Part shown: positions 1 to 64,000 of the stretch, piece by piece
How the letters are laid out: every line of letters begins with the position of its first letter
Numbering within the stretch: position 1 is the first letter of the stretch
NCBI RefSeq assembly: GCF_022271405.1
Contig: NZ_JAJNAL010000017.1
Coordinates: 1 to 64,000, forward strand
Source of the DNA: Rhodopseudomonas infernalis
Lineage (GTDB): Bacteria > Pseudomonadota > Alphaproteobacteria > Rhizobiales > Xanthobacteraceae
Length of the DNA stretch: 64,000 bases
Direction: 5' to 3'
Notes under the pieces: model-generated
What the model was told of the DNA's origin: nothing
Seen by the model: only the letters and a program-made list of their open reading frames with translations
Databases searched by the model: none
Position numbers and translations under genes: made by a program

Positions 1-42
1 GGGGGGGGGGGGGGGCGCGCGCGGGGGGGGGGGGGGGGGCCC
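1..42. other. GC-only low-complexity tract at window start
   Basis: The first 42 bases consist only of G and C: a G15 run, an alternating CG stretch, a G18 run and three C. Nothing similar occurs elsewhere in the window. It is probably a contig-end or sequencing artefact rather than a biological feature. If real it would be a strong G-quadruplex candidate. Confidence 0.6.
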
Positions 43-214
43 GCGAAGTTACGAAACCCTGTGCCCGCGGCTCACCCCACCCCGTCCCGCATCCCGCTTC
101 GCGGGCTGCGTGCCGACCCTCCCCCTCCAGGGGAGGGTGAAGAGAGCGCCGGCGCTCCGTGCTCCCGGACTATTAGCTGCGATCCATTGTCGGAAACCGT
201 CGCCTTCGTGACCA
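43..214. other. Non-coding leader with GC-rich hairpin
   Basis: No convincing gene lies here. Positions 117-137 form a perfect 8-bp hairpin (CCCTCCCC, 5-nt loop, GGGGAGGG) inside GC-rich sequence resembling the dispersed intergenic palindromes of Bradyrhizobiaceae. Short open frames on both strands are low-complexity and have no ribosome binding site. Confidence 0.5.
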
Positions 215-230
215 TGTCGCAACTCCGACA
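215..230 (+). promoter_or_regulatory. NifA upstream activator sequence (TGT-N10-ACA)
   Basis: TGT at 215-217, ten bases, then ACA at 228-230 match the NifA enhancer consensus exactly. It lies 61 bp upstream of the sigma54 -24/-12 element at 291-306. It is very similar to the site at 4767-4782 (both begin TGTCGC and end GACA or equivalent), so both operons probably respond to NifA. Confidence 0.8.
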
Positions 231-290
231 TTCGTCGATGGCTCATCTAAATCCCAATCAATCCAGCGGCTTGCTGCGGCGCTTCGGCGT

Positions 291-306
291 TGGCACAGCG
301 GTTGCA
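291..306 (+). promoter_or_regulatory. sigma54 (RpoN) -24/-12 promoter of the iscA-nifUSV operon
   Basis: TGGCAC at 291-296 and TTGCA at 302-306 give the invariant GG (292-293), ten bases, GC (304-305) arrangement, an essentially perfect RpoN promoter. Transcription would start near 317, about 24 nt before the iscA-like ATG at 341. With the NifA site 61 bp upstream, this indicates nitrogen- and oxygen-controlled expression. Confidence 0.88.
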
Positions 307-340
307 ATTGCTCATGTCGGACCAACGCAAGGAGCCGATC

Positions 341-661
341 ATGATCATCCTGACCGAACAAGCTGGTAACGCCGTCAAGGCTGCGATGTCGCGGGCGGGC
401 AAGACTGATGGTGGTCTGCGGATCATGGTCGAGGCGGGGGGGTGCGCTGGTTACAAGTACCTGATCGGCCTCGATCCCGCGCCGCGCGACGACGATGCGG
501 TCGTCGAAGCGGCTGGTGTTCGGGTGTTCGTCGATCCGGACTCGCAGCCGCTGCTCAACGGTATGACCATCGACTTCGTCGAGAGCCTGGAAGGCTCCGG
601 CTTTACCTTCGACAACCCCAATGCCGAAAACAAGTGTGGCTGCGGCAAGTCGTTCGGTTGA
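341..661 (+). CDS. nif-associated HesB/IscA-family Fe-S assembly protein
   Basis: This 106-residue A-type carrier has the three family cysteines: one in GGCAGYKY and two in the C-terminal CGCGKSF. Family members accept Fe-S clusters from U-type scaffolds and pass them to targets; nif-linked copies are often called nifIscA or orf6. The start at 341 is set by AAGGAG at 329-334, 6 nt upstream; an in-frame start further upstream would lie inside the sigma54 promoter. It is the first gene after the NifA/RpoN control region and precedes nifU by 39 bp, so it probably supports nitrogenase cluster maturation. Family assignment is firm; the exact partner is inferred. Confidence 0.93.
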   Translation: MIILTEQAGNAVKAAMSRAGKTDGGLRIMVEAGGCAGYKYLIGLDPAPRDDDAVVEAAGVRVFVDPDSQPLLNGMTIDFVESLEGSGFTFDNPNAENKCGCGKSFG

Positions 662-700
662 GGCAGACTTCAGGCAAGTTCAGGCAGGGATGCGCGCGTC

Positions 701-1699
701 ATGCTGGATAATCTCGACAGGCTCGACGACCACTTTGTTAGTCCGCGCAATGCCGGCGTGCTGTTGCAGGCCAATGCGGTCGGCTCGTTCGGCACGCTGC
801 GCTGGGGCGACTCGGTCAAGCTGATGCTGCGGATTGATCGGCGAACGAATCGGGTCGACCGCGCGCAGTTCCAGGCTTTCGGCTGCAGCGCGGCGATCGC
901 GGCGGCTTCGGCCACCACCGAGATGCTGAGCGGCAAGAAACTCGACGATGCGGCGGCGATCAGCGCCGCCGACATCGCGGACTATCTCGGCGGCCTGCCG
1001 GCGGAGCGGATGTATTGCGCGGTGATGAGCTACGAGGCGTTGCAGCGCGCGATCGTAGCGTATCGCGGCGGCACCGTGCTGCAAAAGACCGATGCGACGC
1101 CGTCGTGCAAGTGCCTCGGCGTCAGCCAGATGATGATCGAACGCACCATCCGCTTCAACCGGCTGACCAGCATGGAGCAGGTGACCCAGCACACCAAGGC
1201 GGCGGGCAGCTGCAGCTCCTGCTTCAAGCAGATCGAGGGCCTGCTGGCGCGCGTCAATGCCGAGATGGTCGAGGACGGCCTGATCGAAAAGCGCGACGCG
1301 TATCAGCTCGGCTCGACGCCGCAGCGCGCGCTCGACCTCAAGCCGCGCGGCGAGCCGCAGCCCGGAACTAACATCTTTTCGGCCAAGATCGCCCCGGCGC
1401 ATCTGCGCGCGACGCCGCGGCCCGAGCCGGCACGTGCGGCGCCGACGGCGACGACCACGCTCGAACTCGACGCGCCGACGCAGGCGACGCTGATCGCCGA
1501 GGCGCTCGACGAGCTGCGCCCGCATCTGAAGCGCGACGGCGGCGATTGCGAACTCGTCAGCATAGAGGGCAACATCGTCTATGTCCGGCTGTCGGGCAAT
1601 TGCGTCGGCTGCCAGCTCTCCTCGGTGACGCTGTCGGGCGTGCAGGCCAAGCTCGCCGACAAGATCGGGAGGCCGCTGCGCGTGGTGCCGGTGTCATGA
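701..1699 (+). CDS. nifU: NifU, modular Fe-S cluster scaffold
   Basis: This 332-residue protein has the three NifU modules. An IscU-like domain spans about 1-125. A central [2Fe-2S] domain follows, with a CKC pair and GSCSSC. A C-terminal Nfu domain carries GNCVGC. NifU assembles clusters with sulfur from NifS for nitrogenase. Numbered against Azotobacter vinelandii NifU, Cys62 (FGC) and Cys106 (MYC) are conserved. Residue 35, normally a cluster-ligating Cys, is Trp (LRWGD, codon TGG); Asp37 is kept. The N-terminal scaffold may therefore be altered. The stop overlaps the nifS start (ATGA at 1696-1699), implying translational coupling. Identity is certain; the effect of W35 is inferred. Confidence 0.97.
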   Translation: MLDNLDRLDDHFVSPRNAGVLLQANAVGSFGTLRWGDSVKLMLRIDRRTNRVDRAQFQAFGCSAAIAAASATTEMLSGKKLDDAAAISAADIADYLGGLPAERMYCAVMSYEALQRAIVAYRGGTVLQKTDATPSCKCLGVSQMMIERTIRFNRLTSMEQVTQHTKAAGSCSSCFKQIEGLLARVNAEMVEDGLIEKRDAYQLGSTPQRALDLKPRGEPQPGTNIFSAKIAPAHLRATPRPEPARAAPTATTTLELDAPTQATLIAEALDELRPHLKRDGGDCELVSIEGNIVYVRLSGNCVGCQLSSVTLSGVQAKLADKIGRPLRVVPVS

Positions 1700-2925
1700 C
1701 GGAGTCCCGCGTCGCACAGCCGCCGGCCAACATCGTCTATCTCGATGCCAACGCGACGACGCGCACCGATCCCCGCGTGGTCGATGCGATGCTGCCGTTC
1801 TTCTCCGGTTATTTCGGCAATCCATCGTCGAAGCACGCGCTCGGTGGCCACGCCGCGAGGGCGGTGAAGCGCGGCCGCGAGCAATTGCAGGCGCTGCTCG
1901 GCGCCGCGTCGCCGCACGAGCTGATCTTCACCTCCGGCGGCACCGAGAGCATCAACACGGCGATCCTGTCGGCGCTGGAGGCGCTGCCGCGGCGGCGCGA
2001 GATCATCACCACGTCGGTCGAGCATCCGGCCGTGATGGCGCTGTGCGCCTGGCTGGAGAAGGCCAAGGGCATTCGCGTTCACGTCGTCCCGGTCGATCGC
2101 CAGGGCCGGCTCGATATCGCGGCCTATCGCGCCGCGCTGTCCGATCGCGTCGCGCTGGTGTCGATGATGTGGGCCAACAACGAGACCGGGGTGATCAACC
2201 CGATCGCGGATCTGGCCGAACTGGCCAAAGAGGTCGGCGCGCTGTTCCACACCGATGCGGTGCAGGCGGTCGGCAGGTGCCCGATCGATCTGCAATCCAC
2301 CGCGATCGACATGCTGTCGCTGTCGGGCCACAAGCTGCACGGGCCGAAAGGCATCGGCGCGCTGTATGTCCGCGGCGGCGCGCCGTTCAAGCCGCAGATC
2401 AAGGGCGGCCAGCACGAGCGCGGACGTCGCGCCGGAACCGAGAACGTGACTGGCATCGTCGGCCTCGGCATCGCGGCCGAACTCGCCGCCGCGGCGATGG
2501 CCGACGAAGACATCCGCGTGCGGGCCCTGCGCGATCGGCTGGAGCGCGAAATCCTGGCGCAGGTCGATCACTGCGTCGCGATCGGCGCCCGCGCCGAGCG
2601 GCTGCCGAACACGTCGAGCATCGCGTTCTCGTTCATCGACAGCGAGGCGATCGTGACGCTGCTCGATCGCGCCGGCATTGCGGCGTCGATGGGCTCGGCC
2701 TGTTCGACCGGCTCGTTCGAACCCTCGCATGTGCTGCAGGCGATGCAGGTCGCCGAGGATGCGGTGCGCGGCGGCGTGCGGTTCTCGCTGTCGCGCGACA
2801 ACTCCGACGCCGACATCGATCGCGCGCTCGCGGTGATCCCCGGCGTGATCGCCAAGCTGCGTTCGATCTCGCCGTTCTGCGCCAACCAGGGCGCGCAGCA
2901 GTCGCTGGGGCGTGCTCATGTCTGA
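1696..2925 (+). CDS. nifS: NifS, nitrogenase cysteine desulfurase
   Basis: This 409-residue PLP enzyme of the class V aminotransferase fold converts cysteine to alanine and a protein persulfide used for nitrogenase Fe-S clusters. It has the PLP-binding lysine in [10 protein letters not shown], the ANNETG motif, and the persulfide-forming cysteine in GSACSTGS. The start is the ATG overlapping the nifU stop; the open frame continues about 50 codons upstream but that part is nifU in another frame. Its end overlaps nifV by 8 nt. Operon context with nifU and nifV separates it from housekeeping IscS. Confidence 0.96.
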
Positions 2926-4087
2926 TCTCGCCACATCCGCCGCGTCACGACTCCCGGTCGTCCTCAACGACACCACGCTGCGCGACGGCGAGCAGGCACC
3001 CGGCGTTGCCTTCTCGGCCGCCGAGAAGCTCTCGATCGCGCGTGCGCTCGCAGACGCGGGCGTGCCGGAGATCGAGGCCGGAACGCCGGCGATGGGGCTC
3101 GATGAGATCGCGGCGATCCGCGCCATCGCCGAGGCCGGCCTGCCGCTCACCACGATCGCCTGGTGCCGGATGCGCACCGAAGACGTCGACGCGGCGCTGG
3201 CGGCCGGCGTGACGATGGTCAACGTCTCGGTGCCGGTGTCGGACGTCCAGATCGCCGCCAAGCTCGGCGGCAAGCGCAGCAACGCGATCGAGACGGTGAA
3301 GCGCGTGGTGGGATACGCGCGCGACCGGGGGCTGGACGTTGCGGTCGGCGGCGAGGACTCCTCGCGGGCCGATCAGGAGTTTCTCGCCGAAGTGATCGCG
3401 ACCGCGAAGGCGGCCGGCGCGCGGCGCTTCCGCATCGCCGATACGCTCAGCGTGCTCGATCCGTTCAGCAGCTTCAAGCTGCTCGCGGCGCTGCGTGCAG
3501 CCACCGATCTCGAACTCGAATTCCACGGTCACGACGATCTCGGCCTCGCCACCGCCAACACGCTGGCGGCTGTGCAGGCCGGCGCCACCCATGCGTCCGT
3601 CACGGTGATCGGCCTCGGCGAACGCGCCGGCAATGCGCCGCTCGAAGAAGTCGCGGTGGCGCTGAAGCAACTCTACGGTCGCGACACCGGCATCGTGCTG
3701 TCGGAACTGCGCCACGTCGCCGATGTGGTGGCCGAAGCCGCGGCGCGGGCCATCCCGCTCAACAAGGCGATCGTCGGCGAACACGTCTTCACCCATGAAT
3801 CCGGCATTCATGTCGACGGCCTGCTCAAGGATCAGCGCACCTACCAGTCGCTCGATCCGCTGCTGCTCGGCCGCTCCAACCGGATCGTCATCGGCAAGCA
3901 CTCCGGCCTGTCGGCGATCACCTCGTCGCTGGCCCGGCTCAACCTGCCGGCGACCGCCGACGAGGCGCAGGGCATTCTGGCGCAAGTGCGTCGCTACGCG
4001 GTCGCCCACAAGGGCCCGGTCGGCAATGAGACATTAACGGCAATCTGGCGCGAAGTCCGCGACCGGCCGCTGCCGAGCTGTGCGTGA
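2918..4087 (+). CDS. nifV: NifV, homocitrate synthase
   Basis: This 389-residue member of the isopropylmalate/homocitrate synthase family condenses acetyl-CoA with 2-oxoglutarate to homocitrate, the organic ligand of FeMo-co. Visible motifs are [14 protein letters not shown] near the N terminus, the metal-binding FHGHDDLG and [13 protein letters not shown]. The ATG at 2918 is preferred over the GTG at 2912; both lie inside the end of nifS (stop 2923-2925), indicating translational coupling. Nif-operon location distinguishes it from leucine or lysine pathway synthases. A long palindrome follows at 4127-4210. Confidence 0.95.
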
Positions 4088-4126
4088 GATGGCGGAGTTG
4101 GTCACCATCAGGCGTCCACGTTCAAC

Positions 4127-4210
4127 CGTCATTGCGAGCGAAGCGAAGCAATCCAGAAGCGCCGTGGACCGGGCTGGATTGCTTCGTCGCTGCGCTCCTC
4201 GCAATGACGG
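4127..4210. repeat. Long intergenic palindrome between nifV and nifW
   Basis: An inverted repeat of about 30-bp arms (CGTCATTGCGAGC...CAATCCAG and its complement, with small insertions) surrounds a short spacer. It lies wholly between nifV and nifW. The GTCATTGCGAG signature differs from the GTCATGCCGGG and GTCATTCCGGGG palindromes elsewhere in the window, so at least three related families occur. It could attenuate read-through to nifW or act as an mRNA stabiliser; neither is shown. Confidence 0.75.
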
Positions 4211-4252
4211 CGGGGAGGGGCTGGCGGTGAACCTCAAACGAAGGAGACTGAC

Positions 4253-4609
4253 ATGAGCGCGTCCCTGGCGACCACGACCGAGCCCGCCGATATCATCGGC
4301 CAGTTGCAGCGCGCCGGTTCGGCGGAAGAGTTCTTCCAGCTGCTCGGCGTCGACTACGACCCCAAGCTGCTCAACGTCGCCCGTCTGCACATTCTCAAGC
4401 GGATGGGCCAGTATCTCGCCGGCGAGGATCTCACCGGCCTGCCGCAGGGCGAAGCGGCGGCGCGTTGCAAGGCGGTGCTCGAACGCGCCTACGCCGACTT
4501 CCTCGCCTCGTCGCCGCTCGATCAGCGCGTCTTCAAGGTGCTCAAGGACGCAGTGGCGCCGAAGTCGCCGCGCAAGGCGGCGTTCGTGTCGCTCGACGCG
4601 CTGAAGTAA
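4253..4609 (+). CDS. nifW: NifW, nitrogenase-stabilising/protective protein
   Basis: This 118-residue protein matches the NifW family, about 100-120 residues, with ELLGVDYDP-like (here QLLGVDYDP) and LHILKRMGQYL segments. NifW associates with the MoFe protein or its precursor during maturation and helps protect it under oxygen. AAGGAG at 4241-4246 sits 6 nt before the ATG. It lies 165 bp after nifV with no sigma54 element of its own visible, so it may depend on read-through past the palindrome at 4127-4210. Confidence 0.92.
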   Translation: MSASLATTTEPADIIGQLQRAGSAEEFFQLLGVDYDPKLLNVARLHILKRMGQYLAGEDLTGLPQGEAAARCKAVLERAYADFLASSPLDQRVFKVLKDAVAPKSPRKAAFVSLDALK

Positions 4610-4644
4610 CCGCGGCGTACACCTCACCGAAAATACTTACCTTT

Positions 4645-4736
4645 CCGTCATGGCCGGGCTTGTCCCGGCCATCTGCGTCTTTTCCGGCTCTCCCTCCGCA
4701 AGGCGTGGATGCCCGGGACAAGGCCGGGCATGACGG
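4645..4736. repeat. GTCATGGCCGGG-type intergenic palindrome
   Basis: Complementary arms begin CGTCATGGCCGGGCTTGTCC and end with a GGACAAGGCCGGGCATGACG segment. The same family recurs at 28077-28166 and in short form at 61890-61919. It lies between nifW and the fixA promoter, where it may end the upstream transcript. Confidence 0.75.
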
Positions 4737-4766
4737 CGCGTTGCGGATCAACCTCGCCGAACGCGC

Positions 4767-4782
4767 TGTCGCCTTCCTGACA
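4767..4782 (+). promoter_or_regulatory. NifA upstream activator sequence of fixABCX
   Basis: TGT at 4767-4769, ten bases, ACA at 4780-4782 match the NifA consensus. It lies 59 bp upstream of the -24/-12 element at 4841-4856. It overlaps by four bases a perfect 19-bp palindrome at 4779-4797. Confidence 0.78.
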
Positions 4783-4797
4783 AGTGTCACACTTGTC
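4779..4797. promoter_or_regulatory. 19-bp palindrome overlapping the NifA site
   Basis: GACAAGTGT, one central base, ACACTTGTC: perfect 9-bp arms. It begins inside the NifA site and is 44 bp upstream of the sigma54 promoter, the position of an operator or second activator site. It is not a TTGAT-N4-ATCAA FNR/FixK box, and it contains no second TGT-N10-ACA. The binding protein is unknown. Confidence 0.55.
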
Positions 4798-4840
4798 GGG
4801 TCGCCTTCATGGCGAAAGCCTGTCGGGCTTCGCGACAGAT

Positions 4841-4856
4841 CGGCCAATGCCTTGCT
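4841..4856 (+). promoter_or_regulatory. sigma54 -24/-12 promoter of fixABCX
   Basis: CGGCCA at 4841-4846 and TTGCT at 4852-4856 give GG (4842-4843), ten bases, GC (4854-4855). It is a weaker match than the iscA promoter at the -24 element but has correct spacing. Transcription would start near 4867, leaving about a 70-nt leader before fixA at 4937. Confidence 0.72.
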
Positions 4857-4936
4857 TTCCCGAATGAATCCGGTGCGTCGCGAAGTTGGTACGGGGCTTG
4901 CTGATAGGTCTCTGTCAGCTTAGCGCGGAGCACATC

Positions 4937-5782
4937 ATGCATATCGTCGTTTGTATCAAGCAGGTTCCGGACTCGGCGCAGATCCGCGTGCATCCGGTCA
5001 CCAACACGATCATGCGCCAGGGCGTCCCGACCATCATCAATCCTTATGATCTGTTCGCGCTCGAAGAGGCGCTGCGGCTGCGCGACAAGCTCGGCGGCGA
5101 GGTCACGGTGCTGACCATGGGACCGCCCTCGGCCGAGGACTCCTTGCGCAAGGCGTTGACCATTGGCGCCAATCGCGCGGTGCTGCTGACCGACCGTTTC
5201 TTTGCCGGCGCCGACACGCTCGCCACCAGCTACGCGCTCGCCGCCGCGATCCGCAAGATCGGCGCGACCTTCGGGGCGCCCGATATCGTGTTCACCGGCA
5301 AGCAGACGATCGATGGCGACACAGCGCAGGTCGGCCCGGGCATCTGCAAGCGGCTCGACTTCCTGCAGCTCACTTACGTCTCGAAGGTCTGCTCGGTCGA
5401 TCTCGCCGGCCGCACCATCGAGGTCGAGCGCCGCTCCGAGGGCGGCGTGCAGGTGCTGCGCAGCAATCTGCCCTGCCTGATCACGATGCTGGAAGGCACC
5501 AACGAGGTGCGCCGCGGCTCGATGCAGAATGCGCTGAACGCCGCCCGCGCCGAGATGGTGAAGTGGAGCGCGCAGGATGCCGGCGTCGAGGATATCTCGA
5601 AGTGCGGCCTGCGCGGCTCGCCGACCGTGGTGAAGCGCGTGTTCGCGCCGACGCCGCGCGCCGAGAAGGCCAAGGTCGTCGAGGCCGCGGGCCAGCCGCC
5701 GGCCGAGGCGCTGATCGACGAAATTTTCAAGCTCCGCCCCAAGCTCGAAGCCGAGATGTTCGAGCTGGCCCGCGGATTCTGA
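4937..5782 (+). CDS. fixA: FixA, electron transfer flavoprotein beta subunit
   Basis: This 281-residue ETF-beta family protein starts [13 protein letters not shown], typical of FixA. With FixB it forms the flavin heterodimer that bifurcates electrons from NADH, sending one toward quinone and one toward ferredoxin or flavodoxin for nitrogenase. The ATG at 4937 is chosen because the conserved N terminus begins there and GCGGAG lies at 4925-4930; the in-frame extension upstream is poorly conserved-looking. It is first in fixABCX behind a NifA/sigma54 control region, with 25 bp to fixB. Confidence 0.96.
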
Positions 5783-5807
5783 CACCTCTTACAAGAAAGC
5801 CGTTGCG

Positions 5808-6914
5808 ATGAGCCAGCCAGCCAAGCCTGCACCGCAGCCCGCCGGACGCGCCTCCGCCAAGAAGGAGCTGTCCGAGCACTTCAAGCAATACAAGCACGTC
5901 TGGGTCTTCATCGAGCAGGAGCGCGGCCACGTGCATCCGGTGTCGTGGGAGCTGATGGGCTCCGGCCGCCGGCTCGCCGACAAGCTCGGTGTCCAGCTCG
6001 CCGCCGTGGTGATCGGCCCGAAGGGCGAGGCGACGCAGGCCGCGGTGGCGGAGTCGTTCTGCTACGGCGCCGACCTCGCTTACATCTGCGCCGACGACGT
6101 GCTCACCGATTATCGCAACGAGTCCTACACCAAGGCGCTGACCGATCTGGTCAACACCTACAAGCCGGAGATCCTGCTGCTCGGCGCCACCACGCTCGGT
6201 CGCGACCTCGCCGGTGCGGTGGCGACCACGCTGCTCACTGGCCTCACCGCCGACTGCACCGAACTCGAAGTCGACGCCGACAATTCGCTCGCCGCGACCC
6301 GGCCCACGTTTGGCGGCTCGCTGCTGTGCACGATCTACACGCTGAACTTCCGTCCGCAGATGGCGACCGTGCGGCCGCGCGTGATGTCGATGCCCGACCG
6401 GGTCGAGAAGCCGGTCGGCCGCGTCATCGAATTTCCGCTCGGCCTGGTCGAGGCCGATATCGTCACCAAGATCCTGGCCTTCGTGCCGGATCGCGACAAG
6501 GCGACGTCGAACCTCGCTTATGCCGACATCGTCGTCGCCGGCGGTCTCGGGCTGAATTCGCCCGAGAACTTCCAGCTCGTGCGCCAGCTCGCCAGCGTGC
6601 TCGGGGCCGAATACGGCTGCTCGCGGCCGCTGGTGCAGAAGGGCTGGGTCTCGGCAGACCGCCAGATCGGCCAAACCGGCAAGACCATCCGGCCGAAGCT
6701 CTACATCGCGGCCGGCATCTCCGGCGCGATTCAGCACCGCGTCGGCGTCGACGGCTCCGACCTGATCGTCGCCATCAACACCGACAAGAACGCGCCGATC
6801 TTCGACTTCGCCCATCTCGCTCTCGTCACCGATGCGATCCGGCTGTTGCCGGCGCTCACCGAGGCGTTCCGCAAGCGGCTGTCGCCGCACACCCGCGACC
6901 GGATCGCAAGCTAA
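5808..6914 (+). CDS. fixB: FixB, electron transfer flavoprotein alpha subunit
   Basis: This 368-residue ETF-alpha family protein has the C-terminal FAD-binding region with [17 protein letters not shown] and [16 protein letters not shown], the hallmark of ETF-alpha. The N-terminal 30 residues are Ala/Pro/Lys-rich and precede the conserved [14 protein letters not shown] segment. It partners FixA in the bifurcating complex. It is followed after 12 bp by fixC. Confidence 0.96.
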
Positions 6915-6926
6915 CAGGAGGCTGCC

Positions 6927-8234
6927 ATGATCGAGGAACGTTTCGACGCCATCGTGGTCGGCGCCGGCATGGCCGGCAATGCCGCCGCGCTGACGATGGC
7001 CAAGCGCGGCCTGAAGGTGCTGCAGATCGAGCGCGGTGAGTATCCCGGCTCGAAGAACGTGCAGGGCGCCATTCTCTACGCCGACATGCTGGAAAAGCTG
7101 GTGCCCGACTTCCGCGAGGATGCACCGCTGGAGCGGCATCTGGTCGAGCAGCGGTTCTGGATGATGGACGGCAAGTCGCACACCGGCCTGCACCATCGCT
7201 CGGACGACTTCAACGAAGAGAAGCCGAACCGCTACACCATCATCCGCGCGCAGTTCGACAAATGGCTGTCGAGCCGCGCGCAGGAAGCCGGCGCGATCGT
7301 GCTGTGCGAGACCACCGTCAAGGAACTGGTGCAGGACGCCTACGGCAAGGTGATCGGCGTGATCACCGACCGTGACGGCGGCGAGGTCCATGCCGACGTC
7401 GTGGTGCTGGCGGAGGGCGTCAACGGCCTGCTCGGCACCAAGGCGGAGCTGCGCGCGCGGCCGACGCCGGAGAACGTCGCGCTGGCCGTGAAGGAGATGC
7501 ACTTCCTGCCGCGCGAGACCATCGAGGCGCGCTTCAATCTGAAGGGCGACGAAGGCGTGGTGATCGAAGCCGCCGGCACGATCTCCGCCGGCATGACCGG
7601 CATGGGCTTCATCTACACCAACAAGGAGTCGATCTCGGTCGGTATCGGCTGTCTGGTCTCCGATTTCCAGAAGTCCGGAGAGACGCCCTACGATCTGCTC
7701 GACCGCTTCAAGAAACACCCTTCGGTCGCGCCGTTGCTCGAGGGGTCGGAAGTCAAGGAATATGCCGGACATCTGATTCCGGAAGGCGGCTACAACGCGA
7801 TCCCGCAGCTCTACGGCGACGGCTGGGTCGTGGTCGGCGACGCCGCGCAGCTCAACAATGCGATGCACCGCGAGGGCTCGAACCTGGCGATGACATCGGG
7901 ACGGATCGCCGGCGAGGCGATCTTCCAGGTCAAGTCGCGCAAGGATCCGATGACCAAGGAGAACCTGGCGCTCTACAAGAAGATGCTGGACGACAGCTTC
8001 GTCATCAAGGATCTGAAGAAGTACAAGGATATGCCGGGCCTGCTGCATATCCAGTCGCAGAACTTCTTCCTGACCTATCCGCAGCTCGTCAACAAGGCGC
8101 TGCAGAACTTCGTCCGGGTCGACGGCACGCCGAAGCTGGAGAAAGAGAAGACCACGATCAAGTCGTTCGTTTCGGCGCGGTCGTGGGGCGGGTTGTTCGG
8201 CGACGCGTTCCGCTTCGCGCGGGCGTGGCGCTGA
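6927..8234 (+). CDS. fixC: FixC, flavoprotein of the FixABCX complex
   Basis: This 435-residue protein of the ETF-quinone oxidoreductase/FixC family has an N-terminal dinucleotide fold ([19 protein letters not shown]) that binds FAD. A second FAD contact, [11 protein letters not shown], follows, with [10 protein letters not shown] in the C-terminal half. It sits at the membrane and passes electrons between FixAB, FixX and quinone. A strong AGGAGG lies 5-6 nt upstream of the ATG. Confidence 0.96.
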
Positions 8235-8273
8235 GCGTAGCAAGCGATAGTTCAGGAATTGGAGAGGCCAATC

Positions 8274-8570
8274 ATGACCACGGAAGCCCCCATTCGGGTC
8301 GAAGACAAGCTGTTCCAGAACCGCTATCTGGTCGACGTCGGCAACGCCCACATCAAGGTGAAGCCGCACACCAAGCCGTCGCCGCAATTGCTGGCGCTAC
8401 TGAAAGTATGCCCGGCGCATTGCTACGAGCTGAATTCTAACGGCCAGGTCGAAGTGACGCCCGACGGCTGCGTCGAATGCGGCACCTGCCGGGTGATCGC
8501 CGAGGGCGGCGGCGAGCTCGAATGGAACTACCCGCGCGGCGGCTACGGCGTGCTGTTCAAGTTCGGCTGA
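8274..8570 (+). CDS. fixX: FixX, ferredoxin-like protein
   Basis: This 98-residue ferredoxin-like protein has Cys pairs VCPAHCYEL and GCVECGTCR matching FixX and the ETF-QO C-terminal domain. It takes the low-potential electron from FixABC and passes it on toward nitrogenase. The ATG at 8274 is preferred to an in-frame upstream ATG at 8259 because GGAGAGG at 8261-8267 lies correctly before it. It is the last gene of the fix operon and faces the araC gene, 61 bp away. Confidence 0.95.
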
Positions 8571-8631
8571 GCGTAATCAACGTCGAGAGCGGGACGGCCG
8601 AGACGGCGGCCCCGCGCCTCACTCCCACGCC

Positions 8632-9600
8632 TTATTCCCGCGCCGAGCGGAACAGGCCGGGAGTCACACCGAGTTGTTTGCGGAACACCTCCGACAAATG
8701 GCTCTGGCTCGAGAAGCCCGATTCCAAGGCGACCTCGACGATCGGCAGGTCGGTCGAGGCGAGCAGGTCCTTGGCTTTCAGAATCCGGCGCGAAACGACG
8801 TACTGGTGAACGCTCATGCCGAGGCGTTGATTGAAAGCGCGCGACAACGATCTCGGGGAAAGGCCGGCTTCCCGCGCGAGGGCCTCGAGCGGCAGGTCAT
8901 CGGCGATCCGCTCGGCGATCAGTTGGCAAACGCGTCGCAGCGCGTGCTCCGGCGCCGCAGGAGCGTCGCCCTCGAATGCCGAGGAGCGGCCCGCCGCCGT
9001 GTAGTTGCGGACGACGTGTGCGTAGGCCGCGTGGGCGAGTTCATCCGCATAATAGCGTGCCCCGGCGTCCTCGGGCAGCCGTAACATTTTCAGGACGGCG
9101 AGGGCCAATTGCTCGAGCAGGGGATCGTGCACGCCCAGCGGCACGTCCAGTTCCACCCGCCCCACATGCTCGCTGCATAGCCGCGCGGCCGCCTCGTCCA
9201 GCAGATCCTGGCGAAGATACAGGGTCAGCATCTCCGAGCGGCCATGACGGTGCCATTCACTCGCCTCCAGCGCGGGAATGAGGTGGAATTGCCGCGGCCG
9301 AAGGGTGGTGGTTTCGACGGCGCCGCCGCCGCCGACGCGCTTCCGGATCCGGGCGGGTTGGCTGACGCAATAGCCGAGGCACGGGTTGCCGATCGGCGCG
9401 AGTTCACCGCACCAGGTATCGACCGCAATCAGTGCCGCTTGGATGTTGGACCATCCACGGCCACTGCTGCTCGCCAGCGTCGCGTTGCGTGGCCAAGAAC
9501 CAATATCGTGCATGCGCATTCCGGACTCCTGGTCGCCGAGGCCTGCGCCCGGCCCGAGATCAGCGAAGCGATCTTCGATTGACCGAATTCTGTTAGCCAT
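8632..9600 (-). CDS. AraC-family transcriptional regulator
   Basis: This 322-residue protein has a C-terminal AraC/XylS double helix-turn-helix, about 215-320. Visible motifs are ALAREAGLSPRSLSRAFNQR and VALESGFSSQSHLSEVFRKQLGVTPG. The N-terminal 200 residues are a ligand-sensing or dimerisation region with no clear signature. It is transcribed divergently from the flavin oxidoreductase at 9802, with 201 bp between the starts, so it probably controls that gene and perhaps the symporter downstream. The inducer is unknown. Confidence 0.93.
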   Translation of the reverse strand: MANRIRSIEDRFADLGPGAGLGDQESGMRMHDIGSWPRNATLASSSGRGWSNIQAALIAVDTWCGELAPIGNPCLGYCVSQPARIRKRVGGGGAVETTTLRPRQFHLIPALEASEWHRHGRSEMLTLYLRQDLLDEAAARLCSEHVGRVELDVPLGVHDPLLEQLALAVLKMLRLPEDAGARYYADELAHAAYAHVVRNYTAAGRSSAFEGDAPAAPEHALRRVCQLIAERIADDLPLEALAREAGLSPRSLSRAFNQRLGMSVHQYVVSRRILKAKDLLASTDLPIVEVALESGFSSQSHLSEVFRKQLGVTPGLFRSARE

Positions 9601-9771
9601 CGGCCGGATTATGGAAGAGGCCGAACTATCACGCGGCCAATATGAATGAAGGTCAAGCTGAGCGTTGGCTCAAATGCCGGCAGCAGCTGCCGAATTCGTA
9701 GCTGTTCTGCCGACTACGCGAGCAGGCGATGCAAAACGCAGGACCCGAGGTTTCAACTGATCGAAATGCAA

Positions 9772-9788
9772 CCCCGCTCAGTGCGGGG
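9772..9788 (+). promoter_or_regulatory. Leader hairpin next to ribosome binding site
   Basis: CCCCGC, loop TCAGT, GCGGGG: a perfect 6-bp GC stem ending 13 nt before the ATG at 9802, immediately followed by the likely ribosome binding site around 9790-9797. It could influence translation start; this is only structural inference. Confidence 0.3.
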
Positions 9789-9801
9789 AAATGAGGTCGA
9801 T

Positions 9802-10965
9802 ATGCCGTCTCTTTTCAGCGAGTTGAAAGTACGTGACGTGACCTTGCGAAACCGCATAGCGGTCTCGCCGATGACGCAATTTTCCTCTCCGGACGGTATC
9901 GTCACCGACTGGCATTTGGCCCATCTCGGGTCCAAGGCTGTGGGCGGCGCCGGAATGGTCGTGGTCGAGCAGGCGGCGGTCTCGCCTGAAGGCCGGATGT
10001 CGACGACCTGCGCCGGCCTGTGGAACGATGAGCAGGGCGTCGCGCTCGCGCGTCTCGCCGGCTTCGTCAGCTCGGTCGGCTGCGTGCCCGGAATTCAGCT
10101 CGGCCATTCCGGTCGACGGGGATGCGTGGAGGCGCCCTGGTTGGGCGGCGGCCATCTTCCTGCGGACCATCCCGATGCCTGGGAAATGATAGGCCCGTCC
10201 GCGGTGGCGTTCGGCGGCGTCATGCACCGCACGCCCCGTGAAATGACGCTGGACGATATCGCCGCCATGGCCCGCAACTACGCTGCGGCAGCGCGGCGGG
10301 CGCGCGAGGCCGGCTTCGCGTGGCTGGAGATACACGCCGCGCACGGTTTTCTGCTGTCGAGCTTCTTCTCGCCGCTCTCCAATCATCGCACCGACCAGTA
10401 TGGCGGCGACTTCGCGGGGCGAAGCCGCTTTCTGTTGGAGGTGGTCGATGCGGTGCGCGCGGAGTGGCCGGATCGGCTTCCGCTCTCGATGCGCTTCGGC
10501 GTGACGGAGTTTGCGCCGGGTAGCCAGACCATCGAGGAATCGGTGGCGCTGGCCCGCATGCTGAAGCCGCGTGGTGTCGATCTCGTCGACGTCTCCTTCG
10601 GTGGCAACTCGGGACAGGCGCAGACGCCGTGGGATGCCGAAGGCTTCATGGTGCCGGCGGCGGAGCGCATCCGCAGGGAAGCGGACATCCTCACTGCCGC
10701 GAACTGGAATCTGGCCGACCCGCATTTTGCCGATGCCATCGTGCGCGAGGCGCGGGTCGACCTGGTGATGCTCGGCCGCCCGATGCTCGCCAATCCTCAT
10801 TGGCCGGTCTACGCCGCCATGGTGCTCGGCCACGAGCGCCCCTACGACCTGCTGCCGGTCCAGTTCAGTACCTGGCTCAACAAGTACCAGCGCAGCCGTG
10901 TCAACGACGGCTTCGGCCACATCACCGGCCGGGCGACGGTGCCGGAAATTGCTGCCGCCGAATGA
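9802..10965 (+). CDS. NADH:flavin oxidoreductase, old yellow enzyme family
   Basis: This 387-residue FMN (beta/alpha)8-barrel enzyme belongs to the YqjM-like/OYE class. Motifs are NRIAVSPMTQ near residue 18, QLGHSGRRG, EIHAAHGFLLSSF, the SNHRTDQYGG segment and VMLGRPMLANP near the C terminus. Such enzymes reduce activated C=C bonds with NAD(P)H. The ATG at 9802 opens the conserved MPSLFSEL sequence; the open frame reaches further upstream into the divergent promoter region. The divergent AraC regulator and downstream symporter suggest an inducible uptake-and-reduction pathway for an unsaturated compound, which is inferred. Confidence 0.93.
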   Translation: MPSLFSELKVRDVTLRNRIAVSPMTQFSSPDGIVTDWHLAHLGSKAVGGAGMVVVEQAAVSPEGRMSTTCAGLWNDEQGVALARLAGFVSSVGCVPGIQLGHSGRRGCVEAPWLGGGHLPADHPDAWEMIGPSAVAFGGVMHRTPREMTLDDIAAMARNYAAAARRAREAGFAWLEIHAAHGFLLSSFFSPLSNHRTDQYGGDFAGRSRFLLEVVDAVRAEWPDRLPLSMRFGVTEFAPGSQTIEESVALARMLKPRGVDLVDVSFGGNSGQAQTPWDAEGFMVPAAERIRREADILTAANWNLADPHFADAIVREARVDLVMLGRPMLANPHWPVYAAMVLGHERPYDLLPVQFSTWLNKYQRSRVNDGFGHITGRATVPEIAAAE

Positions 10966-11006
10966 GCGGCCTTCGACAACACCCTCCCTCCCATCTCCAG
11001 TATGGA

Positions 11007-11297
11007 ATGAAACCGATGTCCGCACTCAAGATGTCCTTACACGACGAGCCCGCGAAGGAAGCCGTACTACCTGCCGCGCGGCTCGGCTGGATTCTCGCCG
11101 CCGTCCAGGCGCTGATCTACGGCTCCTTCATCGCGACCTTCATCATCTCCCCGGCGAGCATGACGCGGCCGCTGGCTCCAGGACTTTCTATCACCGTCGC
11201 AGTGGTCTTCGGCCTCTGCGTGGTGTTCTCGACCATCGCCCTCGCGGGACTCTACGTCCTGATCGCCAATCGCACAGCCACCGAACGGGGAGAGTGA
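11007..11297 (+). CDS. DUF485 small membrane protein, symporter partner
   Basis: This protein of about 96 residues has two predicted membrane segments (about LGWILAAVQALIYGSFIATF and LSITVAVVFGLCVVFSTIAL). DUF485/YjcH proteins are almost always encoded directly before ActP-type acetate symporters, as here, with 4 bp to the next gene. The start could be 11007, 11016 or 11031; the upstream sequence carries only a weak binding site, so the start is uncertain. Confidence 0.85.
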   Translation: MKPMSALKMSLHDEPAKEAVLPAARLGWILAAVQALIYGSFIATFIISPASMTRPLAPGLSITVAVVFGLCVVFSTIALAGLYVLIANRTATERGE

Positions 11298-11301
11298 CGC
11301 C

Positions 11302-12924
11302 ATGAATGCTGGCAAGACTGCCAAGATTGCAACGACCCTTGCGGTCCTTCTCCCGGTGCTCGTGACCGGGACTTCCGCGCTCGCCGCAGAGCCGGCCGGC
11401 GGCGGCGCCAACGCCACCGCAATCTCTTTGTTTGTCGCCATCGTGCTGGTGACGCTGGGCATCACGGCGTGGGCCGCGAAGCGCACCCGATCGACCTCCG
11501 ATTTCTACGCGGCCGGCGGTCAAATCTCGGGCTTCCAGAACGGCATCGCGCTGGCTGGCGACTTCATCTCTGCCGGTGCGCTGCTCGGCCTCGCGGGTCT
11601 GGTGTTCGCGTCCGGGTTCGACGGACTCATCTTCGCGGTCGGCTACTCCACGGGATTGCCGCTGGTGGTGTTCCTGGTGGCGGAGCGCTTGCGAAGACTC
11701 GGCCGCTTCACCATTGCCGACGTGCTCGCCACCCGGCTCGACGAACGGCCGATTCGCATCTTCACGGCCTTCGCGACTCTGGTGATTGTCGTCTTCTACC
11801 TGATTGCCCAGATGGTGGGAGCAGGGCAACTGATCCGGTTGCTGTTCGGCTTCGACTACATCTATGCCCAGCTTCTGGTCGGCGCCCTGATGATCTGCTA
11901 CGTCGTGTTCGGCGGCATGATGGCGACGACATGGGTGCAGATCATCAAGGCCGCGATGCTGATCGGCGCGGGGTTGATCATGACGATCGCCGTGCTCGCC
12001 CATTTCGGCTTCAGCTACGATGCCGTTATCGCGCGCGCCATCGCCGTGCATCCTCGGCACGAAGCCATGATGTCGCCGCAGGTGTTCTCCGGAGGCACCC
12101 TGCAGACCATCTCGCTCGGTCTCACCCTGATGCTCGGCACCGCCGGCCTGCCCCACGTCCTGATGCGCTTCTTCACCGTTCCGGACGCCCGTGCAGCCCG
12201 CGTTTCGGTGTTCTGGGGAACGCTGTGCGTGAGCGGGTTCTTCGCGCTCATCTTCGTCCTCGGCTTCGGCGCGCTCGCTATCATCGGCGGCGACCCGAGC
12301 TACGTCGATGCGAACGGAGCGGTGCGCGGCGGCGGCAACATGGCCACCATCCACCTCGCACACGCCCTGGGCGGCAATCCGCTGATGGGGATCGTCTCGG
12401 CGGTGTCGTTCGCCACCATCCTCGCGGTCGTGGCGGGCCTGACGCTGGCGGGCGCCTCGTCCGTTTCGCACGATCTCTACGCCCGGATCCTCCGCCGCGG
12501 ACGATCCAGCGAAGCCAGCGAGATCATGATCTCCCGCTTCGCAACCGTCGGGCTCGGGCTGCTCTCGGTGGCGCTCGGCATCGTGTTCCAGACGCAGAAC
12601 GTCGCCTACATGATCAGCCTTGCCTATGCCATCGCCTGCAGTTCGACGCTGCCGCTGCTGCTGCTGACGTTGTACTGGGGCGGGTTGACGACGCGCGGCG
12701 CCATCAGCGGCGGCATGGTCGGCCTCGGCGCGGCGGTGATCCTCACGGTCCTCGGCCCCCCGGTATGGGTCAAGGTGCTCGGCAACGCGGCGCCGATCTT
12801 CCCGATCGATCCGCCGACCATCGTCTCCATGCCGCTGGCCTTCTTCACCGCCTGGTTCGTATCGGTGATGAGCCGCCGGACCGAGCAAGTATCGATGGCC
12901 ACCGGCCTGGAAGCTGCGGAATAA
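11302..12924 (+). CDS. ActP-type solute:sodium symporter (SSS family)
   Basis: This 540-residue polytopic protein has a leading hydrophobic segment resembling a signal peptide (TSALAAEPAGG) and about 13 membrane spans. It shows SSS features such as TSDFYAAGGQISGFQNG and the RFFTVPDARAARVS loop. The family moves small carboxylates such as acetate, glycolate or pyruvate with Na+. GGGAGAG lies upstream of the ATG. The DUF485 partner directly upstream is the classical yjcH-actP arrangement. No acetyl-CoA synthetase lies next to it, so acetate specificity is not assured. Confidence 0.92.
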   Translation: MNAGKTAKIATTLAVLLPVLVTGTSALAAEPAGGGANATAISLFVAIVLVTLGITAWAAKRTRSTSDFYAAGGQISGFQNGIALAGDFISAGALLGLAGLVFASGFDGLIFAVGYSTGLPLVVFLVAERLRRLGRFTIADVLATRLDERPIRIFTAFATLVIVVFYLIAQMVGAGQLIRLLFGFDYIYAQLLVGALMICYVVFGGMMATTWVQIIKAAMLIGAGLIMTIAVLAHFGFSYDAVIARAIAVHPRHEAMMSPQVFSGGTLQTISLGLTLMLGTAGLPHVLMRFFTVPDARAARVSVFWGTLCVSGFFALIFVLGFGALAIIGGDPSYVDANGAVRGGGNMATIHLAHALGGNPLMGIVSAVSFATILAVVAGLTLAGASSVSHDLYARILRRGRSSEASEIMISRFATVGLGLLSVALGIVFQTQNVAYMISLAYAIACSSTLPLLLLTLYWGGLTTRGAISGGMVGLGAAVILTVLGPPVWVKVLGNAAPIFPIDPPTIVSMPLAFFTAWFVSVMSRRTEQVSMATGLEAAE

Positions 12925-12952
12925 AGCGGCACTGAGAACGATCGCAGAATCG

Positions 12953-12985
12953 ACCGCCGGACGATTGTCGAAATCGCCCGGCGGT
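12953..12985. terminator. Bidirectional hairpin terminator
   Basis: ACCGCCGG at 12953-12960 pairs with CCGGCGGT at 12978-12985, and GATT/AATC pair further inside. It lies between the converging symporter (ends 12924) and DUF2478 gene (ends 13000). No strong U-tract follows, so it is a probable rather than certain terminator. Confidence 0.55.
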
Positions 12986-12999
12986 CGTCCGTCTGATCT

Positions 13000-13584
13000 T
13001 CAGGCTGCCGAGGTCAGCGCCTGTTGCACGCCGAGCCGGCGCGGCTGCACCCCGAGGCCGCGCCGCGCAAGCCATTGCTGCACCCGCGGCGAGTCGATCA
13101 TCGCCTCTTCGGCGAGGCCGTTGGTGAATTCGCGCCAACTCGCCAGGCGACGCTCCGGCACGCCGACCACGACGGGAATCCCCAGATCCACCGCTTCGGT
13201 GATCGCGTCGGCGAGGCCGCCGCCGGTGGCTTCGAGCTGGCCGAATTTGTTGACGATCAGCAGTTCAGGGCACTTCTGGAATGCCGCGCTGATCAGCGCG
13301 GCCGCGTCCTGCATGGCGGTTGGATCAACCCGGCAACCGCTCGCCTGCGGGGTCTGGTCATCGGCAAGCTGCAGGATAATGCGCGACGACAGCTCCTCGA
13401 TTTCCATATCGCAGCGCGGGGTTCCGTCGCGCGTGGCGTGATAGGCGACGATCCCGGCTAACGGGACGCCGCTGTCACGCAGCCGGTAGCCCAGCTCCGA
13501 AATCGTCCGGCAGGCTGCGGCGCCGTCCGAATAGACGAGCGCAAGAATCGAAGGTCTGCCGCTTCGGCCGAGAGTGTACCCCAT
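13000..13584 (-). CDS. DUF2478 protein, NTPase-like fold without P-loop
   Basis: I assign this 194-residue protein to DUF2478 from its opening ILALVYSDG, the central EELLIVNKFG-like segment (here ELLIVNKFGQLEATGGG) and the VVVGVPERRLASW strand. The family has a nucleotide-binding-like fold and is often found near molybdate or nitrogenase-related genes; its role is unknown. The position of a Walker A (YSDGAAACRTI) lacks GKT/S. The ATG at 13584 begins the conserved part; the frame stays open to 13659, so a longer start is possible. It lies downstream of the cupin and ACP genes on the same strand, 293 bp away. Confidence 0.7.
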   Translation of the reverse strand: MGYTLGRSGRPSILALVYSDGAAACRTISELGYRLRDSGVPLAGIVAYHATRDGTPRCDMEIEELSSRIILQLADDQTPQASGCRVDPTAMQDAAALISAAFQKCPELLIVNKFGQLEATGGGLADAITEAVDLGIPVVVGVPERRLASWREFTNGLAEEAMIDSPRVQQWLARRGLGVQPRRLGVQQALTSAA

Positions 13585-13877
13585 CGTGTCCCGCCACGCT
13601 CCAATAAGACTTTCGCAGCATCGAAATGCCAGAATCGGCGCGGCCCGGCTTTGCGACAAATCAATCTCGTGAGCGGACGTGAAACGACAGAAAATGTCTC
13701 AGTGCAGTACGAACGCGAAGACCGTCTAAGTCATCCGCCGAGCGAGGGCCCTCACGAAGGGTTCGCGTACAAGCTGTTCGGCTATGCGTTCGGCACGACA
13801 AAGGGCGCCTCGCGACAGCGCGGCGCCCGGTTTGGTCGATATCAGGCTAGACGACGTCTGGAGCGTCCCGCGGAGAA
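13585..13877. other. Intergenic region, no gene seen
   Basis: No credible gene. A short palindrome, GACA-GAAAA-TGTC, lies at 13686-13698 and could be an operator for the DUF2478 gene. I found no sigma54 element with correct spacing: the closest minus-strand GG...GC pair is one base too short. Confidence 0.35.
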
Positions 13878-14333
13878 TTAGTTCGCGCCGAGCAGCGACT
13901 GCGTCGTGCGCTGACCGGAAGGCGTCAGCATCGAACGTAGCTTGGCGTAGATCCGGACGGCGAGGCCGATCAGCTTCGGCTGGGTGCGGCGACAGAACGC
14001 GATCTTGCGGATGTGGCCTTCGACATGCCAGCGCGCGCTGGCGCCGTCCTTGAAGAAGATCACGTCACCCGGCCCGTAGCGCTTTGCCGGCAGACCGTCG
14101 CCCTCGATCACCACCGAGCCTTCGAGGATGCAGATCGTTTCGTCGATGTCGTAGTGCCACTCGAACTTGCCCTCGGTGCAGTGCCAGATGATCGTCGAGG
14201 CCATGCCGTCGGCGCTGCGTGACAGGGGGCAGTTGGTCGCCACCGGATTGCCTTCGAGAATCCACGACGGCTCGATCGGTGCGGGCTTCAATTCGACTTG
14301 CGTCGTGGCGGTGAGGATCAGATTGCTGGTCAT
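13878..14333 (-). CDS. Cupin-domain protein (DUF861-like)
   Basis: This 151-residue single-cupin protein has the two cupin motifs: TEGKFEWHYDIDETICILEG with a likely metal-binding HYDIDE cluster, and YGPGDVIFFKDGASARWHV. Cupin_3 members include ureidoglycine aminohydrolases, isomerases and small sensors, so the reaction cannot be named. GAGGA precedes the ATG. It lies 61 bp downstream of the carrier-protein gene on the same strand and is probably co-transcribed with it. Confidence 0.85.
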   Translation of the reverse strand: MTSNLILTATTQVELKPAPIEPSWILEGNPVATNCPLSRSADGMASTIIWHCTEGKFEWHYDIDETICILEGSVVIEGDGLPAKRYGPGDVIFFKDGASARWHVEGHIRKIAFCRRTQPKLIGLAVRIYAKLRSMLTPSGQRTTQSLLGAN

Positions 14334-14394
14334 CCGGTCGGCTCCTCTGAGGTGCTACGGTTCATTGGTGTGATGCTGGGATGTCGAATGGAAT

Positions 14395-14667
14395 TCAGGC
14401 GGCCTGCAATTGAAGGCGACGAAGAACGAGACGCTCGATGGTCTCGACCGACGTGAAGTTCTCGGGAGTGATCTCGGATTGCGGCAGCATGAGATCGAAC
14501 GCCGCCTCGACGCCGAGCATCAGATTGACCATCTCCATCGAGGTCAGTCCGGCATCGGCCAGGCGCGTGTCGGGCTGCACGGGGCCGGAGGCCGCGTTCT
14601 GTGCGAGGATCGACTGCACCAATTCGAGGATTGTGGTCTGAACGGCAGTGGATGTGCCGGCCTGCAT
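14395..14667 (-). CDS. Acyl/peptidyl carrier protein, probable partner of the adjacent ligase
   Basis: This 90-residue free-standing carrier protein has the 4'-phosphopantetheine attachment serine at residue 43 in DAGLTSMEMVNLM. It is not the housekeeping AcpP, whose motif is DSLDTVELV-like. A near-perfect GGAGGT ribosome site precedes the ATG. It is divergent from the acyl-CoA dehydrogenase and aaRS-like ligase genes, with a 352-bp shared control region. Carrier proteins beside such aaRS-like ligases are their known acceptors in Bradyrhizobium, so aminoacylation of Ser43's pantetheine is expected. Confidence 0.9.
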   Translation of the reverse strand: MQAGTSTAVQTTILELVQSILAQNAASGPVQPDTRLADAGLTSMEMVNLMLGVEAAFDLMLPQSEITPENFTSVETIERLVLRRLQLQAA

Positions 14668-15019
14668 GGCTACCTCCGGGGCGGTGTTTCGCGCGCGTGG
14701 CCAAATCCCTCGCGTCGCGTATTTTGATTAGTCGAGATGTAATCGCAGAAAACTTGCGGAAACAATTGCGGCGCATTGTCCGCATCGGCTTTCGAATTTT
14801 AACGCTAACGGGAAACCCGCGATTTCTCGGTATTCATACAAGCCCGGATTAACCCTCGAATTCGAATGCAAATTGATTCACTTTGAATCATCTCGACGTC
14901 GCCAAGGCTCGTCCGTAGCGTGTCAGTCGCAAGATGCGGCGCGCAACGTCCTGCTGATCGCGCGGTGCAGCGTCCCGACTCATCACTTGCACTGTCCGTC
15001 TCAAAGGAGACCCGCCGCC
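14668..15019. promoter_or_regulatory. Divergent control region, ACP1 and dehydrogenase
   Basis: These 352 bp separate two divergent units. A perfect palindrome TGATTCA-CTT-TGAATCA lies at 14874-14890, about 130 bp before the dehydrogenase ATG. Its right half contains TTTGAATCA, which recurs at 25556-25564 in the divergent region before the sulfhydrylase gene. No gene is seen within the region. Confidence 0.5.
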
Positions 15020-16243
15020 ATGGCGATGATGACTGATCATGCGGTCCACGATTTTGCCCCATCGGCCGTTCCGTTCCGGCACGCTGCTGTCCCATTGTCG
15101 CAACGCGTGGCACAGGTCGCCGCGATCGCGGCGGTCGAAGCCGACAGCGTCGACCAGGAGTCGCGCTTCCCGGCGGCCGCGATCGAGGCTGCGCGTGCTC
15201 ACGGCCTGCTCGGCGCCCAGATCCCGGTCGAACTCGGCGGCGAGGGCGCGTCGATCCACGACGTCACCGAGATGTGCTACACGCTCGGCCGCGCCTGCGC
15301 GTCGACCGCGATGATCGTGGCGATGCATCAGACCAAGGTGGCTTGCCTGGTCCGCCACGGCCGCGGCAGCGCCTGGCACGAACAATTGATGCGCCGGCTC
15401 GCGGCGGACCAGCTGCTGCTGGCGTCGTCCACGACCGAGGGCAATAACGGCGGCAACATCCGCGCCAGCGCTGCGGCGATCGAAGTGACGGCCGAGGCGG
15501 TGTCGCTGGTACGCGACGCCACGGTGATCTCCTACGGCGCCCAGGCCGACGGCGTGATGACGATCGCGCGCCGCGCCAATGATGCGGCCGCGTCCGATCA
15601 GGTGCTGGTGGTGTTCACCAAGGAAGACTACACGCTGCGGCCGACGCTCAGCTGGGAGACGCTCGGCATGCGCGGCACCTGCAGCCGCGGCTTCGAGCTC
15701 AAGGCCAACGGTCTCGCCGCGCAGGTGTTCACGGATCCGTACGACCGCATTCACGCTCAGACCATGACGCCGGTGGCGCATCTGTCATGGTCGTCGGCCT
15801 GGGCCGGCATCGCGGCGGCGTCAGTGGAGCGCGCGCAGGCCTTCATCCGCAAGGCGGCGCGCGGTGCCGGCGGGCAGCTGCCGCCCGGCGCCGCGCACTA
15901 CAATGCGGCGAAGCGCTCGCTGATCAAGCTGCGCGCGCTGATCGCCGCCAATCTCGATACGTTCGCGGCGGCGGAGTTCGACGAGCGCGCGCTCGGCTCG
16001 CTGGATTTTCAGTCGGGCATCAACCTGCTCAAGGTCGAGGCTTCGGAACTGGCGGTGGAAACCGTGATGAGCGCGATGCGGGCCTGCGGCCTGGCGGGCT
16101 ATCGCAACGACGGCGACTTCACGATCGGGCGGCATCTGCGCGACGTGCTGTCGTCGCCGCTGATGATCAACAACGACCGCATCCTCGCCAATATCGGCAC
16201 CGCCAGCCTGATGGCCGCCGTGCCGGCGACGCTGCGCGACTGA
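15020..16243 (+). CDS. Acyl-CoA dehydrogenase-like flavoprotein acting near a carrier protein
   Basis: This 407-residue member of the acyl-CoA dehydrogenase superfamily has N-terminal helices, a middle FAD-binding beta domain (SSTTEGNNGGNIRA; WETLGMRGTCSRGF) and a C-terminal helical domain. The usual YEGT catalytic-Glu segment near the C terminus is replaced by PLMINNDRI, so the standard base is absent. AAAGGAGA precedes the ATG at 15020. The gene is followed after 32 bp by the aaRS-like ligase and is divergent from ACP1, which suggests oxidation of a carrier-bound aminoacyl or acyl group rather than a CoA ester. That substrate is inferred. Confidence 0.85.
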   Translation: MAMMTDHAVHDFAPSAVPFRHAAVPLSQRVAQVAAIAAVEADSVDQESRFPAAAIEAARAHGLLGAQIPVELGGEGASIHDVTEMCYTLGRACASTAMIVAMHQTKVACLVRHGRGSAWHEQLMRRLAADQLLLASSTTEGNNGGNIRASAAAIEVTAEAVSLVRDATVISYGAQADGVMTIARRANDAAASDQVLVVFTKEDYTLRPTLSWETLGMRGTCSRGFELKANGLAAQVFTDPYDRIHAQTMTPVAHLSWSSAWAGIAAASVERAQAFIRKAARGAGGQLPPGAAHYNAAKRSLIKLRALIAANLDTFAAAEFDERALGSLDFQSGINLLKVEASELAVETVMSAMRACGLAGYRNDGDFTIGRHLRDVLSSPLMINNDRILANIGTASLMAAVPATLRD

Positions 16244-16275
16244 TCAACGAACCAGATTCAGAGGAGTCACTCCGC

Positions 16276-17217
16276 ATGAACGTCGCGATCCGCTCCATCC
16301 CGTCGGAAGCCGCCGCGCAGCCGGTCGATCCGCTCGATCATCTCGCCGCGCATCTGTTCCACAAGCTCGGCGCCGACGGCGTCTATGCGCGCACCGCGCT
16401 GTATGAAGGCATCGTCGAGAAACTCGCGGCGCTGATCTCGCGCCATCGCGAGACCGGCACCGAAGTGATGCGGTTCCCGCCGGTGATGAGCCGGGCTCAA
16501 CTCGAGAAGTCCGGTTATCTGAAGAGCTTTCCGAATCTGCTCGGCTGCGTCTGCGGCCTGCACGGCACCGAGCAGGAGATCAACGCGGCGGTGAGCCGGT
16601 TCGACGCCGGTGGCGATTGGACCACCTCGCTGTCGCCGGCCGATCTCGTGCTGTCGCCCGCGGCCTGCTACCCGGTCTATCCGATCGCGGCGAGCCGCGG
16701 CCCGCTGCCGGCCGGCGGCCTGCGCTTCGACGTCGCCGCGGATTGCTTCCGCCGCGAGCCGTCGAAGCATCTCGACCGGCTGCAGTCGTTCCGGATGCGC
16801 GAATACGTTTGCATCGGCGCGCCGCAGGATGTCGCCGAGTTCCGCGAGCGCTGGATGGTCAAGGCGCAGGCGATCGCCCGCGATCTCGGCCTGGCGTTTC
16901 GGGTCGACACCGCGTCCGATCCGTTCTTCGGCCGCGTCGGCCAGATGAAGGCGATCAGCCAGCAGCAGCAGGCGCTGAAGTTCGAACTGCTGGTGCCGCT
17001 GCGCTCGGAAGAATCCCCGACCGCCTGCATGAGCTTCAACTATCACCGCGAGCATTTCGGCGTGACCTGGGGCATCGACGACACCGACGGCAACCCCGCC
17101 CACACCGGCTGCGTCGCCTTCGGCATGGACCGGCTCGCAGTCGCGCTGTTCGCCACCCACGGCATCGATACGAGCGCGTGGCCGGCGAGCGTGCGTGAGG
17201 TGCTGGCGCTGGACTAA
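16276..17217 (+). CDS. Amino acid:[carrier protein] ligase, aaRS class II-like
   Basis: This 313-residue protein is a truncated homologue of the atypical (zinc) seryl-tRNA synthetase catalytic core. Bradyrhizobium and Agrobacterium homologues activate glycine or alanine and load carrier proteins instead of tRNA. The zinc ligands fall at Cys131 (SPAACYP), Glu176 (RMREYV, motif 2) and Cys279 (HTGCVAFGMDRL, motif 3), the same positions described for the Bradyrhizobium enzyme. No tRNA-binding arm is present. GAGGAG lies before the ATG. The neighbours ACP1 and the dehydrogenase give the probable acceptor and next step. Amino-acid specificity cannot be read from sequence. Confidence 0.9.
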   Translation: MNVAIRSIPSEAAAQPVDPLDHLAAHLFHKLGADGVYARTALYEGIVEKLAALISRHRETGTEVMRFPPVMSRAQLEKSGYLKSFPNLLGCVCGLHGTEQEINAAVSRFDAGGDWTTSLSPADLVLSPAACYPVYPIAASRGPLPAGGLRFDVAADCFRREPSKHLDRLQSFRMREYVCIGAPQDVAEFRERWMVKAQAIARDLGLAFRVDTASDPFFGRVGQMKAISQQQQALKFELLVPLRSEESPTACMSFNYHREHFGVTWGIDDTDGNPAHTGCVAFGMDRLAVALFATHGIDTSAWPASVREVLALD

Positions 17218-17225
17218 CAAACGCG

Positions 17226-17442
17226 CCGTCGTTCCGGGGCGCGCGTAGCGCGAACCCGGAAGCTCGTCTGTGGACACCAGCCTCTCCACGTCATTCCGGG
17301 ATGCGCTGCGAAGCAGCGCAGGCCCGGAATCCATATCCACTGTCATTGCATTGAAGCACGGCTGCTGCAACGCCCATGTATCACCGAGAGTCCAGGGAGT
17401 ATGGATTCCGGGTTCGCGCTTCGCGCGCCCCGGAATGACGAG
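17226..17442. repeat. GTCATTCCGGGG-type palindrome cluster
   Basis: At least three half-elements occur: 17228-17262, 17289-17333 and 17400-17440, all containing CCGGGG/CCCGGAAT motifs in opposing orientation. The same family occurs at 22511-22622 and 57292-57412. It fills the space between the converging ligase and SDR genes. Confidence 0.7.
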
Positions 17443-17462
17443 AGGTTGGTAATCGAAGCGAG

Positions 17463-18194
17463 CTACGCCGTATTCCCGGCGTCGATGGTTTGCACCGATC
17501 CGGTGATGTTGCGGCCGCCGTCGCCGAGCAGGTACTCGACCATGCGGGCGACGTCGTCGGCTTCGGCGAGGCGGCGCAGGGCGCTGCGGTTCGCGATCTT
17601 GTCGCGGCCTTCGCCGGCGAGGCCAGAGGTCAGCTCGGTGTCGATGAAGCCGGGCGCGATGGCGTTGACGGTGATGCCGAGCCGGCCGACTTCGCGCGCC
17701 AGCGACCGCGTGAAGCCGATCGCCGCCGCCTTGGTGGCGCCGTACACCGACAGGCCGTTGTAGCCGGTCGAGCCGATGATCGATGACATGTTGATGATCC
17801 GCCCGCCGCCATCCGCCATCATGTTGCGGACGACGTACTTGGTCAGCACCATCGGCGAGGTTACGTTGATGCGCAGCAGCGCTTCGATCTGGCTGTTGTG
17901 CATCGTCGCCAGCACGCCCTCGGTGCCGATGCCGGCATTGTTGACGAGGCCGTAGATGGAGCCGAACTCGCGGCGCAGTTCCTTGACGAAGCCGGGGATG
18001 GCGTCGATCTCGCCGAGATCGAACGGCTTGAAGGCGATCGAGCCGTCGCCGTTCGCCGCGGCCGCGATCGCGGCCTTCAGCTCGTCGCTCTCGCGCCGCG
18101 CCACGGCGATCACCCCGTAACCGCCGGCTGCGAGGCGCTGCGCGATCGCCAGCCCGATGCCGCGGCTGCCGCCGGTCACGACGACTTTACGCAT
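17463..18194 (-). CDS. FabG-like short-chain dehydrogenase/reductase
   Basis: This 243-residue classical SDR has the cofactor motif TGGSRGIG (9-16 region), NNAGIG, the catalytic SS...YGATK segment (NMSSIIGSTGY; VYGATKAA) and the C-terminal GSVQTIDAGNTA typical of FabG-type 3-oxoacyl-ACP reductases. The ATG at 18194 overlaps the stop of the adenylate-forming ligase by 8 nt, so the two are co-translated. With ACP2 in the same operon, the likely substrate is a carrier-bound 3-oxo or imino group, inferred from context. Confidence 0.9.
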   Translation of the reverse strand: MRKVVVTGGSRGIGLAIAQRLAAGGYGVIAVARRESDELKAAIAAAANGDGSIAFKPFDLGEIDAIPGFVKELRREFGSIYGLVNNAGIGTEGVLATMHNSQIEALLRINVTSPMVLTKYVVRNMMADGGGRIINMSSIIGSTGYNGLSVYGATKAAAIGFTRSLAREVGRLGITVNAIAPGFIDTELTSGLAGEGRDKIANRSALRRLAEADDVARMVEYLLGDGGRNITGSVQTIDAGNTA

Positions 18195-19569
18195 GACGGG
18201 CCAGCTTGCCGGAGGCGGTGACGTCGAGCTGCGGCACGAAGTTGACCACCGCCGGCACCTTGTGGGCCGGCAGCGCACGCCTGCACTCGGCGAGGATCGC
18301 CTCGCGGATCTCGCCGGTGCGTCCGGAGTCCGACACGTTGGCCAGCAGCACGTCGGCGACCACCAGCGCGCCGGTGATCGGGCTGCGCCGCGAGCGGATC
18401 CGCGTCATGCGGACCGCGGGGTGACGGTTGATCACGGCTTCGACTTCCTCCGGATGCACTTTTAGGCCGCCGACATTGATGATGCCGTCGCGGCGGCCGA
18501 CGAAGTAGTAACGATCGTCACGCAGCTCGACCATGTCGCCCGTGTCGATGAAGCCCTCGGCATCGGCGAGCTGCGGTGCGCCGGCGCCGACGTAAGTATG
18601 CGCGGTGCGGCCGGAGCGGATCCGCAGCGAGCCGTCGACGACCTTCATCTCGACGCCGGTGGGGCTGGTGCCGATCATCGCGGCGGGAAAGCCCTCGCGA
18701 CCATCATTGACCGCGAAGCCGACGCCGGCCTCGGTCGACGCGTAGGCATGGCCGATCGACGCGTCGGGAAAGGCGCGGCGCAGGCTGTCGAGCACCGCCT
18801 GGTCGGCGATCTCGCCCGACAGCCGCACGTAGTTCGGGCGGAAGCTGGTGATCGCGGCACTCATCAGCGCCTTGCGCCAATGCGACGGCGTTCCCGAAAG
18901 ATGCGTGACGCCGCGTGCGGCGAGCCGCGCCAGATGATTGATCACCTGCTCGCCCGGCGCCGACAGCACCATCGAGCCGCCGCCGAGCACGGCGCGCAGG
19001 AAGATCTGCAGACCGCCGTAGCGGCGGATGTCGTAGAAGGTCGCCCAGGTCGGCGGCGTGCCAGACGGCGCACCATCGGCAACGATCGCGCCGGTCAGGG
19101 CAGCCAGCGTATGGGCCACGATCTTCGGCGCACCTGTGGTGCCGGAGGTCAGCATCAGCCACTGCGTGCTATGCGCCAGCTCCGGCGGCTGCGCCGACCG
19201 CAACGGCAGCGCTGCCGGCACGATCAGGTCGACGCCGAGGCCGGCCCAGCGTGCCGCATCGTCGGTCACGATCGCGTCGATCTGCGCGTCCGCGATCAGC
19301 GTGGCGGCGTAGTCCATGTTGAAGTCGGGCGGGCACAGCAGCATCCGCCGCACCACGCCATCGAGCTCGATCATCGCGATGCCGCTGAGCAGCTGCGTCG
19401 ACAGCGACAGCACCACGGCGCGGCCCGCCAGCTCCGGGAGTCGGCCGCCCAGCACGGTTCCGCGTGCGATGTCGGCGATCGCGACGGTGTCTGCCGCGTC
19501 GGACAGCGTGCGGTCGCTCACACCCGCCGCGAGATAGTTGCGCAGCGCGCTGATTTCACGCGGGGACAT
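18187..19569 (-). CDS. Adenylate-forming ligase (AMP-dependent acyl/aminoacyl ligase)
   Basis: This 460-residue ANL-superfamily enzyme has the P-loop MLTSGTTGAPKI, the AYASTEAGVG A5-type motif, FIDTGDMVELRDDRYYFVGR and the hinge region, with the C-terminal catalytic lysine in ASGKLAR. It is free-standing and somewhat shorter than typical CoA ligases (500-560). It overlaps ACP2 by 14 nt and the SDR by 8 nt, so it probably loads its acid directly onto ACP2. The substrate is unknown. Confidence 0.88.
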   Translation of the reverse strand: MSPREISALRNYLAAGVSDRTLSDAADTVAIADIARGTVLGGRLPELAGRAVVLSLSTQLLSGIAMIELDGVVRRMLLCPPDFNMDYAATLIADAQIDAIVTDDAARWAGLGVDLIVPAALPLRSAQPPELAHSTQWLMLTSGTTGAPKIVAHTLAALTGAIVADGAPSGTPPTWATFYDIRRYGGLQIFLRAVLGGGSMVLSAPGEQVINHLARLAARGVTHLSGTPSHWRKALMSAAITSFRPNYVRLSGEIADQAVLDSLRRAFPDASIGHAYASTEAGVGFAVNDGREGFPAAMIGTSPTGVEMKVVDGSLRIRSGRTAHTYVGAGAPQLADAEGFIDTGDMVELRDDRYYFVGRRDGIINVGGLKVHPEEVEAVINRHPAVRMTRIRSRRSPITGALVVADVLLANVSDSGRTGEIREAILAECRRALPAHKVPAVVNFVPQLDVTASGKLARHA

Positions 19570-19801
19570 TCTCGTACGCCTTGATGAAGTCGCCCAGCGT
19601 CACCGGAAAGATCGCGTCGTCGGCGGTGGTGAACGGATCGACGCCGAGCGTGTCCTCGAGCCGTGCGACCAGAATGGCGAAACACAGCGAGTCGAAGCCG
19701 GATTGGTGTAGTACCAGATCGTCGGTGAGCGCCGGCAGCTTGCGGTTCTGCTCGGCTGCGATCTCTTCCATCATCTTCACAATCGTTAACCGTACAGACA
19801 T
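19556..19801 (-). CDS. Second free-standing acyl carrier protein
   Basis: This 81-residue carrier protein has the phosphopantetheine serine at residue 38 in QSGFDSLCFAILV. Its sequence differs from ACP1 at 14395-14667. AGGAAGG precedes the ATG by about 9 nt. It heads an ACP2/ligase/SDR operon with overlapping genes and is divergent from the GNAT-like gene, 105 bp away. The short spacing suggests a compact shared promoter. Confidence 0.88.
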   Translation of the reverse strand: MSVRLTIVKMMEEIAAEQNRKLPALTDDLVLHQSGFDSLCFAILVARLEDTLGVDPFTTADDAIFPVTLGDFIKAYENVPA

Positions 19802-19906
19802 CGTTATTTCGCCTTCCTGATCGATCCGTGAGACAACACCATAGGGCGCAAAGATGAAGCGAATCTATGTGCGTAGCTCGCAATTCCGGTCGATTGGTAA
19901 ACGCTG

Positions 19907-20773
19907 ATGAACGCCCCTCAAGTGCGCTGCCGTGAAATCGTCGAAGGCGATATCGAAGCGGTCTCGGACCTGCTGACGCGGGGGTTTTCGGGTCGTACGC
20001 ACGATTACTGGCGCAGCGGTCTCCACCGCCAGCGCGCACGGGACATTCCGGCTGATTGTCCGCGTTACGGTTATCTGCTCGAGACCGAGGGCCGGCCGGT
20101 CGGCGTGCTGCTGCTGATCTATGCGCCGCGCGGTTCGGGTCTGCTTCGCTGCAACGTGTCGAGCTGGTATGTCGACCCCGAGTTCCGCAACTACGCGACG
20201 ATGCTGACCTCGATGGCGCAGAAGAACAAGGCGGTCACCTACGTCAACATTTCGCCGGCGGTGAATACCTGGCCGATCATCGAGGCGCAGGGCTTCCGCC
20301 GCTATTGCGCCGGCATGTTCGTGGCGGTGCCGCTATTGTCGCGCGCCGAGCCCGGCATGCGGGTCGAACGTATCACCGGCGACACCGGCGCGGTGGCCGG
20401 GCTGCCGGAGGCCGAGTTCGACTTGCTGCGCAGCCACGCCGGCTATGGCTGCCTGTCGCTGGTGGCGCGCGTCGGCGGACAGGCGATGCCGTTCATCTTG
20501 CTGCCGAAGCGGATGAAGCACGGCCGCTATCCGACGCCGGCGATGCAACTGGTGTATTGCCGCGACGTGGCGGAGTTCGTGCGCTGCGCCGGCGCGCTCG
20601 GCCGCGCGCTGCTGTGGCGCGGCGCTCCGCTGGTGGCGCTCGACGCCAACGGACCGATCGACGGTCTGAAGGGCCTCTACTCGGATTCGCGCGGCCGCAA
20701 ATACTTCAAGGGGCCGAACCCGCCGCGGCTCGGCGATCTCACCGAAACCGAACTGGTGCTGTACGGCCCGTGA
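19907..20773 (+). CDS. GNAT-like acyltransferase family protein
   Basis: I do not recognise a specific family for this 288-residue protein. The first 150 residues resemble a GNAT N-acyltransferase fold (REIVEGDIEAVSDLLTRGF; SSWYVDPEFRNYATML; IIEAQGFRRYCAGMF). The second half may be a degenerate repeat of it (VYCRDVAEFVRCAGALGRAL). It lies between the ACP2 operon and the ThDP enzyme, 31 bp upstream of the latter, and is likely co-transcribed with it. Transfer of an acyl group from a carrier protein is plausible but unproven. Confidence 0.65.
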   Translation: MNAPQVRCREIVEGDIEAVSDLLTRGFSGRTHDYWRSGLHRQRARDIPADCPRYGYLLETEGRPVGVLLLIYAPRGSGLLRCNVSSWYVDPEFRNYATMLTSMAQKNKAVTYVNISPAVNTWPIIEAQGFRRYCAGMFVAVPLLSRAEPGMRVERITGDTGAVAGLPEAEFDLLRSHAGYGCLSLVARVGGQAMPFILLPKRMKHGRYPTPAMQLVYCRDVAEFVRCAGALGRALLWRGAPLVALDANGPIDGLKGLYSDSRGRKYFKGPNPPRLGDLTETELVLYGP

Positions 20774-20804
20774 CGGCCGGCGCCTCACAACACAGGGAAA
20801 CGCC

Positions 20805-22484
20805 ATGCATCAACCGCTGAAGAGCCGCACCGCCGCGGAGGCGCTGGTCGATCAACTCGTGATCTGCGGTGTCAAGCACGTGTTCTGCGTGCCGGGCGAG
20901 AGCTTTTTGCCGGTGCTGAACGCGCTGCGCGACCGCGACATCACCATCACGGTGTGCCGCCACGAAGGCGGCGCCGCGATGATGGCGGAGGCGATCGGCA
21001 AGGCGACCGGCCAGCCCGGCATCTGCTTCGTCACTCGCGGGCCGGGCGCCACCAACGCGTCGGCCGGCATTCACGTCGCGCGGCAGGATTCGACGCCGAT
21101 GATCATGTTCGTCGGCCAGGTCGAGCGCAGCGTCAAGGAACGCGAGGCGTTTCAGGAACTCGATTATCGCGCCGTGTTCGGCAGCATGACGAAGTGGACT
21201 ACCGAGATCGACGATGCGGAGCGCGTCACCGAACTGGTGTCGCGCGCGTTCTACACCGCGACCAGCGGCCGGCCCGGTCCTGTCGTGGTGGCGCTGCCGA
21301 AGGATATGCTGAGCGAGCGCGTCAATGTCGGCAACGCGCCCGGTTACAAGCAGGTCGAGACCTCGCCGGGCGACGAGGAAATGCTGGAACTGGCGGCGCT
21401 GCTGGCGAATGCGCAGCAGCCGCTGCTCGTGCTCGGCGGCAGCCGCTGGAGCCTGAAGGCGCGCGAGCAGATCGAGGACTTCGCGACCCGCACCGGTCTG
21501 CCGGTCGCCACCAGCTATCGCCGCGGCACGCTGTTCGACGTGATGCATCCGCGCTATGCGGGCGATCTCGGCCTCGGTCCCAATCCGAAACTGGTGGCGC
21601 GCGCCAAGGCGGCCGACCTGATGGTGCTGATCGGCGGCCGGCTCGGTGAAATCCCGTCGCAGGGCTATGCGTTGCTGGAGAGTCCGGTGCCCGCCACCAA
21701 GCTGGTGCATATCCATCCGGGCGCCGAGGAACTCGGTCGGGTGTATCGGCCGCAACTCGCGATCCACGCCTCGCCGATCCGCTTCGTCGCGGCGCTGAGC
21801 AAGCTCGACATCGCGCCGCAGCCGGCTTGGCGGGAGGCGGCCGATGCGGCGCATGCGGAGTATCTGGCCTGGACCGAGACCGCGACGCCGCAGCCGGGCG
21901 ACGTCAATCTCGGCGAGGTGATGGTCTGGCTGCGCGACAACGTGCCGGCCGACACCATTCTGTGCAACGGCGCCGGCAACTACGCGTCGTGGATCCATCG
22001 CTTCTATCGTTTCCGCAACTACATGACGCACATTGCGCCGACGTCGGCCTCGATGGGCTACGGCATGCCGGCCGCGATCGCGATGCAGCGGCTGCATCCG
22101 GAGCGCCTGGTGCTGTCGGTCAATGGCGACGGCGACTTCCTGATGAGCGGGCAGGAGTTCGCGATCGCCGTGCAATATCGGCTGCCGATCGTCACCATCA
22201 TCGCCGACAACGGCATGTACGGCACCATCCGGATGCATCAGGAGCGCGAATTCCCCGGCCGCGTCGCGGCGACCGAGCTGCATAATCCGGATTTCGCAGC
22301 CTACGCCCGCGCATTCGGCGGCTTCGGCGCGAATGTCGACAAGACCGCCGATTTTCCGGCGGCGTTCGCGGCAGCACGTAGCTCGGGATTGCCGTCGATC
22401 ATCCACCTCAAGATCGACCCCGACGCGATCCTGCCGGGCGCGACGCTGTCGGGCATCAAGCAGGCAGCGCTGGCGAAGGGGTGA
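20805..22484 (+). CDS. ThDP-dependent enzyme, acetolactate synthase-like
   Basis: This 559-residue thiamin diphosphate enzyme has the three domains of the family. The activating Glu54 sits in VCRHEGGAAMM. A central Rossmann-like domain follows. The C-terminal ThDP/Mg site begins at about residue 440 (NGDGDFLMSGQEF; IADNGMYG). It resembles acetolactate synthase large subunits and related carboligases or decarboxylases. No regulatory small subunit is encoded nearby, arguing against a role in branched-chain amino acid synthesis. CAGGGAAA precedes the ATG. The substrate is likely a 2-oxo acid, unspecified. Confidence 0.88.
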   Translation: MHQPLKSRTAAEALVDQLVICGVKHVFCVPGESFLPVLNALRDRDITITVCRHEGGAAMMAEAIGKATGQPGICFVTRGPGATNASAGIHVARQDSTPMIMFVGQVERSVKEREAFQELDYRAVFGSMTKWTTEIDDAERVTELVSRAFYTATSGRPGPVVVALPKDMLSERVNVGNAPGYKQVETSPGDEEMLELAALLANAQQPLLVLGGSRWSLKAREQIEDFATRTGLPVATSYRRGTLFDVMHPRYAGDLGLGPNPKLVARAKAADLMVLIGGRLGEIPSQGYALLESPVPATKLVHIHPGAEELGRVYRPQLAIHASPIRFVAALSKLDIAPQPAWREAADAAHAEYLAWTETATPQPGDVNLGEVMVWLRDNVPADTILCNGAGNYASWIHRFYRFRNYMTHIAPTSASMGYGMPAAIAMQRLHPERLVLSVNGDGDFLMSGQEFAIAVQYRLPIVTIIADNGMYGTIRMHQEREFPGRVAATELHNPDFAAYARAFGGFGANVDKTADFPAAFAAARSSGLPSIIHLKIDPDAILPGATLSGIKQAALAKG

Positions 22485-22510
22485 GGGTGCGGTTTCCTTG
22501 CCACTAGCAC

Positions 22511-22622
22511 CGTCATTCCGGGGCGCGCGCCCTTGCGCGCGAACCCGGAATCCCGAGGTAGTTTGGCACACTGCTTCACCGCGCGAGATTCCGGGTTCGC
22601 GCTACGCGCGCCCCGGAATGAC
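22511..22622. repeat. GTCATTCCGGGG-type palindrome
   Basis: Complementary ends (CGTCATTCCGGGGCGCGCG and CGCGCCCCGGAATGAC) flank internal CCCGGAAT/ATTCCGGG pairs. It lies between the converging ThDP-enzyme and aminotransferase genes. It belongs to the same family as 17226-17442 and 57292-57412. Confidence 0.75.
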
Positions 22623-22670
22623 CGCGGAGAGGACCTTGATTGTTCGATAGTCAGAGGCGGTTGACCGCAC

Positions 22671-23615
22671 TCACCCGTGCGCGAAGTCCCAGTACAGCTT
22701 CCTTGCACGCGCATAAAACGGGCCGGGCTGCAGGGTGCGGTCGTCGATGCGGATGATCGGCTGGACCTTGGCGAAGTTGCCGCTGGCGAAGATCTCGTCG
22801 GCCGTGGTGAAATCCTCGTAGCGCATTGTGGTTTCCACCACGTCGGCGCCGTCGCCCCGCAGCAGGTCGATGACTCGCCGCCGGGTGACGCCGTTGAGGA
22901 AGGTGCCGTTCGGCGCCGGCGTGTAGATCACACCGTCCTTGGCCATGAAGATGTTCGAGTTGCCGAGTTCGGCGATGTTGCCGAGCATGTCGCGCATCAG
23001 GCAATTGCCGAAGCCGCGGCTCTGCGCTTCGATCATCGCGCGTGAATTGTTCGGATACAGGCAGCCGGCCTTGGCGTCGACCACCGCGCAATCGGCGCTC
23101 GGCTTGCGGAACGGCGACAGCGTGATCGACAGGCCGGTCGGTTTCGGCATCGGCGCTTCGTAGATGCACAGGCACCAGTTGGTCGTCTCGGGATCGAACA
23201 GCACGCCGCCGCCGGCGCCGTTCTGCGCCCAGTACATCGGGCGGATGTAGAGCTCAGCTTGGGGGGCGAACCGCTTCAGCCCGTCCTGCACCAGGCCGTG
23301 CCAGGTCGCATGGTCGACCATCGGCTTGAGCTTGAAATTGGTCGCCGACCAGTTGACCCGCGCGATGTGTTTGTCGAGATCAGGCGTCACGCTTTCGAAG
23401 GCGCGCCCGCCGTCGAACACCATCGAGCCGAGCCACGCGGCGTGGGTGCGGGGGCCCATGATCGGCACGTTGCCGTCGTGCCAGTCGCCGTCGAAGAAGG
23501 TCCAGGTCGTCGAGTAGTTCACCGCGGCGACGGCGGGCGCGGCGAGGCGGCTGCGCGGCGGCGGGGCTGCGGTGTCGGGGCGGACAGAGCGGGCTTCAAG
23601 CGTATCGTGCGGCAT
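22671..23615 (-). CDS. Fold-type IV PLP aminotransferase (branched-chain type)
   Basis: This 314-residue class IV aminotransferase has the PLP lysine at about residue 182 (VDAKAGCLYPNN), the MLGNIAELGNSNIF segment and the ASGNFAKVQPI region. Most relatives are annotated as branched-chain amino-acid aminotransferases. The ATG at 23615 overlaps the stop of the acyl-CoA synthetase by one base, so the two are coupled; a GTG one codon earlier is possible. A 2-oxo acid made by the ThDP enzyme could be its substrate, which is inference. Confidence 0.88.
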   Translation of the reverse strand: MPHDTLEARSVRPDTAAPPPRSRLAAPAVAAVNYSTTWTFFDGDWHDGNVPIMGPRTHAAWLGSMVFDGGRAFESVTPDLDKHIARVNWSATNFKLKPMVDHATWHGLVQDGLKRFAPQAELYIRPMYWAQNGAGGGVLFDPETTNWCLCIYEAPMPKPTGLSITLSPFRKPSADCAVVDAKAGCLYPNNSRAMIEAQSRGFGNCLMRDMLGNIAELGNSNIFMAKDGVIYTPAPNGTFLNGVTRRRVIDLLRGDGADVVETTMRYEDFTTADEIFASGNFAKVQPIIRIDDRTLQPGPFYARARKLYWDFAHG

Positions 23616-25435
23616 CACACTCTCACCTCTGCGTTGACGAGACGTCGATAGAGCGCCGCGTCCAGCGCTACGTAGTGGCCGGCTGGGGCATCGGCGAAAT
23701 ACAGCGGATCGCTGATCCGATCGGGGTCGAAGCCGTCGTCGATCAGGTCCTGTTTCTTCTGCTTGAAGGTGCCGGTGATCTCCAGCGCCGGACGCAGCCG
23801 GACAAACAGCGGGCGCGCGAAAGCCGGAAGCCGCTCGGCGACGTGGCGATACAAAGCTTCCAGATCGAAGCCGTCAGCGACCACCAGCGCCGCCATGCCG
23901 GCGCGGCCATCGCTGTGCGGCACAGCCACGCCATAGACGCTGGCGTCGACCACGCCGGGGCAGGTGGCGAGTGTCTCTGCGACTTCGCTCGCCGCGACGT
24001 TCTCGCCCTTCCAGCGGAAGGTGTCGCCGATGCGGTCGACGAAATGAAAGAAACCCTTGTCGTCGCGCAACATCAGGTCGCCGGTGCGAAACCAGGCGTC
24101 GCCGTCCGCGAACACGTCGCGCAGCACTTTCTTGTCGCTCTCCGCCGCGCTGGTGTAGCCCTCGAAGCGGCCGCCGCGCGCATCGGCTTCGCCGATCCGG
24201 CCGATCGCCTCGCCGGCCTCGCCGGGCGCACAACGGATGCAGCGCCCCTCGGCATCGCGCAGCGGCAGTCCGGCCTCGATGTCGAACTTCACGATCGCGG
24301 CCGGAAAGCGATGCGCCAGGAACGACGGGATACGCCCGATCGCCCCTCGCTCGCCCTCGACATTGTAGAGCGAGAAATTGCCTTCGGTTGATGCGTAGAA
24401 TTCGAGGATGCGCGGGATCGCGAACCGGGTCTGGAACGCGTCCCAGACGTCTCCGCGCAGGCCGTTGCCGCAGACGAGTCGCAGCCGATGCCGCGTCTCG
24501 CGCGGCGAGGGCGGCGCCTGTAGCAGATAGCGGCACAGCTCGCCGATATACTGAAACAGTGTGCAGTCCCAGTGAACGATGTCGTCCCAGAACCGGCTCG
24601 CCGAGAACTTCTCGGCGATCACCACCGCGCCGCCGGCCATCAGCATGCTGCCCGGCGCGACCACGCCGCCGACGCTGTGATACACCGGCAGGCAATTGTA
24701 CATCCGGTCGTCGGCCGCGGCATCGGTCAACCCGGCGAACCAGCCGGCCCAGCTCATCACCCGCCGATGCGTCACGCGCGCCGCCTTCGGGAGCCCGGTG
24801 GTGCCGGAGGTGTAGATCAGCAGCGCGAGGTCATCGACGGTGATGTGGCGCTGCTCACGAAGAGCTTTGCCTTCGCTGGCAGCGAGCGCGGGTTCGATCG
24901 AGTTCTCACCGAGGTTTCCGCCGTGCTGCCACAGTCGCGGCGCCGACGTGAGATGTGCGCGGGCGCCGGCGAAAGCGTCGATCAGATCGTGCGCCACGAT
25001 GATGTGCCGAGCCTGCGCGATGTCGATGCAGTGCGCCAGCGAGGCGCCGAGCAGCTGGGTGTTGATCAGTGCCACGACGCCGCCGACGCGTGTGATGCCG
25101 AGCCAGGCGGCCAGATAGTCCGGCCGGTTCGGCATCAGCAGACACACCGTGTCGCCCCTGGCGATGCCATGCGCGATCGCCCAGTTCGCATAGCACCCGA
25201 TGCGGGCCGCGAGCTCGGCGTAGTTCAGCGAGTTCTGCTCGGACAGAATGGCAGGGCGGTCCGGCGTCGCGGCGGCGTGGTCGGCGATGACGTCGGCGAG
25301 CAGGCGATCCGGCTGCTGCTCGATCCGCGCGGTGATCTCGATCGCCTTCAGCCAGCTCTTCGCGACGGACGGTTTTGCGGCCGGCGGAGCACCATTCGAA
25401 GCGGTGGCTATCAATGCGGTTGGTTGCATGTTCAT
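23615..25435 (-). CDS. FATP/FadD6-type acyl-CoA synthetase
   Basis: This 606-residue ANL-superfamily ligase has the P-loop IYTSGTTGLPKAA and the EFYASTEGNFSLYN motif characteristic of the long/very-long-chain FATP-type acyl-CoA synthetases. AWFRTGDLMLRDDKGFFHFVDR and TFKQKKQDL lie near its end. It activates a carboxylic acid as acyl-AMP and then acyl-CoA. The ATG at 25435 or 25429 is the likely start; neither has a strong binding site. It is coupled to the aminotransferase and divergent from the sulfhydrylase, 272 bp away. Confidence 0.87.
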   Translation of the reverse strand: MNMQPTALIATASNGAPPAAKPSVAKSWLKAIEITARIEQQPDRLLADVIADHAAATPDRPAILSEQNSLNYAELAARIGCYANWAIAHGIARGDTVCLLMPNRPDYLAAWLGITRVGGVVALINTQLLGASLAHCIDIAQARHIIVAHDLIDAFAGARAHLTSAPRLWQHGGNLGENSIEPALAASEGKALREQRHITVDDLALLIYTSGTTGLPKAARVTHRRVMSWAGWFAGLTDAAADDRMYNCLPVYHSVGGVVAPGSMLMAGGAVVIAEKFSASRFWDDIVHWDCTLFQYIGELCRYLLQAPPSPRETRHRLRLVCGNGLRGDVWDAFQTRFAIPRILEFYASTEGNFSLYNVEGERGAIGRIPSFLAHRFPAAIVKFDIEAGLPLRDAEGRCIRCAPGEAGEAIGRIGEADARGGRFEGYTSAAESDKKVLRDVFADGDAWFRTGDLMLRDDKGFFHFVDRIGDTFRWKGENVAASEVAETLATCPGVVDASVYGVAVPHSDGRAGMAALVVADGFDLEALYRHVAERLPAFARPLFVRLRPALEITGTFKQKKQDLIDDGFDPDRISDPLYFADAPAGHYVALDAALYRRLVNAEVRV

Positions 25436-25554
25436 GAACGCCGGCCAGGCAATCTGTCGAGAAATCTCGATGCAGTTTATGCGAAACTGCTTGGCGATTG
25501 CTTGTGCCCGCTGTGACAAAGCGTCGGCAAGGTAAACGAATGGAATTGCATAAA

Positions 25555-25567
25555 ATTTGAATCAAAT
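25555..25567. promoter_or_regulatory. Palindrome in divergent region before sulfhydrylase
   Basis: ATTTGA-A-TCAAAT is a perfect 13-bp palindrome between the acyl-CoA synthetase and sulfhydrylase starts. It contains TTTGAATCA (25556-25564), the same 9-mer found in the palindrome at 14874-14890. This hints at a shared regulator, which is unproven. Confidence 0.35.
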
Positions 25568-25707
25568 TCGCTCGAAATGATCATCTGTCGTTAGGGTTAG
25601 TACGTCGTCGTTTCCGAAACTTGTTGTCGAATTAATCCTCCGCGTCTTAGCTAGCAGCATGCGCGAACTGCGTGCGAAGTGCAGGACGCCGATGCGGAGG
25701 TGACGCC

Positions 25708-27012
25708 ATGCGCAACGAGACGATTGCGATCCACGCCGGCTACGATCCCGATCCGACCACCAAGGCCGTCGCGGTCCCGATCTATCAGACGGCCTCCTAC
25801 GCATTCGACAGCGCCGATCACGGCGCCGCGCTGTTCAATCTCGAAACCGAAGGCTATCGCTACTCGCGGATCGCCAATCCGACCAGCGCGGTGCTGGAGA
25901 AAAGGGTCGCAGAACTGGAAGGCGGCGTCGGCGCGCTGGCGGTGGCGACCGGGCAGGCAGCGCTGCATTACTCCTTCGTCAACGTCGCCGATCATGGCGG
26001 CAACATCGTTTCGGTGCCGCAGCTCTACGGCACGACGCATACGCTGCTCGCGCACATCCTGCCGCGGCAGGGCATCACCGGCCGGTTTGCGGAGAGCGAT
26101 CAGCCGGAGGCGATCGAGCGGCTGATCGATGATGACACCCGCGCAGTGTTCTGCGAGACCATCGGCAATCCGGCCGGCAATGTCTGCGATATCGAGCGGA
26201 TCGCCGAGGTCGCGCATCGCCACGGCGTGCCGCTGATCGTCGACAACACGGTGGCGACGCCGATCCTGCTCAAGCCGATCGATTACGGCGCCGATATCGT
26301 GGTGCACTCGCTCACCAAGTTCCTCGGCGGCCACGGCACCACGCTGGGCGGCATCATCGTCGACAGCGGCCGGTTCGACTGGGCGGCGCAGCCGAAGCGT
26401 TTTCCGGCGTTCAATCAGCCGGATCATTCGTATCACGGCATGGTGTATGCCGAGCGGTTCGGGCCGACCGCCTATATCGAACGCGCGCGCAGCATCTATC
26501 AGCGCACGATGGGCTCGGTGCTGTCGCCGTTCAACGCCTTCCTGCTGCTGCAGGGCATCGAAACCGTGGCGCTGCGGATGGAGCGGCACGTCGAGAATGC
26601 CCGTAAGGTCGCCGAATTCCTCAAGGGCGACCCGCGCGTCGCCTGGGTGAACTACACCGGCTTCCCCGACAGTCCGTATTATCCGCTGGTGCAGAAGTAT
26701 CTCGACGGCCAGGCGTCGTCGCTGTTCACCTTCGGCATCAAGGGCGGGATGGAGGCCGGCAAGGCCTTCTACGACGCCCTCAAGCTGATCACCCGCCTGG
26801 TCAATATCGGCGACGCCAAGTCGCTGGCCTGCCACCCGGCGTCGACGACGCATCGTCAGATGTCGGTGGAGCAGCAACGCGTTGCCGGCGTGCTGCCGGA
26901 GACCATTCGGCTGTCGATCGGCATCGAGCACATCTCCGACATTCTGGCCGATCTCGATCAGGCGCTGGCCGCGGCGAGCGGTCAGCAGCCGCGCCTCCTC
27001 GCCGCCGAATAG
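25708..27012 (+). CDS. O-acetylhomoserine sulfhydrylase
   Basis: This 434-residue Cys/Met-metabolism PLP enzyme has the PLP lysine at residue 204 in HSLTKFLGGHGTTLGG and the family segments YSRIANPTSAVLE and HPASTTHRQM. It matches O-acetylhomoserine aminocarboxypropyltransferases, which replace the O-acyl group of homoserine with sulfide or another thiol to give homocysteine or an analogue. GGAGGTG lies before the ATG. The MetA-like acyltransferase follows after 13 bp, forming an activation and sulfhydrylation pair. Confidence 0.93.
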   Translation: MRNETIAIHAGYDPDPTTKAVAVPIYQTASYAFDSADHGAALFNLETEGYRYSRIANPTSAVLEKRVAELEGGVGALAVATGQAALHYSFVNVADHGGNIVSVPQLYGTTHTLLAHILPRQGITGRFAESDQPEAIERLIDDDTRAVFCETIGNPAGNVCDIERIAEVAHRHGVPLIVDNTVATPILLKPIDYGADIVVHSLTKFLGGHGTTLGGIIVDSGRFDWAAQPKRFPAFNQPDHSYHGMVYAERFGPTAYIERARSIYQRTMGSVLSPFNAFLLLQGIETVALRMERHVENARKVAEFLKGDPRVAWVNYTGFPDSPYYPLVQKYLDGQASSLFTFGIKGGMEAGKAFYDALKLITRLVNIGDAKSLACHPASTTHRQMSVEQQRVAGVLPETIRLSIGIEHISDILADLDQALAAASGQQPRLLAAE

Positions 27013-27025
27013 CAGGCGGGGCAGC

Positions 27026-28021
27026 ATGACCCTGCTGTTCGACAACATCGACCTGGCCCATGAGGCTTCGCTGGTTCCGGTCGGCGCATCCGACGCCGCG
27101 GCGAGTCTCGGTCCGCAGCCGGGCCGCCGCGTGTTGGAGATCGGCCTCGTCAACAACATGAGCGATGCGGCGCTGCGCGCGACCGAACGGCAGTTCCAGC
27201 GGCTGCTTCGCTTCGGCTCGGGGGATCAGCCGGTGCGGCTGCATTGCTTCGCGCTGCCCTCGGTGCCGCGCGCGGCCGCGACCCGTCACCGCATCGCCAG
27301 CCTCTACACCGATCTCGCCGGACTCGATCACCTTCGGCTCGACGGCCTGATCGTCACCGGCGCGGAGCCGCGCGCAGGCTCGCTGCGCGAGGAACCGTAC
27401 TGGGACGAGATGCGGGCGCTGGTCGACTGGGCGGCCGCCAACACGCGCTCGACGATCTGGTCTTGCCTGGCCGCGCACGCCGCGGTGCTGCATCTCGACG
27501 GCATCGAACGGCAGCGGCTGCGGCGCAAATGTTCAGGCGTCTATGGCTGCGCGCGGCAGGGCGACGACCCGCTGCTGGCCGATCTGCCCGCGCAGGCGCG
27601 CGTGCCGCATTCGCGGCTTAACGATCTTCCCGCCGAGAAGCTGAGCGCGGCCGGCTACACCGTGCTGACCCAGGCCGAAGGCGCCGGCGTCGATATCTTC
27701 ACCCGCGACGCCAGCAGCCGTTTCGTGTTCTTCCAGGGCCATCCCGAGTACGATCCGGCCTCGTTGCAGCGGGAATATCTGCGCGACATCGGCCGCTACC
27801 TGGTCGGCGAACGGGACGACTACCCGGACGTTCCGGTCGATTACTTCGACGCCGGCACCGAGCTGGCGCTGCAGGCCTTTCGCGCGGAAGCCGAAGCCGT
27901 CCGCGATCCGGCCCTGATCGCCAAGCTGCCGGCTTTGGCGATGCGCGACGGCATGGCCGCCGCAATCGAAGCCACCGCCGCCGCGCTGTTCCGCAACTGG
28001 CTGACAAGCCTCGCACAGTAA
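27026..28021 (+). CDS. MetA-like homoserine O-acyltransferase
   Basis: This 331-residue member of the homoserine trans-succinylase/acetylase fold has the nucleophile Cys147 (WSCLAAHA) and the QGHPEYD pair (His239, Glu241), matching MetA Cys142/His235/Glu237. The loop that sets acyl specificity, GAPLG in E. coli or GAPVE in acetyl-using enzymes, is GAEPR here, so it belongs to a divergent subfamily. The ATG at 27026 opens the conserved part, 13 bp after the sulfhydrylase stop. The acyl donor and the homoserine-like acceptor are not settled by sequence. Confidence 0.85.
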   Translation: MTLLFDNIDLAHEASLVPVGASDAAASLGPQPGRRVLEIGLVNNMSDAALRATERQFQRLLRFGSGDQPVRLHCFALPSVPRAAATRHRIASLYTDLAGLDHLRLDGLIVTGAEPRAGSLREEPYWDEMRALVDWAAANTRSTIWSCLAAHAAVLHLDGIERQRLRRKCSGVYGCARQGDDPLLADLPAQARVPHSRLNDLPAEKLSAAGYTVLTQAEGAGVDIFTRDASSRFVFFQGHPEYDPASLQREYLRDIGRYLVGERDDYPDVPVDYFDAGTELALQAFRAEAEAVRDPALIAKLPALAMRDGMAAAIEATAAALFRNWLTSLAQ

Positions 28022-28076
28022 CAGGGCGGCGCGAGCGCTGCTGAGGCCTTCTGCGTTCCAGACGCTGGACCATCCC

Positions 28077-28166
28077 CGTCATGCCCGGCCTTGTGCCGGG
28101 CATCCACGCCTTGCTGCAGGAAATGCGTCAAAGGCGTGGATGGCCGGGACAAGCCCGGCCATGACG
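28077..28166. repeat. GTCATGCCCGG-type palindrome
   Basis: Arms CGTCATGCCCGGC and GCCCGGCCATGACG, with internal complementary GGCGTGGAT/ATCCACGCC segments. It shares these elements, in rearranged order, with the palindrome at 4645-4736. It lies between the converging MetA-like and flippase genes. Confidence 0.75.
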
Positions 28167-28228
28167 AGCGTCGTGAACGATTGAGAATCTAGAGTGATCG
28201 TTCGTCAAGACACCTGAAAGAGCGCGCC

Positions 28229-29581
28229 TCACTCCGGGCGCAGCGAGACCGGGTCGCGGCGCAGGCGTGTCAGCAGGCGGAGCACCGAGCCGTCGATGCC
28301 CGCCATGCTCTTGGCGGCGCCGCGGAGCAGCAGCGCCAGGGTGACGAACGAGATGGTGGTGGCGGCCACCGCGCCGGTGATGCCGAACATCGGGATCAGC
28401 ACGAAGAAGCCGACCGCGCGCATCAGGAAGGTGCCGCCGACGATCGTCAGATAGGTGCCCTCGTGCCCGGTCAGCATCAGAATCGAACCCGACGGACCGG
28501 CGGCCGCGACCGCCGCGGTTCCGATCGTCAGCAGCGCCAGCGCGCCGTAATACGGCACGTAGTCCGCGTTGAAGGCGAGCAGGATCCAATGTCCGCCGCC
28601 GATCACGACGACGAGGCCGGCCGTGACGATCGCCAGCGTGATCAGGGCGACGGAGTCGAGCAGGCTGTCGAGCTGCCGATATTGCCGATTGTAGTACAGA
28701 TTGGGGAAGTGCCGGGTCGAGAAGATGTAGACCGCACCGGTCGCGGTCGCGAACGCGTTGGCGATCCGGGTGGTCACGAAGTAGGCGCCCGCGATCGTCG
28801 GGCTCATCAGATAGCCGATGATGACGACGTCGGCATATTGATTGGCGGCTTCGAGGCCGCTGGAGATCCACAATTTGGTGGAGCGCGCGATCCAGGTGCC
28901 GAACTCGAAGCGCGAGCCGGATTGGCCGATTTCCGGAAACTGCGCGCGCACCCGCCGGCGCAGCAGCGTCATCTGGATGATCACGGTGATGCTCGAGGCC
29001 GCCGCCATGCACAGGAAGATGCGGTAGATCTCGATCGGGAAGCCGAGCACGTAGCACACGGCCAGATACGCCATCGGACACAGCGCCACCGGCAGATAGG
29101 TGAGCCCGTCGCCGACCCAGACGCCGACGGCGCCGCGGGCGAGATGCGCCGAGGTCAGCATCAGCGAGTAGCAGATCAGATACAGCGTCGCCGCCACCGT
29201 CAGGGCAGCGTCGTGCTGTGCCAGGAACCAGACGAAGAACGGCAGACCGACCAGGATGACGCCGGCGAGCGACGCCAGCGCCGTAAACGTCATCGCGCCC
29301 TTCAGCGTCTGCTGGTCTCCGGCCGAGCTGAATTCGCTCCACGACCGGGTGATGAAGATCTGCTGGCCCAGCGTGGCGACGACGCTGAGCAGGCCGGCGG
29401 CGCTGAACAGCATCGAGTAGGTGCCGAAATCGTGACCGCTCAGCATCCGCGCGGCCAGCGTCACCAGGCCCAGATTGGCGATCGTGATTCCGACGCGCAA
29501 CGCGAACGCGCCCGACATGGCGCGGACGGCGACGTTGTGGCGGAGACCAATCAATCTGGCGGTGGGGAAGCTGAACTTCAC
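28229..29581 (-). CDS. Wzx-type polysaccharide flippase
   Basis: This 450-residue polytopic protein of the MATE/MVF superfamily (polysaccharide biosynthesis protein) has about 12-14 membrane spans. It should move lipid-linked repeat units across the inner membrane in Wzx/Wzy-dependent synthesis. The reading frame opens with GTG at 29581, without a strong binding site; an internal ATG 21 codons later is an alternative. It is the first gene of the exopolysaccharide locus and is divergent from the VanZ-like gene. Confidence 0.88.
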   Translation of the reverse strand: MKFSFPTARLIGLRHNVAVRAMSGAFALRVGITIANLGLVTLAARMLSGHDFGTYSMLFSAAGLLSVVATLGQQIFITRSWSEFSSAGDQQTLKGAMTFTALASLAGVILVGLPFFVWFLAQHDAALTVAATLYLICYSLMLTSAHLARGAVGVWVGDGLTYLPVALCPMAYLAVCYVLGFPIEIYRIFLCMAAASSITVIIQMTLLRRRVRAQFPEIGQSGSRFEFGTWIARSTKLWISSGLEAANQYADVVIIGYLMSPTIAGAYFVTTRIANAFATATGAVYIFSTRHFPNLYYNRQYRQLDSLLDSVALITLAIVTAGLVVVIGGGHWILLAFNADYVPYYGALALLTIGTAAVAAAGPSGSILMLTGHEGTYLTIVGGTFLMRAVGFFVLIPMFGITGAVAATTISFVTLALLLRGAAKSMAGIDGSVLRLLTRLRRDPVSLRPE

Positions 29582-29833
29582 TTATTGAACCTGGCCGGAG
29601 CGAAACTGTCGGATGGTGACGACACGCGCATCGCCTTTTCGTCTCCGATCTGCCGCAACACGGATGTGGCAACGGAGCACTGGCATCGATACGCAATCTA
29701 CTCTAATTGAAGCGACTTCGATGGCATGCAAATCGATAATTGCGTGTAGGGTAAAGAGCCTCGGTATTCGTTTGCAGAGAACCCCGCGACGTGTGCCCGG
29801 TTAACCATACCCGTACGAGCGGACGAGGTGTGG

Positions 29834-30193
29834 ATGGATCAGCTCCCGGCGAGATACGAGACGCTGCTGCGCATCGCGGCGTGGCTGTGTCTCGGGTTCA
29901 TCGCGATGGCGACGCTCAGTCCGCTCGGGCTGCGGCCGACGACCGGATGGTCACCGTCGATCGAGCGGTTTCTTGCCTTCGCCTTGGTCGGCGGCCTGTT
30001 TGCGGCGGCCTATCCGCGCTACATCGTGTTCGCCGCGCTGGTCGTGCTCGGCGGAGCTGCGTTGTTCGAAATTCTGCAGGTTTTCACGCCATCGCGGCAC
30101 GGCCGATTGTTCGACGCCGCCGTTAAATTCTCCGGCGGGACGTTCGGATTGATCGCGGGCTGGCTGTTCGTGCGCTTGCTGCCGCGACGCTGA
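29834..30193 (+). CDS. VanZ-like small membrane protein
   Basis: This 119-residue protein has about four hydrophobic segments and the VanZ-like signature ERFLAFALVGGLFAAAYP and EILQVFTPSRHGRLFDAAVKFSGG. VanZ-family proteins often accompany surface polysaccharide genes, with no defined biochemical role. It could start at the ATG at 29834 or a GTG at 29828. It converges with the GINT1-like gene, 16 bp away. Confidence 0.82.
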   Translation: MDQLPARYETLLRIAAWLCLGFIAMATLSPLGLRPTTGWSPSIERFLAFALVGGLFAAAYPRYIVFAALVVLGGAALFEILQVFTPSRHGRLFDAAVKFSGGTFGLIAGWLFVRLLPRR

Positions 30194-30209
30194 CGTCGTC
30201 CGCTGTCTT

Positions 30210-31730
30210 TCAACGGCTGTCTGCGGCGGCTGGTGCGCCGAGTTTGTCGGGCAGTCGAAGCCCCTCGATCCGCGGCTGAATGATGGTGCCGTCGATCAGC
30301 TCGAGCCGGCCGCAGCGGTTCAGCGTGTGCAGTTTGCGCCCAGGCCAGCGCGGACCCGGGGAGACGGTGTGATGCACCGTCTGGGCGAACCGGGTCGGCG
30401 ACAACTCGGTGATCTCCGCGAGTCCCAGCGCACCGCCGTAACCGCGGGTGCAGTCCTGAACCGGCCGCCAAAGCCGACCGCCATGGTGCACAAATTGGCC
30501 GGCCGGGCGGGCGCTGGCGCGATCGACCAGCACCGGCCGCTGCGCATGCGGCAGCCACGGCCCGAATAGATTGTCGGCATGATAGATGGACAGCGTATCC
30601 GAATAACCGCCGGCGCCGTCACGCGTCGCACCGAACATGTAGTGCCAGCCGTCGTGTTCCACGATCGTGGCGTCGGCGAACTCGACGCCGGACAACAGCG
30701 TCGCGTGGCGCTCCCAGCGACGCGGGAACTCGACGCATCGGTAGATCGTCACCTCGTGCTGCGTGCTGCTCTCCGGGATCATCCAGAGTTGGTCGTCGTG
30801 GACGATCAGGAACGGATAGGAGAGGTGCCAGGGCTCGTCGAGCACGGGGATCGCTTCGCCGATCGGGCCGCTCTCGCCGAACTCGATCGCCGAGATGAAG
30901 CCCTTGCCGACGCGATGATCGAGCTCCTCGAAGAACACGAAGGTGCGGCCCTTCCAGGTGATCGGAAACGGATCGGCGTAGAAGCGGTTCGCCGGGCTCG
31001 GCACTGCGCGCCAGCTCGGGCCGGACAGATCGCCGGACGTCCAGATGCCGGCGTCATCAGTGTGGCGCCAGCCGATGCGCCAATGCGGTGAGTAGCAGCA
31101 CAGCCGATAGACCCGTCGCGCGATGCACTCTGCGAGGCCGCGCAGCACGAAAGCCGCCGGCGCGCGCGGGCTGCGCGGATGCGGCGCGGGATGCGGCAAT
31201 GCCGGCCGCGGGCCGCTGTCGATCACGCCCTTCAGCAGCGTCGCGGTGCGGGCCATCACGGTTTCGATCGCGCCCCCCAGGCCGTCGGCGGCTTCGCCGG
31301 AGGGTTTGCCCGACCACGCGATCGCGTCGCTCATTTCGTCGGCAATGTCGATGCGTGGCAGATCGCCGGCCACGATTGCGGCGATCGCGGCATCTTCGCC
31401 GGCGGCGCCGTCATACAGCGGGCGTAGATAGTGCAGATAGGTGTGAGCTGGATCGCGCGGCATCGCGGTGAAGTCCACCACGATGTCGGCGGCCTGCAGC
31501 GCCGGCCGGCTGGCCTGGGCAAAGTCGGTGTCGGCGTCGGCCCCGCAGCTTCGGCCGCGCCGCATCAGCATGCGCTCGAGTTCGAGCAGCGATTCGAGCC
31601 CGGCGGCACGTTCCGCCTCGGTGCGCACCCAGGCGATCTGAACCGCGTGCGGGCCGCCGCCCAGCAGCGCCATCACATGCCGCATCCAGCGGCGCGGTCT
31701 TTGAGCGTCGAAGCGGAGCTCGACGATCAT
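30210..31730 (-). CDS. GINT1-like putative glycosyl/formyl transferase
   Basis: This 506-residue protein has an N-terminal region, about 1-180, that resembles a formyltransferase-like fold with little sequence signature. From about residue 200 it is a five-bladed-propeller (GH43-like) domain related to the N-terminal part of plant glucosamine inositolphosphorylceramide transferase (RFYADPFPITWKGRTFVFFE; HLSYPFLIVHDDQLWMIPES; PAGQFVHHGGRLWRPVQD). The ATG overlaps the glycosyltransferase stop by 4 nt; a long open frame upstream is that gene's shadow. It probably transfers or modifies a sugar in exopolysaccharide; the substrate is unknown. Confidence 0.75.
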   Translation of the reverse strand: MIVELRFDAQRPRRWMRHVMALLGGGPHAVQIAWVRTEAERAAGLESLLELERMLMRRGRSCGADADTDFAQASRPALQAADIVVDFTAMPRDPAHTYLHYLRPLYDGAAGEDAAIAAIVAGDLPRIDIADEMSDAIAWSGKPSGEAADGLGGAIETVMARTATLLKGVIDSGPRPALPHPAPHPRSPRAPAAFVLRGLAECIARRVYRLCCYSPHWRIGWRHTDDAGIWTSGDLSGPSWRAVPSPANRFYADPFPITWKGRTFVFFEELDHRVGKGFISAIEFGESGPIGEAIPVLDEPWHLSYPFLIVHDDQLWMIPESSTQHEVTIYRCVEFPRRWERHATLLSGVEFADATIVEHDGWHYMFGATRDGAGGYSDTLSIYHADNLFGPWLPHAQRPVLVDRASARPAGQFVHHGGRLWRPVQDCTRGYGGALGLAEITELSPTRFAQTVHHTVSPGPRWPGRKLHTLNRCGRLELIDGTIIQPRIEGLRLPDKLGAPAAADSR

Positions 31731-32929
31731 TGCGCGGGCTCCGGCCCGCCGGGACCGATCGCCTGCTCGATGATGCGGACATATTCGTCGACCATCGCGT
31801 CGACCGAGTAGAGCGTCTTCAGGCCGTCGCCGGCCCGGCGAAGCTGCGCGCCGAGTGCCGGATCGCCGACCACGCTGGCGATCGCTGCGCCGAGCGCGGT
31901 CGGATCCGACGCGTCGACCAGCACCGCTGCGGGCTCGCCCTGATACGCCAGCACCTCGCGCAGCACCGGCAGGTCGTTGGCGACCACCGGCACGCCCGCA
32001 TGGGCGGCCTCGACCGCCGCCAGCCCGAAGGTTTCGGCCAGCGACGGGAACACGAAGACGTCGAGACAGGCGAGGAAGTTCGCGACCTGCTCGGGCGAGA
32101 TCTCGCCGACGAAATGCACGCGGTCGGCGACGCCGAGTTCGGCAGCGAGCTGGCGCAGCCGCGCCTCGTCGGGGCCCTGTCCGGCGAGCGCGAGGCGCCA
32201 ATCCGGATACAGCGGCAGCACGCGCAGCGCGGCATCGAGTTGCTTCAGCGGATGCAGCCGCGCCACCGAGCCGAGCAGGGTCGCGTCCGGCGGCAGGCCG
32301 AAGTGACGCCGGGCCTCGGCTTTCGACAGCGTCGGCCGCTTCTGATCGAAGCCGTGCGGCACATGGGTCAGCCGCTTGCGATAGCCGGCCGGATAGCGCG
32401 AGTAGTCGCGCAGCATGTCGTGCGAGTTGACGGTGATCCGCCGGAAAATTCCGAGCTGTCCCATCACGCGGTCGACCGCTTGCAGCCAGGCCGGCATCGT
32501 CAGCCGCGCCGACACCTGGTTGGCGATCACTGGGGCCGGGCCGGCGAGGCGGGCGATGCCGCCGCCAATCGCGTTGCCGTAGTGCTGGAAGGTGAGGATC
32601 ACGTCGGGGCGCAGCGCCCGCAGCCTGCGGTGCAGCACGCCGAGAAAGCGCAGGAACGACAGCGGATCGCCCGGCCGCCGCGGCGCGCAATAGCTGGTCT
32701 GCGGCGGCTCGTCGAACGAGCGCGACTGGCGGAAGAAGAACAAATTGTGGACGTCATAGCCCCGCGCCGCGAGCCCGGCGCCGACCAGCCGCGAGATTTC
32801 CTGCGCGCCGGCGTTCTCTGCCTGGGTTTGCACCAGCAACACGCGCGCCCGCTTCGCCGCGCCCGCAGGCTCGGCGCGAGGCTCCAGCACGTCGATCGTT
32901 TCGGCGCGAGGCTGAGGTTCGTTGGTCAT
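31727..32929 (-). CDS. GT4-family glycosyltransferase
   Basis: This 400-residue glycosyltransferase has an N-terminal domain starting ARVLLVQTQAENAGAQEISR and a C-terminal Rossmann domain with GSVARLHPLKQLDAAL, FVFPSLAETFGLAAVEAAHAG and the nucleotide-sugar EX7E-type segment. It adds a sugar from a nucleotide donor to the lipid-linked repeat. The ATG at 32929 is preferred to a TTG at 32947; neither has a clear ribosome site. It is coupled to the GINT1-like gene and divergent from the co-polymerase gene, 425 bp away. Confidence 0.9.
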   Translation of the reverse strand: MTNEPQPRAETIDVLEPRAEPAGAAKRARVLLVQTQAENAGAQEISRLVGAGLAARGYDVHNLFFFRQSRSFDEPPQTSYCAPRRPGDPLSFLRFLGVLHRRLRALRPDVILTFQHYGNAIGGGIARLAGPAPVIANQVSARLTMPAWLQAVDRVMGQLGIFRRITVNSHDMLRDYSRYPAGYRKRLTHVPHGFDQKRPTLSKAEARRHFGLPPDATLLGSVARLHPLKQLDAALRVLPLYPDWRLALAGQGPDEARLRQLAAELGVADRVHFVGEISPEQVANFLACLDVFVFPSLAETFGLAAVEAAHAGVPVVANDLPVLREVLAYQGEPAAVLVDASDPTALGAAIASVVGDPALGAQLRRAGDGLKTLYSVDAMVDEYVRIIEQAIGPGGPEPAQ

Positions 32930-33354
32930 TGACGATGTCGTGGACAAAAGGACTTCCCGAGTCTCGGCTGAACATCGGAATGCGCTAGCCGAAGGTTAAT
33001 CAACGATTAAATATCCGTGTATCTGGTTTACACCAATCCGTGGCACTGCGGGTGAAGTTCCACCTCGTGCGGTTAATCGGATTCCGGCGACTGTACTCGC
33101 CGCCGCTTGGTCCACGAAGGCCCCACATCCATCACGGGTCGCAGCCGTTCGCGCAGCAGCCGTAACGCCCGATTAACCGTAGTTCTTTACTTTGTAGTGA
33201 GTATGCAGGGCGGCTTGGGCGCGGCCGAATAGTTCGGCGGTGTCGCGGCGAGGTCAATAGGCATCGAGACCGTTGCGGCACGAGGCCGCGCTTACACCCA
33301 TTGGCCGCAGCGGCTAATCATCGGATTCGTAGATCCAGCGAGTTGTAAAGTATC
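32930..33354. promoter_or_regulatory. Divergent control region of exopolysaccharide genes
   Basis: There is no gene in these 425 bp, which are more A/T-rich than their surroundings. GGTTAATC occurs three times: 32994-33001, inside CGGTTAATCGG at 33070-33080, and inverted as CCGATTAACCG at 33169-33179. The last two are perfect 11-bp inverted copies about 99 bp apart. This suggests binding sites for a regulator controlling both divergent units; the protein is unknown. Confidence 0.45.
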
Positions 33355-35412
33355 ATGTCCCGCATGCCGCCTCCGCCCGATGCGCCGGCCAACCGTCTCT
33401 CCGACGGCGTCGATTTTCGGAACGTGCTCGGGATCCTGTCACGGCGTCGTAGTTGGGTTATCGGCATCCCGGCGGTGCTGTGCGGCATTGTGGTGGCTTA
33501 TCTGTTGGTGGCGCATCCCTCCTACACCGGGACCGCGCAGGTGTTCGTCGACCCGCGCGATCAGTACACGCCGAAGGACGACCCGCTGCAGAACTCGGTG
33601 CCGGGCGACGGCCTGTTGCTGGTGGAAAGTCAGCTCAAGATCATCACCTCGAACGAGGTGCTGAACCGTGTCATCGAGCAACTGAATCTGCAGAACGATC
33701 CGGAGTTCAACGGCGAACGCATCACCATCGGACGGCTGGTGAAGTCGGTGATCGGGCTCGGCAGGACCGAAGACCGGATGCTGGTGACGCTGCGCAATCT
33801 CCGCAAGAACGTAGCCACCAAACGGATCGACCGCTCCTTCGTGATCGATATCCTGGCTTCGGCCGACACCGCGCCGCGCGCGGCGACGCTCGCCAACGCG
33901 GTGGCGACTGCATATCTGGAAGAACAGTCCGGCGCCAATTCTGCGTTCCAGCGCCGCACCTCCGAGGCGATCTCGTCGCAGCTCGGCAAATTACGCCAGG
34001 AAGTGAAGCGCGGCGAGGAAGCGGTCGCGGCCTTCAAGGCGGCCAACAATCTGGTCGGTTCGCGTAGCCGCATGGTCAGCGAGCAGCAGCTCGACGAGGC
34101 CAACACCCAGCTTACCAACGCCAAGACGCGTCTCGCGGACGCGCAGGCGCGGGTGCGATTGATCGAAACGATCGAGCACGGCGATGCCGGGCTCGAGGCG
34201 TTGCCCGAGGCGATCCAGTCCGCCGCGATCGTGCAGCTCCGCTCCCGTCTGGCAGATGCCTCGCGGGAAGAAGCGCAGCTTGCCCAGATCGACGGCCCCA
34301 ACCATCCGGCGCTGCAGGCGGCGCGCGCCCAGGTGCGCGACGCGCAGGCGGCGATCCAGCGCGAGCTCAAGACCATCGCCCGCTCGGTGCGCAACTCCGA
34401 GACCAGCGAACGCAGCAATGTGCAGAACCTGCAGGCCAATTTCGAAGCGCTGAAGAAACAGTCGCAGGCCAACGAACAGGCGATGGTTCCGTTGCGCGAA
34501 CTCGAGCGCAAGGCGGAGTCGAGCCGTGTCGTGTACGAGACGTTCCTGGCCAAGGCCAAGACCGCCGAAGAACGTCAGGGCATCGACACCACCAACATCC
34601 GGCTGATCTCGCGCGCGACCACGCCGGAGAACAAGAGCTGGCCGCCGACGCTGATCATGCTGGCAGCGGCGATCTTCGCCGGAATCACCATCGGCATCGC
34701 GGCGGCGCTCGCGCGTGATGCGTTCGATCGCCCCGGTCGCGAGCCTGATCCCGAAGCCGTACCGGATGCGCCGGCGCCGGCCGAGGTTGTGGCGCCCCCG
34801 ATGCCGCGGCCCGCGATGGCTCAGGACCACGTCAGCCGGCTCGAAGCCCTCGGCGAAGAGTTGCTTGCTGCGCCGAAGGGCACCACCATCGTGCTGGTCC
34901 AGGTGCAGCGCGACGCGTGGCTGAGCGACGTCGCCCTGCAACTCGCCCGCAGCCTGATCGCCAACCGCGTCGACGTCACGCTGGTCGACGCCGATCTGGC
35001 GCGTCACCCCACCACGTCCCGGCTCGGCTTCGACAGGGTGCCCGGCCTTTGCGACGTGCTGATCGGCGCCGCAGACATCCACGACGTGGTGCGGCTGCAC
35101 AAGCCGACCGCGATGCGTGTGGTGCCTGTCGGCCTGTCGGCGATCGGCAGCCGCGATCCGCAGGCCCGGCAGTCGCTGTCGGCCGCCCTGCGGCAGCTTC
35201 GTGCCTTCGACCGCGTCGTCATCGACGGTGGCGAGATGGGCGAGTCGGCCTCCGAACTCGGCCTGTACTACATGGCCGATGAGGTCGTGTTCCTGGCGCA
35301 GCGCGAGGGCGGCAAGAGCGACGACGCGGAGATTTTGGTCGAGCTGTTGCGCCATCGCCAGATCAAGGCGCGCGTGGTGATCGTCGAGCCGGACGTCTCG
35401 GTGGCGGCATGA
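33355..35412 (+). CDS. Wzz/Wzc-like polysaccharide co-polymerase with degenerate kinase domain
   Basis: This 685-residue protein has an N-terminal Wzz domain with TM1 at about 34-55, a long periplasmic coiled coil at about 190-400 and TM2 at about 428-450 preceded by the Pro-rich SWPPT segment. A C-terminal BY-kinase-like domain follows. In that domain the strand VDVTLVDADLARHP (Walker A') is kept, but the Walker A GEGKST is replaced by RDAWLSD. ATP binding and tyrosine autophosphorylation are therefore unlikely, and no Tyr cluster ends the protein. It should set chain length and organise export. Its stop overlaps the polymerase start. Confidence 0.9.
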   Translation: MSRMPPPPDAPANRLSDGVDFRNVLGILSRRRSWVIGIPAVLCGIVVAYLLVAHPSYTGTAQVFVDPRDQYTPKDDPLQNSVPGDGLLLVESQLKIITSNEVLNRVIEQLNLQNDPEFNGERITIGRLVKSVIGLGRTEDRMLVTLRNLRKNVATKRIDRSFVIDILASADTAPRAATLANAVATAYLEEQSGANSAFQRRTSEAISSQLGKLRQEVKRGEEAVAAFKAANNLVGSRSRMVSEQQLDEANTQLTNAKTRLADAQARVRLIETIEHGDAGLEALPEAIQSAAIVQLRSRLADASREEAQLAQIDGPNHPALQAARAQVRDAQAAIQRELKTIARSVRNSETSERSNVQNLQANFEALKKQSQANEQAMVPLRELERKAESSRVVYETFLAKAKTAEERQGIDTTNIRLISRATTPENKSWPPTLIMLAAAIFAGITIGIAAALARDAFDRPGREPDPEAVPDAPAPAEVVAPPMPRPAMAQDHVSRLEALGEELLAAPKGTTIVLVQVQRDAWLSDVALQLARSLIANRVDVTLVDADLARHPTTSRLGFDRVPGLCDVLIGAADIHDVVRLHKPTAMRVVPVGLSAIGSRDPQARQSLSAALRQLRAFDRVVIDGGEMGESASELGLYYMADEVVFLAQREGGKSDDAEILVELLRHRQIKARVVIVEPDVSVAA

Positions 35413-36746
35413 CGGCGCGCGGCGAGGGCACGCCGCTCGCGCCGGCGGGGTTCGCGCCAGCCACTGCCTCGGCGTCCGTCGTTCGGCTGCGGCTGCCCTT
35501 CGCCGGGCCGTTCGTCCAGAAGCTGATGGCCGTCTACATCGTGCTGTTGTTCGTGGTGTCGGCCAATGTTCTCGACCTGATCGGCTACGATTACAGTTCG
35601 ATCGGCGGCTCGCCGATTACCAAGATCCACATCTCCACCTACTTCATCGTTCTGCTGTTCGGCGTGTTCGTCGTCACCTATCCGCACAAGCGCGATCTCG
35701 CCCGCTATTATCTGGCCACCAAGCTCGGCTCGATCTTCTTCCTTTGCGCCGCGGTGTTCGCGGTGGTCAACATCGTCGCCGACGGCCGCAACGGCTTCGG
35801 CATGTTCTTCGACACCGATCTGCACCTGTTTCTGTGCGCGATGCTGCTGCCGTTCGTGTCGCCGGACAACATGGACCGGCTGGAGCGCTTCCTGCACTGG
35901 TTCTTCTTCGCCAATGCGCTACTGGCAGTGATCGAACTCGCCATCGGCTTCAACATCTTCCCCCTGATCACCTATTCACCGGACGGCATGACTACGGTCG
36001 AGCCGCGCGCCACTGCGTTCCTCAGCCATCCGCTGCACGCCGCCACCATCACCTGCGTCTACATCGTCAGCCTGCTGTGCGGCGCCGGCACGGCGCTGCG
36101 GGCCAATCTGCGGATGCCGATGATCGGGCTGCAATGCGCCGCGCTGCTCGCGTTCGGCGGCCGCACCGCGTTCCTGCTGACCGCGGTGATCATGGCCGGG
36201 ATGCTGCTGTGGACCTTGCTGCGCGCGGCGGCCGGCATGAAGCTGTCGCGCACCGCGCTGATCGTCTGGTTCACCATCATTCCGATCGGGATTGCCGCGG
36301 TCGCGGTGCTGGCCTCGATCGGCGCCTTCGATCAGATGTTCGACCGCTTCACCGAGGACGGCGGCAGCGCCCGCACCCGCTGGCTGATGGTGCCGCTGCT
36401 GCTGTCGTTCAACTGGGGCGACATGCTGTGGGGCGCGCCGACCGACTATGTGCGCTCGCAGGTCTATTCCTACGGGCTGGAGTGGGGCGTCGAGAATCCA
36501 TTCATCCAGATGAGCGTGTTCCAGGGCGTCGTGGTCGCCTCGATGATCATGCTCGGCGCGCTGTTGCTGATCTGGGAAGCGTACCGACGGATGACCTGGA
36601 AGGCGATCTTCCCGATCGCGGTGTTCCTGTTCCTGTGCAGCACGTTCGGCTCGTTCGCCGGACGGTTCTTCACCTTCTCGATCTTTCTGGTGGTGATCTC
36701 GGCGCTGTTCCGCAGGCCGGATGCGCCGCGTGACTGGGTGAGCTGA
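35409..36746 (+). CDS. Wzy-like exopolysaccharide polymerase (VpsF type)
   Basis: This 445-residue membrane protein has about 11-12 spans and a large loop containing LSHPLHAATITCVY and GGRTAFLLT, as in O-antigen polymerase/VpsF families. It would polymerise lipid-linked repeats in the periplasm. The ATG lies in the ATGA overlap with the co-polymerase gene, and one base separates its stop from the GH5 gene's GTG start, so all three are translationally coupled. Confidence 0.85.
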   Translation: MTARGEGTPLAPAGFAPATASASVVRLRLPFAGPFVQKLMAVYIVLLFVVSANVLDLIGYDYSSIGGSPITKIHISTYFIVLLFGVFVVTYPHKRDLARYYLATKLGSIFFLCAAVFAVVNIVADGRNGFGMFFDTDLHLFLCAMLLPFVSPDNMDRLERFLHWFFFANALLAVIELAIGFNIFPLITYSPDGMTTVEPRATAFLSHPLHAATITCVYIVSLLCGAGTALRANLRMPMIGLQCAALLAFGGRTAFLLTAVIMAGMLLWTLLRAAAGMKLSRTALIVWFTIIPIGIAAVAVLASIGAFDQMFDRFTEDGGSARTRWLMVPLLLSFNWGDMLWGAPTDYVRSQVYSYGLEWGVENPFIQMSVFQGVVVASMIMLGALLLIWEAYRRMTWKAIFPIAVFLFLCSTFGSFAGRFFTFSIFLVVISALFRRPDAPRDWVS

Positions 36747-36747
36747 G

Positions 36748-38070
36748 GTGGACGCAGCGGCACCGACCCGGCTCGCCGACCCGCCCGCCATCGTGCGCCA
36801 GGCGCCGGATCTGCGGCCCGCCGGCCGCGGCGGCTATCTGCTGCCTCCCGGTTATCTCAGCACACGCGGCAGCCAGATCGTCGACAATAGCGGCCGTCCC
36901 GTGCGCATCGCCTCGATCGGCTGGAACGGCACCGAAGGCCCGCCGGGCGCTGCGCCTTCAGGGACCTGGACCGTCAGCTACAGGACCGTGCTCGACTCCA
37001 TCGTTGGCGCCGGGTTCAACACTGTGCGCATTCCCTGGATCGATCTCGGCCTCGACACGCCGCTGCACGGCTACAGCGATCGGCTCGGCTGGATCAACAC
37101 CACGCTCAATCCGGAACTGCTGGCATCCGATACGCCGCGCGCCAACGGCCGCTACAAGTATGTCACGACGCTGACGGCGTTCCGGCGCATCGTCGACTAC
37201 GCAGGCGAGATCGGCCTGAAGGTGATCTTCGATCACCACACCAATCAGGGCACGGCCGGCCAGCAGCGCAACGGGCTGTGGTTCGACCTCGGCCCCGGCA
37301 CCAACAACACCGACGGCATCGTGCCTGGCCGGTTCTCCGCCGAGATGGTCAAGCAGAACTGGCTGCGGATCGCCAAAACCTTCGCGGGCAATCCGACCGT
37401 GATCGGCTACGATCTGCACAACGAGCCGAACGGCGATCGCGGCCAGATCACCTGGGGCGGCGGCGGCCCGACCGACATCAAGGCGATGTGCGAGGATTAT
37501 GGCTCGGCGATCCAGGACGTCGAGCCCGGCGTGCTGATCATCTGTGAGGGGCCCGAGACCTACAAGCCGCCGCCGAAGTCATCGGGCATGGACCCGAATC
37601 TCGCGGCGCCGGCCGGCAATCTGACGGCCGCGGGCGCCAATCCGGTGCGGCTGAAGATCGCCAACAAGCTTGTGTATTCGATCCACGAATATCCGGAGGA
37701 GATCGCCGACACCAAGCGCTGGGGCATTCCGGAAACCGGCAAAGGCTTCGTCGACCGGATGAACGCCACCTGGGGCTATCTGGTTCGCGACAACATCGCG
37801 CCGGTGTGGATCGGCGAAATGGGCGCGTCGCTGCGCACGCCGGAGACGCGCGAGTGGGCGCGCAATCTGCTCGACTACATGAACGGCAAATACGGCTCCG
37901 AGGGCGGCCCGACCTTCACGGGCGATCAGCAGCCGATCAGCGGCAGCTGGTGGCTGATCGGACCGTCGAACGATCCGCCCTACGGGCTGCAGACCGAGTG
38001 GGGCGTCGGCCACTATCGGCCCGATCAGATCGCCATCACCGACCAGATGCTGTTTCGGCCGCGCAAGTAA
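36748..38070 (+). CDS. GH5 glycoside hydrolase (cellulase-like)
   Basis: This 440-residue glycoside hydrolase family 5 enzyme has the acid/base Glu226 in HNEPNGD and the nucleophile Glu357 in WIGEMGAS, plus the RIPW and FDHHTNQG strands. The start is GTG at 36748, directly after the polymerase stop. No classical signal peptide is seen, so how it meets its substrate is unclear. It probably trims or edits the exopolysaccharide made by this locus, or cleaves a beta-glucan; the exact linkage is unknown. Confidence 0.92.
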   Translation: MDAAAPTRLADPPAIVRQAPDLRPAGRGGYLLPPGYLSTRGSQIVDNSGRPVRIASIGWNGTEGPPGAAPSGTWTVSYRTVLDSIVGAGFNTVRIPWIDLGLDTPLHGYSDRLGWINTTLNPELLASDTPRANGRYKYVTTLTAFRRIVDYAGEIGLKVIFDHHTNQGTAGQQRNGLWFDLGPGTNNTDGIVPGRFSAEMVKQNWLRIAKTFAGNPTVIGYDLHNEPNGDRGQITWGGGGPTDIKAMCEDYGSAIQDVEPGVLIICEGPETYKPPPKSSGMDPNLAAPAGNLTAAGANPVRLKIANKLVYSIHEYPEEIADTKRWGIPETGKGFVDRMNATWGYLVRDNIAPVWIGEMGASLRTPETREWARNLLDYMNGKYGSEGGPTFTGDQQPISGSWWLIGPSNDPPYGLQTEWGVGHYRPDQIAITDQMLFRPRK

Positions 38071-38095
38071 GTGAGGCCAGCCGCTTCGGCCCGGA

Positions 38096-39016
38096 TCAGC
38101 GCGTCGTCTGCGTCAGCAGCAGATACATCGCGTACGGATTGGTTTTCAGATAGCGCATGCCGAGCCGGCGCGGCTCCAGCGCCATGCGCCACGCCCATTC
38201 GAGGCCGAGCTGCTGCATCCACTGCGGGGCGCGCGGCTTGGAGCCCGACAGAAAGTCGAACAGGCCGCCTGAGGTCTTGATGACGCCGACGGTCGTGAGC
38301 CGATGGCGGTTGCGGCCGATGAACAGCTGCTCGCGCGGCACGCCCATCGACACCCACAGGATGTCGGGCGCAAGTTCGGCGATCTGCCGGCACGCTGTGA
38401 TTTCTTCGTCCTGATCGGCGAAGAAGCCGTTGCGGCGGCCGATCAGCTTGAGGTCGGGATAGCGCTTCGCGACCAGTTCGGCAGCGAGCCGATTGGAGTC
38501 TTCGCTGGCGCCGAGCATGAACATGCTGGCGCCGCGTGCGATCGCTTCCCGTGCAACGTCGTGAAACAGATCGGTGGTGGCGACCCGCTCCGGTAGCGGC
38601 ACGTCGCACTTGTAACGCGACACGAACACGTGCGGCATGCCGTCAGCATGGATGGCGTCGGCCTGCAGGAACATCGCATGCTCGGCCGGATCGACGGCGC
38701 AGCGATAGGTGACCTCGCCGTTGGTCGACGTCATGTAGGCCGGATAGCGCCACAGCCCGCGACGCTTCAGGGCTTCGTCGACCATCCCGCGCGCGGTTTC
38801 GGTGCGATCGGCGACAACGATCGGCAGGCCGCCGATCACGTTGCGCTTCCAATGCAGGAAGCGGGTGCGACGACGCTCGCCGCTGACGCGGCGCTCGCCG
38901 AATGGCAACGAGTCGATGGCCGCGATCGAGAACGGCGCAACCCGACGATCCAACAGGCGCCGTTCGGCTCCCGCTGCCTGCGTCAGGCTTCGCTGCACAA
39001 TCTGCACGTAAGGCAT
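38096..39016 (-). CDS. WecG/TagA/CpsF-family glycosyltransferase
   Basis: This 306-residue GT26 protein has family segments TSTNGEVTYRCAVDP, ADAIHADGMP, GRRNGFFADQDEE, APDILWVSMGVPREQLFIG and GLFDFLSGSKPRAPQWMQ. These enzymes transfer N-acetyl-mannosaminuronic or related amino sugars onto lipid-linked intermediates. It has an unusually long N-terminal stretch before the core. It is convergent with the GH5 gene and forms part of the exopolysaccharide locus. Confidence 0.9.
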   Translation of the reverse strand: MPYVQIVQRSLTQAAGAERRLLDRRVAPFSIAAIDSLPFGERRVSGERRRTRFLHWKRNVIGGLPIVVADRTETARGMVDEALKRRGLWRYPAYMTSTNGEVTYRCAVDPAEHAMFLQADAIHADGMPHVFVSRYKCDVPLPERVATTDLFHDVAREAIARGASMFMLGASEDSNRLAAELVAKRYPDLKLIGRRNGFFADQDEEITACRQIAELAPDILWVSMGVPREQLFIGRNRHRLTTVGVIKTSGGLFDFLSGSKPRAPQWMQQLGLEWAWRMALEPRRLGMRYLKTNPYAMYLLLTQTTR

Positions 39017-39264
39017 CGCGAATTCCGCTCGTCACTTGGTCGGTGAAGACGTGGTTCGATCAAACTCAGCATAAACAATCAGCGCTTCCTAATTGGGTTT
39101 CAAGCGCGTCTTTACCGTTTCTGTTCAACAAGGTAAAACAGTTAACGGTTTAGTAAGGATTAGCTGGGGATTTCTGCTCGACTGTCCCATTTCGCGCCAA
39201 CATCGCCGCGCGGCGAGGTGGCGTGTCATCCCGGGGCAATGCCGCCCACAGGCGGGTGCGGCGC

Positions 39265-40242
39265 CTAGAGCTGCCGTTCCCAGGCCAGCGCATGCCGCAC
39301 GATGGTCTCGAGATCGTCATAGCGCGGCGTCCAGCCGAGTTGGGTCTTGGCGCTGTCGTTCGACGCCACCAGCACCGCCGGGTCGCCGGCGCGGCGGCCC
39401 TCGAGGCGCACCGGAAAGTCCACACCCGACACGCGCTTCACGACCTCGATCACCTCCAGCACCGAATAGCCGGCCGCATAGCCGATGTTGCAGGTGATAC
39501 TCGGCTGGCCGGCGCGCAGATAGCGGAGCGCGTCGAGATGCGCGGCGACGAGGTCGCTGACATGGACGTAGTCGCGGATGCAGGAGCCGTCGGGAGTCGG
39601 GTAGTCGGTGCCGAACACGTCGATTCCATCGCGCTTGCCGAGCGCGGCCTGCACGGCGATCTTGATCAGATGCGTGGCATTGGGGGTCGATTGCCCGGTG
39701 CGGCCCTCCGGGTCGGCGCCGGCGACGTTGAAATAGCGCAGCGCCGCGTAGCTGAGCGGATGCGCGCGCGCGACGTCGCCGAGGATCCACTCGACCATCA
39801 GCTTGGAACGGCCGTACGGATTGATCGGCTGCGTCGGCAGATTCTCGCCGATCGGCGTGCGGTCCGGCTCGCCATAGACCGCGGCGGTCGACGAGAACAC
39901 GACATGCGGCACGCCGCGCTGCACCGCGCAGTCGATCAGTGTCCGCGCATTGGCGGTGTTGTTGCGATAGTAGTCCAGCGGATGCGTGACCGAGTCAGGC
40001 ACCACGATGCTGGCAGCGAAGTGGATGATCGCGCCGATCGGGTAGCGATCCATGACGTCCCCGACGAAGCCGGCATCGCCGACCGATCCCTGGAACAGCG
40101 GCACGCCGGCGGGGATCGCCTCGCGTCGCCCGGTGGAGAGATCGTCGATCACCACGGCGCGTTCGCTGGCCGCCTGCAGCGCCAGCGTCATGTGGCTGCC
40201 GATGTAACCGGCGCCGCCGGTGACGAGGATATGGCTCTCCAT
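39265..40242 (-). CDS. galE: UDP-glucose 4-epimerase
   Basis: This 325-residue extended SDR starts MESHILVTGGAGYIGSH (NAD+ binding). It has the SSTAAVYG and NPYGRSKLM catalytic Ser/Tyr/Lys elements and RYFNVAGADPEG. It interconverts UDP-glucose and UDP-galactose, supplying the exopolysaccharide pathway (ExoB/GalE). GGAAAG precedes the ATG; the longer open frame upstream overlaps the ligase gene's end and is not used. It lies 38 bp downstream of the WaaL/Wzy-like gene. Confidence 0.94.
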   Translation of the reverse strand: MESHILVTGGAGYIGSHMTLALQAASERAVVIDDLSTGRREAIPAGVPLFQGSVGDAGFVGDVMDRYPIGAIIHFAASIVVPDSVTHPLDYYRNNTANARTLIDCAVQRGVPHVVFSSTAAVYGEPDRTPIGENLPTQPINPYGRSKLMVEWILGDVARAHPLSYAALRYFNVAGADPEGRTGQSTPNATHLIKIAVQAALGKRDGIDVFGTDYPTPDGSCIRDYVHVSDLVAAHLDALRYLRAGQPSITCNIGYAAGYSVLEVIEVVKRVSGVDFPVRLEGRRAGDPAVLVASNDSAKTQLGWTPRYDDLETIVRHALAWERQL

Positions 40243-40280
40243 CTGAGCTTTCCGTGGCTGGCGTTCGGAGACGGTCGAGG

Positions 40281-41516
40281 TCAGGGGACGGCGTTGCTTT
40301 GGAACCGGATGCGACTGCTCGCAATTGCGACGCCCCAGGTCAAGCCGATCAGCAAGAAATAATGCCGCCAATGGTCGGTATCGATAATGAAGCTCTCGAG
40401 CAGCGTCACGATCATGGCCGAGACGATCACGATGGAGGTGCGCTGCCACGGCGTGCGGACGAACACGTTGCGCAGCCCATAGGCGGCCGTCATGAACACC
40501 AGGGCCGGATACAGGATGCCGCTGATCCAGCCGCCCGACATGAAGGCGTTCAGGAACGAATTGTGGGTGTCCTCCGGGAAGAATCGGCGGAATTGCAGCG
40601 GCCCGATGCCGAACGGATAGTCGAGCGCCATCGCGGCGCCGAGCAGGTGTCGGCCGAACCGGCCGAACCGGCCGCTGTCATAGGGCTGCGACAGGCTTGC
40701 GCGCTCCTTGAACAGCGCGTCGATCCGATCGAACGACAGCAACACCGCGAGTGCGGCGATCAGCAACGCGCCCGCCAGCAGCGCCAGAAACACGATGCGC
40801 AGGCGGCGCTGCTGCGTCGGCGCGGTGACGAACATCAGCGCGACCATCAGCAGCGAGGCGCCGGCCAGCGTGCCCCAGGCGGCGCGCGAGAAGGCGAGGA
40901 ACACCGCCAATGCGATGATGCCGAACGCCACAGCATTGCGCACCGCGCTCCAGAACGAGCCTTCGATCACCCGCTGCAGCGCCAGGATCGCCGGAAACAC
41001 CAGGAACGCGCCGAGCACGTTGGGGTCCTTGAAGGTGCCCCGTGCGCGGCCGACATAGGTCAGGAGATCGCCGGCGCCGGGGATCAGATTGAAGTAGCCG
41101 GCGATGCCGGCGAGCGCCGCGATCAGGCCGCCGACCAGATAGCCATTGGCGATCGCGTCGATCCGCGCGCTGGTGTCCTCCAGCGCGACCAGCGCGAAGA
41201 ACATCGCGGTGATCGCCATGTACCAGGACGTCAGCAGCCAGTTCAGGATCAGCGGATCGCCCAGCAGCGCCGACGCGCCGATGGTGTAGCCGAATTCGAT
41301 GCCGATCAGCAGCCCGATCGGAACGATCAGCGCCGGCGTGATCCGCAATCCGGTCGCCACGAACAGCAGCAGGGACGCCAGCACGGCGAATTCGTAGGGG
41401 CTCGGCTCGATGAACACGATCGCGCCGCTGGCGCCGACCAACCACAACAGCGCGAGCTGGAGCGCGCGCAGCCTCGGCGTCGTGCTGGAAGAAGCCGCGA
41501 TGGCGAAGTCGGTCAT
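40281..41516 (-). CDS. O-antigen ligase/polymerase family membrane protein
   Basis: This 411-residue polytopic protein has about 10-12 spans and the Wzy_C/WaaL loop (ARGTFKDPNVLGAFL; FGIGPLQFRRFFPEDTHNSFLN with the conserved His-Asn). It is either a second polymerase or a ligase joining the polysaccharide to a lipid carrier. The ATG at 41516 is preferred to starts further upstream. It leads the galE operon at the far edge of the locus. Confidence 0.86.
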   Translation of the reverse strand: MTDFAIAASSSTTPRLRALQLALLWLVGASGAIVFIEPSPYEFAVLASLLLFVATGLRITPALIVPIGLLIGIEFGYTIGASALLGDPLILNWLLTSWYMAITAMFFALVALEDTSARIDAIANGYLVGGLIAALAGIAGYFNLIPGAGDLLTYVGRARGTFKDPNVLGAFLVFPAILALQRVIEGSFWSAVRNAVAFGIIALAVFLAFSRAAWGTLAGASLLMVALMFVTAPTQQRRLRIVFLALLAGALLIAALAVLLSFDRIDALFKERASLSQPYDSGRFGRFGRHLLGAAMALDYPFGIGPLQFRRFFPEDTHNSFLNAFMSGGWISGILYPALVFMTAAYGLRNVFVRTPWQRTSIVIVSAMIVTLLESFIIDTDHWRHYFLLIGLTWGVAIASSRIRFQSNAVP

Positions 41517-41760
41517 GCTGCAACCTTGCGTCGCCGGCAGATACACATGGTTAACTGTGTCGCCGCGCGTGCGCGCAGCGATCCAGGCCGCGGGGACGCC
41601 GCGCGCGGAGTGTAGAAAACCGGGATTAATGCCGGCTTAGCACCGGCACACGCCCGTCGGCGTTCCGAGTGCAGTGGCCTTTACCACATCCGTGGCATTC
41701 GCATGAAGCCGCCGCGGAACCGGGCTATAGCCGCGGATGGATTTCGCCGATCGGAGACAA

Positions 41761-42753
41761 ATGATGATCAGCAAGCGAGCTTTTCTCGGTTCGGCCGCAG
41801 GGGCCGCCGCCGCACTGTTCGGCGTCAGGGCCGCGCCGGCCTTCGCCGAGGCCATCACTTATCCGACGCGGCCGGTGCGCTGGATCGTGCCCTATGCGGC
41901 GGGCGGCGCCACCGACGTGTTGTCGCGGATGGTCTGCCAGAATCTGTCCGAGAAGCTCTGCCAGTCCTTCGTGGTCGAGAACAAGCCGGGCGCCGGCAGC
42001 ACGATCGGCACGCAGGCGGTGATCAACTCGCCGGCCGACGGCTACACGCTGTTGCTGACCAGCACGGCGAACGCCATCAACGCGTCGTTCGATCGCACCC
42101 TGCCGTTCGATTTCGCCAAGAGCATCGCGCCGGTGGCCGGGCTCGCCCGCATTCCGCTGGTGCTCGTCGTCAACAACGACATTCCGGCCAGGACGGTCGC
42201 CGAGTTCATCGCCTACGCCAAGGCCAACCCAGGCAAGATCAGCGTCGGTTCGTCGGGCATCGGCACGTCGCTGCATCTGTCGGGCGAGTTGTTCAAGTCG
42301 CTGGCCGGCGTCGATCTGGTGCACGTGCCGTATCGCGGCTCGGCGCCGGGGCTGACCGATCTGATGTCGGGCCAGATCCAGGCGATGTTCGACAATGTGA
42401 CCTCGTCGTTCGAACTCGCGAACGCCGGCAAGATCCGCGCGCTCGGCGTCACCATGCAGCAGCGCTCGGCGGTGCTGCCCGATGTTCCGCCGATCAGCGA
42501 TACGCTCGCCGGCTACGACACCAGCTCGTTCTACGGTTTGGGTGCACCGCATGGTACGCCCGCGGACGTGATCGACCGGCTCAACCGCTCGATCAACGCC
42601 GCGCTCGACGATCCGACCATCAGGCAGCGGATCGCCGGTCTCGGCGCCATCCCGCTGCACGGCGACGCCGCGCAGTTCGGCGCCATGATGAGGGCCGAGA
42701 CCGAGAGCTGGCGCAAGATCGTCGAAGCGTCGCACCTTCGCAAAGAAGGCTGA
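41761..42753 (+). CDS. Bug/TctC-family periplasmic binding protein
   Basis: This 330-residue Bug-family receptor has a twin-Met start followed by a signal peptide ending near APAFAEA. It shows the family blocks RPVRWIVPYAAGGATDVLSR and NKPGAGSTIGTQAV, plus HVPYRGSAPGLTDLMSG. It would capture a carboxylate or similar ligand in the periplasm. GGAGA precedes the ATG. No TctA/TctB membrane partners are encoded in the window, so it is an orphan receptor, as is common in this family. Confidence 0.92.
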   Translation: MMISKRAFLGSAAGAAAALFGVRAAPAFAEAITYPTRPVRWIVPYAAGGATDVLSRMVCQNLSEKLCQSFVVENKPGAGSTIGTQAVINSPADGYTLLLTSTANAINASFDRTLPFDFAKSIAPVAGLARIPLVLVVNNDIPARTVAEFIAYAKANPGKISVGSSGIGTSLHLSGELFKSLAGVDLVHVPYRGSAPGLTDLMSGQIQAMFDNVTSSFELANAGKIRALGVTMQQRSAVLPDVPPISDTLAGYDTSSFYGLGAPHGTPADVIDRLNRSINAALDDPTIRQRIAGLGAIPLHGDAAQFGAMMRAETESWRKIVEASHLRKEG

Positions 42754-42855
42754 CGCCCGCGCCGGCCGTCTCCGCACGGCAGCGCCGGCTTGCAATTGAG
42801 CGTGCCGGCTCCGATATTTCCCGTTCCGCCAGTCGTGCTGAACAGGAGACGCCGG

Positions 42856-43821
42856 ATGCCTTCCTTGCCCGAATGGAATGTGCCCGCCGCGATCCGGCCG
42901 CGGGCCGCCGATTTCCCGTTCGATCTCGATCGCGTGCTGTCGGCGGTGGTCGGGCTGCACGCGATCATTCCGCCGGATGCCTTCACGGCCAACACGCTCG
43001 GCACCGAACGCGCCGGCAACGCGGTGCTGATCGACGATGGTCTGCTGCTCACCATCGGTTATCTCATCACCGAAGCCGAGACGGTGTGGCTGCATCTCGG
43101 CGATGGCCGCGTGGTTGCAGGGCACGCGCTGGGCTTCGATCAGGACAGCGGCTTCGGCCTGGTGCAGGCGCTCGGCGCGATCGATCTGCCGCCGTTGCGG
43201 CTCGGCAATTCCTCCGCGGCGAAAGCCGGCGACCGCGTGATCATCGGCGGCGTTGGCGGGCGAGTCCGGTCGGTGGCCGGACGGATCGCCGCTCGGCAGG
43301 AATTCGCCGGCTATTGGGAGTATCTGATCGACGATGCGATCTTCACCGAACCGTCGCATCCGAACTGGGGCGGCACCGCGTTATTGTCGGCGACCGGTGA
43401 GTTGATCGGCATCGGCTCGCTGCAAATCGAGCGCAGCGGCAGCGACGAGCACTACAACATGATGGTGCCGATCGACCTGTTGAAGCCGGTGCTCGGCGAT
43501 CTGCGCACCATCGGCCGCGTCGACAAACCGGCGCGACCGTGGCTCGGGCTGTACTCGACGGAGATCGAAGGGAAGATCGTGGTGGTCGGCATCGCGCCGA
43601 AAGGCCCGGCGTCGCGCGCCGAGTTGAAGACGGGTGACGTCATCCTGGCAATCGCCGGCGAGAAGGTGACGACCGAGGCGGAATTTTATCGAAAGCTCTG
43701 GGCGCTCGGCAGTGCCGGCGTCGAGGTCCCACTGACCTTGTTCAGCGGCGGCGCCACCTTCGACGTCGTTCTGCATTCCGCCGACCGAGCGAAGTTCCTG
43801 AAGGGGCCGCGGCTGCATTGA
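42856..43821 (+). CDS. HtrA-like (S1C) pseudoprotease with PDZ domain
   Basis: This 321-residue protein has a trypsin-like (HtrA/Do) domain at about 25-215 and a C-terminal PDZ domain at about 228-315 (GIAPKGPASRAELKTGDVILAI). Aligned to the DegP at 47330, the catalytic positions are all changed: His to Tyr69 (TIGYLI), Asp to Gly99 (QDSGFGL) and Ser to Trp171 (PNWGGT). It has no signal peptide. It is therefore probably a non-catalytic binding or regulatory relative. CAGGAG precedes the ATG. The partner is unknown. Confidence 0.85.
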   Translation: MPSLPEWNVPAAIRPRAADFPFDLDRVLSAVVGLHAIIPPDAFTANTLGTERAGNAVLIDDGLLLTIGYLITEAETVWLHLGDGRVVAGHALGFDQDSGFGLVQALGAIDLPPLRLGNSSAAKAGDRVIIGGVGGRVRSVAGRIAARQEFAGYWEYLIDDAIFTEPSHPNWGGTALLSATGELIGIGSLQIERSGSDEHYNMMVPIDLLKPVLGDLRTIGRVDKPARPWLGLYSTEIEGKIVVVGIAPKGPASRAELKTGDVILAIAGEKVTTEAEFYRKLWALGSAGVEVPLTLFSGGATFDVVLHSADRAKFLKGPRLH

Positions 43822-43849
43822 GCGTTGTCTGATGGATTGTCTTGCCCGA

Positions 43850-43990
43850 CCACGCACGTCGTCAGTGCCGGGCTTGGACCCGGCAATCCATCCTCTTTGC
43901 AACAATCAGGCATCTTGTAAGCGCGCTGACGCGCGCGAGGGATACGCGGGTCAAGCCCGCGTAGGACAGCGAGTTTGAAGAGGGGCTTTG
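43850..43990. repeat. Degenerate GC-rich intergenic palindrome
   Basis: Several short inverted pairs occur (GTGCCGGGCTTGGACCCGGCA; ACGCGGGTCAAGCCCGCGT; GCGCGCTGACGCGCGC) in the gap between the converging pseudoprotease and binding-protein genes. The order resembles degraded members of the GTCATGCCGGG family. Confidence 0.5.
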
Positions 43991-44025
43991 CCCCAAGACA
44001 ACGGTAGTCCCCGCGCTGCGCGCCG

Positions 44026-45111
44026 CTACTTCTCCGGCATCTTGTCGTCGATGCCCTTGACGTAGAAATCCATGCCGAGCACCTGGCCGTCGTCGAGGTG
44101 GTCGCCGCCTTTGCATTCGATGTCTTTGCCGTCCTGATCGGCGATCGGGCAGGCGAACGGCTTGATGGAGCCGTCGACGATGCCGGCTTCGGTGTCGGCC
44201 GCCAGTTTCTTCACGTCCTCCGGCATGTTGGTGTAGGGCGCCATTACGATCATCTTGTCCTTCAGCCCGCCCCAGCTGTCGCCCGCCTGCCAGTTGTTAT
44301 CGAGCGCCGCCCGCACGCGCGCCACGTAGTAGGGTGCCCAATTGTCGACGATGCCGGTGAGCTGCGCCTTGGGGCCGAACTTGATCAGGTCCGAGTCCTG
44401 CGCGAATGCGTGGGCGCCGCGCTCGTTCGCGACCTGCATGGCGGCGGCGCTGCCGGTGTTCTGCATGATCACGTCGGCGCCCTGGCGGAGCAGGGACTTG
44501 GCAGCTTCGGCTTCCTTGCCGGGATTGAACCACGCGCGCACCCAGACGATCTTGATCTTGATGTCCGGATTGATCTTCTGCGCCGCCAGCAGCGTGGCGT
44601 TGATGCCGGAGATCACTTCCGGCGTCGGGAACGGCGCGATGTAGCCGAGCACGCCGGTCTTCGAGATCTTGGCGGCGATCGTGCCTTGCACGGTGCGGCC
44701 CTCGTAAAAACGCGCCGAATAGGTCGCGACGTTCTTCTCGCGCTTGTAGCCGGTGGCGTTCTCGAATTTCACGTCGGGATATTTCTTGGCGACATTGACG
44801 GTCGGGTCCATGTAGCCGAGCGACGTGGTGAAGATCAGCTTGTTGCCGGCGCGGGCGAGTTGCTCGATGGTGCGCTCGGCCTCGGCGCCTTCGCCGACGC
44901 CGGCCAGCACGGTGGTCTCGACCTTGTCGCCGAATTCCTTGACGACCGCCTGGCGCGCCTGATCGTGCTGATAGGTCCAGCCGTAGTCGCCGACCGGGCC
45001 GATATAGACGAAGCCGATCCTGAGCTTGGCGGGCTTGTCCTGCGCCGCGGCGCAGGACAAGCCCGCACATCCTGCCAGCAGCAGCGCCGCCGTCACCATC
45101 GCCTTCGTCAT
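44026..45111 (-). CDS. BMP-family periplasmic binding protein (PnrA-like)
   Basis: This 361-residue basic membrane protein-family receptor has a lipoprotein-like or signal N terminus (TAALLLAGCAGLSCAAA). It shows family segments IGPVGDYGWTYQHDQAR, TTSLGYMDPTVNVAKKYPD and APFPTPEVISGINA. BMP proteins bind nucleosides or related heterocycles for ABC uptake; no permease or ATPase genes are adjacent. CGGAGAG precedes the ATG at 45111. Confidence 0.92.
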   Translation of the reverse strand: MTKAMVTAALLLAGCAGLSCAAAQDKPAKLRIGFVYIGPVGDYGWTYQHDQARQAVVKEFGDKVETTVLAGVGEGAEAERTIEQLARAGNKLIFTTSLGYMDPTVNVAKKYPDVKFENATGYKREKNVATYSARFYEGRTVQGTIAAKISKTGVLGYIAPFPTPEVISGINATLLAAQKINPDIKIKIVWVRAWFNPGKEAEAAKSLLRQGADVIMQNTGSAAAMQVANERGAHAFAQDSDLIKFGPKAQLTGIVDNWAPYYVARVRAALDNNWQAGDSWGGLKDKMIVMAPYTNMPEDVKKLAADTEAGIVDGSIKPFACPIADQDGKDIECKGGDHLDDGQVLGMDFYVKGIDDKMPEK

Positions 45112-45355
45112 TCGTCTCTCCGGTTGCCGGCTGTCGTTGTGCGCATCGAAGGACGGCGACTCCGCCATTGACCGTCCCGACCGTGTGGAGATCAGCACCT
45201 ACGCCCGTACCATGGCAAGATTGGGCTGTGCGGTCATCAGCCGCGCCGCTGGCACCAATGGTTCGCTCGCCTCGCAGCGTCATCCGATCGTTGACTTCAC
45301 GGGCTAGGACGAAAGCTGTAGTCATGACGGCGACAGAACCTGCGGGAAAGTTCGA

Positions 45356-45640
45356 ATGGCGGTCCGGTTCATCCTCATCTGGCTGGCATTGGCCGCGGTC
45401 GCCGCTTGGGCAGCGTGGTATCAGGCGCGCGCGCCGCGCCGGGCGCTGTGGGTTCGGATCGCCGTGGCGGCGGTGCTGCTCGGCGGCTGCGCGGCCGGCT
45501 TCCTGATGTATGGCGACCATCTCGACAAGACGATCGGCTCGGTCGTGCTGTATTTCCTGGTCTGGGGCTCGGTGTTCGGCCTGTCGGCCGCGTGCGGCGG
45601 CGTCATCATCGGGACGCTGATCGCGCTGCTGATCGGCTGA
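45356..45640 (+). CDS. Small hypothetical membrane protein
   Basis: I do not recognise this 94-residue protein. It has three hydrophobic stretches ([57 protein letters not shown]) joined by short polar loops, so it is a small inner-membrane protein. GCGGGAAAG lies upstream of the ATG. It is 67 bp before the isochorismatase-family gene in the same direction; function cannot be inferred. Confidence 0.6.
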
Positions 45641-45707
45641 ATTGATTCGGCTGACTTTTCGGCGTCGCTTGCTTTATCATGGGACGACCGTCGATCCGGA
45701 GCCTGCG

Positions 45708-46406
45708 ATGCCGACCCCGCCATCCCCCGCGCCCGCGACCATCTTGGCGGAGCCCGCCCCGATCGGCCTCGACTGGGCGACGACGGCACTGCTGATCATC
45801 GACATGCAGCGCGATTTTCTCGAGCCTGGCGGCTTCGGCGAGACGCTCGGCAACGACGTGTCGCAGCTCGAGCGTGCGGTGGCGCCGATCGCCGCGGTGC
45901 TCGCTGCCGCGCGGCGGATGGGGCTGCCGGTGATTCACACCCGCGAGGGCCATCTTCCGGATTTGTCCGACGCGCCGCCCGCCAAAGTCGCGCGCGGCGT
46001 GCCCAGCCTGCGGATCGGCGATCCCGGACCGATGGGGCGCATCCTGATCCGCGGCGAGCCGGGCCACGACATCATCGCCGACCTGGCGCCGGGTGCCGAC
46101 GAGATCGTCATCGATAAGCCCGGGAAGGGCGCGTTCTACGCCACCGAGCTCGAGGACGTGCTGCAAAAATACGGCATCGAGACGCTGCTGGTGTGCGGCG
46201 TCACCACCGAGGTCTGCGTCAACACCACGGTGCGCGAGGCCAATGACCGCGGCTATCGCTGCGTCGTCATCGGCGACGGCTGCGCCTCCTATTTCCCCGA
46301 ATTCCACGTGGCCGGTCTGGCGATGATCAAGGCACAGGGCGGAATCTTCGGCTGGGTCGCGGATTCCGATGCGGTGCTCGCGGCGATGGCAAACGAGCAG
46401 CGCTGA
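45708..46406 (+). CDS. Isochorismatase-family cysteine hydrolase (biuret/ureidoacrylate hydrolase-like)
   Basis: This 232-residue hydrolase has the catalytic Asp in [11 protein letters not shown], the Lys in [12 protein letters not shown] and the nucleophile Cys in [13 protein letters not shown], the Asp-Lys-Cys triad of this family. The best resemblance is to biuret or ureidoacrylate amidohydrolases that cleave C-N bonds in nitrogen-rich compounds. The ATG at 45708 opens the likely protein. The substrate is not certain from sequence. Confidence 0.88.
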
Positions 46407-46507
46407 GCTCGCCGTGCCACAGTGGTGACACCATCACCGCAACTTGACGAAACCGGATCCGCGATCCGCCGTTGTGGCTTTCGGCGCTTTACTGAAAGGA
46501 ACTCCCG

Positions 46508-46999
46508 ATGAACTCTTCTTCCGCCACGCGGCTTCTGTCGGTTGCCGTACTGTTCGGCACGCTCGGGCTGACGTCGACGGCGAGTTACGCTGCCGGTGCA
46601 TTTGATGGCATGTCCGGCTATTGGAACGGCGGCGGCACAGTGCAACTGTCGGACGGCTCGAGCGAACGCATTCGCTGCCGGGCTTCCTACGCGGTCGCCG
46701 GCGGCGGGAGGCTCCTGCAGCAGACGCTGGTGTGTGCCAGCGACAGCGCGCGGTTCGACATCACCAGCCATGTCGAGGAAAACGGCGGACGCATCACCGG
46801 CACCTGGAGCGAGGCGACGCGCAACGTCAACGGCCAGGTGACGGGCACCGCCCAGACCGGCCGCGTCAACGCCCAGGTTGCCGGCCCCGGCTTTTCGGCC
46901 TCGCTGTCGGTCGCGACGCGCGGCTCGTCGCAGTCGGTCACGATCACGCCGCAAGGCAGCGACATCCGCAACGTCTCGGTGTCGCTGAAGAGGCGCTAA
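46508..46999 (+). CDS. Secreted hypothetical protein
   Basis: This 163-residue protein has a clear signal peptide ending near ASYAAGAF. The mature part is rich in Gly, Ser and Thr, with alternating strands (GYWNGGGTVQLSDGSSERIR; GRITGTWSEATRN; GFSASLSVATRG) that suggest a beta-barrel or beta-sandwich lipid-binding fold. AAAGGA lies before the ATG. I do not recognise a named family; homologues occur as hypothetical proteins in Bradyrhizobiaceae. Confidence 0.75.
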   Translation: MNSSSATRLLSVAVLFGTLGLTSTASYAAGAFDGMSGYWNGGGTVQLSDGSSERIRCRASYAVAGGGRLLQQTLVCASDSARFDITSHVEENGGRITGTWSEATRNVNGQVTGTAQTGRVNAQVAGPGFSASLSVATRGSSQSVTITPQGSDIRNVSVSLKRR

Positions 47000-47329
47000 G
47001 CGAGAGTGATGCGAGGGCAGCCGCCCATGTCGCCGCCTGACTGATCACCGAGACTGCTAACACCATCGCGATGCCCGGCCCCGTGCCGGGCATTTGCGTT
47101 TGAGGATCCTCGAAGCAGCAAGGCGTTGCTGCCGGGACGAACCTGTCCCTCTCTTCATGACAATTTGGACAGATCGATCACGCATAGCGCGTAGTTGCAC
47201 GCGCGCTGGTCGCAATTGGCGTTCATCCGTTGCCAAAGATTAATTCTCCAAACAGCTCGGCGTAATGTGGGCCATCTATATTCTGGCGAGTAGTTCACGC
47301 CCCGTTCATTCCGCAAGTGGAGCCTCGCC
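47000..47329. other. Intergenic region with palindrome, no gene seen
   Basis: No gene is supported in these 330 bp. Positions about 47066-47150 hold GATGCCCGGCCCCGTGCCGGGCAT and further short inverted pairs, of the GTCATGCCGGG type. The last 100 bp should contain the degP promoter. TATATT at 47277-47282 could be a -10 element, but I see no matching -35. Confidence 0.45.
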
Positions 47330-48886
47330 ATGGATCACAATGACATCGACTACACCCCGAAATCGACGACACAGCTGCGCCGGATCATGAAGCCGCGACG
47401 CTTCGCCCTGCTGGCGTCCGCCGCAGCGCTGAGCGCCGCGCTGGTGACCGGCGGTTATCTCACCCACGATTTTCCGTCCTTCGCGTCGCCTGCTCACGCC
47501 GCCGAGGGCGCGGCGTCGCCGGCTCCTGTGGCCGGCTTCGGCGATCTCGTCACCAAGGTGAAGCCCGCGGTGATTTCGGTGCGCGTCAAGATCGACGAAG
47601 ACAGCCGCACAACGCCGCTGATCCGCAACGACGACAGCGAAGACCAGATGCAGGGCGCGCCGTTCCAGCAGTTCGAGCGCCAGTTCGGCTTCCGCGGCGG
47701 CCGCGACGGTGCGCCGAAGCGTCACGAGATGGTGACCGGCGAAGGCTCGGGCTTCTTCATCTCGGCGGACGGCTACGCGGTCACCAACAATCACGTCGTC
47801 GACCATGCCAAATCGGTGCAGGTGACGACCGATGACGGCACCGTCTACACCGCCAAGGTGGTCGGTACCGACAAGAAGACCGATCTGGCGCTGATCAAGG
47901 TCGACGGCGGCAAGTCCGACTTCACCTATGTGAAGTTCGCCGACAAGCCGGCGCGCGTCGGCGACTGGGTCGTCGCCGTGGGCAATCCGTTCGGCCTTGG
48001 CGGCACGGTGACGGCCGGCATCGTCTCGGCGCGTGGCCGCGACATCGGCTCGGGTCCGTACGACGACTACGTGCAGATCGACGCGCCGATCAACAAGGGC
48101 AACTCCGGCGGCCCGGCGTTCGATACCAATGGCAACGTCATCGGCGTCAATACCGCGATCTACTCGCCGTCGGGCGGCTCGGTCGGCATCGGCTTCGACA
48201 TTCCGGCGGCGACCGCCAAGCTGGTGATCGCGCAGCTCAAGGATAAGGGCACGGTGACGCGTGGCTGGCTCGGCGTGCAGGTGCAGCCGGTGACGGCGGA
48301 CATCGCCGACAGCATGGGCCTCAAACAGGCGCGCGGCGCTTTGGTCGACAGCCCGCAGGACGGCAGCCCGGCCGCCAAGGCCGGCATCGCCGCCGGCGAC
48401 GTGATCACTGCGGTCAACGGCGACGAGATCAAGGACTCGCGCGCACTGGCACGGACCATCAGCATGATGGCGCCCGGCACCTCAGTGAAGCTCGACGTGC
48501 TGCACAAGGGTGAAGCCAAGGCCGTGACGCTCAGCCTCGCCGAGATGCCGAACGACACGCAGAAGGTCGCGAGCAACGATCAGTCGGCGCAGGGCGAGGG
48601 CCGTCCTTATCTCGGCGTGCGCGTCGCGCCGGCCGGTGACGTCGAAGGCTCCGGCCAGAAGGGCGTCGTCGTCACCAGCGTCGATCCCGAAGGTCCGGCC
48701 GCGGACCGCGGGGTGCGCACCGGCGACGTCATCCTCGACGTCGCGGGCAAGGCAGTGTCGAACTCCGGCGATGTCCGCGACGCGCTGAAGCAGGCCAGCG
48801 ACAGCGGCCGCAAGACCGTGCTGATGCGGGTGAAGAGCGCCGATGCGGCGGCTCGCTTCGTCGCGGTGCCGATTGCCAAGGGCTGA
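47330..48886 (+). CDS. DegP/Do-family periplasmic serine protease
   Basis: This 518-residue Do-type protease has a cytoplasmic lead of about 24 residues, a hydrophobic segment (FALLASAAALSAALVTGGYL), then the protease domain with triad His155 (TNNHVV), Asp185 (KKTDLAL) and Ser259 (GNSGGP). Two PDZ domains follow, at about 295-390 and 415-515. It degrades and chaperones misfolded envelope proteins. AAGTGGAG precedes the ATG. Unlike the protein at 42856 it looks fully active. Confidence 0.94.
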   Translation: MDHNDIDYTPKSTTQLRRIMKPRRFALLASAAALSAALVTGGYLTHDFPSFASPAHAAEGAASPAPVAGFGDLVTKVKPAVISVRVKIDEDSRTTPLIRNDDSEDQMQGAPFQQFERQFGFRGGRDGAPKRHEMVTGEGSGFFISADGYAVTNNHVVDHAKSVQVTTDDGTVYTAKVVGTDKKTDLALIKVDGGKSDFTYVKFADKPARVGDWVVAVGNPFGLGGTVTAGIVSARGRDIGSGPYDDYVQIDAPINKGNSGGPAFDTNGNVIGVNTAIYSPSGGSVGIGFDIPAATAKLVIAQLKDKGTVTRGWLGVQVQPVTADIADSMGLKQARGALVDSPQDGSPAAKAGIAAGDVITAVNGDEIKDSRALARTISMMAPGTSVKLDVLHKGEAKAVTLSLAEMPNDTQKVASNDQSAQGEGRPYLGVRVAPAGDVEGSGQKGVVVTSVDPEGPAADRGVRTGDVILDVAGKAVSNSGDVRDALKQASDSGRKTVLMRVKSADAAARFVAVPIAKG

Positions 48887-49073
48887 TCGGCCGCGAGCCT
48901 TCAACGAACGCGTGGTCAACAAGGGTGGTCGCAGGACCGCCCTTGCTCGTTCTGGGCGCAACTCCGTCCGCGGGGCGCCGGCGGATGATGGGGTGCAACC
49001 GGTCTGGCGGCCTGGCGTTAGTGCGGGACCGCGCTTCGTGATACCCTCCCCCCAACTGCCGAAAGGTCCCGAC

Positions 49074-50117
49074 ATGACGATCCGCAGATCCAAGACCGTG
49101 GTGGTGACTGGGGCCAGCGCGGGCGTCGGCCGCGCGATCGCGGCAGCGTTCGGGCGGCTCGGCTGGCAGGTCGCATTGATTGCGCGCGGTGAGGAGGGGC
49201 TCGAAGGTGCGCGCCACGAAATCGAATCGTCCGGCGGTCGCGCGCTACCGATCGTGGCCGATGTCGGCGACGCCGATGCGATGTTCGCCGCGGCGGAGCG
49301 GATCGAGCGCGAACTCGGGCCGGTCGACGTCTGGGTCAACAACGCCATGGTGACCGTCTACGGCGCCAGCGTCGACATCACGCCGGAAGAATTCGCCCAG
49401 GTCACGCGCGTCACCTATCTGGGGCAGGTGCACGGTACGCTGGCGGCGCTGCGCCATATGCGGCCGCGCGACAGCGGCGCGATCATCTCGATCGGATCGG
49501 CGCTGGCGTATCGGTCGATTCCCTTCCAAGCACCGTATTGCGCCGCCAAGGCGGCGACGCGAGGCTTCATCGACTCGCTGCGCAGCGAGCTGATGGCCGA
49601 AAACAGCGCCGTCACCTTGACGATGGTGCATCTGCCGGCGGTGAACACGCCGCAATTCGACTGGGCCCGCAACAAATTCGACCGCAAGCTCGCGCCGGTG
49701 CGGCCGATCGTGCAGCCCGAGCCGATCGCAGCCGCGGTGGTCCGCGCCGCGGTCGAGCGACCGCGCGAATATTGGGTCGGTGCTTCCGCCGTGAAGGCGA
49801 TCGCTGCGCAGATGCTGATGCCGTCGATTGCCGACCGGCTGCTGGCGCGCGCTGGCATCGAGAACGAGACCACCAACGAACCGGCCGATCCGAACGCGCC
49901 GGACAATTTGTATCAAGCGGGCCGCGGCGATCCCGGCGCGCACGGGCGGTTCGACAGCGAGTCCGCTCATCACGCGTTCCCCTTCAATCCCACGCTTCTC
50001 CGCGCGGGGGCGGCGCTTGGGCTCGCGGCCGGCGCCGCGCTGCTGTGGCGGGCCGCAAGGTCCGCCCGGGCCCGGGAGACCAGGCTGTTCCAGCACAGGC
50101 AAGTGGGGGCTCGGTGA
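49074..50117 (+). CDS. SDR-family oxidoreductase with C-terminal membrane segment
   Basis: This 347-residue classical SDR has TGASAGVGRAIA, the NNA motif, SIGSALAYRS and YCAAKAATRGF (catalytic Ser/Tyr/Lys) in the first 240 residues. After about residue 290 it continues with an Asn/Pro-rich stretch and a hydrophobic segment (LLRAGAALGLAAGAALLW), suggesting membrane anchoring. GAAAGG precedes the ATG. Its stop overlaps the DUF2254 start (GTGA), so the two are coupled. The substrate is unknown; the anchored tail is unusual for an SDR. Confidence 0.87.
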   Translation: MTIRRSKTVVVTGASAGVGRAIAAAFGRLGWQVALIARGEEGLEGARHEIESSGGRALPIVADVGDADAMFAAAERIERELGPVDVWVNNAMVTVYGASVDITPEEFAQVTRVTYLGQVHGTLAALRHMRPRDSGAIISIGSALAYRSIPFQAPYCAAKAATRGFIDSLRSELMAENSAVTLTMVHLPAVNTPQFDWARNKFDRKLAPVRPIVQPEPIAAAVVRAAVERPREYWVGASAVKAIAAQMLMPSIADRLLARAGIENETTNEPADPNAPDNLYQAGRGDPGAHGRFDSESAHHAFPFNPTLLRAGAALGLAAGAALLWRAARSARARETRLFQHRQVGAR

Positions 50118-51421
50118 ACGCGCGTCTCCGCAAACTCTACGACGATCTGTCCGATACCTTCTGGCTGTTGCCGGCACTGCTGGTGCTGCTCGGCTCGGTC
50201 TCGGCGTTCGGGCTGATCGAGGTCGATCGCAGCGGCGCGGTGCCGGCCTGGCTGCTGGAAAACTGGCTGTACAACGGCGGCGCGACGGGGGCTCGCACGC
50301 TGCTCGGCGCGGTTGCGTCGTCGACGATCGGCGTGGCCGGCACGGTGTTCTCGATCACCATCGCGGCGCTGTCGCTGGCGGCCGGCCAGATGGGGCCACG
50401 CCTGCTGCGCAACTTCACGCGCGACCGCGGCAATCAGACAACTCTCGGAATCTTTCTCGGGACGTTCTGCTACGCGCTGATCGTCCTGCGCAGCGTACGA
50501 ACCGCGGAGGAGGGCGCCTTCGTGCCGCATCTGGCGCTGGGCGTCGGCGTCGCGCTGGCGTTCGTCTGCGTCGGAACGCTGGTGTATTTCGTCGATCACA
50601 TGGCGGGGCGCATCAATGTCGACACCGTCATCGGTCTGGTCAGTGACGACATTCGCCGAACGATGCGGTCGCTCGCGGCCGAGGGCCCGCAGCCCGCGCC
50701 GCCGCCGCCCAATCACTGGCGCGACGCCGCGGCCGTCTGCGAGCAGCGGCAGGGCTACCTCCAGCATCTCGATGAGAACGGACTTGCGACCTGGGCGTGC
50801 GAGCAGCAGACCGAAATCCGCCTACTGGTGCGCCCTGGCGACTATGTGTTTCCGGGAGCGCCGATCGCGCTGATCCTGCCGCCGCGCGAGGGCGCCGAGG
50901 AGGCGATCCGCAACGCCACGGCGCTTGCGCCGACTCTCACCTCCTCGATGGATCTGCGGTTCGCGATCCGGCAACTCGTCGAGGTCGCGGCGCGGGCGTT
51001 GTCGCCCGGAATCAACGACCCGCACACCGCGATCAGCGTGCTCAACCGGCTCGGTGCCGTGTTGTGCGAGATGCAGCAGATCCGGCTGCAGAGCGGCGTC
51101 TGGATGATGCAGGGCCGCAGCGTTCTGGTGGTCCCGCACGTGCAGTACGACGAACTGGTCGACGCGATGCTGCACACGATCCGCCAGAACGCGGCGGGCA
51201 AGCCATCGGTGCTGATCGGCATCATCGTCGTGCTGACGCAGGTGGCGAGTGTCGAACGCGACCCGCCGCGTCTGTCCAGCCTGCGTAAGCACGCCGGGTT
51301 GGCGATGAAGGACAGCGAGCGCGATATCCCGTCGCCCGACGATCTGGCGGATCTGCGCCGTCGCTACGATGCCTTCATCGACGTGGCCGATAACGGTCCG
51401 CTGGCGATTTTCCGGCAGTAG
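50114..51421 (+). CDS. DUF2254 predicted membrane protein
   Basis: This 435-residue protein is assigned to DUF2254: about four N-terminal membrane segments (LLPALLVLLGSVSAFGLIEV; the VASSTIGVAGTVFSITIAA signature), then a cytoplasmic region from about 180 with the family blocks RFAIRQLVEVAARALSPGINDP. It starts with GTG overlapping the SDR stop. The function of the family is unknown. It converges with the trehalose-6-phosphate synthase gene, 12 bp away. Confidence 0.9.
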   Translation: MNARLRKLYDDLSDTFWLLPALLVLLGSVSAFGLIEVDRSGAVPAWLLENWLYNGGATGARTLLGAVASSTIGVAGTVFSITIAALSLAAGQMGPRLLRNFTRDRGNQTTLGIFLGTFCYALIVLRSVRTAEEGAFVPHLALGVGVALAFVCVGTLVYFVDHMAGRINVDTVIGLVSDDIRRTMRSLAAEGPQPAPPPPNHWRDAAAVCEQRQGYLQHLDENGLATWACEQQTEIRLLVRPGDYVFPGAPIALILPPREGAEEAIRNATALAPTLTSSMDLRFAIRQLVEVAARALSPGINDPHTAISVLNRLGAVLCEMQQIRLQSGVWMMQGRSVLVVPHVQYDELVDAMLHTIRQNAAGKPSVLIGIIVVLTQVASVERDPPRLSSLRKHAGLAMKDSERDIPSPDDLADLRRRYDAFIDVADNGPLAIFRQ

Positions 51422-51433
51422 CCGGGCGGTCGC

Positions 51434-53650
51434 TCATCCCTCAGCGAGATCGAGGATGCGTTGGCGGCGTCGGCTGGTGGCGGCGTCGATCAGCATCCGG
51501 CCGGCCCAGCGATAGACGTTCCATTCGCGGACCTGCTGGCGCATCGCGCTCATCCGCTCCTGCTGCTCGTGGGCCGGCATCCGTAGCGCGGTGTCGAGCG
51601 CGGTGGCCATCTCGTGGACGTGATAGGGATTGACGATCAGCGCCTCGGAGAGTTCGCGCGAGGCGCCGGTGAAGCTCGACAGCACCAGCACGCCGTGCTC
51701 GTCATCGCGCGCGGCGACGAACTCCTTGGCGACGAGATTCATCCCGTCATGCAGGCTGCTGACGACGCACAGGTCGGCGGCCCTGAACAGCTTGAACACG
51801 TCGCGCGAGCCGTGATGGCGGATCAGCAGCACGATCGGCTTGTAGGAGTCGGTGCCGTGTCGCTGGTTGATGGCCTTGGCGAGCGCCACCGCGTCGTCCT
51901 GCAGCGTGCTGTAGCTCGACAATTTGCTCCGCGTCGGCGCCGCGACCTGCACGAACACGAGCCGCTGCTTCCAGTCGGGCTGACGGGTCAAGAGATCGTC
52001 CACCGCCCGCATGCGATCGAGAATGCCCTTGGTGTAGTCGAAGCGCTCGATGCCGACGGCGATCTTGACGTCCGGCGCTAGGCCGAGCGCTTCGCGGACC
52101 TCACGGCGGCAGGTTTCGATCGGGGGCTGACCGTCGAGCGCGGCCGGCGGCCATTCGATCGAGATCGGATAGGGCCGCACCATGGTCTCGTGGCCGTTCA
52201 ACGTCACCGTGGCGTGTTCGCGGTCGATCCGGCTCTCGACGAAGCGATCGACGGTTTCGAAGAAGTTGTTGCAGTGAAACTGGGTGTGGAAACCGAGGAT
52301 GGTCGAGCCGAGCAGCCCGTCGATGATCTGCTCCTTCCACGGACAGATGCTGAAGGTCTCGGCGTTCGGCCAGGGGATGTGCCAGAAGGTGATGATGGTG
52401 GCCTTCGGCAGCTTGTCGCGGATCATCCGCGGCGCCAGCGCGAAGTGATAATCCTGCACCAGCACAATCGGATTGTCGGTCTTCGCCTCCTCGACCACGG
52501 CGGCGGCGAAGCGCTCGTTGATCGCCTGATACGCGCTCCAGTCGGACTCACGGAAGGCCGGGCGCACGAACGCGATATGACACAGCGGCCACATGCCTTC
52601 GTTGGCGAAGCCGTAGTAGAAGCCGTCCTGCTCGTCGTCGGTGATCCAGATCCGGCGCAGCTTGTAGGATGGTTGGTCCGGCGGCACATCGATCCGGTCG
52701 TGGGAATCGACCGTGTCGCGATCGGCATTGCCGCTTCCGTGAGCGATCCAGGTGCCGCCGCACGCACGCATCACCGGCTCCAGCGCCGATACCAGCCCGC
52801 TCGCGGGAATCTGCACCTCGATCCGGTCGCCGTCGCGATTGTGGATGTAAGGCTCTCGGTTCGACACGATCAGTACTTCGGCGTCGGGCAATGTCGAATG
52901 CAGCAATTGCTGCAGAGTAGCGGGCGACCAGTCGATCTGCGCCGAACTGATCGAATGACGGCCGGTTTCCACCTCGCTGAGTAGTTTCTTGATCTGCAGG
53001 TCGATCTCGCTGGCGTCGCGCTTCGGCAACCGCGCCGCCGCGCCGGAGCGAACATCGTCGACCGCCCGCCGCAAGGCGTTCATCCAGCCGCGCAACACCA
53101 GGACGACAAACAGCGCGGCGCCGCCGGCGATCATCACCGCCATGCCGACCAGCGCCGCGATCATGAAGCCCTGCGCCTCGCTGGAGCGGACGTCGACGAA
53201 GCTGAGATCGTGCAGGATGACCAGATAGGCCTTGCGGGTGCGGTCGACGATCGGGAAGGCGCCGACCATGACCCGCCGGCCGTCGATGACGATCGTCGAG
53301 AAGCTCTCGGCTTCGGAGCGGGCGACCTTTTCGCAGGAGAACGTCGCGGGCATCATCCGGGTCGGCGCGATCAGCTCGCCTTTGTCGCTGCACAGGCCGA
53401 CCGCGAGAATACGCTGATCGAGCGCGACGGATTCGAAGCTGACGGAGAGCTGCACGACATTGTCGTCGGCCATCGCCGTCGCGATCTGGCTGCGGATCGC
53501 GTGGTACACCAACCGCGACCGCGCCTCGACGTCGCTCCGCGACCATTGCTCGACGAGTCGTTTGGAGAAGGGAGTGATGGCAACGCCGAGCAGCAAGGTC
53601 ACGACAAGTCCGACACCGAGATATTTCAGGGCTGCCATGTAGCGCGGCAT
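51434..53650 (-). CDS. otsA: Membrane-anchored trehalose-6-phosphate synthase (sensor-like N terminus + GT20)
   Basis: This 738-residue fusion has TM1 at about 7-27, a periplasmic-like domain of about 130 residues, TM2 at about 162-186 and a HAMP-like linker to about 235. A GT20 domain from about 258 follows, with [20 protein letters not shown], the WHIPWP loop and [11 protein letters not shown]. The GT20 part makes trehalose-6-phosphate from UDP-glucose and glucose-6-phosphate. The start at 53650 is chosen because GGAGGA (53661-53666) lies 10 nt upstream; an ATG at 53668 is possible. Canonical OtsA is soluble and about 450-480 residues. No otsB lies nearby. Confidence 0.9.
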
Positions 53651-53851
53651 CGGCCGAAGGTCCTCCATACGAGCAGTCGCTGTTTACACCACAGCTGCCG
53701 CCGCGTCAGGCCGGTTGACAACCAAGCGTTTGTACGGAACCGCGCGCCGCTCGGCGTTTTAGTATTGTCAATTCTCACGTCGCTGAGAGCGATTGGACAG
53801 GTTCGGTACGTTGCCGGACAGTGTGCGAATTGTCGCGACTCCGCGAAACTG

Positions 53852-53876
53852 GGAACTCAGTCCGGGCCGGGATGTT
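53852..53876 (+). promoter_or_regulatory. Candidate EcfG-type stress promoter of BA14K gene
   Basis: GGAAC at 53852-53856, 16 bases, then TGTT at 53873-53876 approximates the alphaproteobacterial general-stress sigma consensus GGAAC-N16/17-CGTT with one mismatch in the -10. It lies about 40 bp before the BA14K start. A second GGAAC at 53736 has a CGTT only 14 bases away and was not accepted. Confidence 0.35.
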
Positions 53877-53914
53877 AGCCTCCCTGAAAGCTGACGCAAG
53901 AAAGGGAGAACTTG

Positions 53915-54319
53915 ATGAAGATGTCACGCACGATGCCCGCCATGGCGCTGATCGCCGGTTCGCTGGCTGTCGCGACGGTTCCGGCCTCGGCGGCGCCGCT
54001 GATGGCGAATTCGAATCCTGTGGCTGCGAAGGCAAACATCGAGCAGGTCCAGTATCGTCACGGTTGGCACGGCCACCGCGGCTACGGTTACGGACACCGC
54101 GGATATTACGGACATCGCCACGGTGGTGGCTGGGGTGCGGGTGCCGCGCTCGGCGGCCTTGCGGCGGGTGCCATCATCGGCGGCGCGATCGCCAACAGCC
54201 AGGCGCAGGCAGCGGCACAGAACGACGCGGTAGCGTATTGTTCGCAGCGTTTCCGGACCTACGATCCGGCCTCGGGCACCTATATCGCCAAGGGCGGTGT
54301 GCGGCGCTCCTGCCCGTAA
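53915..54319 (+). CDS. BA14K-family secreted protein
   Basis: This 134-residue protein has a signal peptide ending near ASAAP, then a His/Gly/Tyr-rich region (HGWHGHRGYGYGHRGYYGHR), a glycine-rich hydrophobic stretch (GAALGGLAAGAIIGGAIAN) and the C-terminal BA14K motif CSQRFRTYDPASGTYIAKGG. The family, known from the Brucella 14-kDa antigen, is of uncertain envelope function. AAAGGGAG precedes the ATG at 53915; a TTG one codon earlier is unlikely. A strong terminator follows at 54339. Confidence 0.9.
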   Translation: MKMSRTMPAMALIAGSLAVATVPASAAPLMANSNPVAAKANIEQVQYRHGWHGHRGYGYGHRGYYGHRHGGGWGAGAALGGLAAGAIIGGAIANSQAQAAAQNDAVAYCSQRFRTYDPASGTYIAKGGVRRSCP

Positions 54320-54338
54320 TTCCACATCATCACGACTG

Positions 54339-54373
54339 CGAAAGCCGCGCGGGCAACCGCGCGGCTTTCGTTT
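54339..54373 (+). terminator. Rho-independent terminator after BA14K gene
   Basis: A perfect 14-bp GC-rich stem (54339-54352 with 54357-54370) has a GCAA tetraloop and is followed by TTT. It is 20 nt after the BA14K stop. This is the clearest intrinsic terminator in the window. Confidence 0.85.
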
Positions 54374-54566
54374 GCGCCGGTCGTGGCTTTAGATCTGTGA
54401 AAGACCATATTCTGCCATTCGAGCCAAACTGCTCTGTTCGAGCTGTGAAACCGAACGTCTCCGGTCGCGTTGGGGCGGGGCCGTGCGGCCGACCTTCCAG
54501 CCGTTCAGGACTGGGCGGGGCCTTGGTCTAGGATCCAGCCGGCGCCGCCACTCCGGAGCTCGTCCG

Positions 54567-55532
54567 ATGTCGTCATCTTCTTCCAAGCCTGCGATCTACG
54601 CGGCGCTGGTCGGCAATCTGGCGATCGCCGTCACCAAGCTGGCGGCCGCGAGCTGGACGGGCAGCTCGGCAATGCTCAGCGAAGGCGTGCATTCGCTGGT
54701 CGATACCGGCAACGAAATCCTGCTGTTGTACGGTCTTCACCGGGCGGAGCGACCGGCCGACGAGATGCATCCGCTCGGCCACGGCCGCGAATTGTACTTC
54801 TGGAGCTTCATCGTCGCCCTGCTGATCTTCTCGATCGGCGCCGGGGTATCGTTTTACGAGGGGGTGATCCACATCATCACGCCCGAGCCGATCACGGACG
54901 TGAAGGTCAACTACATTGTCCTCGGTGTCGCGTTCCTGTTCGAAAGCGGCTCATGGTACGTCGCCTGGAAGGGCTTTCGAACGGCCACGCCCGACCTCGG
55001 CGTCGTGCCCGACCTCGACTACATCGAAGCTGCGACGCGCAGCAAGGATCCGACCACGTTCATCGTGCTGTTCGAGGACAGCGCCGCGCTGATCGGACTT
55101 CTGATCGCGTTGGCCGGCACGTTCGCGTCGGATTATCTTCAGATGCCGTCGCTCGACGGAGTCGCATCGATCGGCATCGCCTTGCTGCTGGCCGCGACCG
55201 GCGCATTCCTGGCTCGGGAAAGCAAAGGCCTGCTGATGGGCGAGCCCGCCGGCCCACGTACCCGTGAACGCATCCTGCAGATCGCCTGCCGGCACGGCGA
55301 TGCGGTGAGCCCCGATGATCTGTTCACGGTGCACCTCGCCCCGCGTCAGGTGCTAGTAGCCCTGCGGCTGGATTTTGCCGAATCCAAACCAGGTCGCGAG
55401 ATCGAGCGGGAATTCAGCCGGCTCGACGCGGAGATCCGGCAAAGCTGCCCGGACGTCGTGGCGGTGTTCATCAGGCCGCGGCTGCAAGCCCGATCCGCGC
55501 CGATGGCGCGGACCGAGGACCAAACGGCCTGA
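54567..55532 (+). CDS. CDF-family cation efflux transporter
   Basis: This 321-residue cation diffusion facilitator has six membrane segments, the first metal site in SEGVHSLVDTGNE (HxxxD) and the second-helix FEDSAALIGLL. A C-terminal cytoplasmic ferredoxin-like domain follows. The family exports Zn, Co, Fe or Mn in exchange for protons; the metal cannot be told from sequence. The TM2 site here starts with Ser rather than Asp, as in several divergent CDFs. CGGAG precedes the ATG at 54567. It converges with the next gene with no gap. Confidence 0.88.
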   Translation: MSSSSSKPAIYAALVGNLAIAVTKLAAASWTGSSAMLSEGVHSLVDTGNEILLLYGLHRAERPADEMHPLGHGRELYFWSFIVALLIFSIGAGVSFYEGVIHIITPEPITDVKVNYIVLGVAFLFESGSWYVAWKGFRTATPDLGVVPDLDYIEAATRSKDPTTFIVLFEDSAALIGLLIALAGTFASDYLQMPSLDGVASIGIALLLAATGAFLARESKGLLMGEPAGPRTRERILQIACRHGDAVSPDDLFTVHLAPRQVLVALRLDFAESKPGREIEREFSRLDAEIRQSCPDVVAVFIRPRLQARSAPMARTEDQTA

Positions 55533-56921
55533 TCAGTCCGTGAGTTCTTCGTCGCCGACGGTGTTGCGACGATCGGCGAAGTATTTGATCGCTGCGATCA
55601 GCACCACGAAGGTGGCGATCCAGACGATGCGCGAGCCGTAGCGGTCGTGGGGGCCGGAGATGATGCCGCAGATCATCGCGTTGCCGAGCAAAGCGGTGGC
55701 CACAAAGCCGGCGAGCAGCGAGACGTCGTCGAGTTCGCGGCGGGCCAGCGCGCGGCCGAGGATCGCCAGCAGCAGCACCATCGAGGCCAGCGCCACCGGC
55801 ACGTGCACCCAGTTCACCGCGTTGAAGTTGATGTCCCAATGCTGCTGCCGCGCGGCGCGCATCGCCGGCACCTGACTGGGCATGTAGCGCTCGATGATGC
55901 CGTAGGTGTGCGGAATCCAGCCGTTGGTGCCTTCGCCGGTGCCGACGTGGACGAGTTGATCCCAGGTCGCCTTGGCGGCGGCCTTGGCCTGCATCCACGG
56001 ATAGGCGGAGACGGCCTGTCGCGAGATGAATTCCATCTCGTCGCTCAGCCCCTCGAAGCGGCCGAGCTTGTCGAACATGTTGTTGCCGCCCCACAGGAAG
56101 TCGTCGCCGGTCGGCGGCAACTCGTTCTTATAGGGGCAGAGCTTGAGCTTCACGGTGGCGCAGTGGTCGTCGAGGTAGCGCTTGATGATGCCGTCCTGCA
56201 GCATCCGGCCGAACGCGACGCTGGAGCCGCCGGGCGTCCACGACACCGTGCCGGACAGCGTGTAATTGGTGACCAGCAGCAGCAGCGAGCCGGCGATCAC
56301 CGTGGCGCTGCCCTGCAGCAGGCCGACGGCGCTGAGCCGGCCGCGCAGGAACGGCAGCAGCAGCCAGCCGGCGCAGCACAGCCCGGTCAGGACGCCGACG
56401 GTGGCGCTATGGGTGGCGGCCGAGAAGGTCGTGAAGGCGAATAGCAGCAGCTTTTCGATCGTCGAAGTGCGGTCGCGGCAGGCCACCAGCAGATACAGCG
56501 TCAACACCGACAGGCCGGCGAAGATGTCGGTCAGCAGCATGCTGGTGATCCACGGCAGCGCCGTGGTGGCGACCAGTGCAACACCGATCGCCGCCAGCCA
56601 GAACGGCCGGGTGATGTTGAAGACCCGCAGGGTCAACTGCATGATCCACAGCGTGACGATCGCCTGGAAGCCGAGATTGATCCAGAACTGCGAGCTCTCG
56701 CCGAAGTGGAGATAGAGCCCGTAGGTGGTCGAGCGGCTCGGGACCAGATAGCCTTCGTACCAGCGCGCCAGGTAACCGCCGGTGTCGTATTGGAGCAGGG
56801 GGTAACCGTTCCACAGCGCCGGAGCGAGCAGCAGCAACGGCAGCGCGAACAGCGCAATCCGGGCCGACAGCGCGCGGCGAGACTGCGCGGAAAGAACCTT
56901 GGCTTGAGCGGAAGTATCCAT
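55533..56921 (-). CDS. Polytopic membrane protein, GT-C-like hypothetical
   Basis: This 462-residue integral membrane protein has about 10 spans. The first loop contains WNGYPLLQYDTGGYLARWYEG, reminiscent of the acidic first-loop motif of GT-C glycosyltransferases. A long loop with CATVKLKLCPYKNELPPTGDDF follows mid-protein. No annotated family is recognised, and the GT-C resemblance is only topological. The stop abuts the CDF gene's stop in convergent orientation, which suggests overlapping 3' ends of transcripts. Confidence 0.7.
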   Translation of the reverse strand: MDTSAQAKVLSAQSRRALSARIALFALPLLLLAPALWNGYPLLQYDTGGYLARWYEGYLVPSRSTTYGLYLHFGESSQFWINLGFQAIVTLWIMQLTLRVFNITRPFWLAAIGVALVATTALPWITSMLLTDIFAGLSVLTLYLLVACRDRTSTIEKLLLFAFTTFSAATHSATVGVLTGLCCAGWLLLPFLRGRLSAVGLLQGSATVIAGSLLLLVTNYTLSGTVSWTPGGSSVAFGRMLQDGIIKRYLDDHCATVKLKLCPYKNELPPTGDDFLWGGNNMFDKLGRFEGLSDEMEFISRQAVSAYPWMQAKAAAKATWDQLVHVGTGEGTNGWIPHTYGIIERYMPSQVPAMRAARQQHWDINFNAVNWVHVPVALASMVLLLAILGRALARRELDDVSLLAGFVATALLGNAMICGIISGPHDRYGSRIVWIATFVVLIAAIKYFADRRNTVGDEELTD

Positions 56922-57502
56922 GTCGAGGGTGTTCTCAGCCGTTTTATGCTGCGTTCGCTCGGCTGAATACGGCGGGCGGGTTGGCGCCGCGAAGACGCCT
57001 CACATGCAGCACCATACTTATTTCCCGCCGATCTCTCAAGTTGACCTGATCGGTGGGCTAGCCGTCCGTCCGGCATCCTTCCGTGAAGGGCGAATTGCGA
57101 GGGGTCTAATTGCTTGAAATTACGGTCGCTTTGTGTCCTGTCCGGCCGTCCGCCGGGTCCGACAAGGGGGCCGGGCAGGGGCGCGGCGACCATAAGTCGG
57201 CGATCATGAACGAAGGCTGACTATCAGACGCCCGGACGATTCTCGGGCGGGGGGGCGGGCGCACGGCCGCCGAGCTCTTCGCCCCAGGCACCGTCATTCC
57301 GGGGCGTCGCGGAGCGACGAACCCGGAATCTCGACGGGTTCTGCGACTCCGGCGTTTCCACAACGTCTGGATTCCGGGTTCGCCCGCGAAGTGCGGGCGC
57401 CCCGGAATGACGGCGGAGGAGTGGGTGCTCTTGGAGCCGGAGAGGGCTATATTCCGCCGGATGGCCAGCTCACGCGGGTCCGACGGGAAGTGGAAACACC
57501 GC
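56922..57502. other. Intergenic region, palindrome, no gene seen
   Basis: No gene is supported in these 581 bp. A GTCATTCCGGGG-type palindrome spans 57292-57412, and a GC-rich stem-forming stretch lies around 57135-57190. The 90 bp before the PPK2 start probably hold its promoter and ribosome site; no clear -35/-10 or sigma54 element is visible. Confidence 0.5.
57292..57412. repeat. GTCATTCCGGGG-type palindrome
   Basis: Complementary ends (CGTCATTCCGGGGC and GCCCCGGAATGACG) with internal CCCGGAAT/ATTCCGGG pairs. It is a close relative of the elements at 17226-17442 and 22511-22622. Confidence 0.75.
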
Positions 57503-58372
57503 ATGAAGATCAAGACCAAGCAGTTTCGCGTCGAGGAAGGCAGCAAGGTCGACCTCGACAAATGGCCGACGCTGGTCGACCCGTTCTACGAGTCCAAGGA
57601 AAACTACCAGGAAATGCTGCGGGGGCACGTCGCGCGGCTCGCCGAGCAGCAGAAGCTGCTCTACGCCAGCAACCGCCATGCCATCCTGCTGATCTTCCAG
57701 GCGATGGACGCCGCTGGCAAGGACGGCGTAATCCAGCACGTCATGTCCGGCGTCAATCCGCAGGGTTGCCAGGTGTTCAGCTTCAAGCATCCGAGCGCCA
57801 CCGAGCTGAAGCACGACTTCCTGTGGCGCACCACCCGCGACCTGCCGGAGCGCGGTCGGATCGGCATCTTCAACCGCTCCTACTACGAAGAGGTGCTGAT
57901 CGTCCGGGTTCACCCGCATATTCTGCTGAGCGAGGCGGTGCCCAACGGCACGGAATTCGGCAAGCAGTTCTGGCACAAGCGCTATCGCTCGATCCGCGAC
58001 GCCGAGCGGCATCTGCACGCCAACGGCACGCGGATCGTCAAGTTCTTTCTGCATCTGTCCAAAGAGGAACAGCGCAAGCGCTTCCTTGCGCGCATCGACG
58101 AGCCCGACAAGAACTGGAAATTCAGCGCCGCCGATATCGAGGAGCGAAAGTACTGGGACGACTACATGAAGGCGTATGAGCACTGTCTCACCGAGACCAG
58201 CTCCGACGACTCGCCGTGGTACATCATCCCCGCCGACGACAAGCAGAACACGCGCCTGATCGTCTCTCAGGTCATTCTCGAGACCATCGAAGACCTCAAG
58301 ATGTCCTATCCGGAGACCTCGCCGGCGCGGCGCAAGGAGCTCCTGAAGCTGCGGCGGCAGCTCGCGAAGTAG
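57503..58372 (+). CDS. ppk2: PPK2-family polyphosphate kinase
   Basis: This 289-residue polyphosphate kinase 2 has the Walker A in AMDAAGKDG (about 67-75), the [16 protein letters not shown] Walker B region and the [12 protein letters not shown]-like (here [17 protein letters not shown]) lid segment. PPK2 phosphorylates nucleoside mono- or diphosphates with polyphosphate. The ATG at 57503 starts the conserved part, with GGAAGTGGA upstream; the open frame extends back into the palindrome. Nucleotide preference (AMP or GDP) is not clear from sequence. Confidence 0.93.
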
Positions 58373-58475
58373 CGCACCCTGACTCGCAGCTGGGCCGTGT
58401 GGCCCGTGTGCATTGGCCGATGGTCCAAGACCCGCGGTCATGGGCATGACACAACAGGCAGGTTAGGGATCGGCC

Positions 58476-59249
58476 ATGACACAGCAAGCACCCCTGCAGG
58501 GCAAGAAGGGCCTGGTGGTCGGCATCGCCAACGCCGACAGCATCGCGTTCGGCTGCGCGCGCGCCTTTCGCGACGCCGGCGCCGAACTGGCCGTCACCTA
58601 TCTCAACGACAAGGCCAGGCCCTATGTGGCGCCGCTGGCCGAGCAGCTCGGCAGCGACATCGTGCTGCCGTGCGATGTGCGCGAGCCCGGGCAGCTCGAA
58701 GCCGTCTTCGCGCAGATCGCCGAGCGCTGGGGACGGCTCGACTTCCTGCTGCATTCGATCGCCTTCGCGCCGAAGGACGATCTGCACGGCCGCGTGGTCG
58801 ATTGCTCGCAGCAAGGCTTTGCGATGGCGATGGACGTGTCCTGCCACTCCTTCATCCGCATGGCGCGGCTCGCCGAGCCGCTGATGCCGGATGGCGGCTG
58901 CCTGCTCACCGTGACGTTCTACGGCTCCGAAAAGGTGGTCGAGGACTACAATCTGATGGGACCGGTGAAGGCGGCGCTGGAAAGCTCGGTGCGCTACATG
59001 GCGGCCGAATTGGCGCCGAAGCGGATCCGCGTCCACGCGCTGTCGCCGGGGCCGTTGAAGACCCGGGCCGCCTCCGGCATCGGCCGGTTCGACGAACTGA
59101 TGGAGCGCACCCGCGCCCGCGCGCCGGCGCATCAGCTGGTGAGCATCGAGGACGTCGGCCATGTCGCGGCCTTCCTGGTCGGAGACGGTGCGCGCGCGCT
59201 GACCGGCAACATCGAATATATCGACGCCGGCTATCACGTCGTCGGCTGA
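58476..59249 (+). CDS. fabI: FabI-type enoyl-ACP reductase
   Basis: This 257-residue SDR of the FabI class has the NAD site VVGIANADSIAFG, the SIAFAPKDDL loop and the Tyr-x6-Lys pair in YNLMGPVKAALES. FabI reduces trans-2-enoyl-ACP in fatty acid elongation. It is the first gene of an operon with the MaoC-phosphotransacetylase fusion 19 bp downstream and acetate kinase. A dedicated second FabI may serve a pathway other than bulk lipid synthesis; that is inference. Confidence 0.92.
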   Translation: MTQQAPLQGKKGLVVGIANADSIAFGCARAFRDAGAELAVTYLNDKARPYVAPLAEQLGSDIVLPCDVREPGQLEAVFAQIAERWGRLDFLLHSIAFAPKDDLHGRVVDCSQQGFAMAMDVSCHSFIRMARLAEPLMPDGGCLLTVTFYGSEKVVEDYNLMGPVKAALESSVRYMAAELAPKRIRVHALSPGPLKTRAASGIGRFDELMERTRARAPAHQLVSIEDVGHVAAFLVGDGARALTGNIEYIDAGYHVVG

Positions 59250-59268
59250 TCGCCGGCTGGAGAATGGC

Positions 59269-60687
59269 ATGGAGCAGATCCAGAACCGCACCTTCGACGA
59301 GATCGCGGTGGGCGACACCGCGAGCCTGGTGCGCACGCTGACCTACCGCGACATCGAAGTGTTCGCGGTGATGTCCGGCGACGTCAATCCGATGCATGTC
59401 GACGCTGAATTCGCCAAAAGCGATCACTTCCACCAGGTGGTGGCACACGGCATGTGGGGCGGGTCGCTGATCTCGACGCTGCTCGGCACGCAACTGCCCG
59501 GCCCCGGCACGATCTATCTCGACCAGTCGCTGCGCTTCGTGCGCCCGGTGCTGCTCGGCGACACGGTGACCGTCTCGGTCACCGTGAAGGAGAAAAACGA
59601 CGCGAAGAAGCGGCTGCTGCTGGATTGCCGCGCCACCAACCAGAAAGGCGACGACGTCATCGTCGGCCTGGCCGAAGTCATCGCGCCTGCCGAGAAGATC
59701 CGGCGGCCCCGCGTGCAGTTGCCGGAGATCGACCTGCATCCGGCCGCGCGCCGCTACGAGCGGCTGATCGAGATGACGCAGGGCCTCGAGCCGATCCGCG
59801 TCGCGGTCGTGCATCCGGTCGATACGCCATCGCTGCTCGGCCTGGTCGAGGCGCAGCGCGCCGGGCTGATCGTGCCGGTGCTGGTCGGGCCGGAGGCGAA
59901 GATCCGCGCCGCCGCCGCGCAGGCCTCGGTCGATTTGTCGGCCTACGAGATCGTCGCCACCGAGCACAGCGACGCCGCGGCGGCCGCTGCGGTGGCGATG
60001 GCCCGTGCCGGGCAAGTCGAGGCGCTGATGAAGGGCGCGCTGCACACCGACGAATTGATGCGCGCGGTGGTCGATCCGGAGCGCGGCCTGCGCACGGCGC
60101 GCCGCATCAGCCACGTCTACGCGATCGATGCGCCGGACTATCCGCGGGCGCTGCTGGTGACCGACGCGGCGATCAACATCTATCCGAGCCTGACCGACAA
60201 GCGCGACATCATCCAGAACGCCATCGAGCTGGCGCATGCGCTCGGCATCGAGCAGCCGCGGGTCGCGATCCTGTCGGCGGTCGAGACCGTCACCGAAAGC
60301 ATCCGCTCGACGCTGGACGCGGCGGCGCTGTGCAAGATGGCGGAGCGCGGCCAGATCACCGGCGGCATTCTCGACGGGCCGCTGGCGTTCGACAACGCGG
60401 TGTCGGCGGAAGCGGCCAAGACCAAAGGCATCGTCTCGCAGGTCGCCGGCCGCGCCGATATCTTCGTGGTACCCGACCTCGAAGCCGGCAACATGCTGGC
60501 CAAGCAGCTCGAATATCTGGCCCGCGCGCATGTCGCCGGCATCGTGCTCGGCGCGCGTGTCCCGATCATCCTCACCAGCCGCGCCGACAAGACGCTGGCG
60601 CGGCTCGGCTCCTGTGCGATCGGCCTGTTGATGGCGCGGCACAGGGCGGCGGCGCTGCCGAGCCTGACGGCCGGAGCCGGCGCATGA
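59269..60687 (+). CDS. Bifunctional MaoC-type enoyl-CoA hydratase/phosphate acyltransferase
   Basis: This 472-residue fusion joins an N-terminal MaoC hotdog hydratase (about 1-145; GDVNPMHVDAEFAK and VVAHGMWGGSLIS) to a C-terminal phosphate acetyl/butyryltransferase domain from about 175 (HVYAIDAPDYPRALLVTDAA; GILDGPLAFDNAVS). It could hydrate enoyl-CoA and release acyl groups as acyl phosphates. Its stop overlaps the acetate kinase start (ATGA at 60684-60687). The fusion is a known architecture in Bradyrhizobiaceae and relatives. Confidence 0.93.
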   Translation: MEQIQNRTFDEIAVGDTASLVRTLTYRDIEVFAVMSGDVNPMHVDAEFAKSDHFHQVVAHGMWGGSLISTLLGTQLPGPGTIYLDQSLRFVRPVLLGDTVTVSVTVKEKNDAKKRLLLDCRATNQKGDDVIVGLAEVIAPAEKIRRPRVQLPEIDLHPAARRYERLIEMTQGLEPIRVAVVHPVDTPSLLGLVEAQRAGLIVPVLVGPEAKIRAAAAQASVDLSAYEIVATEHSDAAAAAAVAMARAGQVEALMKGALHTDELMRAVVDPERGLRTARRISHVYAIDAPDYPRALLVTDAAINIYPSLTDKRDIIQNAIELAHALGIEQPRVAILSAVETVTESIRSTLDAAALCKMAERGQITGGILDGPLAFDNAVSAEAAKTKGIVSQVAGRADIFVVPDLEAGNMLAKQLEYLARAHVAGIVLGARVPIILTSRADKTLARLGSCAIGLLMARHRAAALPSLTAGAGA

Positions 60688-61886
60688 GCGATGTCCTGCT
60701 CGTGCTCAATGCCGGCTCCTCCAGCATCAAATTCGCCCTGTATGAGGCGCATACCGAGCCGACCCAGGACCACCTGATCTGCGAAGGCGGCATCGGCAGC
60801 ATCGGCCATCGGCCGCATCACAAGGTGGTCGACCGCGACGGCGGGGTGGTGCACGACGCCTATCTGGTCGAAGGCGCCAGCCATGACGATGCGATCGCGA
60901 CGCTGATCGGCTGGATCGAGCAGCGCTTCCCCGACCGGCGGATCGCCGCGGCGGGGCATCGCGTGGTGCATGGCGGCGATCAGTTCGACGCGCCGGCGCG
61001 GATCGATGCCGGCGTGATCGAGCGGCTGCGCAGCTACATTCCGCTGGCGCCGCTGCACCAGCCGCACAGCGTCGCGGCGATCGAGGCGCTGGCGAAGCTG
61101 CATCCGAAGCTGCCGCAGATCGCCTGCTTCGACACCGCCTTTCACCATCGCCTGCCGAAGCTCGCCACCTGGTACGCGCTGCCGCGCGCGCTCACCGACG
61201 AAGGCGTGCGGCGTTACGGCTTTCACGGCATCTCCTACGAGTACATCGCCAGCCGGCTGCCGGACGTTGCCGGGCAAGAGATTGCCGATGGTCGTGTCGT
61301 CGTGGCGCATCTCGGCGCCGGCGCCAGCATGTGCGCGATGCGGGCGCGCCGCAGCGTCGCGACCACGATGGGCTTCACCGCGCTCGACGGACTTGTGATG
61401 GGAACGCGCACCGGCGTGCTCGATCCGGGCGTGGTGCTGTATCTGCTGCAGCAGAAGGGCATGACGCCCGAGGCGATCAGCGACCTGCTGTATCGCCAGT
61501 CCGGTCTGCTCGGCGTCTCCGGCATCAGCGACGACATGCGCACGCTGCTGGCGAGCGACGATCCGCGTGCCGAGGAAGCGATCGCGCTGTTCGTCTATCG
61601 GATCGGCCGCGAGCTTGGTTCGCTCGCCGCCGCGCTCGGCGGGCTCGACGCGCTGGTGTTCACCGCCGGCATCGGCGAGCGCGCCCCGGAGATCCGCCGC
61701 CGCGCCTGCGCTCAGGCGGAATGGCTCGGTGTCGCTCTCGATGATGAAGCCAATTCTGCCGTCTCGGGCGCGGGCCGGATCAGCCGCCCGGACAGCAAGG
61801 TTTCAGTCTGGGTGATTCCGACCGACGAAGACCTGATGATCGCCTGTCAGGTCTGGCGACTGGTCGACGGCGGCCAGCCAAATTAG
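60684..61886 (+). CDS. ackA: Acetate (acyl) kinase
   Basis: This 400-residue ASKHA-fold kinase has LNAGSSSIKFALYEA at the N terminus, AGHRVVHGG, FDTAFHH, RRYGFHGISYEY, AHLGAGASMCAM and FTAGIGERAPEIR. It converts acyl phosphate and ADP to acid and ATP, completing the phosphotransacylase/kinase pair with the gene it overlaps. Upstream in-frame sequence belongs to the preceding gene. It may act on acetyl, propionyl or butyryl phosphate. Confidence 0.94.
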   Translation: MSDVLLVLNAGSSSIKFALYEAHTEPTQDHLICEGGIGSIGHRPHHKVVDRDGGVVHDAYLVEGASHDDAIATLIGWIEQRFPDRRIAAAGHRVVHGGDQFDAPARIDAGVIERLRSYIPLAPLHQPHSVAAIEALAKLHPKLPQIACFDTAFHHRLPKLATWYALPRALTDEGVRRYGFHGISYEYIASRLPDVAGQEIADGRVVVAHLGAGASMCAMRARRSVATTMGFTALDGLVMGTRTGVLDPGVVLYLLQQKGMTPEAISDLLYRQSGLLGVSGISDDMRTLLASDDPRAEEAIALFVYRIGRELGSLAAALGGLDALVFTAGIGERAPEIRRRACAQAEWLGVALDDEANSAVSGAGRISRPDSKVSVWVIPTDEDLMIACQVWRLVDGGQPN

Positions 61887-61889
61887 CTC

Positions 61890-61919
61890 CGTCATGCCGG
61901 GACAAGCCCGGGCATGACG
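61890..61919. terminator. GTCATGCCGGG palindrome, possible bidirectional terminator
   Basis: A short perfect inverted repeat, CGTCATGCC...GGCATGACG, lies 3 nt after the ackA stop and 20 nt before the thioesterase stop on the other strand. It is the minimal member of the dispersed palindrome family and probably ends both transcripts. Confidence 0.6.
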
Positions 61920-61939
61920 ACGTCAGGGGGTGGGATTCT

Positions 61940-62872
61940 CTAAGAATCACCAGGCGCTACGGCGTCGTCGCCTTGCGCACGCAACTTGAAGTGCCCGTAG
62001 CAGGAGGCAATCGGCTTGTCGGGATCGGCCTGATAGGCCTGGACCTCGAAGGCGACGACGCGGCGTCCCTGCTTGACGATCGAGACCTTGGCGAAGGTGT
62101 CGATCGGACGGCCGGAGCGCAGATAGTTCACCGTCAGGCCTATCGGCTTCGGCGCGGTGGCGAGCCCGATCTCGCGGTGCACCTTGAGCACCGCGGCGGT
62201 CTCGAGGAAGGCGCCGATCACGCCGCCATGCAGCGCAGGCAGGATCGGATTGCCGATCTGCTTCGGATCATACGGCATCACGGCATTGGCCTGCTCGTCG
62301 ACCTGAATGCCGAGAAACCGCGCATAGGGGCTGATCGCCAGCGGTCCGCCGGTGTCGTCCGGCACCACCAGCGGCGGCGGCGTGTCGAACCACACCTTCG
62401 GCTCCTGACGCAGCATGTCGGTGCGGTTGGCGGCGATCATGAACAGAGCGGTGGCGCTGGCGATCGGATCGGCCTCGGAATCCTGATAGGCGGTGGCGCG
62501 CACGAACGCGATCGAATGGGTGACGTGATAGCAATGCGCATGCGCCCGGATCGCCTGGCCCGGTGTCGCCGGCCGCAGGTAATCGATCCGCAGATCGAGC
62601 GTGGCGATGGCCTGGGTGCTCTGCAGCGCCAGTTGCACCGCCATGCCGCAGCTCTCGTCGAGCATCACCGTCACCACGCCGCCATGGATCACGCGGGTGC
62701 TGGTGTCGCCGACGAACACCGGATGATAGGGCAGGCTGCTCCACGCCTCGCCCGGGGCGTGGCGGTCGAGCTGCAGGCCGATGAGGCCGCCATGGACCGA
62801 GCGGCGGCGCTTGATCAGGCTCGCCTTCTGCTCGATGGCGAACGAGGAATCGGGGGAGGGGGTGCTGGTCAT
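61940..62872 (-). CDS. Double-hotdog thioesterase (PaaI-like)
   Basis: This 310-residue protein has two hotdog domains. The N-terminal one (about 40-165) contains RVIHGGVVTVMLDESCGMAV; the C-terminal one (about 190-300) has LHGGVIGAFLETAAVLKV. Each carries the HGG motif of PaaI-type acyl-CoA thioesterases. They probably hydrolyse aromatic or medium acyl-CoA esters. The ATG at 62872 has only a weak binding site. It converges with ackA. Confidence 0.87.
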   Translation of the reverse strand: MTSTPSPDSSFAIEQKASLIKRRRSVHGGLIGLQLDRHAPGEAWSSLPYHPVFVGDTSTRVIHGGVVTVMLDESCGMAVQLALQSTQAIATLDLRIDYLRPATPGQAIRAHAHCYHVTHSIAFVRATAYQDSEADPIASATALFMIAANRTDMLRQEPKVWFDTPPPLVVPDDTGGPLAISPYARFLGIQVDEQANAVMPYDPKQIGNPILPALHGGVIGAFLETAAVLKVHREIGLATAPKPIGLTVNYLRSGRPIDTFAKVSIVKQGRRVVAFEVQAYQADPDKPIASCYGHFKLRAQGDDAVAPGDS

Positions 62873-63025
62873 TGTGCCGTTTTCTAGCAAGCCCTTTCGC
62901 TCAGGCAAAGCGCTCTGGCTCGGTTCGACCCATGCGTGAACACCCGGGCCGGCGGCGGCGGCGCTGCAGGCTTTGTTTACCATCTCGTGCGACGCTCGCG
63001 CAGTGGTCGGGTGTGGAGTTGCGTT

Positions 63026-63346
63026 GTGCGTCTAGTCAAACTGATGTTGCCGCTGCTGGCGAGTGTCGTGACCTCTTCGTGGGCGATGGCCGCCGACTAT
63101 CCGGCGCCCTACCGGGAGAGCTATCGGCCGGCTCACCGTCCCCACGTGGTCTATGCGCCGCGGCCGATCGGCATTCCGCAGGCGCCGCCGGTGATCTGGG
63201 TCGAGGCGCCGCCGCAATATGTGCAGCGCCTGGTTCCGACCGGCAGTTGCGGCGGCTGCGGACCGCGCTACGCTCCGGTCGGCGAATGGCGCCGGACCCC
63301 GCCGCCGTCGTTCTGGGATTCGGTCATCCGCGACTACGACTACTGA
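63026..63346 (+). CDS. Small secreted Pro/Tyr-rich hypothetical protein
   Basis: This 106-residue protein has a signal peptide (LMLPLLASVVTSSWAMA) and a Pro/Tyr/Arg-rich mature part (DYPAPYRESYRPAHRP; PTGSCGGCGPRYAPV). GTG at 63026 is the likely start because GGAG lies 7 nt upstream; ATG at 63044 is an alternative. I do not recognise a family; such proteins are common unnamed envelope proteins in Bradyrhizobiaceae. Confidence 0.65.
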   Translation: MRLVKLMLPLLASVVTSSWAMAADYPAPYRESYRPAHRPHVVYAPRPIGIPQAPPVIWVEAPPQYVQRLVPTGSCGGCGPRYAPVGEWRRTPPPSFWDSVIRDYDY

Positions 63347-63462
63347 TCTTCGCGCCCCTCTGGACGCTGCACGATCGCTGCTGCGCCCGCCCGGAATCGC
63401 GCTATAGCTACGTCACAGCCGCCGCTGGCGGCCATGGGCGTGGCTGAGGCGAGAGGGCAGGG

Positions 63463-64000
63463 ATGTTTGCGGTCATTTTGGTGCTGGCGTTGCTGGTCGG
63501 AACGCCGGCGGTGGCGGCCGAACTCATCGTCAAGGATGCGGCGACGGTGCAGCTCGGCGGCGTCACCTACCGGCTCGAGGGCATCGACGCGCCGGAACTC
63601 GATCAGCGCTGCATCAATGAATTCGCCGATCCGTCGGCCTGCGGTGTCGAGACCCGCGACGCGGTGGTGAAGTTGATCGCCGGCCGCGCCGTGACCTGCC
63701 GCGATCTCGGGGCGGATCCGATGTTCAGCGGCCGGCGGACAGGCGCCTGCACGATTGCCGGCGACAGCATCAGCCTCGGCCAGCGACTGGTGCAGGCTGG
63801 GCTGGCGCTGAATGCCGACCCGAAAGGCCGGTTCGCGGCCGACGAAGCCAAGGCCAAGGGCGAGCGGCTGGCGCTGTGGCGAGGCTGCTTCGTCGCCCCG
63901 CAAAGCTTCCGCCGCTGGGACAAAACCGCGCCGCTGCTCGGCGCCGCGTGCCGCGACGATCGCAAGACGGCGATGCTCGACCTGATGTTCCTTGATATGC
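63463..64000 (+). CDS. Thermonuclease-family (SNase-like) protein, cut by window end
   Basis: At least 179 residues are present; the frame is open at 64000, so the C terminus lies beyond the window. A signal peptide (FAVILVLALLVGTPAVAA) is followed by an SNase/TNase domain with YRLEGIDAPEL, ETRDAVVKLIAGRAVTCRD and RLVQAGLALN. Such secreted nucleases cleave DNA or RNA. AGGGCAGGG precedes the ATG. Confidence 0.85.
   Translation, partial: MFAVILVLALLVGTPAVAAELIVKDAATVQLGGVTYRLEGIDAPELDQRCINEFADPSACGVETRDAVVKLIAGRAVTCRDLGADPMFSGRRTGACTIAGDSISLGQRLVQAGLALNADPKGRFAADEAKAKGERLALWRGCFVAPQSFRRWDKTAPLLGAACRDDRKTAMLDLMFLDM

What the first reader, a model, noticed from the sequence alone, without database searches (positions are those of the whole stretch)
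13878..28021. Candidate carrier-protein pathway built on an aaRS-like amino acid:[carrier protein] ligase
Six short, alternately oriented units carry two distinct free-standing carrier proteins, an aaRS-like ligase, an acyl-CoA-dehydrogenase homologue, an SDR, two ANL ligases, a GNAT-like protein, a ThDP enzyme, a fold-IV aminotransferase, an O-acetylhomoserine sulfhydrylase and a MetA-like acyltransferase. There is no NRPS or PKS module. aaRS-like ligases loading Gly or Ala on carrier proteins are established in Bradyrhizobium and Agrobacterium; a full pathway around one is, to my knowledge, poorly described. Unity of all units into one pathway, and any product, are inference.
Basis: partly seen in the sequence, partly recalled or inferred. 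Interest (0 to 1): 0.85.

Follow-up and report, generated by a model that had tools for sequence, protein, structure and literature searches.

The report
Carrier-protein pathway around tRNA-synthetase-like ligase
A block of thirteen genes in a photosynthetic soil bacterium is inherited largely as one set, and probably makes an unusual amino-acid-derived group on two small carrier proteins and attaches it to a sugar on the cell surface, giving a possible job to a tRNA-synthetase-like enzyme whose role has been unknown.

Summary
In detail: six alternating units at 13878-28021 encode the enzymes named. The ligase is a close orthologue of the structurally solved Bradyrhizobium Bll0957, and CP1 matches its solved carrier partner. 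In 198 family genomes four markers co-occur (all four in 22, any in 27), although in the Bradyrhizobium-like genomes they lie in three separate places. The set recurs reshuffled in another genus, another family and another order, and one Rhodopseudomonas lost it in a single 12-kb deletion. ThDP, aminotransferase and cupin are less constant. OAHS and MetA are extra to the methionine enzymes. The 'acyl-CoA dehydrogenase' lacks the catalytic glutamate. Distant GNAT homologues lie in polysaccharide clusters (7 of 7 loci examined), as do remote CP-ANL-SDR triads (3 of 3 examined); a polysaccharide deacetylase joins the set in two lineages. Best reading: a pathway that makes carrier-bound, amino-acid-derived acyl groups and transfers them to an amino sugar of a surface polysaccharide. 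Product and individual reactions are inferred; a free small molecule is the main rival.

The parts
13878..14333 (-). cupin (EutQ-like); seen at the locus in Rhodopseudomonas only
   Evidence: PF05899 67.5 bits; in 6 of 6 Rhodopseudomonas loci and 0 of 74 Bradyrhizobium-type loci
14395..14667 (-). CP1, carrier protein of the aaRS-like ligase
   Evidence: PP-binding 26.8 bits; matches PDB 4h2s chain C, aminoacyl carrier protein 1, E 1.8e-27
15020..16243 (+). ACAD-fold flavoenzyme without the catalytic Glu
   Evidence: PF02771/PF00441; loop RDVLSSPLMINNDR; model closest to DszC/TdsC and nitrososynthases
16276..17217 (+). aaRS-like amino acid:[carrier protein] ligase
   Evidence: NF005479 481.6 bits; PDB 3mey Bll0957 E 1.7e-183
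17463..18194 (-). SDR, FabG-like reductase
   Evidence: PF00106 180.6 bits
18187..19569 (-). ANL ligase, presumed to load CP2
   Evidence: PF00501/PF13193; with CP2 and SDR in the block relatives read
19556..19801 (-). CP2, second carrier protein
   Evidence: PP-binding 21.0 bits, cut-off 20.8; serine kept in 43 of 43 homologues
19907..20773 (+). tandem-GNAT acyltransferase
   Evidence: no Pfam hit; model and Foldseek hits to tandem GNATs; distant homologues in polysaccharide clusters
20805..22484 (+). ThDP enzyme; variable member
   Evidence: NF006052 871.9 bits; at the locus in some lineages only
22671..23618 (-). class IV aminotransferase; variable member
   Evidence: NF009896 472.4 bits
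23615..25519 (-). FadD-type acyl-CoA synthetase (true start probably near 25435)
   Evidence: NF006134 780.3 bits; beside CP2-ANL-SDR in three Bradyrhizobium-like genomes (L146-L148)
25708..27012 (+). O-acetylhomoserine sulfhydrylase, block-specific clade
   Evidence: TIGR01326 612 bits; block-type copy (72% identity or more) in 14 of 14 block genomes and, full length, in 0 of 6 others (in G621 split by a contig end)
27026..28021 (+). MetA-like homoserine acyltransferase, block-specific
   Evidence: NF003776 451.5 bits, cut-off 358 (scanned with an upstream extension); in 25 of 198 family genomes
28229..41546 (.). adjoining exopolysaccharide cluster (flippase-like, GINT1_N protein, glycosyltransferases, Wzz, GH5, WecG, epimerase, Wzy-like); possible destination, not part of the block
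   Evidence: the flippase (27.4 bits) and Wzy (29.0 bits) matches are just under their Pfam cut-offs

Best explanation
The block is one co-inherited pathway that prepares amino-acid-derived acyl groups as carrier-protein thioesters and transfers them to an amino sugar of a surface polysaccharide. Proposed steps, all inferred from family: (1) the aaRS-like ligase activates an amino acid, by orthology glycine, and loads it on CP1; (2) the ACAD-fold flavoenzyme oxidises the CP1-bound aminoacyl group, by oxygenation or C-N oxidation rather than alpha,beta-desaturation; (3) ANL loads a second acid on CP2 and the SDR reduces it; (4) MetA-like and OAHS make a homoserine- or homocysteine-derived building block, and FadD supplies an acyl-CoA; (5) the tandem GNAT joins a carrier-bound group to an amine, most likely that of an amino sugar, which in Bradyrhizobium and in the other order could be freed by the clustered polysaccharide deacetylase. 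What is shown here is co-inheritance, clustering and sequence features. My estimates: one pathway 0.85; surface glycan as destination 0.5; flavoenzyme not a dehydrogenase 0.65; exact product unknown.
For: Unity: CP1, flavoenzyme, ligase and GNAT are together in 74 of 74 Bradyrhizobium-type loci; SDR-ANL-CP2 adjoin in 5 of 5 Rhodopseudomonas loci long enough. Of 198 family genomes the Bll0957-type ligase is in 23, ANL 24, MetA-like 25, GNAT 25; all four 22, any 27; pairwise Fisher p 6e-25 to 5e-30, not corrected for kinship. In all 7 genomes of the Bradyrhizobium-like genus g2 ligase, ANL and MetA lie in three places, e.g. G361 at 0.60, 2.02 and 1.32 Mb. The ten genes recur together in other orders and orientations in genus g285 (L149, L155), in another order (L110, L123), and split over two contigs in G070, there without a recognised CP1. 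Deletion scar in G600. Block OAHS and MetA are additional to MetX (16 of 16 genomes) and to OAHS paralogues (20 of 20). Glycan: distant GNATs in polysaccharide clusters in 7 of 7 loci examined; remote CP-ANL-SDR triads with glycan genes in 3 of 3 examined; polysaccharide deacetylase beside block genes in 4 of 4 loci of the other order and 5 of 6 Bradyrhizobium-type loci where MetA is in view; EPS cluster next door; ligase and CP among glycosyltransferases in Tsukamurella. Flavoenzyme.
Against: Apart from the deacetylase, no polysaccharide gene matched beside the Bradyrhizobium modules, and none in genus g285 or G070; these queries are insensitive, since they also miss the annotated glycosyltransferases of Tsukamurella at the coverage used. 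The deacetylase is absent from the window. GNAT identity to the glycan-linked homologues is 42-47% and TM-scores are about 0.3. Glycan does not explain OAHS, MetA-like and FadD. One of four other-order loci (L122) has no GNAT at the place, and CP1 was not recognised in G070. The Rhodopseudomonas EPS cluster also persists in block-less G600, so adjacency alone is weak. By sequence profile the flavoenzyme's best solved relatives are acyl-CoA dehydrogenases.
Confidence: 0.5

Rival explanations
1. One pathway, but the product is a free specialised metabolite (for example an N-acylated, oxidised glycine compound with a homocysteine or homoserine part) made without NRPS or PKS and released by a hydrolase.
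For: Same unity evidence. An Abhydrolase_3-type gene lies in 5 of 74 Bradyrhizobium-type and 4 of 4 other-order loci. OAHS, MetA and ThDP are more typical of small-molecule assembly (inference). The flavoenzyme model resembles amine N-oxygenases such as KijD3 and DnmZ.
Against: The distant GNATs and CP-ANL-SDR triads examined lie with glycan genes. No constant exporter was seen among the flanking ORFs that I scanned in selected loci.
Confidence: 0.3
2. The block serves sulfur or methionine metabolism; the carrier-protein enzymes feed or use a methylthio or homocysteine compound.
For: OAHS and MetA-like are constant. In Bradyrhizobium-type loci CP1 is followed on the same strand by a phosphorylase and an IF-2B-family gene, MtnP-like in 69 of 74 and MtnA-like in 68 of 74 (names by family and context). 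In G070 the ligase-OAHS-MetA group lies next to sulfate-activation genes.
Against: Genomes with or without the block have MetX (16 of 16) and other OAHS paralogues (20 of 20). The Mtn-like and CysD-like neighbours were each found in one lineage only among the loci held.
Confidence: 0.1
3. Only CP1, flavoenzyme, ligase and GNAT form a system; the other units are chance neighbours at a favourable locus.
For: Most Bradyrhizobium-type loci keep just these four of the block genes together.
Against: The distant ANL and MetA markers still co-occur with the ligase, and the full set recurs in other lineages in new gene orders.
Confidence: 0.05

Closest known systems
Bll0957 and its carrier protein in Bradyrhizobium (amino acid:[carrier protein] ligase; PDB 3mey, 4h2s)
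   Same: Full-length match of the ligase (E 1.7e-183) and match of the carrier protein (E 1.8e-27); this is the same system in another genus, with the same flavoenzyme and GNAT neighbours
   Different: A 2022 review (PMC9437257, passages seen) describes the ligase reaction and says that its biological role remains unknown; the ten-gene set is not in the passages seen
[quoted passage not shown]
   Same: CP, flavoenzyme and ligase cassette; predicted oxidation of the aminoacyl group; predicted sugar amine acceptor
   Different: DUF1839 in 13 loci read and a GH2 glycosidase in 12 of them, without GNAT, CP2, ANL, SDR, OAHS or MetA beside them; ANL in 0 of 10 genomes with other ligase types (DUF1839 seen in 4 of the 6 whose loci were read)
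ACP, AMP-ligase and SDR genes in other glycan clusters (Azospirillum beside pseI and flagellin; Qingshengfaniella; Haematobacter)
   Same: ACP, AMP-binding ligase and SDR in a row
   Different: ANL identity 38-42%, over about 70% of the length in two of three; no aaRS-like ligase, OAHS or MetA annotated beside them
Nod-factor NodB/NodA/NodF/NodG logic and Vibrio cholerae O1 tetronate genes (recalled, not tested)
   Same: Deacetylase, carrier protein, reductase or N-acyltransferase acting towards an amino sugar
   Different: Different protein families as recalled; no aaRS-like ligase
Aminomalonyl-ACP cassettes (zwittermicin type, recalled); Streptomyces L101 here
   Same: Carrier protein, ACAD-like enzyme and a 33% identical ligase relative in a row
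   Different: 3-hydroxyacyl-CoA dehydrogenase and acyltransferase genes there, none here; an NRPS gene lies nearby there

Membership tests
amino acid:[carrier protein] ligase (Bll0957 family, NF005479) | score above the curated cut-off | tested here: met
   481.6 bits, cut-off 357
amino acid:[carrier protein] ligase (Bll0957 family, NF005479) | zinc ligands Cys131, Glu176, Cys279 (positions recalled) | tested here: met
   C, E and C at those positions in the protein printed, which is the L004 or window copy (the two are 96% identical)
amino acid:[carrier protein] ligase (Bll0957 family, NF005479) | no tRNA-binding domain | tested here: met
   313 aa; SerRS matches confined to residues 117-308 against the C-terminal part of a 518-527 aa protein
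amino acid:[carrier protein] ligase (Bll0957 family, NF005479) | loads glycine (or alanine) on its carrier protein | not testable with these tools
   needs an assay
canonical acyl-CoA dehydrogenase | catalytic Glu in the IYEGT loop or on helix G (motifs recalled) | tested here: not met
   Ile383 and Ala253 by the alignment extended by hand; loop RDxxSxxxM[IVL][NS]NDR in 115 of 118 homologues extracted, the others being one truncated and two close variants; the model is below pLDDT 50 there
group D flavin monooxygenase / nitrososynthase | closest fold and closest sequence | tested here: inconclusive
   Foldseek ranks 1-14 are DszC/TdsC and a nitrososynthase (best E 2.8e-14), but a classical dehydrogenase follows at rank 19 (1.0e-12); by sequence profile dehydrogenases rank first and KijD3 fourth
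DUF1839-type surface-sugar aminoacylation system | DUF1839 next to the ligase | tested here: not met
   no PF08893 in the block
NRPS or PKS pathway | condensation, ketosynthase or acyltransferase modules | tested here: not met
   none found by Pfam in the thirteen proteins
housekeeping methionine biosynthesis | sole or universal homoserine acyltransferase and OAHS | tested here: not met
   MetX-like in 16 of 16 genomes (445-491 bits, under the cut-off of 500), OAHS paralogues in 20 of 20, MetA-like in only 25 of 198
surface-polysaccharide N-acylation system | GNAT transfers a carrier-bound acyl group to an amino sugar | not testable with these tools
   supported by context only

The most novel reading that the evidence does not exclude
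A tRNA-synthetase-derived ligase starts an NRPS-free assembly on two carrier proteins: glycine is oxidised on CP1 by an amine N-oxygenase of ACAD fold, combined with a CP2-bound hydroxyacid and a dedicated homocysteine- or homoserine-derived unit, and the product is installed by a tandem GNAT on a deacetylated amino sugar of an exopolysaccharide. This would be a new class of glycan substituent and the first full biological role for the Bll0957-type ligases.
Probability: 0.15. Interest if true: 0.88.

Novelty: new variant of a known kind. Interest (0 to 1): 0.68.

Why it matters
[quoted passage not shown] The block gives a defined, co-inherited gene set with named partners, a natural deletion strain and a destination hypothesis, so the question becomes testable in laboratory strains of Rhodopseudomonas and Bradyrhizobium. 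If the glycan reading holds, a synthetase-derived enzyme feeds cell-surface chemistry in these bacteria.

Tried and rejected
Methionine biosynthesis as the reason for OAHS and MetA: rejected because MetX-like genes and OAHS paralogues are present with or without the block. Chance neighbourhood: disfavoured by co-occurrence and reshuffled recurrence. Aminomalonyl-type extender supply: no 3-hydroxyacyl-CoA dehydrogenase or acyltransferase in the block. Ordinary fatty acyl dehydrogenation: catalytic Glu missing. Hydrazine-type (cupin and MetRS-like) chemistry was considered from memory because of the cupin, but the cupin was seen only in Rhodopseudomonas and is kept by block-less G600. Fusaric-acid-like C-C bond formation by OAHS was considered from memory and not tested. 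ThDP against solved structures: best hits BbmA and acetolactate synthases gave no clear substrate, and the one paper search for BbmA found nothing useful. A PDB search with the GNAT profile found nothing. MetA-like has no plasmid match at 1e-30. Distance matrices of eight block genes in 12 taxa correlate (Spearman 0.50-0.89), which kinship alone can give, so I lean nothing on it. In a GNAT tree the block GNATs of Rhodopseudomonas and Bradyrhizobium group together, but the G070 block GNAT pairs with the Methylocystis one (support 0.951) and G589's is unresolved (0.217).

The ligase threshold of 350 bits was set after seeing the list (next lower score 313). The 198 family genomes are a sample, and most genomes without a match are not listed. 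Genus names of G-handle genomes are inferred from gene order and identity. Remote GNAT loci examined: 7 (5 from the 14 plasmid records, plus G589 and G520). Remote triads examined: 3 of 13 plasmid records. In one search three of the query proteins came from the remote loci themselves; the count of 7 of 7 holds with the window's own EPS queries.


Full report
What is there. The window belongs to a Rhodopseudomonas-like genome (nearest ligases 96% identical, in R. palustris 2.1.18 and Rhodopseudomonas sp. AAP120). Starts were refined by eye to 15020 (flavoenzyme), 16276 (ligase), 18194 (SDR), 25708 (OAHS) and 27026 (MetA-like). Neighbours inside units overlap or lie 13-61 bases apart. To the left are genes that look like nitrogen-fixation genes (HMGL/homocitrate synthase-like 2912-4087, a flavoprotein with an ETF-QO match 6927-8234); to the right is an exopolysaccharide cluster.

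The ligase. It scores 481.6 bits against NF005479 (cut-off 357) and matches Bll0957 over its full length; the zinc ligands, at positions recalled, are in place. CP1 matches the solved carrier partner. So the first step is very likely the known one; glycine as substrate is recalled for Bll0957 and inferred here from orthology.

Conservation of the block. In the 80 loci fetched with the ligase, all 74 Bradyrhizobium-type loci carry CP1, flavoenzyme, ligase and GNAT; 0 of 74 carry SDR, ANL, CP2, FadD or cupin within reach; 6 have the aminotransferase, 5 OAHS and MetA, and 1 ThDP. The 5 longer Rhodopseudomonas loci carry SDR-ANL-CP2 and GNAT as well; the sixth is a 4-kb contig. In genus g2, which by gene order is Bradyrhizobium, the missing parts are elsewhere: FadD-CP2-ANL-SDR form a second place (L146-L148) and OAHS-MetA a third (L161), for example in G361 with the ligase at 0.60, ANL at 2.02 and MetA at 1.32 Mb; all 7 g2 genomes show three places. 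In genus g285 of the same family all ten genes lie together in other orders and orientations in L149 and L155; the other g285 loci are cut by contig ends. In an order that is not that of the window, 4 of 96 genomes have the ligase: G140 and G421 show the ten genes and ThDP, G441 is cut by a contig end, and G452 lacks GNAT at the place. G070, of another family, has the set on two contigs, with ThDP and without a recognised CP1.

Co-occurrence. In the 198 family genomes the Bll0957-type ligase (over 350 bits) is in 23, ANL (1e-60) in 24, MetA-like (1e-30) in 25 and GNAT (1e-30) in 25; all four in 22 and any in 27. Exceptions: G543 (ligase and MetA only, 66% complete), G590 (no ligase found, 88% complete), G589 (ANL twice and GNAT), G520 (GNAT only) and G600 (MetA only). 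Eight further genomes have 44-50% identical ligases; none of the eight is on the ANL list. Pairwise Fisher p-values are 6e-25 to 5e-30 but take no account of kinship. By genus, 3 of 47 have all four. Within the window's genus 8 of 11 genomes have all four, and 3 lack ligase, ANL and GNAT.

A natural deletion. In Rhodopseudomonas G600, the places that match window 14350 and 26530 lie about 100 bases apart. Cupin, a C-terminal OAHS piece (DNA match from about codon 275, protein match residues 315-430) and MetA remain; everything from CP1 to the first part of OAHS, 12.2 kb, is gone. Block-type OAHS is in 14 of 14 block genomes and, full length, in 0 of 6 others examined; other OAHS paralogues are at most 54% identical. 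A MetX-like gene is in 16 of 16 genomes, at 445-491 bits, just under the curated cut-off of 500. So OAHS and MetA belong to the block and are not the only methionine enzymes.

Variable members. ThDP is at the block in 4 of 8 block-bearing genomes of the window's genus, in other-order genomes, in G070 and in one Bradyrhizobium-type locus; g2 and g285 genomes have homologues elsewhere. The aminotransferase is in 15 of 15 block-bearing genomes of the window's genus and g2 tested, in 5 of 6 of g285 and in G070, and absent in the 3 block-less Rhodopseudomonas and in the 3 block-bearing other-order genomes tested. The cupin was seen only in Rhodopseudomonas, apart from unrelated-looking cupins near two g285 loci. 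An Abhydrolase_3-type gene is in 5 Bradyrhizobium-type and 4 other-order loci.

The flavoenzyme. In place of the canonical loop with the catalytic Glu, 115 of 118 extracted homologues read RDxxSxxxM[IVL][NS]NDR; the rest are one truncated protein and two close variants (106 distinct sequences). The alternative helix-G position is not acidic either. Glycine has no beta carbon to desaturate. The model (pLDDT 74.5, poor at that loop) is closest to DszC/TdsC and nitrososynthases, with dehydrogenases following closely. Against this, sequence searches rank dehydrogenases first. A 2010 paper predicted that the redox enzyme of the related cassette modifies the aminoacyl group, probably by monooxygenation (PMC2922099, section 17 read). 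I lowered my estimate for 'not a dehydrogenase' from 0.7 to 0.65 on rechecking the sequence ranking.

The acyltransferase and the glycan lead. The GNAT model has two GNAT-like halves; hits include Eis, VipF and N-myristoyltransferase at TM about 0.3, so only the fold class is supported. Distant homologues (42-47% identical) on plasmids and in two genomes without the ligase lie in polysaccharide clusters in 7 of 7 loci examined: L163 (GT4, GumC, Wzy, deacetylase), L164 (GumC, Wzy, flippase), L166, L167, L168, L172 and L173. In L167, L168 and L173 the next gene is a homologue of the GINT1_N protein that the window's own EPS cluster encodes at 30210-31730 (Pfam run on the window and L168 copies only). 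None of 18 other-type ligase loci (13 with DUF1839) matched the same queries at the coverage used, but one of them, Tsukamurella, has annotated glycosyltransferases that the queries miss, so this control is specific rather than sensitive. Three of three remote CP-ANL-SDR triads examined lie with glycan genes. A polysaccharide deacetylase (PF01522 in the four copies scanned) lies beside ThDP in 4 of 4 other-order loci and downstream of MetA in 5 of the 6 Bradyrhizobium-type loci where MetA is in view. Together these point to re-acylation of an amino sugar. Against this, nothing comparable was recognised in genus g285 or G070, and the EPS cluster of Rhodopseudomonas also stands without the block in G600.

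Wider family. CP, flavoenzyme and ligase form a cassette in Alpha- and Betaproteobacteria and Priestia; in the nine proteobacterial plasmid loci read, DUF1839 and a GH2 glycosidase follow. In the sampled class 19 of 385 genomes have a match and 10 pass the cut-off. DUF1839 is described as papain-like, possibly acting on glycans (PMC10318531, passages).

Expression. In B. diazoefficiens bll0957 and bll0958 (ligase and acyl-CoA dehydrogenase) both rise in a phaR mutant under microoxia: 3.0-fold transcript each, log2 2.5 and 1.7 protein (PMC10888616, passages and table lines). That bll0958 is the flavoenzyme orthologue is inferred from name and neighbourhood.

What is in print. The listings of library searches showed no description of this gene set (titles, abstract starts and the passages cited above); the library lacks most subscription papers, the 2010 ligase paper is not held and the 2013 one was not looked up. 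The novelty claim is limited to that.

Noticed in passing
window 2912-8234: Left flank looks like nitrogen-fixation genes (homocitrate synthase-like, a flavoprotein with an ETF-QO match).
   Followed up: no
window 28229-41546: Exopolysaccharide cluster with flippase-like, GINT1_N protein, Wzz, GH5 cellulase, WecG, epimerase and Wzy-like genes beside the block.
   Followed up: partly
L010-L083, about 5.8-7.9 kb: MtnP-like and MtnA-like genes lie on the same strand just after CP1 in 69 and 68 of 74 Bradyrhizobium-type loci.
   Followed up: partly
L125:12703-15520: Sulfate-activation genes (PAPS_reduct family, and a GTPase with an APS kinase domain) next to MetA-OAHS-ligase-flavoenzyme in G070.
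   Followed up: no
L083: A contig labelled Frankia sp. RB7 has Bradyrhizobium-type gene order; probably a mislabelled assembly.
   Followed up: no
L168: A plasmid labelled Roseateles sp. XES5 (UNVERIFIED) has a Shinella-like GNAT and EPS gene order; its label may be wrong.
   Followed up: no
L099: Priestia plasmid with AcpS-CP-flavoenzyme-ligase, then transporter, ATP-grasp, hydrolase, alanine permease and alanine racemase: perhaps a different product on the same cassette.
   Followed up: no
L025 and L028: Two ligase loci on one contig of B. japonicum SZCCT0153, both with the four-gene core.
   Followed up: no
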